A stretch of DNA of 25,372 nt from positions 1-25,372 of the forward strand of contig FMBT01000281.1 of NCBI GenBank assembly GCA_900095095.1. The letters are read 5' to 3'. The position numbers and the translations under genes are program-made. The DNA comes from Fragilariopsis cylindrus CCMP1102. Taxonomy: Eukaryota; Bacillariophyta; Bacillariophyceae; Bacillariales; Bacillariaceae. The notes beneath the pieces were generated by a model. That model made no database searches and was not told where the DNA came from. It saw only the letters and a program-made list of their open reading frames with translations. This document shows, one piece after another, positions 1 to 25,372 of this stretch. Position 1 is the first letter of the stretch. Every line of letters starts with the position of its first letter.

Positions 1-444
1 AATACCAAGGTCGTTGTTGTTCTTCTTCTTCGTCGTCGTTGCCGTTTTCGGTTACCGTAATTCGAGCGATATGGTTGATCAATTCGCGGATGGCTTCAAC
101 ACCACCCCTAGCGCAAGTCATACCGAATTTCGTAATCGCGTTGTCTACGAAATGTTGATGGATGTCACCACCAATCGAATATATCTCCCTTCCACGATCT
201 GCACCTATTCGTGATGAAATCGGTGTCTGATCACCATCTCCTAAAGGATCAGCGTCATTCTTATCACAATCTGTTCCAACCTCGATAGAGGATAACGTAT
301 CACGTATAATCGATTTCTGTTTTTGTAGTGAGTGCGTCGTGAATGTATCCAATATTTGATTAGTTTCGATGGATTGTTTCACCCTTCCCGATTGGCGTGA
401 CCTTCAAAATCAATTATCACCTCATCGTTATCATTGGATGGCAT
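1..444 (-). CDS. Unknown protein, 3' end off the window, one frame break or intron
   Basis: An ATG at 444-442 follows an A7 run and opens MPSNDNDEVIIDFEGHANRE, which stops near 380. A second minus-strand frame then stays open to base 1 and looks coding: an Asp/Gly-rich stretch, then SIGGDIHQHFVDNAITKFGM around 190-100, then TCARGGVEAIRELINHIARI, and an acidic DDEEEE tail before the edge. The frames join if one C is added on the plus strand near 382-384, or through an intron of about 105 bp (GTGATA at 420 to ACAG near 316, phase 0). I do not recognise the family. The ARGGVxxIxxLI stretch resembles the loop-1 region of histone H4 (ARRGGVKRISGLI), but the next helix is interrupted by acidic residues, so a histone fold is only a weak possibility. 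Confidence 0.5.
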
Positions 445-766
445 TTTTTTCGTGGAAAGTCTGGGGTATTTAAACCTGCCTCTTCGTTGTGATGTTCACT
501 AACAGAAGCAATCAATCTTAACGTTGTGAGTTATGATTGTTGATGGCTCCAGTTTCAGAAAATGTCTACAAGACTGATTCGATTCGTGATTGAAGTTGTC
601 TATCTATTTTTTGAATTTTTCATTTATTTTATGAAATTTGGTTCAAACATGTGCATTATTGATCATTTTTCGCCACTCCGATTGTTACATCTTTTCCGCC
701 ACGATCCAAGATTCAAAATCAAAATGAAATCGATGCTTTGTTAATATAAAACTGTATTTATTGTTC
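445..766. other. Intergenic spacer between divergent genes
   Basis: AT-rich, no convincing coding region; the 60-residue open frame at 562-744 is hydrophobic and uses codons unlike its neighbours. A TATA-like stretch (taatataaaac) at about 742-752 lies just before the proposed ATG of the LRR gene at 767. Confidence 0.4.
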
Positions 767-3700
767 ATGCATAGTCCTGCAAAAGTACATGTGGTAATTG
801 AATAGATAAAGTTATTCCATCGAGTATACGTATCTCGTCATTACAAACAGCAATAGCTGAGGGCGACGGAAGAAAAATTCCCACAGCAACAAATAACAAA
901 CAACTGAGACGACGACAAATAATGATTTCACCTGGTACCGTAACCAGAGACAATGACAATGCCGATGTTACTATGGGGGACAAAATAATGATAGTAGTGG
1001 TCTAACTATTGTTACGTCTATGGATAGCACCCCAAACAATGATGACGGAGTCGTCGTGCTTGTTTTCAGCACATACGCCTTCATCCACCACAATAAGTTC
1101 GGCGAGTTCTCCTTCTGCGATTAGTCCGGAAGCTCGACGGATAGCTTCGGCTTTATTAGTAGATGACGAGAAACAACGGATGACGATGAAAACGCTTTCG
1201 TAACGAACAATAGCAACCGTGATTACCTTTGGGGGTACCACCCCCTCTTGACGACGACGACGATGAAGAAATACAAGAATCGTCACATCATCATCATTCT
1301 CTTCCCGATGCAGAAGAACTCAAAATGTCCGTCCTAGCAGCGAAGAAAAAGTTCATCTGCGAATGATGACAATAGCAGTAGCTATAAGACAATGAAAATT
1401 ATTCTAATTGCGTTCTGACGTTCCTTTTCTTTATTGCTGTCATATTAGGATTTGTCTTGGGAGTAACAGAAGTCGTAACAATAATAATTCGAATAATTAT
1501 GATGATGATGAATTCAAACAACAACAATTACAAAACCAACAGCAAAATACCTTCGGTGGTGATAACAGCAATAGCGAAAAAGAATATCGATTGCGTTCCT
1601 TACAAGATTATTTTATAAAACATGGTGTTACATCAGAAATTGATTTTGATAATAGTATATCAGTAAATTCACCACAATTCCAAGCTGTACGATGGTTAGC
1701 TAATCAAGATTATGAACAGTATACTACATCATTGGATCTAGCAACAATTAGTACGTCACAAAAAGATTTAACAACACGGGAGGGGTATGAATTAGTAACA
1801 CGATATATAATGGCTGTATTATTTTATACGACAAAAGGTAAAAATTGGGATAGTGAATTAAATTTTCTAAATAATAATAAAGCTACATGTGATTGGTATG
1901 AAATTTTTCCACCACCTATTGGTCAAGTTGGTGTATTATGTAATCAAAAGACACAACAGATTATTGGTCTTTCTTTGAGTAAGTTTTTCACTGTTTCTGT
2001 TCTTTATGTTACTAATTATCATTACCAGTATACATTCGAGTGTTATTATTTCAATTTTCTTTTCCGTTTTGTAGGCATATGTATGCCGTAATACATGGAT
2101 AATATTGACGCGAGAATTAAAACTCATCCATTTTTTCTTTCACCGTATGACGTATTCATAAAATAAACAATTTACGTATGATCAACCAATCAGTCAGTAA
2201 CAACGTTGTTGGGAAACTTCCAACAGAATTATCACATCTAACAACATTAACGTATTTGGAATCGATTGGTAACTCTATAACAGGAACGATCCCAAATGAA
2301 TGGGGGGCATTAACAGCATTACGAACTCTTGTTGTGGCGTTTAATGAACTAACAGGAACAATTCCATCTTGGTTCCCGGAGAAATTTACCGACATGGAAT
2401 TTTTATATTTAAGTAATAATATGTTGACCGGTACTATTCCAGAAGAATTCGTTGAATTTCAAAGATTATCAGTATTAGCATTGGATGATAATAGTCTCTC
2501 AGGATCATTGGATATCATTTGGGACCTTCCTGCTACTCTCGAGTATGTATTCTTAGAAGATAATGAAGTTACTGGTACATTGCCCGCACGTATTACCGAG
2601 TCACAGCCACTTCTTATTAATTTAGATATATCCTCGAATCGATTGGGTGGTTCGTTACCTGAAGATTTGTTTCAATTATCACATTTGGAAATCCTTGATT
2701 TACATGGTAACTTATTCCAATCAACAATACCACAAGATATATATCCTGATAGTGAACGATTGAAGTTTATTGCTCTTCATAAGAATGTAATCGATGGTAC
2801 AATACCATCTACAATCGGAAATCTACGAGGATTGTCACATTTGGATGTTACGTACAATCGACTTAACGGAACAATCCCAATTGATATGGAACGATTAAGT
2901 GATATGACGTATCTATTTTTGGGTGAAAATAATTATAAGAAGGGACCAATACCCAGCTTAATATATTCTATGGGAAAGTTACGTGAACTATCATTAAAGA
3001 GTTCAAACCTACTGGGAACAATTTCGAATGTAATCGGTGCATTGGATGATTTAATCGTGTTAGATCTAGATGATAATTTATTAACTGGATCGATACCAGC
3101 AGAAATTGGGTTACTAACGAATCTTCAATTTTTACTTTTAAATCGGAATGAATTGTCATCATCAATCCCATCACAATTGGAAAATATGGATCAATTGCGT
3201 AAGTTCAAGTGTTTTCTGTATATGGCTTTCCCTGTATAGCTTGATTGGTTGTACCTCTCACACACAAAACATTGTCCATATTTTTCTTTACTTTTTCGTG
3301 TATCAGAATTTCTTTTACTAGACAATAATCACTTATTTGGTGATTTGACTGCCACGTGTACTACGTTGGAAGAAATGCTTAATGTTGTTTACGTCGATTG
3401 TGAAGAAATAACTTGTTCGCCAGGATGTTGTACTTGTTGTGTTGATGGTCAAACTTGTCATGACAATAATTTGTGAGTGACTTATTTGTTACATTCGTAT
3501 TTGTACTGCACATCACGTTTACTAGTAGAACAAAAAAAACAGCTTCAGTTCGCGTTGCTTTGCAATATTCCAAGCGATACTTGCTCATCATAATTTCTAA
3601 CTTTTTCTATTATTTCCCCTTTCTTTTCACGTCAAACTTGTACGATTGTATTGTGACAAACAAAACAAAAAACAGAATAAGTAGTAATGATCCTGTATGG

Positions 3701-3829
3701 GAGGCAGAATATAAGAGACAATTCTTTGATTTTTCTGGTATTGGGAAGGGCCATGAAGGATATTATAACAAGGACGGCGACGATGATGATACACATTATT
3801 CGAATATTCACAATGATGATTTCAAGTGA
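767..3829 (+). CDS. Diatom leucine-rich-repeat receptor-like protein, frame-broken N-terminus
   Basis: Exons end at 1978, then 2194-3198, 3307-3472 and 3676-3829; introns 1979-2193 (GTAAGT), 3199-3306 (GTAAGT) and 3473-3675 (GTGAGT) keep frame exactly. The protein has a Ser/Asn-rich N-terminus, a transmembrane helix (LTFLFFIAVILGFVLGV, about 1415-1466), a linker with SPQFQAVRWLANQDYEQ, a Cys-containing cap, about a dozen plant-type LRRs of the LTGTIP kind, then a Cys cluster (CSPGCCTCC) and an acidic tail. No kinase domain follows, so it is likely a membrane-anchored recognition or adhesion protein; its ligand is unknown. The 2194-3198 exon is intact. The part before about 1470 is coding-like but split among frames, each break needing one added base; tracing back leads to ATG 767, an inferred start. 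It could instead be a pseudogene with a decayed 5' end. Confidence 0.75.
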
Positions 3830-4032
3830 GTCGATTTCGAGTCAAAGGATCACGGAATGCCGTATGCCATTCAAGCTATAGTACAGTAACAATAAAATAT
3901 TTAAAAAATTAACTTCCAATCAGAAATTACAGTTTGTGTGGTAGTTCTTCGTTATTAATTCTTTCCTCTCTCTCTCAACGGTATCATAGACAATTACTAT
4001 ATTTGTGTGTTCATTTTGTTCAAGAAGTATTT

Positions 4033-4908
4033 TTATATTACATTCCATTTTTGAAATAATTCTTCCAGGTAGGCTCTTGATGGGAATTCCCCTCTTCGTG
4101 TAGCAATCCATTCATATTGTTTAATCCCATTACGATAGGCAAACATTGCAGGTACATTATCAGCAGGCCAATTAGGTATAGCATCATCCGCATTAATAGT
4201 CAACAGACGCAGTCGTCGCGATTTTTTTGTTCTTCGACCGCAATTATCTTCATCTTCATCATCATCATCATCATCATCGGAGCTGTAATCATTATTATTG
4301 TTATTGTTATTATTGCTATTATTGTATTCTCGTGATATTTGATGTAATTCTTGTACTACATGATCTTTTAAATTACCAGAATTTTCAGTCATTGTTATTA
4401 TTACCCACTTTCCATCCATAGATGCATCATTGACTTGTTCCTTCCAATCATTTCGTGTTATATGTATTATTGAAGTAGAATCATAATGATTATTTGATGA
4501 TGATAACGCTACTTTGATCTTATTCTTCTCATCGTGTTGTTTCAATTGTTCTATTCGTTCTTGTCGATATCGTTGCATAAAAGCTTCACCATCAGGATCA
4601 TCATCCTCAAATGAGTCATCGTCATCATCTTCGTCATTTACTTCTGCTTCTTCATTGTTCGATTGTTTATTGATTTGGATATCGGTCCATGATTTGACAT
4701 GTTTCTTGCTATGTTTCTTATCATGATCTTTTTCTTCTTCTATTAGACGAATTGCTTCCTCAAGTGATGCACCCTTTGCCATTAATGATTGTTCTTTCGT
4801 CACGATCTTTCTTCGTATTAATTCATCATCAAATTCTGTTGTTGCTGTTGTATACTCATGAGAAGGTTTAGAGGTTGAATACTTGGTAACACCACGACCT
4901 TGCATCAT
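4033..4908 (-). CDS. Phosducin-like protein 2 (PhLP2/PDCL3 type)
   Basis: A single-exon, 291-residue protein. Residues 24-38 (TEFDDELIRRKIVTK) match the conserved PhLP2 N-terminal helix, and 109-123 match the FMQRYRQERIEQLK region. Residues 145-270 form a thioredoxin-like fold with IHITRNDWKEQVNDAS, then AIPNWPADNVPAMFAYRNG as the cis-proline strand. The CxxC pair of true thioredoxins is absent, as expected for this family. Family members bind the CCT chaperonin in the cytosol and help fold actin, tubulin and related clients. The protein is longer than the usual 240 or so residues because of acidic stretches at 90-106 and an Asn/Asp run at 196-221, encoded by AAT and GAT repeats in this window yet with no frame break. 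It converges on the LRR gene (203 bp) and diverges from the IMPase gene (307 bp). Confidence 0.85.
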   Translation of the reverse strand: MMQGRGVTKYSTSKPSHEYTTATTEFDDELIRRKIVTKEQSLMAKGASLEEAIRLIEEEKDHDKKHSKKHVKSWTDIQINKQSNNEEAEVNDEDDDDDSFEDDDPDGEAFMQRYRQERIEQLKQHDEKNKIKVALSSSNNHYDSTSIIHITRNDWKEQVNDASMDGKWVIITMTENSGNLKDHVVQELHQISREYNNSNNNNNNNNDYSSDDDDDDDEDEDNCGRRTKKSRRLRLLTINADDAIPNWPADNVPAMFAYRNGIKQYEWIATRRGEFPSRAYLEELFQKWNVI

Positions 4909-5215
4909 TACAAATAATTATATATTCGATGCAATAATCGACAGTGCTATAATGATAGTACAAATTGTAGATGGATTATATATTGCTTGTTTGAGTTTGT
5001 GGTAGTACAATGACAACGATGATGTGATGATGTTGATGATAATTAGGTTCAGGCGCTCATTTAGCGCTAAAATAAAGAAAAATGGTCTGTCCGTTATTCG
5101 ACATCAAAGATTTATAAGATCCTTGTTTATTTTAGATGTTGTTGCATAGATTTTATTCCATATTAGAAAATCAAACGAAATAGATGTTGATCGCATATAG
5201 TCTGTTCTATTCATT
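4909..5215. promoter_or_regulatory. Bidirectional intergenic region, PhLP2 / IMPase
   Basis: The 307 bp between two divergent ATGs must hold both 5' UTRs and promoters. It is AT-rich, with gcgctcatttagcgc near 5052-5066 as a short inverted repeat (GCGCT/AGCGC). No named binding site is evident. Confidence 0.4.
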
Positions 5216-6541
5216 ATGTCGCCATTAGTAATACGTAACTACAATATGCCATCCCGTATGCTACTACTGCTGCCTTTGTTGCTACATGTACTGATACCTG
5301 TTAAATTGCTGCTTTCCCCAGCTGCTGTCACAGCCTTTGTCTTTGTCCCCACGGTTCCAACAGCTTCTACTACCGGTAGTCTTCATAAAGTAATTCCGAG
5401 CTATTCTACCGTCACCAGTACGTCTGTTCCTTCTTCCCCTTGGTTCTTCAGAAGAATACCAGCAATACAAACGCACTTACTAGCATCAACAACAAAACAA
5501 AAGGACGACGACAACGAGAGCAACAGCAACAATAATAGTGATACTGTGCCATCTGAATTATTATTAGAAGAAGTACTACGTGTTGCGATTGATGCATCCA
5601 AAAAAGCAGGAGAAATTATATTGGGCAATGCAGGTGGTGCAGAAGTGACACAACGAAAAGCAAATAGTCGTGATTTATTAACTTTAATTGATCCATTATG
5701 TGAAAAAACAATCAAGACCACAATTTTAGATGCATTTCCTAATCATGCCTTTTTAGGTGAAGAAGATGTTCCACCCGGAAAGGAGGCAAGTGCTGCTGCT
5801 ATTGATGAAATATTAAAAACAAGTGGTGGTGATTGGTTATGGATCGTGGATCCTATTGATGGTACCACAAATTTCGTACATGGTATGCCATTGAATATGC
5901 CATCCATTGCTGTGGCATATAAAGGTGAAGTTGTGGTAGGTGTGATCAATGATCCACATCGAAATGAAGTATTCACAGCAACGAAGGGTGGGGGTTCGTT
6001 TTTAAATGGTGAATTGATTGAAGTTGGACCACAAAATGAACTTGGAGATGCCGTTGTTGCTATGGGATCACCACCGGCGGAAGAAAGTTTAAAAATGAGT
6101 TTAATCGGCGTACAAGCATTAATGCCAAAAGTTCGTACCATCCGTATGTTAGGATCAGCTGCAATTATGTTAGCATGGATTGCAAATGGACGACTTACAG
6201 CATATTGGGAGTACGATCTAAGGTTAGTATATAGTATATAATAAACATAGTATGTTGCTTATATCATATACATCGCAATGCGTACGGGGAAGGATATAGA
6301 AAGATTGTCTACTCTGCTCCTCACACATTTTTTTCTTCTCTCGACTCTGACTCTGACTCTAACTCGCATTATTAGTTCATGGGATATTGCTGCGGGAGCG
6401 TTGATAATAAAAGAAGCAGGAGGTAATTTCACCGATCTAGCTGGTGATGAATTTACGTTGAGGACGAGAAAAATTGTCGCTAGTAATGGGATGATACACG
6501 ATGAGTTACTGAGTGTTTTGAATGATGCAGGTGTCGTTTAG
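5216..6541 (+). CDS. Inositol-monophosphatase family enzyme, probable plastid form
   Basis: Two exons, 5216-6222 and 6376-6541, separated by a 153 bp intron (GTTAGT...TTAG), give 390 residues. Family motifs are all present: GEE at 181-183, [12 protein letters not shown] at 212-223, MLGSAA at 311-316, and the second metal site SSWDIAAG starting at about 336, completed only across the splice. The family hydrolyses phosphate monoesters such as inositol 1-phosphate with Mg2+; some members act on histidinol phosphate, so the exact substrate is not fixed. Residues 14-41 are a Leu-rich hydrophobic segment ending in TAFVFVP, like the signal peptide plus AF motif that directs proteins into diatom plastids, followed by a Ser/Thr-rich transit region to about 95. 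The first ATG gives the complete signal; the catalytic part starts near 115. It converges on the lactonase gene, 295 bp away. Confidence 0.85.
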
Positions 6542-6836
6542 TGGTACAAGAATTTGTGGAATTCCGAAGGAAAATCTCTAGCTTAATTGAATAATTTATT
6601 TTTGATATGTAATAAAATATTTTATAACAATGATTATAATAGTATGAACAACTGTAAGTATTCTAATGTATTGTATGGTATTGAAAACAGTAACGATATA
6701 ATATAACCAAGTAGACGCGTACGTGGGAAAGTGTGACGATAGTAGAGCACAGTAGATTGATGAGGATGCGACGATTATGTTCCTTCCCGTTTTTTCGGAC
6801 TGAGGAAGAGCATAAGAAACCAGACTTACAACTATC

Positions 6837-8659
6837 TTAAGCCTTTTCTGCTAAAAGCTTTCTCAATGATTCAATCTCGCGTTTCGCCTTAGCAAGTTCG
6901 GCTTTGATGGTATTATCTTCGCCAGGGAATCCTTGTCCCCATGCAGGAACAGTACTATCTTCACTTTCGTCTGAACCCATACTAGTACCACGACTACGCC
7001 CTTCTTGGATAGAAGATACAGTGGTAGCAGTAGTATGTGATGAAATCAACATCTCGCTGAGATTTAATTGTGATTGTAGTGGAGGAGTTTCATCCTCAGT
7101 ATGAGTTGGACAGCAACAAACAAAGTTCGGTGACGAGACACGATATTCATTACCAGAATATTTAAGTTGACCATTGCTCAGATTAAAATTGAACACTGCA
7201 ATTGAATTAGAATCTTGATTGGCAACCAATAAGTATTGACCAGAATTATCAAACTGAAAATGCCGTGGTGTTTCCCCGCGTGTATGGAAGCATCCGACTG
7301 TTTGGAGTTCTCCCCGTTTCGATCCTTTACTTTTCACACGAAAGACAGTGATTGATTGATGACCACGATTCGAAACAACAACGTAACGACCAGATTTGTG
7401 TACACACATACGACCGCAGGTATTCATAGTAGTAGGAAAAGCGTGGGGAATAGTCTTAATGGATTGGACTAAGCGAAGAGTCGATTGACCTTTGAATCGA
7501 TTCATATCCTCACCATTCTTCGAGGCATTATAGATTTGATCTAATAGTTCCCGGTCAACTTCGAATACAGCAACCTATAATACAATACAATGTTAAAGGA
7601 CGAAAGGATAAAGAAGGAAAGGCAGGGTTCAGAATTAGTGTCAATTATCAAGTGCAGACAAATATCAAAAGATAACACAGTCGGTCGACTTACCGTAGAA
7701 CTTAATTCATTGACAACATATGCAATATTATATTGTGGATGAAATTCAAAATATCGTGGCCCGTCAGGTTTACCAGTGCAAAGACCAGATGGCATTACAT
7801 TTAATTCGATAGCAATATTCCCTTCAATGCATCATAATAAAATTCACGTACTAAATCTTTTCCTAAATCGGGAACGTATGCAACTCGACCAACAAATGGA
7901 TCCAAAACTAGTGCATGTGAATGTGGATCAGCTTGTCGTGCGGATATCGTATCATCGTCATTAAAGGAATGATTAGCACCACCGTCTAATTTTCTTGGAG
8001 CAATCATTGTCTTTCCCTGATTGGGATCGTATATGTTCTTAACACCATCTGATGATAATTTACCAGTATCTGGATCAATTGGTATAACAACTAATGTTGA
8101 ATTCCAATAATTAACTGCTAATAGATTCCGTTGTGCCTTATCAATTGTTAAGTAACATGTTGATGTGCCACCAGCATCAACAGGATCACCAAATTGTTCA
8201 ATGTACCGTCACCTTTTAATTTATATGCAATAATTTTTCCATTCTCGTGACAATCTTCTGTACAGGTATAAACCACATTCAATCTTGGATGATGACGTGA
8301 AAATGCTGGATTCTTAATAACAGAGGCATTACCTTGTACATTTAATAATACAAGTGATCCATCTGATGGATGGAATTGGTATACGTAGATAGAATCTGTT
8401 GCTTCTGTACCACGAGGACCGTGAGCTGTGTTGTGCAAGTGAAAGCGAATTAACGGAACGATAAGGATGACGAATGCAAGCAAGCAAGCCGTAATATGTG
8501 AGGAATATTGATAGGAGGAAGAAGCTGTACCGTATCTTCTATGAATGTGGTATGATACGATAACTTACCAAGTTTATCAAAATCAGAATAGGATGTAACA
8601 AAGAAGAGTTGATCATCTTCGTCGGCATTCATTTGGTCGAACTCATTTTGAACACTCAT
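6837..8659 (-). CDS. Lactonase-like seven-bladed beta-propeller protein (two frame breaks)
   Basis: Three exons: 8569-8659, 7694-8425 and 6837-7574, with introns 8426-8568 and 7575-7693, both starting GTAAGT. The N-terminus reads MSVQNEFDQMNADEDDQLFF. Repeated propeller strands follow, such as HPSDGSLVLLNVQGNA, then NPAFSRHHPRLNVVYT, PHSHALVLDPFVGRVAYVPD and GETPRHFQFDNSGQYLLVAN. These fit the 6-phosphogluconolactonase/carboxymuconate cyclase-like family (Lactonase, PF10282). The activity here is not proven; family members hydrolyse sugar lactones or related rings. A C-terminal tail ends in a short coiled coil (AELAKAKREIESLRKLLAEK), unusual for the family. Exon 2 changes frame twice, near 8199-8204 (before EQFGDPVDAGG) and near 7819-7823 (before NIAIELNVMPSG); each needs one added base. 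Both joined reads match propeller spacing, so the gene is probably functional. Confidence 0.8.
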
Positions 8660-9769
8660 GATGATTGCTTAGCTTGACAGTATTATTATTAGTAGTAGTA
8701 TTATCGACAAAAAGGTTATGATGTATTATATTTATTCTATGAAAGATGTATGTAGTAGTCTCTAGCGTTTGATTATTTATCTGTATTTGATTAGTTTGTT
8801 TTTGATTGTTCAAGTTTTTATGAGACGATCGAGAAAGGTAAGGAATATATGATGAGGAGGAGCGTTGGAAGAAATTGCTATTTGGATTGATTGATATGTT
8901 GTCAATATTTTCTATGTGTTAATTGTGTGTGACACGGAGTAGGTTTTGATGGCAATTCTGTTAGTCGTATCAATATCGGTTTTGTCGTTTTTCTTCTTCT
9001 CGAAAGAACAAAAATCAACGTGATATAAAGCGAGACGGTCCACGATCGTAAGGACGATCAAGTTTTTTTATCACTTCAACGAGAAAAGAGGAATTCACAA
9101 AACTGGAAGAAAAGAGCGGTGTCAAGAGAATTTCGCATGGAAAGCGAAGACTTATTATGTGAAGTTATTGGTTTTAGTAAAAAGAAATTAACAGATGTCA
9201 TGAGAATTTCCGCCAGAAAGACTAAGTCTCTGAATTTATTGGTTTTAGTAAGAAGAAATTAACATATGTTTTGATGGTCCTTTTGCGCGGTAAAATAATG
9301 ATTGCATTTTGTTTTTCAAAATTAGTCAATAGCTCTACTGAAAAGTAGGAATTGAAAAATGTTCATAAAACAGGTTTTACCGTAGCCTCACAGGTTCGCC
9401 AACTATCTGGGCATATATAATATTTTGTACAACAGTAGCACGACTGATAATATAATCCGGGGAATTGAGGTGTCACCATCAAGAGATATCTCGCTTGAGT
9501 CAATGACATCGTCGACAATCAATCAAGCACAGCACAACACAAACAACAGAATCATATCTATCATCATTCACCCTCAAAGAACGCAATAAAGAGAACGAAG
9601 TCAGTCGTACAAAACAAGGAAAAAAGAAATCAACTGGCTGGAATAAAAAGTGGACAGAGCTCCGAATAATTAATAAACATAAACAGAAAATAGCGAAACA
9701 GAGAAAGAAAGGAAGAGAAAAATAGACAAGTTAGTGTAAAACAAAAACAACAGAACAACATTATCAAAT
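8660..9769. promoter_or_regulatory. Divergent promoter region, lactonase / dehydrogenase
   Basis: About 1.1 kb without a supported coding frame. A TATA-like box (atatataat, 9413-9421) lies 350 bp before the dehydrogenase ATG and is followed by A/C-rich sequence (9500-9769) that resembles a long 5' UTR. An imperfect direct duplication lies at 9121-9267. Confidence 0.4.
9121..9267. repeat. Imperfect tandem duplication, about 75 bp unit
   Basis: Copy 1 is 9121-9196 and copy 2 is 9197-9267. Both start gtca(a/t)gagaattt and share ttattggttttagtaa, then aagaaattaaca. The middles have diverged, so the duplication is not recent. Confidence 0.75.
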
Positions 9770-10648
9770 ATGAGTCCAACAGCAGGATTCAAAAATAAGG
9801 TCATTGTCGTTACCGGTGCGGGAGGTAATTTTGGAAGAGAAGGATGTTTATACTTTGTGCAACGAGGTGCTAAGGTCGTCGCTATGGATAATAATCAAGC
9901 AGCATTAGAAGAAACTGCTACGTACATCAAAAATCAGTTGTCAGATTCAGATGATGATGATGTCTTAGATTCATTATTTGTCGTTGCGTGTGATGTAACT
10001 GACGTAACTAGTGTCGAAAATGCTGTCGATTCTGCTGTAAAACAATTTTCAAGAATTGATTTATGTTGGAATAATGCTGGATATCAAGGTCAGATCAAAC
10101 CTACATTGGAATATGATTGTAAAGATTTTGCATTAGTTATGAATGTTAACGTAACTGGTATGTTCATTGTATTACAAACAATTGCAAAACAAATGGTCAA
10201 ACAACAAAAGAAAGACGACGATAAATATGTCGAAGAACCGACAAAGTATTCGATTGTTAATACATCAAGTGTGGCAGGATTACGTGGTACGCCCGCAATG
10301 GTTGCATACGCGTCAAGTAAGGCTGCTGTTTTAGCAATGACTGTATCAACGTCGAAGGATTTAGCACCATACAACATACGTGTAAATGCTATCAGTCCTG
10401 CATTAATCGGACCAGGTTTTATGTGGGACCGTCAAAATGAACTTCATGCCAAAAGTGGTTCACCATACTTTGCTACCGATCCAAATCAAGTTGCACAAAA
10501 TAAGATCAATAGTGTACCAATGAAACGATTAGGAACAATCCGGGAAGTTCTTCAATCAGTATCATTCTTACTAAGTGATGAATCGAGTTATACTACTGGT
10601 ACCAATTTAGTTATAGATGGTGGAATGAGTGCTGGTCTGAAGTGTTAA
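9770..10648 (+). CDS. Classical short-chain dehydrogenase/reductase
   Basis: An intronless gene of 292 residues, a normal length for the classical SDR family. The nucleotide-binding loop is TGAGGNFG at 15-22, with Asp40 at the end of the second strand, which usually favours NAD over NADP. NNAG is at 101-104. The catalytic residues are a Ser in VNTSSVAG (163-170), Tyr180 and Lys184 (YASSK). The C-terminus ends LVIDGGMSAG, the usual SDR dimer strand. The protein would oxidise or reduce an alcohol/ketone pair; the substrate cannot be told from sequence. No targeting peptide is visible, so it is probably cytosolic. The start context (tcaaatATGAG) and an upstream A-rich leader fit translation initiation at 9770. 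Codon use and frame are clean, with no breaks. Confidence 0.9.
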   Translation: MSPTAGFKNKVIVVTGAGGNFGREGCLYFVQRGAKVVAMDNNQAALEETATYIKNQLSDSDDDDVLDSLFVVACDVTDVTSVENAVDSAVKQFSRIDLCWNNAGYQGQIKPTLEYDCKDFALVMNVNVTGMFIVLQTIAKQMVKQQKKDDDKYVEEPTKYSIVNTSSVAGLRGTPAMVAYASSKAAVLAMTVSTSKDLAPYNIRVNAISPALIGPGFMWDRQNELHAKSGSPYFATDPNQVAQNKINSVPMKRLGTIREVLQSVSFLLSDESSYTTGTNLVIDGGMSAGLKC

Positions 10649-10649
10649 T

Positions 10650-10650
<1 letters not shown>

Positions 10651-10682
<32 letters not shown>
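10651..10682. repeat. (TAA)n microsatellite
   Basis: About ten TAA units just after the dehydrogenase stop codon, in its 3' UTR. Confidence 0.95.
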
Positions 10683-11691
10683 GGAATAGCAAATAACGCT
10701 ACTATGCGTGTATCACTTCTACTAAATTCTGCAAGACTGTAACAGTAAATATGAATAGTATTTCAAAATACATAATGTTGAATGCATCAAGATTAATTAT
10801 GGCATATAATATAAAGAGCTCCTGTCTAGTTTTTAGTCGAACTGAAACAGCTGAAAAGTGACTCAACAGCATTGAGGACTTATGTATGTCTAGGACCCTC
10901 CACACCAAGCTAATGATATAAATTTATATTCCAGATGACACACCAAATCCCAAATATAGAGTCAAGTCAGTCATATGTAGCTAACTTGTCTCACTATTGA
11001 AATTACCTCTTGTATTTGACTGTAATGTATTTGATTGCAAAGCAAGATAAAGAATAGCATTATACTACAATCTTCTTTTTATAATTCCACAGTCAGCTGA
11101 CACACTTTCCATAAAAGATATAATATATCATCAATACGGATGATAGAGAGACAGAAATAGTAATAGACAGTCAATAGACAGTCAAACACTTCCTATCACC
11201 ACCTTCTACATCAATGAAGAGTGACATTTTTGTGAAGGCAGTATCATATCATAGCAGCAAGTCCCAGTTGGACCCCATATTATTTTTATATCATCCAGGG
11301 CCTTGCAAGCCATGGTATCATTGTCCAAGTACAGCTACATTTATGGTGGAATCAGAGACATTGAACTCAGTTGTCCATCCACTTTTTCAGAAAAAAAATC
11401 TTCTTCTTGTAACAATTCAACATTATAAGATGAACAACTTAAGATCAAAAGTGAGGAAGAGTCTCTCTATTGAATAATTCTTCTGTACAGTAGGGTTGAA
11501 AAATAAAACTCCCATGTTATACGAATATGTTTTTGCCCTAATTACTAACATCAATAATAGATAATGTACATAAACACAACTTTTGACAACAATAACATCT
11601 ACATGATGCAATTCATACAACAGCCACCCCCTCCGCCATCCATCCATCATGTCCACTCTCAGAAGTAAGTGGCATGCATCTGAAATGAAGT
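10683..11691. other. Gene-poor spacer, no supported gene
   Basis: AT-rich sequence. The 87-codon frame at 11214-11477 includes odd residues (LDPILFLYHPGPCKPWYHCP) and has no recognised domain; it may be an eroded element. Nothing else is supported. Confidence 0.4.
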
Positions 11692-11848
11692 AGCATTTCA
11701 TCAATTGGGTCATGTATTGAATATGTGTTATGTAGAGCTGATCAAAAAAAATTAAGAGCTATTCAAGAATAATGACCTACAACTTTGTGTACATGATGTA
11801 TTCGGAATAGCAGAATTCGAAACGGGATTGATTCCCATCACGTACCAT
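11692..11848 (+). repeat. Dispersed repeat, copy 1
   Basis: Starts agcatttcatcaattgggtc and ends ccatcacgtaccat. It matches 15716-15871 in the same orientation with substitutions and small indels. In one frame both copies give FHQLGHVLNMCYV, then a Lys/Leu/Glu-rich stretch and FETGLI, so the repeat was once coding. Copy 1 has an in-frame stop after LIKKN. Further weakly coding stretches run to about 12180 (for example SDSSNSSDDDDIFDGAGG near 12056-12110). It is probably a relic of a mobile element of unknown class; no ends or transposase signature were recognised. Confidence 0.7.
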
Positions 11849-12388
11849 GATCCTCGTTTGAATCTGAAGCTTGCTGTTATGACTATATTAGAATGGAAAG
11901 TTACCAGGAATATCACGAAGGAATGTTTTACAAAATTTACTGTAACTTGTAAAGCCTTTTGTAAAGAAAATATGCACTAGTCCAGCCACTAAAACTAGAT
12001 ACAAGTAATAATGAAGCCACTACTGACACTGGTGGAAGAGCTATTCTGCTGACAGTGATTCCAGCAATAGTTCTGATGATGATGACATATTTGATGGTGC
12101 TGGTGGTATTGGATGTAGTGAATAAAGTCAACAAGTAGGAGATAAAGCAGCGGCAATCCTAGAATTCAAAAACAAGTAAGTGTCATGAAAAGTATTGTGC
12201 TGAGGAACTTACAGATTCAGCACTTTGTTCTTTGTATCCAAATGAATTATTTTACCAACAGATGGACAAGCATGAGATGTCGTTCAAAACCTACTAAGAT
12301 CGATTGTATTCTAGGGCCCAAAACGCGTTCATGCTTGTCCGGAACACGCCTACTACTATTGCGACATAATCTCATCTGACATCGTTCT

Positions 12389-13030
12389 GTTCTTAGTTTG
12401 AAACCAAGTGCAGTGCCTAGCAATATGCCAAATAATTCACCATCAGTAGATCCTAGTTCTTCACCAAGTGATGATCCTACTACTTCACCTTCTGTTAGAC
12501 CAAGCTCACTTCCAAGTTCTGTTCTTAGTTTGAAACCAAGTGCAGCGGCTAGCAATATGCCAAATAATTCACCATCAGTATATCCTAGTTCTTCACTAAG
12601 TGATGATCCTACTACTTCACCTTCTGTTAGACCAAGCTCAATTTCAAGTTCTGTTCTAGAATCTTAGTTTGAAACGGAGCAATATGCCAAATAATTCACC
12701 ATCAGTAGATCCTAGTTCTTCACCAAATGATGATCCCTACTACTGTAACTTCTATTAGACCAAGCTTACTTCCAAGTTCTGTTCTTAGTTTGAAACCAAG
12801 TGCAGCGCCTAGCAATATGCCAAATAATTCACCATCAGTATATCCTAGTTCTTCACTAAGTGATGATCCTACTACTTCACCTTCTGTTAGACCAAGCTCA
12901 ATTTCAAGTTCCATTCCTAGTTTGAAACCAAGTGCAGCCCCAAGTAGCAATATGCCAAGTAATTTGCCATCAGTAAATCCTAGCTCTTCACCAAGTGTCG
13001 ATCCTAGTGAATCACCTACTGTTAGACAAA
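12389..13030 (+). repeat. 132 bp minisatellite encoding Ser-Pro repeats
   Basis: Five tandem units start at 12389, 12521, 12653, 12781 and 12913. Units 1, 2 and 4 are exactly 132 bp (44 codons), unit 3 is 128 bp and unit 5 is cut short. Each encodes repeats such as PSNMPNNSPSVDPSSSPSDD and TTSPSVRPSS. This resembles Ser-Pro stalks of diatom cell-surface or wall-associated proteins. Unit 3 has a deletion after AGTTTGAAAC and small insertions, and it breaks the frame: one frame runs 12398-12667, another about 12727-13077. No start, signal peptide or anchor was found, so it is either a fragment of a larger, eroded gene or a free minisatellite. Confidence 0.8.
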
Positions 13031-13140
13031 AGTTGGTGGTAGAAATTTTGACCAGAAAAACCATAGTGTGTATTTGAAGGTAAAGTTGGACAGATCTTAA
13101 CAAAATTGATAGTAAAGAAGAGACAATATTGAAAAAAATC

Positions 13141-13300
13141 TCCCTACGGCTGTGCCCCTCACCAGCCGGATAGGCCATGAAGGAAATCCATCCCCCTCAC
13201 TCCCCGGATGGGTGGTTCCCTCCCATGCCCTCCCTAAATGATGGGGATACGCCCCCTCATACTACCCCAGTTTTCAAGGCTTTGCCCTCTCAAATGGCAC
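13141..13300. other. GC-rich compositional patch
   Basis: A C-rich stretch of about 160 bp (cccctcaccagccgg, ccccctcactccccgg, acgccccctcatac) inside AT-rich DNA. The plus frame at 13177 reads Pro-rich (HPPHSPDGWFPPMPS) but is short. It may be an insertion from elsewhere; the family is not recognised. Confidence 0.5.
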
Positions 13301-13377
13301 CTTATATAATATATACACGTATATATGAACTGAAAAAATATAGACTATTTACAATATAAATATACAACTGAAAGGAA

Positions 13378-13475
13378 AGGTATACAATATACAATATACA
13401 GTATACAAAACTAAATGAAAAAGTATACAGTATACAGTATACAGTATACACATATACAACTGAAAAAAGTATACG
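13378..13475. repeat. TATACAG heptamer repeat cluster
   Basis: Runs of tatacaatatacaatatacag and agtatacagtatacagtatac, with interspersed tatacaactgaaa units. It forms an alternating pyrimidine/purine AT-rich block upstream of the SLATT-like gene. Confidence 0.85.
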
Positions 13476-13476
13476 G

Positions 13477-14110
13477 TCCACCCTGGTATAAAACTAATTA
13501 CAAATTACATATTACACTCTGTATTCAGTACGGCGGTAGTATACTCAAACCTGAAATATATTAGAGTTAGATACTGTCAGATACTGGACAGAACTGTGTA
13601 TGCAGGTAGAAGTTGGACTAGTGCCTAGTATTTAGCTTGAATATTTGTACAGTACGACGACTTTAACGCGATGCGCGGATCTTGGCACCCCGTATAAATT
13701 ATTACCCCTGATCGTCTCAAGCCAGAAGCGCTTTAAAACCCGAGTTTCTCCGTTGATGCCAAACATTTAAACAATAACAACCAAAAGAAAATTCTTTTGG
13801 CGTTTAACACCATGATAGTAGTATCAAAAAATGTCAAGGAATGAAGTTTACATAACTACAAGAACAAAGAAATATTCTGACGCATTTACATCTTCTCTCT
13901 CTCTCCTCTCTCTCTCTCTCTCTTTAGCTAGAGCTAGCTATGCGGTAGAGATTACAAGAGAAGAAGCGGAGAACAAGTACCCCTGATAATATTATTCAGT
14001 ACCGCGATGCCGGTTGTGTAGATACTGCAATCATATTATTATTGGCTACAATCAATACCGTACGAAAGATTGTAAAACTATCCTATAATAAATTAGGCAA
14101 TACTTGTACA
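13477..14110. promoter_or_regulatory. Upstream region of the SLATT-like gene
   Basis: No coding region seen. A TATA-like gtataaatta is at about 13691-13700. A (TC)n tract lies at 13891-13924, then gctagagctagc, a short palindrome. The motif acccctgat occurs near 13706 and again near 13979. Confidence 0.4.
13891..13924. repeat. (TC)n microsatellite
   Basis: A polypyrimidine CT tract interrupted once (ctctcctctc), about 190 bp before the proposed ATG at 14111; possibly 5' UTR or core promoter. Confidence 0.9.
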
Positions 14111-15337
14111 ATGGTTGAAGAAAACGAGACGACTGCGTTGCTAGCAGAGCCGAGTGATAATACTAATAGTGATAGTGATATGGAAAATGCTCGTAAATCA
14201 AACAAGAAAGAGAAAGTTATTAATGAAACGTCATTATTAGATAATGATAACAGTAATATTGGCGGAATTACTTCGCCAAATGCAGTCTCAGCAGTATCAG
14301 CACGAGATAAAGGAGTCGACGTCGTCAACGACGATAATAAGCTAAAATTAGATTTTCATTCGGCATTTAGTTTAAAACAAGAGATCCAAATGAATAGAAA
14401 TAAGAATGCACTCACTTGGCAATTTCTATCAGGTAAGAGTCGAGTCTTTTTATTTTGTGTATTGAATAAATTGAAATGAAATAATAAAATGATCGTTGTG
14501 AATTTTTTGCTTTATTTTATTTAGCTGCTCGTCGACTATTAAATATACTATTATGAGTCCCAACACTATTTTTTCCCTTCTTACGGATTTATCACATGCT
14601 TATATTATTACACAGCCCTACAGTTTTGGTTATTTACTGTTCCACAGGCTATCCTTACTATGATTAGTGCTATATTAGCATTTATGGCAACATCTGAATT
14701 GTTCGATGCAAGAACTAAAATTATAATCAATACAATTGTAGGTAGTGCATCGGGGATTGTTGTTTTCTTACAAACTATGAGTGGTGTTTGTGATTATGGG
14801 ATACGAGCTTCGATGCATCAAACTACTGCTCTTAGTCTACGTTCTTTAGGAGATGATCTATCCCTTGTAGGGATCGAAGAAAAAGCTAAATATTACAATA
14901 GGAAAAAAAGTGATGATGATGATGATGATAACGATGATGAAAATAATGATTCTCCAAATTATACTTTTGAAGACCTCCGAACTCGATTTTTACAGTGTCA
15001 ATCTGGGTGTCAATCAACTGTCCCATTAAAAATAAATGACGCATTTGAAAGTCTCGATTCATCTTTATTGATCATGCTTACTGATAAGAATGTCTTCTGG
15101 TTGGTAAACCAATACCAATCGGCAGAAGCTTTTGTTCAGGATTTTGTCTACATTAGAGCATACGATATACTTACTAAAAATATTGTTGATTCTCTTTTTT
15201 GGCCATTTCATATTCCTAAAACAAAAATTCTGGTAAACAGAACAATAGAAGAACTTAAAAATGAATTGGTAAAAGCTGATTCATTTTTCCCAGAAATAAC
15301 TTCTACATTATCGTCAGATTCATCAGAATCAGCATAA
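14111..15337 (+). CDS. Two-TM protein resembling SLATT-domain proteins
   Basis: Exon 1 runs 14111-14432 (start MVEENETTALLAEPSDN), followed by a 92 bp intron (GTAAGA at 14433 to TTTAG at 14524). Downstream coding runs to 15337. The N-terminus is acidic and hydrophilic, ending KNALTWQFLS. Next come two hydrophobic helices, FTVPQAILTMISAILAFMA and IIINTIVGSASGIVVFLQT, then GIRASMHQTTALSLRSLGDD and a charged C-terminal half with an Asp run. A helical hairpin followed by an amphipathic helix with Met-His and Leu-x-x-Asp spacing fits the SLATT group, membrane proteins that in bacteria act as pore-forming effectors of nucleotide-signal systems; the role in algae is unknown. Exon 2 starts AARRLLN but stops near 14556, while the frame entering the first helix is open from about 14556. 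The join needs two added bases or one removed, or an unseen intron. The SLATT assignment is by pattern only. Confidence 0.6.
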
Positions 15338-15715
15338 GCAGCAGCAACATCAACAACTAGTTACTACTTATATAACTACAAATGAATAGAATCATGAAAC
15401 AAGAACAATATCAACACAATGAAAACATCATATATGATGCCACAGAACAACAGTATTCTACGATGGTTATAGATGAGCTGCAATTACAATTACAACGACA
15501 CATAACCATCTTAAATAGTAGCAACAACAACAAAGTACCGCATCATACAAAAGATTGTCCTATAGTATAGCATCACAAAGAAAAAGAAATATTTAGAAAT
15601 AGGTAATTATATTTAATTATGATAATTTTATGACCTTCATTGAACTGTATTTATTGTATCTTCTATTGTTATAATCGTACTTGTATTCATATTCATATTC
15701 ATATTCATATTGGGC
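15338..15715. other. 3' region of the SLATT-like gene and spacer
   Basis: The 62-codon Gln/Asn-rich frame at 15382-15570 has no recognisable domain and is probably 3' UTR. A (TATTCA)n microsatellite occupies about 15682-15711. Confidence 0.4.
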
Positions 15716-15871
15716 AGCATTTCATCAATTGGGTCATGTATTGAATATGTGTTATGTAAAGCTGATCAAAAAAATTGAAGAGCTATTTAAGAATATTGAC
15801 CTACAAGTACACTATTCATTCGGATTAGTAAAATTCGAAACGGGATTGATTCAATTCCCATCACGTACCAT
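15716..15871 (+). repeat. Dispersed repeat, copy 2
   Basis: Matches 11692-11848 from agcatttcatcaattgggtc to cacgtacca. It stays open in one frame (CYVKLIKKIEELFKNIDLQV and FGLVKFETGLIQFPSRT), reaching 15938, whereas copy 1 is stopped. It carries an extra tcaat before cccatcacg. It is probably a less decayed fragment of the same unknown element. Confidence 0.75.
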
Positions 15872-16230
15872 AGTACGACTGAAAGTAATCTTCAAAAGTA
15901 ACCGCGACTGCATATATTGTTTCGCCTCTTCCGAATGACTTGTTAAATATCAAATTCAAAATTAAATTTTTAAAACGAGTTGTTTGTCTTTTTTTGTCTT
16001 GAAAGTATAATAACGAGATTGGTCGTAAAGGACAGTACAGTAGAGCATTCTTTACTGTAGATTTTAGAACTTTTGCAAATTGTGGTAGCAGCACGATCGA
16101 AAAGGAAAACAACTATTTTCTTATTATAGTATTTATTTCTCAAAGAAAGAAAGAGAGAGAAAGAACATATTGTCGTCTAATAAACAAGTAAGTAAGTAAT
16201 ATTCCATTCCATTCCATTACTATTATTATT
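15872..16230. other. Spacer before second LRR gene
   Basis: AT-rich, no supported gene. A purine-rich aaagaaagaaagagagagaaag lies near 16142-16163 and a (ATTCC)n stretch near 16200-16217 just before the ATG at 16231. Confidence 0.4.
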
Positions 16231-16422
16231 ATGTTAGCCCGTGATCGATTCCAAACTGAAACACCGAATGTTATTGATCCTGGTGAGGATGCTCCACCAT
16301 TACCAAATCCAAATCGTCATTGTTCTTATAGTTTCGAAGATGAATATAATGATAATGGTAATGATAATGGTAATGGTAATAGCAACAGCAGTGGTACTTT
16401 TAAATCAAGTCGAACAAGCCGG

Positions 16423-16455
<33 letters not shown>

Positions 16456-19034
16456 CGTCGGGGAAGTGATATCTACAGAAATGGTAATAAGGGAACTATT
16501 TCTAAGGGTATTCGTATCTCACGTTGTATTCTAAATGATAATGATAAATTACGATGATGATGATGATGATAAAAAACAACAACAACAACAACAACAAGAT
16601 TGGTGTCTTCGCAGCAGCGATGATTGATGAGTCCGAAAGACGACAACACAGTAGCAGTAGCAGTAGTCGGAATCTTCTACTTAACATCAGCAATAGCAGC
16701 AATCGTAGCAGCAGACGTAACAGCATCAATAGTAGCAGTCGCAGTAGCAGTAGACGTAACAGCATCAATAGTAGCAGTAATAGCACTACCATCATCGACC
16801 GCAGTAGACAGGAATTATTATCATCGAAATCATTATCCTTACGAAAAATGATGAATCGTGCATCCTCATTTCGAGGAGGCAGTAGTAATCTATGTATCGA
16901 AGATAATGATATTGAACAGAAAAAGAGAAATTTCAATTCAATAATGAGGAACTGGATACTATTTATTTAGTAGATGATATAATGATACCAACAATAATAA
17001 TGTTATTACTAATGATATTACAGTATCTCATCGTCATCATCGTCATCATCATCATCGTCCGGTAATAATAAATATCTTGATTTTCTTCAAAGAAAAATGA
17101 TGTGTCCGTATTGGTATTTGTTTCATTGTTGCAATATTGGTTGTGACGAGTTTTGCGGTGTAGCAGCAATGTCTCGTCATCCACAACAACAACAACAAAA
17201 TCAATCTCATCGTCATCATCATCATTCGAGGTGGAGGTGGGTGGAAGTGGAGGAGAAAGTTCAGTAATGCGTCTACAGCTGTAAAGATATCTAATGATAA
17301 ACGTCTTGAATCGATAATTCAGTTCTTATCATCATCCTCATCATCATCGTCGTCGTCATGTCTTTGGAATCGGAAATTTCAATTTCATCTACAAAAGATT
17401 TGTATGATTCATCCTCACCACAATATCGTGCTGCTAAATGGTTAGCAGATGATGATTCAGAACGTCTTGCTGTACCATCAACATCAACAACTGCAACAGC
17501 AACAGCAATGTCATCGTCGTCTCCCTTTAACTTTGTTCAACGGTACGTCTTGGCCGTTTTATACTTTGCTTTAGGTGGTGGTGGTGATGGTAGTGGTGGT
17601 GACGATAATAATAACAGTAACGGATCATCATCATCATCATCATGGAACAATGATTATCATTTTGTTTCAAATGATCAACACGAATGTTCTTGGTTTGAAA
17701 CAGTTTTAGTTGACAACAACAACAATAATAAGAAAGACAACAACGTCGGTGGCGAAGACGACTCTCAGCATTATTACGCTATGGGGGTGACGTGTGATCG
17801 TGACTTACAAGTTCGGAGTATTTCATTGCGTAAGTTGTTGACATAAGTACTACTTCATCATTACTAAGTAGTCCTATACCATACAGTCACAAACACACAC
17901 ACACACACACAATGCATTGGTATACCTTTGCTTTCATCTATTCTCACCATTCATCATTACATTCTTCCTTCCTTATCATATTTCTTTCTATCACTTTTTG
18001 TGCAGCCTCTAACAATTTGAAAGGTAGCATCCCACGTGAAATCCAGTATCTATCTAGACTTGACTATTTGGATTTGTCACATAATTCTATTGACGGATCA
18101 ATACCACACAGAGAATTATTCTCTCAAAAGAATTGATACAATTAGAATATTTGAATCTAAAAGATAATCAGTTGACAGGACCATTATTACCACCATATTT
18201 TGGGATGCCGAACAATCATAAACGGTTGCGATTTTTAGATCTTTCAAATAATAATCTTATCCATGATGCAAAATCAATCGAAAAGGATAACATTAATAGT
18301 GGGGTCTCCTCCGAGTCGTGGCACAACGATGACCATCTCGGTGAGACTAATCTTGAAACTCTTGCTCTTGGTGGCAATAATAATAATGATAACAATCTTG
18401 TCGACGATGAAGATGAGAACGAGAACGAGGATATCACAACAACGACAACCTTCATAGTCCCCGAACAGATTCGATTATTGACAAATCTACGTGAATTATC
18501 GTTGAATAATATGAATTTGATTGGTACTATTCCATCTTGGATAGGATTAGAATTACGACATTTGAAATCTTTGTTATTACATGACAATAAATTCGTGGGA
18601 ACAGTACCTGAATCAATTGGTTCATTACCAAATTTAGGTAGGTACAGTAAGTACAGTTCAGTACAGTACAAGATGATGAATGCATACGTGCATACATAGT
18701 AATAATAGTCTGATGTTGCTCGCAGCGACGAACACGAACGTTATCTGCTATTTTTGAGAACAGAAAATCTCTAACGCTTTATTTGTGTTTCTTGCTCCTT
18801 GTTCTCTTCTTCTAAAATAATATTGATACAGTCACCCTCACCCTTCATCATAACAATGTGACTATGGGAAGTGATAACGGTGCCTTTATCTGCGCAGCCG
18901 ATAGTGATTATTTTTCATCCTCATTTCCGAAAACAAAATTGGTGTTGGAAACATTAATAACTGATTGTGGAGATACCACTTGTTCATGTTGCAACGAAGT
19001 ATGTTGTGACACTGAAGATTGTTTCAGGACATAG
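16231..19034 (+). CDS. Second diatom LRR receptor-like protein, many frame breaks
   Basis: A paralogue of the gene at 767-3829. ATG 16231 opens MLARDRFQTETPNVIDPGED, followed by Asn/Ser-rich repeats (RRNSINSSS twice). A transmembrane helix (FIVAILVVTSFAV) lies at about 17100-17160, then RLESIIQFL near 17300 and SSPQYRAAKWLADDDSERL from about 17415. Splicing removes 17830-18005 (GTAAGT...GCAG, contains an AC microsatellite) and 18638-18831 (GTAGGT...ACAG), both phase 1. LRRs include NNLKGSIPREIQYLSRLDYL and LRELSLNNMNLIGTIPSWIG; the C-terminus ends in a Cys cluster (CSCCNEVCC), as in the first copy. Frame changes lie near 16550, 16920, 16976, 17028, 17093, 17120, 17155, 17255, 17350 and 18126; most need one added base, the one near 17155 probably two. 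With fewer LRRs than its paralogue and so many breaks, it could be a pseudogene, but the LRR exons are well kept. Confidence 0.65.
17890..17912. repeat. (AC)n microsatellite in an LRR-gene intron
   Basis: About eleven CA units inside the 17830-18005 intron. Confidence 0.95.
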
Positions 19035-19387
19035 ATTGGGATAGCAGTTCATACAGTAACAACAACAATGATGCGTATACATGGTAAATGATGAAATTGA
19101 GATATTGCATCGAGATTGGTTCTTCTACGTGATTGTCACTGACTGACCAATCAATGGGACACAAACACACACGCCACCACAAATAAAAAATGAAGTATAT
19201 AAATACATCTTCTACCAAATAGTATAACCATATGAGATTTCATAACAAAAACAGCTATCGCATCATGATAGGAACATCTTGTTGCACTGCACGTACGTAG
19301 ATCCTCATGTTTCTGGTTTCACAAAAAAATGATTTCCTAATATTAGAAAATAAATATTCGCGAAAATGTCATCGTTGTTTCACTTTT
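19035..19387. other. Convergent 3' spacer
   Basis: Region between the second LRR gene and the thioredoxin gene; it holds the 3' UTRs of both. No supported gene. Confidence 0.5.
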
Positions 19388-20269
19388 TTAATCATAGGCT
19401 AGGTCTACTAGAGTAGTAATGTAGCATTCTTTTCTCTTCTCTCTCTTCAATTCTCTCTCTCTCTCTCTAAGAAATTTTTGGTTCCGGTCCACCAAAAAGT
19501 GATGTTCACACATTGCAATAATGTCGTCCCTTCTTAATGCACCTTCGACCCGTCCTTTCAAAACTGCGGTTGCTGCTTGTTGTTCCTCGGAGACCTCTTC
19601 GTCCTTACCTTCTGGTGGAGTAAATTTATCTAGGAACAGTAAAGTTGGTAATCCATTAATAGCTAATCTTGTTGCCATTTCTTCTTCTTTATCAGTATCT
19701 AACTTAACAAATCGTACTTTCCCCTCAAGATCTTTTGCTGCTGCTTCGAATTCTGGACTCATGAGCAAACACGGACCGCACCACGTGCGTAAGCGTCTAT
19801 AACCAACGGGGTGTCCCATTCTGTTAAAATCATTTCCAATTGTTCTCCGGTAACTACCGACGAAAAAGAAGAAGAAAGGAAAAAACCCAAGAAATAGTGT
19901 TAAATCTTAGAATTTTAATTTCATTGTCATTCCTACAAGACATCTTTATTTATTTTATTGTATCTTAAACTTACCCATGGTAGCCAATTTGACCGCTTCG
20001 ACCTCTTCGTCAGCGGCGGACATTGACAACGGCGACGTCCTTCGCGTACAGCTGCTGCTGCTTCCGCATGTCGTCACCGTGAACGCGTTCGATGAAACAA
20101 CTACAGACTGATACTTAGAAGGAAATAAGTTATTGACATCATAGTATGTCTTTTTATTTACTCTGCTGTATTCTTTGCTCTTTATTAAGAATAGAGGCTG
20201 TTCTTTGTCGTGGATCGTTAATAGAAGCGCAATGATACCGTAGTAGTGTGAGATGTGTCTTGGAAGCAA
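19388..20269 (-). CDS. Thioredoxin with probable plastid presequence (one frame break)
   Basis: Two exons, 19975-20269 and 19388-19853, with a 121 bp GTAAGT intron (19854-19974). Exon 2 encodes VTGEQLEMILTEWDTPLVID, then the active site WCGPCLLMSPEF, and further on VRFVKLDTDKEEEMATRLAI and NGLPTLLFLD with the cis-proline. These are the complete thioredoxin features, so the product should reduce disulfides in target proteins. The read before the active site is DAYA and after it TWCGPC; the two lie in different frames and one base is missing at about 19786-19789. Exon 1 contains VVVSSNAFTV, like the AF motif of diatom plastid signals, followed by Ser/Thr/Arg-rich sequence, suggesting plastid location. 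The first ATG (20269) gives an unusual N-terminus, so the true start may lie in an upstream exon. The C-terminus has an extra charged tail (RERERELKREKRKE). Confidence 0.8.
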
Positions 20270-20597
20270 TTGATCGTACCGATGAAACTACAAATGATAT
20301 GTGTGTGTGTGTGGATGACGTTTTTAACAGGGGTTTTTAATTGGTTGCGTAAAATCCAAAAGATGATCGCGCGTGAAATTTCTCGGACTGGCCCTGCCAA
20401 ATAAAAATGTGACGTCATTTAGGTATAGTGTGCAGTGATATGATGTGGATGTTTGATCGACAATAACATTCATTCTCAGTGTCAAGGATCAATCAGGAGC
20501 GAGAGATCCAAACAGAGAAAAATAGAAATTACTATAAAATCAAAATCAAGATTAAAAACAACAACAACAACAACAACAAACCAAACCAAACCAAATA
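20270..20597. promoter_or_regulatory. Bidirectional promoter region with a CRE palindrome
   Basis: Between the divergent thioredoxin gene and the gene at 20598. It contains TGACGTCA at 20410-20417, a perfect bZIP/CRE palindrome. Half-sites TGACGT/ACGTCA control CO2- and light-responsive genes in Phaeodactylum. A (GT)n tract lies near 20299-20312 and a CAA repeat near 20559-20579 in the leader of the plus-strand gene. Function here is inferred. Confidence 0.5.
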
Positions 20598-21654
20598 ATG
20601 AAGTTTTCTATCCTTAGTGTCACGGCAGTACTAGCAGCATCCTTCGAATGTTCGTCTGCATTTGCGCCCCTCAACAATAGCAATAGAAATAATGTTGTGG
20701 TCGTAAATATGGCACAACCCGGTATGGATTTGAGTGGAAATTCGTGGCAACCAGATTCTGAAAAAATGGGTGTGAGTACTGTAGACAACTATATGTTTTA
20801 CTACTATTAGTGGCGCCCCTCGGAGTTGCTGTATGTTCGTGCGTTTGTATGTGGCTACAGCAGTCCATCCTACCGGAACAGTAAAACAATTAGATATTTA
20901 TACTATTAGATATTTTATTAGTATTCAAGATTGTGGATGCCAAGAATTACTTGAGAATATCATTCGGACTGATCTAACTTATTTTTATTGTATTGTATTT
21001 TTTCTAAATATCCAATCAATACAACAAACAGTCCACGGATACCGGTGATTATTTCCCCGAAGGTTACAATGCAGAAGAAGAAATAGCATTCAGCTCTGGA
21101 ATGATGGGATCACAAGCTGGTCAGGGTGGCAACAGAGAAGGTCCAGAACTTCCAGGTAAATTTTAAACTCTTTCTTTTTTCTTATTGGCACACCCTTTAC
21201 TCGAATTCCTTTCCCTTCTCACCAGATTTATCTTTTCTTTTTCCCTTAATTCAAAGGATTGGAAGGTCTAGGCGATGATGCCGTTGTAGCGGGGGGTTAT
21301 CAAATTGATCCGAATATTCCAGAGGGTATGGAATTTATTCCAAGCTCAGTACCAGATGGTCAACATACGTTCCAAGTTGCATCGACAGGAGATGGTGCAT
21401 CACTAGAAATTAGTGTCCAATCACCGTGTATGACCTTCGAGGATTACTATGCAGCATTCTCAAAAGGTTCTCATCCATCATTATCAGTATCGCCATCAAC
21501 AGGTAGAATGGATAGACGTAAAGGTGATCCAACTGTTATGCTAATTACATGCACACCAAATGGTATGAGTGGTGCCCTCACTGGTGATCTTGTTATAAAT
21601 TTGCCAGAAGACAATTCTTCTATTTGTTATAAGGTAACAGTCAACTCATTGTAA
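20598..21654 (+). CDS. Probable plastid protein of unknown function
   Basis: Three exons, 20598-20771, 21032-21155 and 21257-21654, joined by introns of 260 and 101 bp (GTGAGT...ACAG and GTAAAT...AAAG); the total, 696 bases, gives 231 residues in one frame. Residues 1-24 are a signal peptide ending SSAFAP, a close match to the diatom plastid ASAFAP motif. The mature part has a disordered, acidic and Gly-rich middle (STDTGDYFPEGYNAEEE). The C-terminal domain of about 110 residues looks all-beta: GQHTFQVASTGDGASLEISV, then PSLSVSPSTGRMDRRKGDP and LVINLPEDNSSICYKVTVNS. Two Cys residues frame it (SPCMTF and SICYKV), with a third in ITCTPNG. I cannot name the family; the composition suggests a heterokont-specific plastid protein. 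The short reads through intron 1 (stop at about 20808) are not coding. Confidence 0.8.
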
Positions 21655-22058
21655 ATATAACGATGAGGTAGAAAGATCATGTCCCATTCCAGGTATTATT
21701 CTATCTAAATGCTTCTTTTCAGTCGAATTTTCTTCATTATTTAGTTTCAATGATTTGTTCTTGTCTTTAAAATTATCTCAACTGTTAGGGTAGGAGGTAT
21801 GCTATACTTCAAATATTCTTTAACCTATTGTATTACATGTATAGCCGAGCTAACTAACCTGGTAGAAGATGAAGATATATCATGAGATAACAATATAGGT
21901 TTATTTATGTTCTAGTCCGGTATTATGTCGTTTTAGTTTTGAAAATTTAGAGCAAAAAAAGTTGATGATTATAAACAAACGACTGACGGCTGTACTTATT
22001 ATGGCCGATGTTCTCGTGTTGTTTCTCTATTCGTTAAGTGTTGGTGCAAACGGTGGTG
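21655..22058. other. Convergent 3' spacer
   Basis: AT-rich spacer between the plastid-protein gene and the potassium-channel gene; contains 3' UTRs. No supported gene. Confidence 0.5.
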
Positions 22059-25000
22059 CTATATCACCCTAGTTGGTCTCTCTGACATGGATAGAAGAGG
22101 AGTATGATCCGAAGGGTGTGCGGAATGTCTTTTAAAATTCGATGCAAACGAACCGCTAATACTGCTGATGCTACTGACGTTGCGATTTTGAATACCGTCG
22201 TAAAATTGTGGAGGTGGAGGTGGGTGTAGAGGTACTCCAGTATGAATCCAGTTGCCTGTAAATCCCTGAGACGCACCCGCCTGTTGCCGACGCTGCTGCT
22301 CTGACCTCTCTTGTTGATTGAGATGAATAGTGCGGCGACGTTTTTGAATCATACAACCGATTATCGATTTGCTGTTCAGGACGCCTTCATTATTTACATC
22401 AAGCTTGCGAAAAGCGGCGAAGGTCTGCTTTATATCGACCTCTGTGACTTTCCCTAATCTTATCATCATGGCAAGGGCAAACATTTCGCGAGTGCATTCG
22501 TCCAGCCCACGAGAATCTTTACCATCAAGGTTAATTCGGTGGATCAATGGTCCCGTAGCAAGCTCCCGAAGTGCATCGTCGTCCAATGAGTCTCCAAATT
22601 GACCTAGTACAGCTTGTTCTGTCCTCCTTTTTCTCAATTCTAAAGGAATCATACTTATCATGGACATATTGTTAAGCAGGATAGTCCCGGCCACTAATAA
22701 GTAAACAGTAGCAAAAAGTTTCCCTCCATCTGATTTCGGAACTATGTCACCATAACCAGTGGATGTTAGCAAGACTGTTGTAAAGTACCAGCTATCGACT
22801 AAGGAAAGACCTTCAATCAAATAAAACCCAAGACAACCAAATGCAATGATCACCAGTGAATTAATAAGGGCTTCCCGTAGGGTCAGTACGACATATTTTG
22901 CATTCCTCGTACTGTTCTTTCGGCCTCCGATTTCATCTGCCTCTGACGAGTAGGTGTCGTTACTAGAATCACTGCTGTCGACAGTCAAATCATCTATATC
23001 CCTTCCTGTGGCTCGCAAAGGTACTTCAAATAAGGGTGGTGGCAGCGGTGGTGGTAAAGACGATGATGGCAGTGTTGGATCTACAGTGTCATTATTGCCC
23101 ACGTCAGTGCTCGGTAATGTTGTATCGTGGGTGAATTGCGTTCCTTCCTTTACAGTTGCGGGAATATCCACAGAATTAGTTCGAAATCGTCCGAGATCAC
23201 TTCGTGGAGATACAAGGGCATTGCTTGTAGTGCTACCAATGCTTGCACCTCCGCGAAGATCCATAGACATATGTCTGGTATGACTCTGTCTGCCTAGGAT
23301 TTGGGAAGTCATGGGAGAGCCTAGCAGTTGTTTCTGCACGGACGGAGACTCCGGCGTTTTTCTTTGAACGATGGATGGAGAATGAAATGGTGAAGTTTGG
23401 TTTTGAATATTCGATAGATCATCTCTATTCATTGAGTGCGATGTTGGTACTCTTTCAGACTCAGAAAACGCTGGTGTTTCGTTGCTGGATCGTCGGATCT
23501 TTTTTGAAGCTCTCTCCGTCTCAGTCTTGTTTCGTAAAGATGTAGCGTCTCGCAAAGATGTAGCGTGCATTTCAGCTACATGCGCCATACTGGCTTTACT
23601 CTTAGCAGGTACAAATCCATTCATACGTCGATGCGAAGCATCCTTAATATTCTGAATTCTCGCACAATTTGGACATGCTTTGATCTGATTGGCAATTGCC
23701 TCTCTGTAAGATCGTTCATCAAGCATGCCGGCAATGTACGAACCAAGCAACAAACCAATGCATGCGACACCAAAATAGATAAATATGCTGCAGATAATTT
23801 TAGCTCCATCTGTAGTTGGCACGAGATCTCCCAAACCAGCAGTGGTCAAAGTAATCACAGCAAAATAGATGCAGTCAAGTTTTCCCCAGCCTTCTTGCAA
23901 ACCAAATACGTATAATGATATGATTACATAGACTGCAAAAAACAGAGAAACATATATTCCTGCGCTTTCAAATTGTTTGGGTGCACTTGAGACGGTAAAA
24001 AATTCTCTCTGGCGCGTCTTGCAAATGGGGCAGATATAGGTCGGATATTTGTTATCTGCACTCTCATGAGCACTCGAAGTCTGAGGGAGAAACTGACGCC
24101 TATCAAACTTATGGGCGGTCTTCTTGACTTTTGGTTGAAAAGGAGATGTATCTTGATAATGATGCCGTATTCCTCGGTTATCAGGATGCTTCTCCTCGTG
24201 TAGGCAATGAATATTCCGTTCATATTCAATTGAATCGTCACTTGAATGGTCCGAAACAGAAGGGGAGTCCCCGTTTACAAAAGAATCTATCCGCTGCCGC
24301 TGCTGCTGCTGCAGTTCCTGTTGGCTGAGTTGGCGTTCTGCGCTACCGACCATATGCACAGGGGAATAGCTTCTGTGGTTACTACCGATATGGGGGAAAT
24401 TATTGGACATAATTGATGTTTCTGAAATCCGGTTATCTGGGAAAAAATGTTGAGGACGAGGGTGGATATAATTACCATCGAAAGGTCTCTCGAAATGAGG
24501 CATCGATTCCGAATGATGATGATGATTGTGAGAATGCTGCTGCTGGGGGTGCTGTTCGAATTGAAATCGCTGGTCAAATGAAGACCCCATATCTAAATTC
24601 CCTCCCATATTTAGGTTCCCTTCCATATTAGTCATTGCCTCGCTATGAACGCGTTGATGGTTCGACCTTGGAATGTAGCGTGGCAGTGATTGGTAATTGA
24701 GACCTCCTTGTCTAATCATATTCGGATCTAATTGGATTGGAGGTGACGGATGTCTTAAATAGCCATGTTGAGCCCCATCATACGATCCATAATATGTGGA
24801 AGATGGTTCATCGATTTTGGGCTGAGTCAGATTGAGTGAATTCCTCTTTATCAATGATCCATTATTATTTTATTATCATTATTATTGAAGTGCATGCTAT
24901 ACGGAGTTTGAGTGTATCCTCCTGAAGCAGTATGAGGTGAAGGCACCTGTGGTGCTGACTCGTAGATTACATCAGATGGTGGCTGTGATATTGATGACGC

Positions 25001-25372
25001 AGGAGACTGAAAAAAGTTCGTATAAGACTGGTCTGAAGAGGCGTGTGAGGATGAATCTTCTCCACTATCTGGTTGAGTATGTTTCGTTCTCATCTGTCGA
25101 TAACTCCTTTGTTTGGTCCGACGCCGTCGAGTGACACCATCGACATCGCCATCACCTGTACCGATTGCAAATTGAGAAAATAATCCAATCTCTCTTTCTT
25201 GTACATTCTGCGACTGACTCCACTCGTCACCACTTTGGTTGTCAATAGTTGACTTTAAGTTGTTTCGAACGTTGTTGTTCCGTTCAGTATTGGTGTTTAT
25301 GTTGGGACTACTCGTATCGCTATTGGTAGAGTGATTGCTGTATCTTTGGTCGCTAGTTCCTTCTTCCTCGTG
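22059..25372 (-). CDS. Two-pore-domain potassium channel with split CPxC pair, 5' end off the window
   Basis: The main frame encodes 931 residues (24854-22059, stop after RPTRVI); numbering below starts at 24854. Upstream, another frame stays open from 25372 to about 24852, Ser/Asn/Gln-rich. The two join at a T4 run (24868-24871) if one base is added, so the true start is off the window. Two pore modules: TM near 298-318, filter TTAGLGD at 337-343, TM near 352-375; second TM near 662-683, filter TSTGYGD at 697-703, TM near 713-735. This is the TPK/KCO layout, conducting K+ across the plasma or vacuole membrane. CPIC (275-278) and CPNC (394-397) flank the first module. A degenerate EF-hand loop lies at 819-830 (DVNNEGVLNSKS, Ser at position 12). 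The long N-terminus has a His-rich stretch (HSHNHHHHSE); a 250-residue disordered linker separates the modules. Confidence 0.85.

Follow-up and report, generated by a model that had tools for sequence, protein, structure and literature searches.

Frame breaks in a 25,372-base contig of Fragilariopsis cylindrus: very probably residual single-base errors of the assembly

The window, i.e., the whole stretch of DNA analysed here, is the entire contig C474 of Fragilariopsis cylindrus CCMP1102. It is 25,372 bases long and belongs to an assembly of 67.9 Mb in 818 contigs. Nearly all of it recurs in a second contig, C661, which was first matched by a 27-base pattern taken from the window. BLASTN aligns the two copies in three blocks with 98.1–99.6% identity; the compared part of C661 comprises 29.8 of its 49.0 kb. 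Coding sequence was followed with a codon model, for which eight stretches of window genes (2,703 codons) served as training set, and a path search that allowed frameshifts and introns on both strands, applied strictly to the window and with a laxer penalty to both copies. For the remaining sequence, all three frames were inspected by eye.

Three genes of the window are clean, as the initial annotation had stated and the path search bears out. These are a phosducin-like gene at 4033–4908 on the minus strand (so named in the initial annotation), an inositol monophosphatase family gene at 5216–6538 on the plus strand (PF00459, with one intron) and a short-chain dehydrogenase gene at 9771–10648 on the plus strand (PF13561). 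At many other sites, according to path search and three-frame reading, coding frames abut without an intron. The strict path through the window breaks at 24871 in a channel gene, at 8201 and 7827 in a lactonase gene and twice in LRR gene 2. The window path includes neither the stretch 16,917–17,347 nor the N-terminal region of LRR gene 1; breaks there were located by eye and by the path through C661.

The first affected gene is a partial one (8–446, minus strand). By three-frame reading, it is one base short near 380, and the letters are identical in C661. LRR protein gene 1 (800–3829, plus strand; Pfam LRR) consists of an N-terminal region, an LRR domain and, by eye, one apparent TM helix. 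Both copies are short near 975, 1170, 1231 and 1386, the window alone is short near 1472 and long near 1074 and 1346, and C661 is short at a splice junction (3470). The lactonase-type beta-propeller gene (6841–8660, minus strand; PF10282) is short near 7827 and 8201 in both copies and at 7911 in C661 alone. Its pieces cover positions 11–77 (below the curated cut-off), 81–177, 190–216 and 223–342 of the profile. Being consecutive, they imply that nothing large was lost at its two breaks, which does not by itself show the true DNA.

A Ser/Pro-rich repeat ORF follows at 12380–13077 on the plus strand. One of its repeats, near 12735, is one base long when compared with its sister repeats. Within the repeat array at 12298–12907, most of which is absent from C661, the window is about 580 bases longer, be it by a real haplotype length difference or by a collapsed array. 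A directly repeated sequence of about 157 bases flanks the ORF, with units 4 kb apart (11692–11848 and 15716–15871); they are 86% identical in the comparison of the two contigs and, over 91 bases, 95% identical within the window. In the non-exon stretch 13167–13905 the window lacks a single base of C661 at 10 places and never has an additional one. An ORF at 14543–15334 on the plus strand encodes a predicted membrane protein, the similarity of which to SLATT_5, a bacterial SLATT effector domain (E = 0.0082), stays below the Pfam cut-off.

LRR protein gene 2 (16230–19083, plus strand) was delineated by Pfam, path search and copy comparison. Here the window is short at 17158, 17261, 18132 and 19021 and long at 17106 and 17239, while 17350 is short in both copies. 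At 16920 the window is short without a clean witness, C661 being locally different. Multi-base net shifts are seen near 16546, 16977 and 17023 and at 17206–17223, where the window is 4 bases longer. The copies differ strongly in the N-terminal low-complexity part of this gene (16230–17829), with 88% identity in one block and a 117-base block present in C661 only.

The thioredoxin gene (19388–19906, minus strand) is broken in the window at 19786, just 5' of the WCGPC active site, and intact in C661. Against PDB 7asw_A, the match of the window version begins at query residue 40 (3.6e-13), that of C661 at residue 14 (2.1e-21). The best solved-structure matches of the window version start at the active site; a few of the 60 matches listed start at 26–37. 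The channel gene (22059–25372, minus strand) encodes two Ion_trans_2 pore domains (PF07885). It is short at 24867 and long at 25361 in the window, short at 23201 and 23362 in C661, and each copy is open at the sites of the other.

The hand tally for the window amounts to 22 single-base-type coding breaks, 16 short and 6 long (p = 0.052). In addition, the low-complexity region of LRR gene 2 has four net shifts of several bases, located between 16,546 and 17,223. Together they are spread over seven genes or ORFs, which agrees with the roughly two dozen intron-less breaks in seven genes reported in the initial annotation. Eight breaks are common to both copies (near 380, 975, 1170, 1231, 1386, 7827, 8201 and 17350), all of them short, as inferred from the frame only (p = 0.0078). 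C661 is open at 12 of the 22: seven short (1472, 17158, 17261, 18132, 19021, 19786, 24867) and five long (1074, 1346, 17106, 17239, 25361; p = 0.77). The remaining two are 16920 and 12735, the latter judged by its sister repeats alone. The window, in turn, is open at all four sites where C661 alone is short (3470, 7911, 23201, 23362). A one-base difference between the copies at 20102, where the exon is unclear, and the stretch 16890–16930, where C661 has a net surplus of one base or a net deficit of two, were left uncounted.

Local best-frame codon scores favour the copy called open by at least 3.5 at 12 of the 16 private sites. The open copy is ahead by less than 1.5 at 17106, 19786 and 25361, and at 3470 the score speaks against it by 0.9. 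These four weak sites were decided by the apparent TM helix (17106), the thioredoxin match (19786), the open frame of C661 (25361) and the splice phase (3470).

With both contigs pooled, 20 of 26 breaks are short (p = 0.0094). The excess of short sites among the coding breaks rests on the eight shared ones. Where C661 decides, five of 12 are extra bases, and the bias is therefore not one-way. Thus, the earlier statement that nearly every break lacks one base is right as to the majority and wrong as to a single direction. Its seven cited sites compare as follows. At the T4 run 24868–24871 the window is indeed one base short relative to C661; the break at the A4 run 18126–18129 exists, but the additional base of C661 lies a few bases further on. 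At the A5 run 1346–1350 the window is instead one base longer than the open frame of C661, and for the A5 run 17093–17097 an extra window base is found about 10 bases downstream. The G5 sites 975 and 1231 do not differ between the copies, and the A5 site 16920 is the one without a clean witness.

The comparison of the copies can be extended to non-exon DNA. The stretch 16,500–17,600 is too repetitive for MAFFT or megablast and was excluded from the ratios; outside it, the copies differ by 51 single-base indels and 44 substitutions. Counts by MAFFT and megablast differ owing to different gap costs, megablast yielding 78 substitutions. Indels relate to substitutions as 12:10 in exons and as 39:34 in non-exon DNA (Fisher p = 1.0). 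True coding indels are expected to be strongly depleted; with the two ratios alike, selection against frameshifts is not visible. The shortage of bases is most evident in non-exon DNA, where 31 of the 39 single-base differences leave the window one base behind C661 (p = 0.0003); in exons this holds for 5 of 12 (5 versus 7), i.e., there is no bias.

The preference for short homopolymers proposed initially turns out to be weak. Runs of at least two hold 23 of the 51 single-base indels, compared with 45.3% of all bases (p = 1.0), whereas runs of at least four hold 8 of 51, compared with 7.0% of bases (p = 0.025). Two rules were tried and rejected. Two sense-strand G5 runs lie at breaks, but two others (5990 and 17783) and two G6 runs are in frame. 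Both lactonase breaks fall into the same seven-base word, yet this word is in frame in the clean inositol monophosphatase gene. A longer word, considered as a possible source of the seven-base word, occurs 16 times in the window.

Errors of the same type are found elsewhere in the assembly. A block shared by the contigs C32 and C551 has 3,519 columns, no mismatch and 24 gap openings. None of these openings falls within positions 1403–3286 of the C32 segment, which hold an HSP70 gene (chance of none, 2.5e-13). The gene is thus free of indels, its flanks contain 25 indel bases in 1.6 kb, and it looks as if exons had been selectively polished, perhaps with RNA or GC-dependent short reads. The absence of substitutions applies to the 3.5 kb block only; a second block of this pair (70–1170 of the C32 segment) has 13 mismatches and 11 gap openings. 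Eight further contig pairs share a block with at most one mismatch; seven of them have 1–6 gap openings and one has none. The divergent pairs C68/C694, C584 with C136 and with C644, and C612/C693 were excluded from this test, as was a second C221/C498 block with 5 mismatches and 7 gaps.

Conserved genes on small contigs are affected, too. Chaperonin subunit genes on C347 (36.0 kb) and C655 (50.3 kb) are, by eye, each one base short, as judged by family motifs. The C655 gene also has two in-frame stops in the matched stretch, of which only part was retrieved. An HSP70 gene on C693 (37.7 kb) is one base long compared with a 93% identical paralogue on C612. Chaperonin genes are broken on two of five contigs below 60 kb and on none of eight larger ones (Fisher p = 0.13); in this count, gaps on C205, C91 and C398 were taken as introns unread, and the truncated C451 matches at the contig end, like the weak ones on C80 and C237, were omitted. 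Large contigs are not generally spared: the HSP70 gene of C70 (463 kb) is, by eye, also off frame, either two bases short or one base long.

From all this we conclude that the breaks in the window are very probably single-base indel errors that remained in the long-read consensus of poorly polished contigs. Since the second copy is correct at many broken sites and broken at others, most of the breaks look like ordinary data error and not like new biology. The initial annotation had likewise favoured a base-calling error in the assembly, and the reciprocal breaks in the second copy, the similar indel ratios of exons and non-exon DNA, the gaps between C32 and C551 and the off-by-one conserved genes on small contigs sustain it. 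The argument, however, is one of reciprocity and not of direction bias, and it covers the private breaks, not the eight shared ones. At the latter, the second copy cannot decide, as it is identical to the first. Nor are the copies independent witnesses, for the shared breaks lie mostly where the two are nearly identical. Further points speak against an error: homopolymers are enriched only weakly, unlike in typical nanopore errors, the single-base differences in exons show no direction bias, three of the five chaperonin-bearing contigs below 60 kb are without a break, the large contig C70 has a broken HSP70 gene, and the chaperonin gene of C655 has in-frame stops.

Gene decay is improbable by comparison. 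It would make pseudogenes of LRR gene 1, the lactonase gene and others, with the lesions on both haplotypes, and it could account for the eight breaks identical in both copies, four of them in LRR gene 1. Decay is expected to add nonsense substitutions, yet the frame-aware path crossed no stop codon on the gene strands (parts of the LRR N-termini in the window being uncovered). Also, the lactonase pieces keep their Pfam order with nothing large missing, and the private breaks have an open counterpart. The initial annotation had expected random decay to yield insertions and deletions alike. The witnessed breaks come close to that (7 versus 5), but decay is not favoured thereby, because the other copy is open at those sites. 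By our judgement, a similarly slim chance is left to the view that the DNA really has at least some of the eight shared breaks, in which case genes such as LRR gene 1 and that of the lactonase would either be decaying on both haplotypes or be read via a recoding step.

Quite unlikely, and more so than decay, is that each of two real haplotypes carries true frameshift alleles. The copies are probably true haplotypes, since they also differ by the 78 substitutions and, in LRR gene 2, by longer indels that are partly in frame. Frameshift alleles, however, would require complementary broken thioredoxin, channel, lactonase or LRR genes per haplotype, indels would have to be as tolerable in exons as in non-exon DNA, and allelism hardly explains the C32/C551 block with its 24 gaps and absence of substitutions.

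Restoration of the frames by translational recoding or insertional RNA editing, which finds some backing in the shared sites only, 8/8 of them short, has a negligible probability, as at private sites (12 in the window, 4 in C661) the difference resides in the DNA of the two copies, bases are missing in non-exon DNA as well (31/39), extra bases also occur, and the sense-strand G5 runs at 5990 and 17783, in gene parts without a break, are in frame. In programmed frameshifting of the Euplotes type the ribosome passes over one base when it meets a stop codon, which makes the DNA look one base long. The window resembles this system in having many genes with frame breaks and differs from it in that its sites more often look one base short.

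Consensus error would arise as follows. Small contigs and contig ends may be covered by few reads, or reads may be placed ambiguously between two near-identical copies. Errors could then be retained there, although polishing removed them elsewhere, and each copy would end up with its own set of errors, some being common to both. That the technology was long-read is our inference; similarly, some exons may have been cleaned by polishing with short reads or RNA reads.

Comparable errors are described in the literature. According to the Kastor paper (PMC12007338), most indels of long-read assemblies are false deletions, and deletion errors show a strong association with homopolymer runs of two to eight. 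The errors described there and those seen here have in common that mostly single-base-type indels make intact genes look broken; in contrast to the deletions of that paper, homopolymer runs are weakly enriched here. The Homopolish paper (PMC8011154) deals with systematic nanopore errors that are corrected by homology. Like errors of this kind, some of the present ones could be common to both copies, with the proviso on technology made above.

Annotation of this assembly could turn intact genes into apparent pseudogenes, split models or genes with spurious introns, and particular caution is advisable with small contigs and contig ends. Where a region is present twice, reciprocal breaks provide a simple internal test for such errors, one that requires no raw reads.
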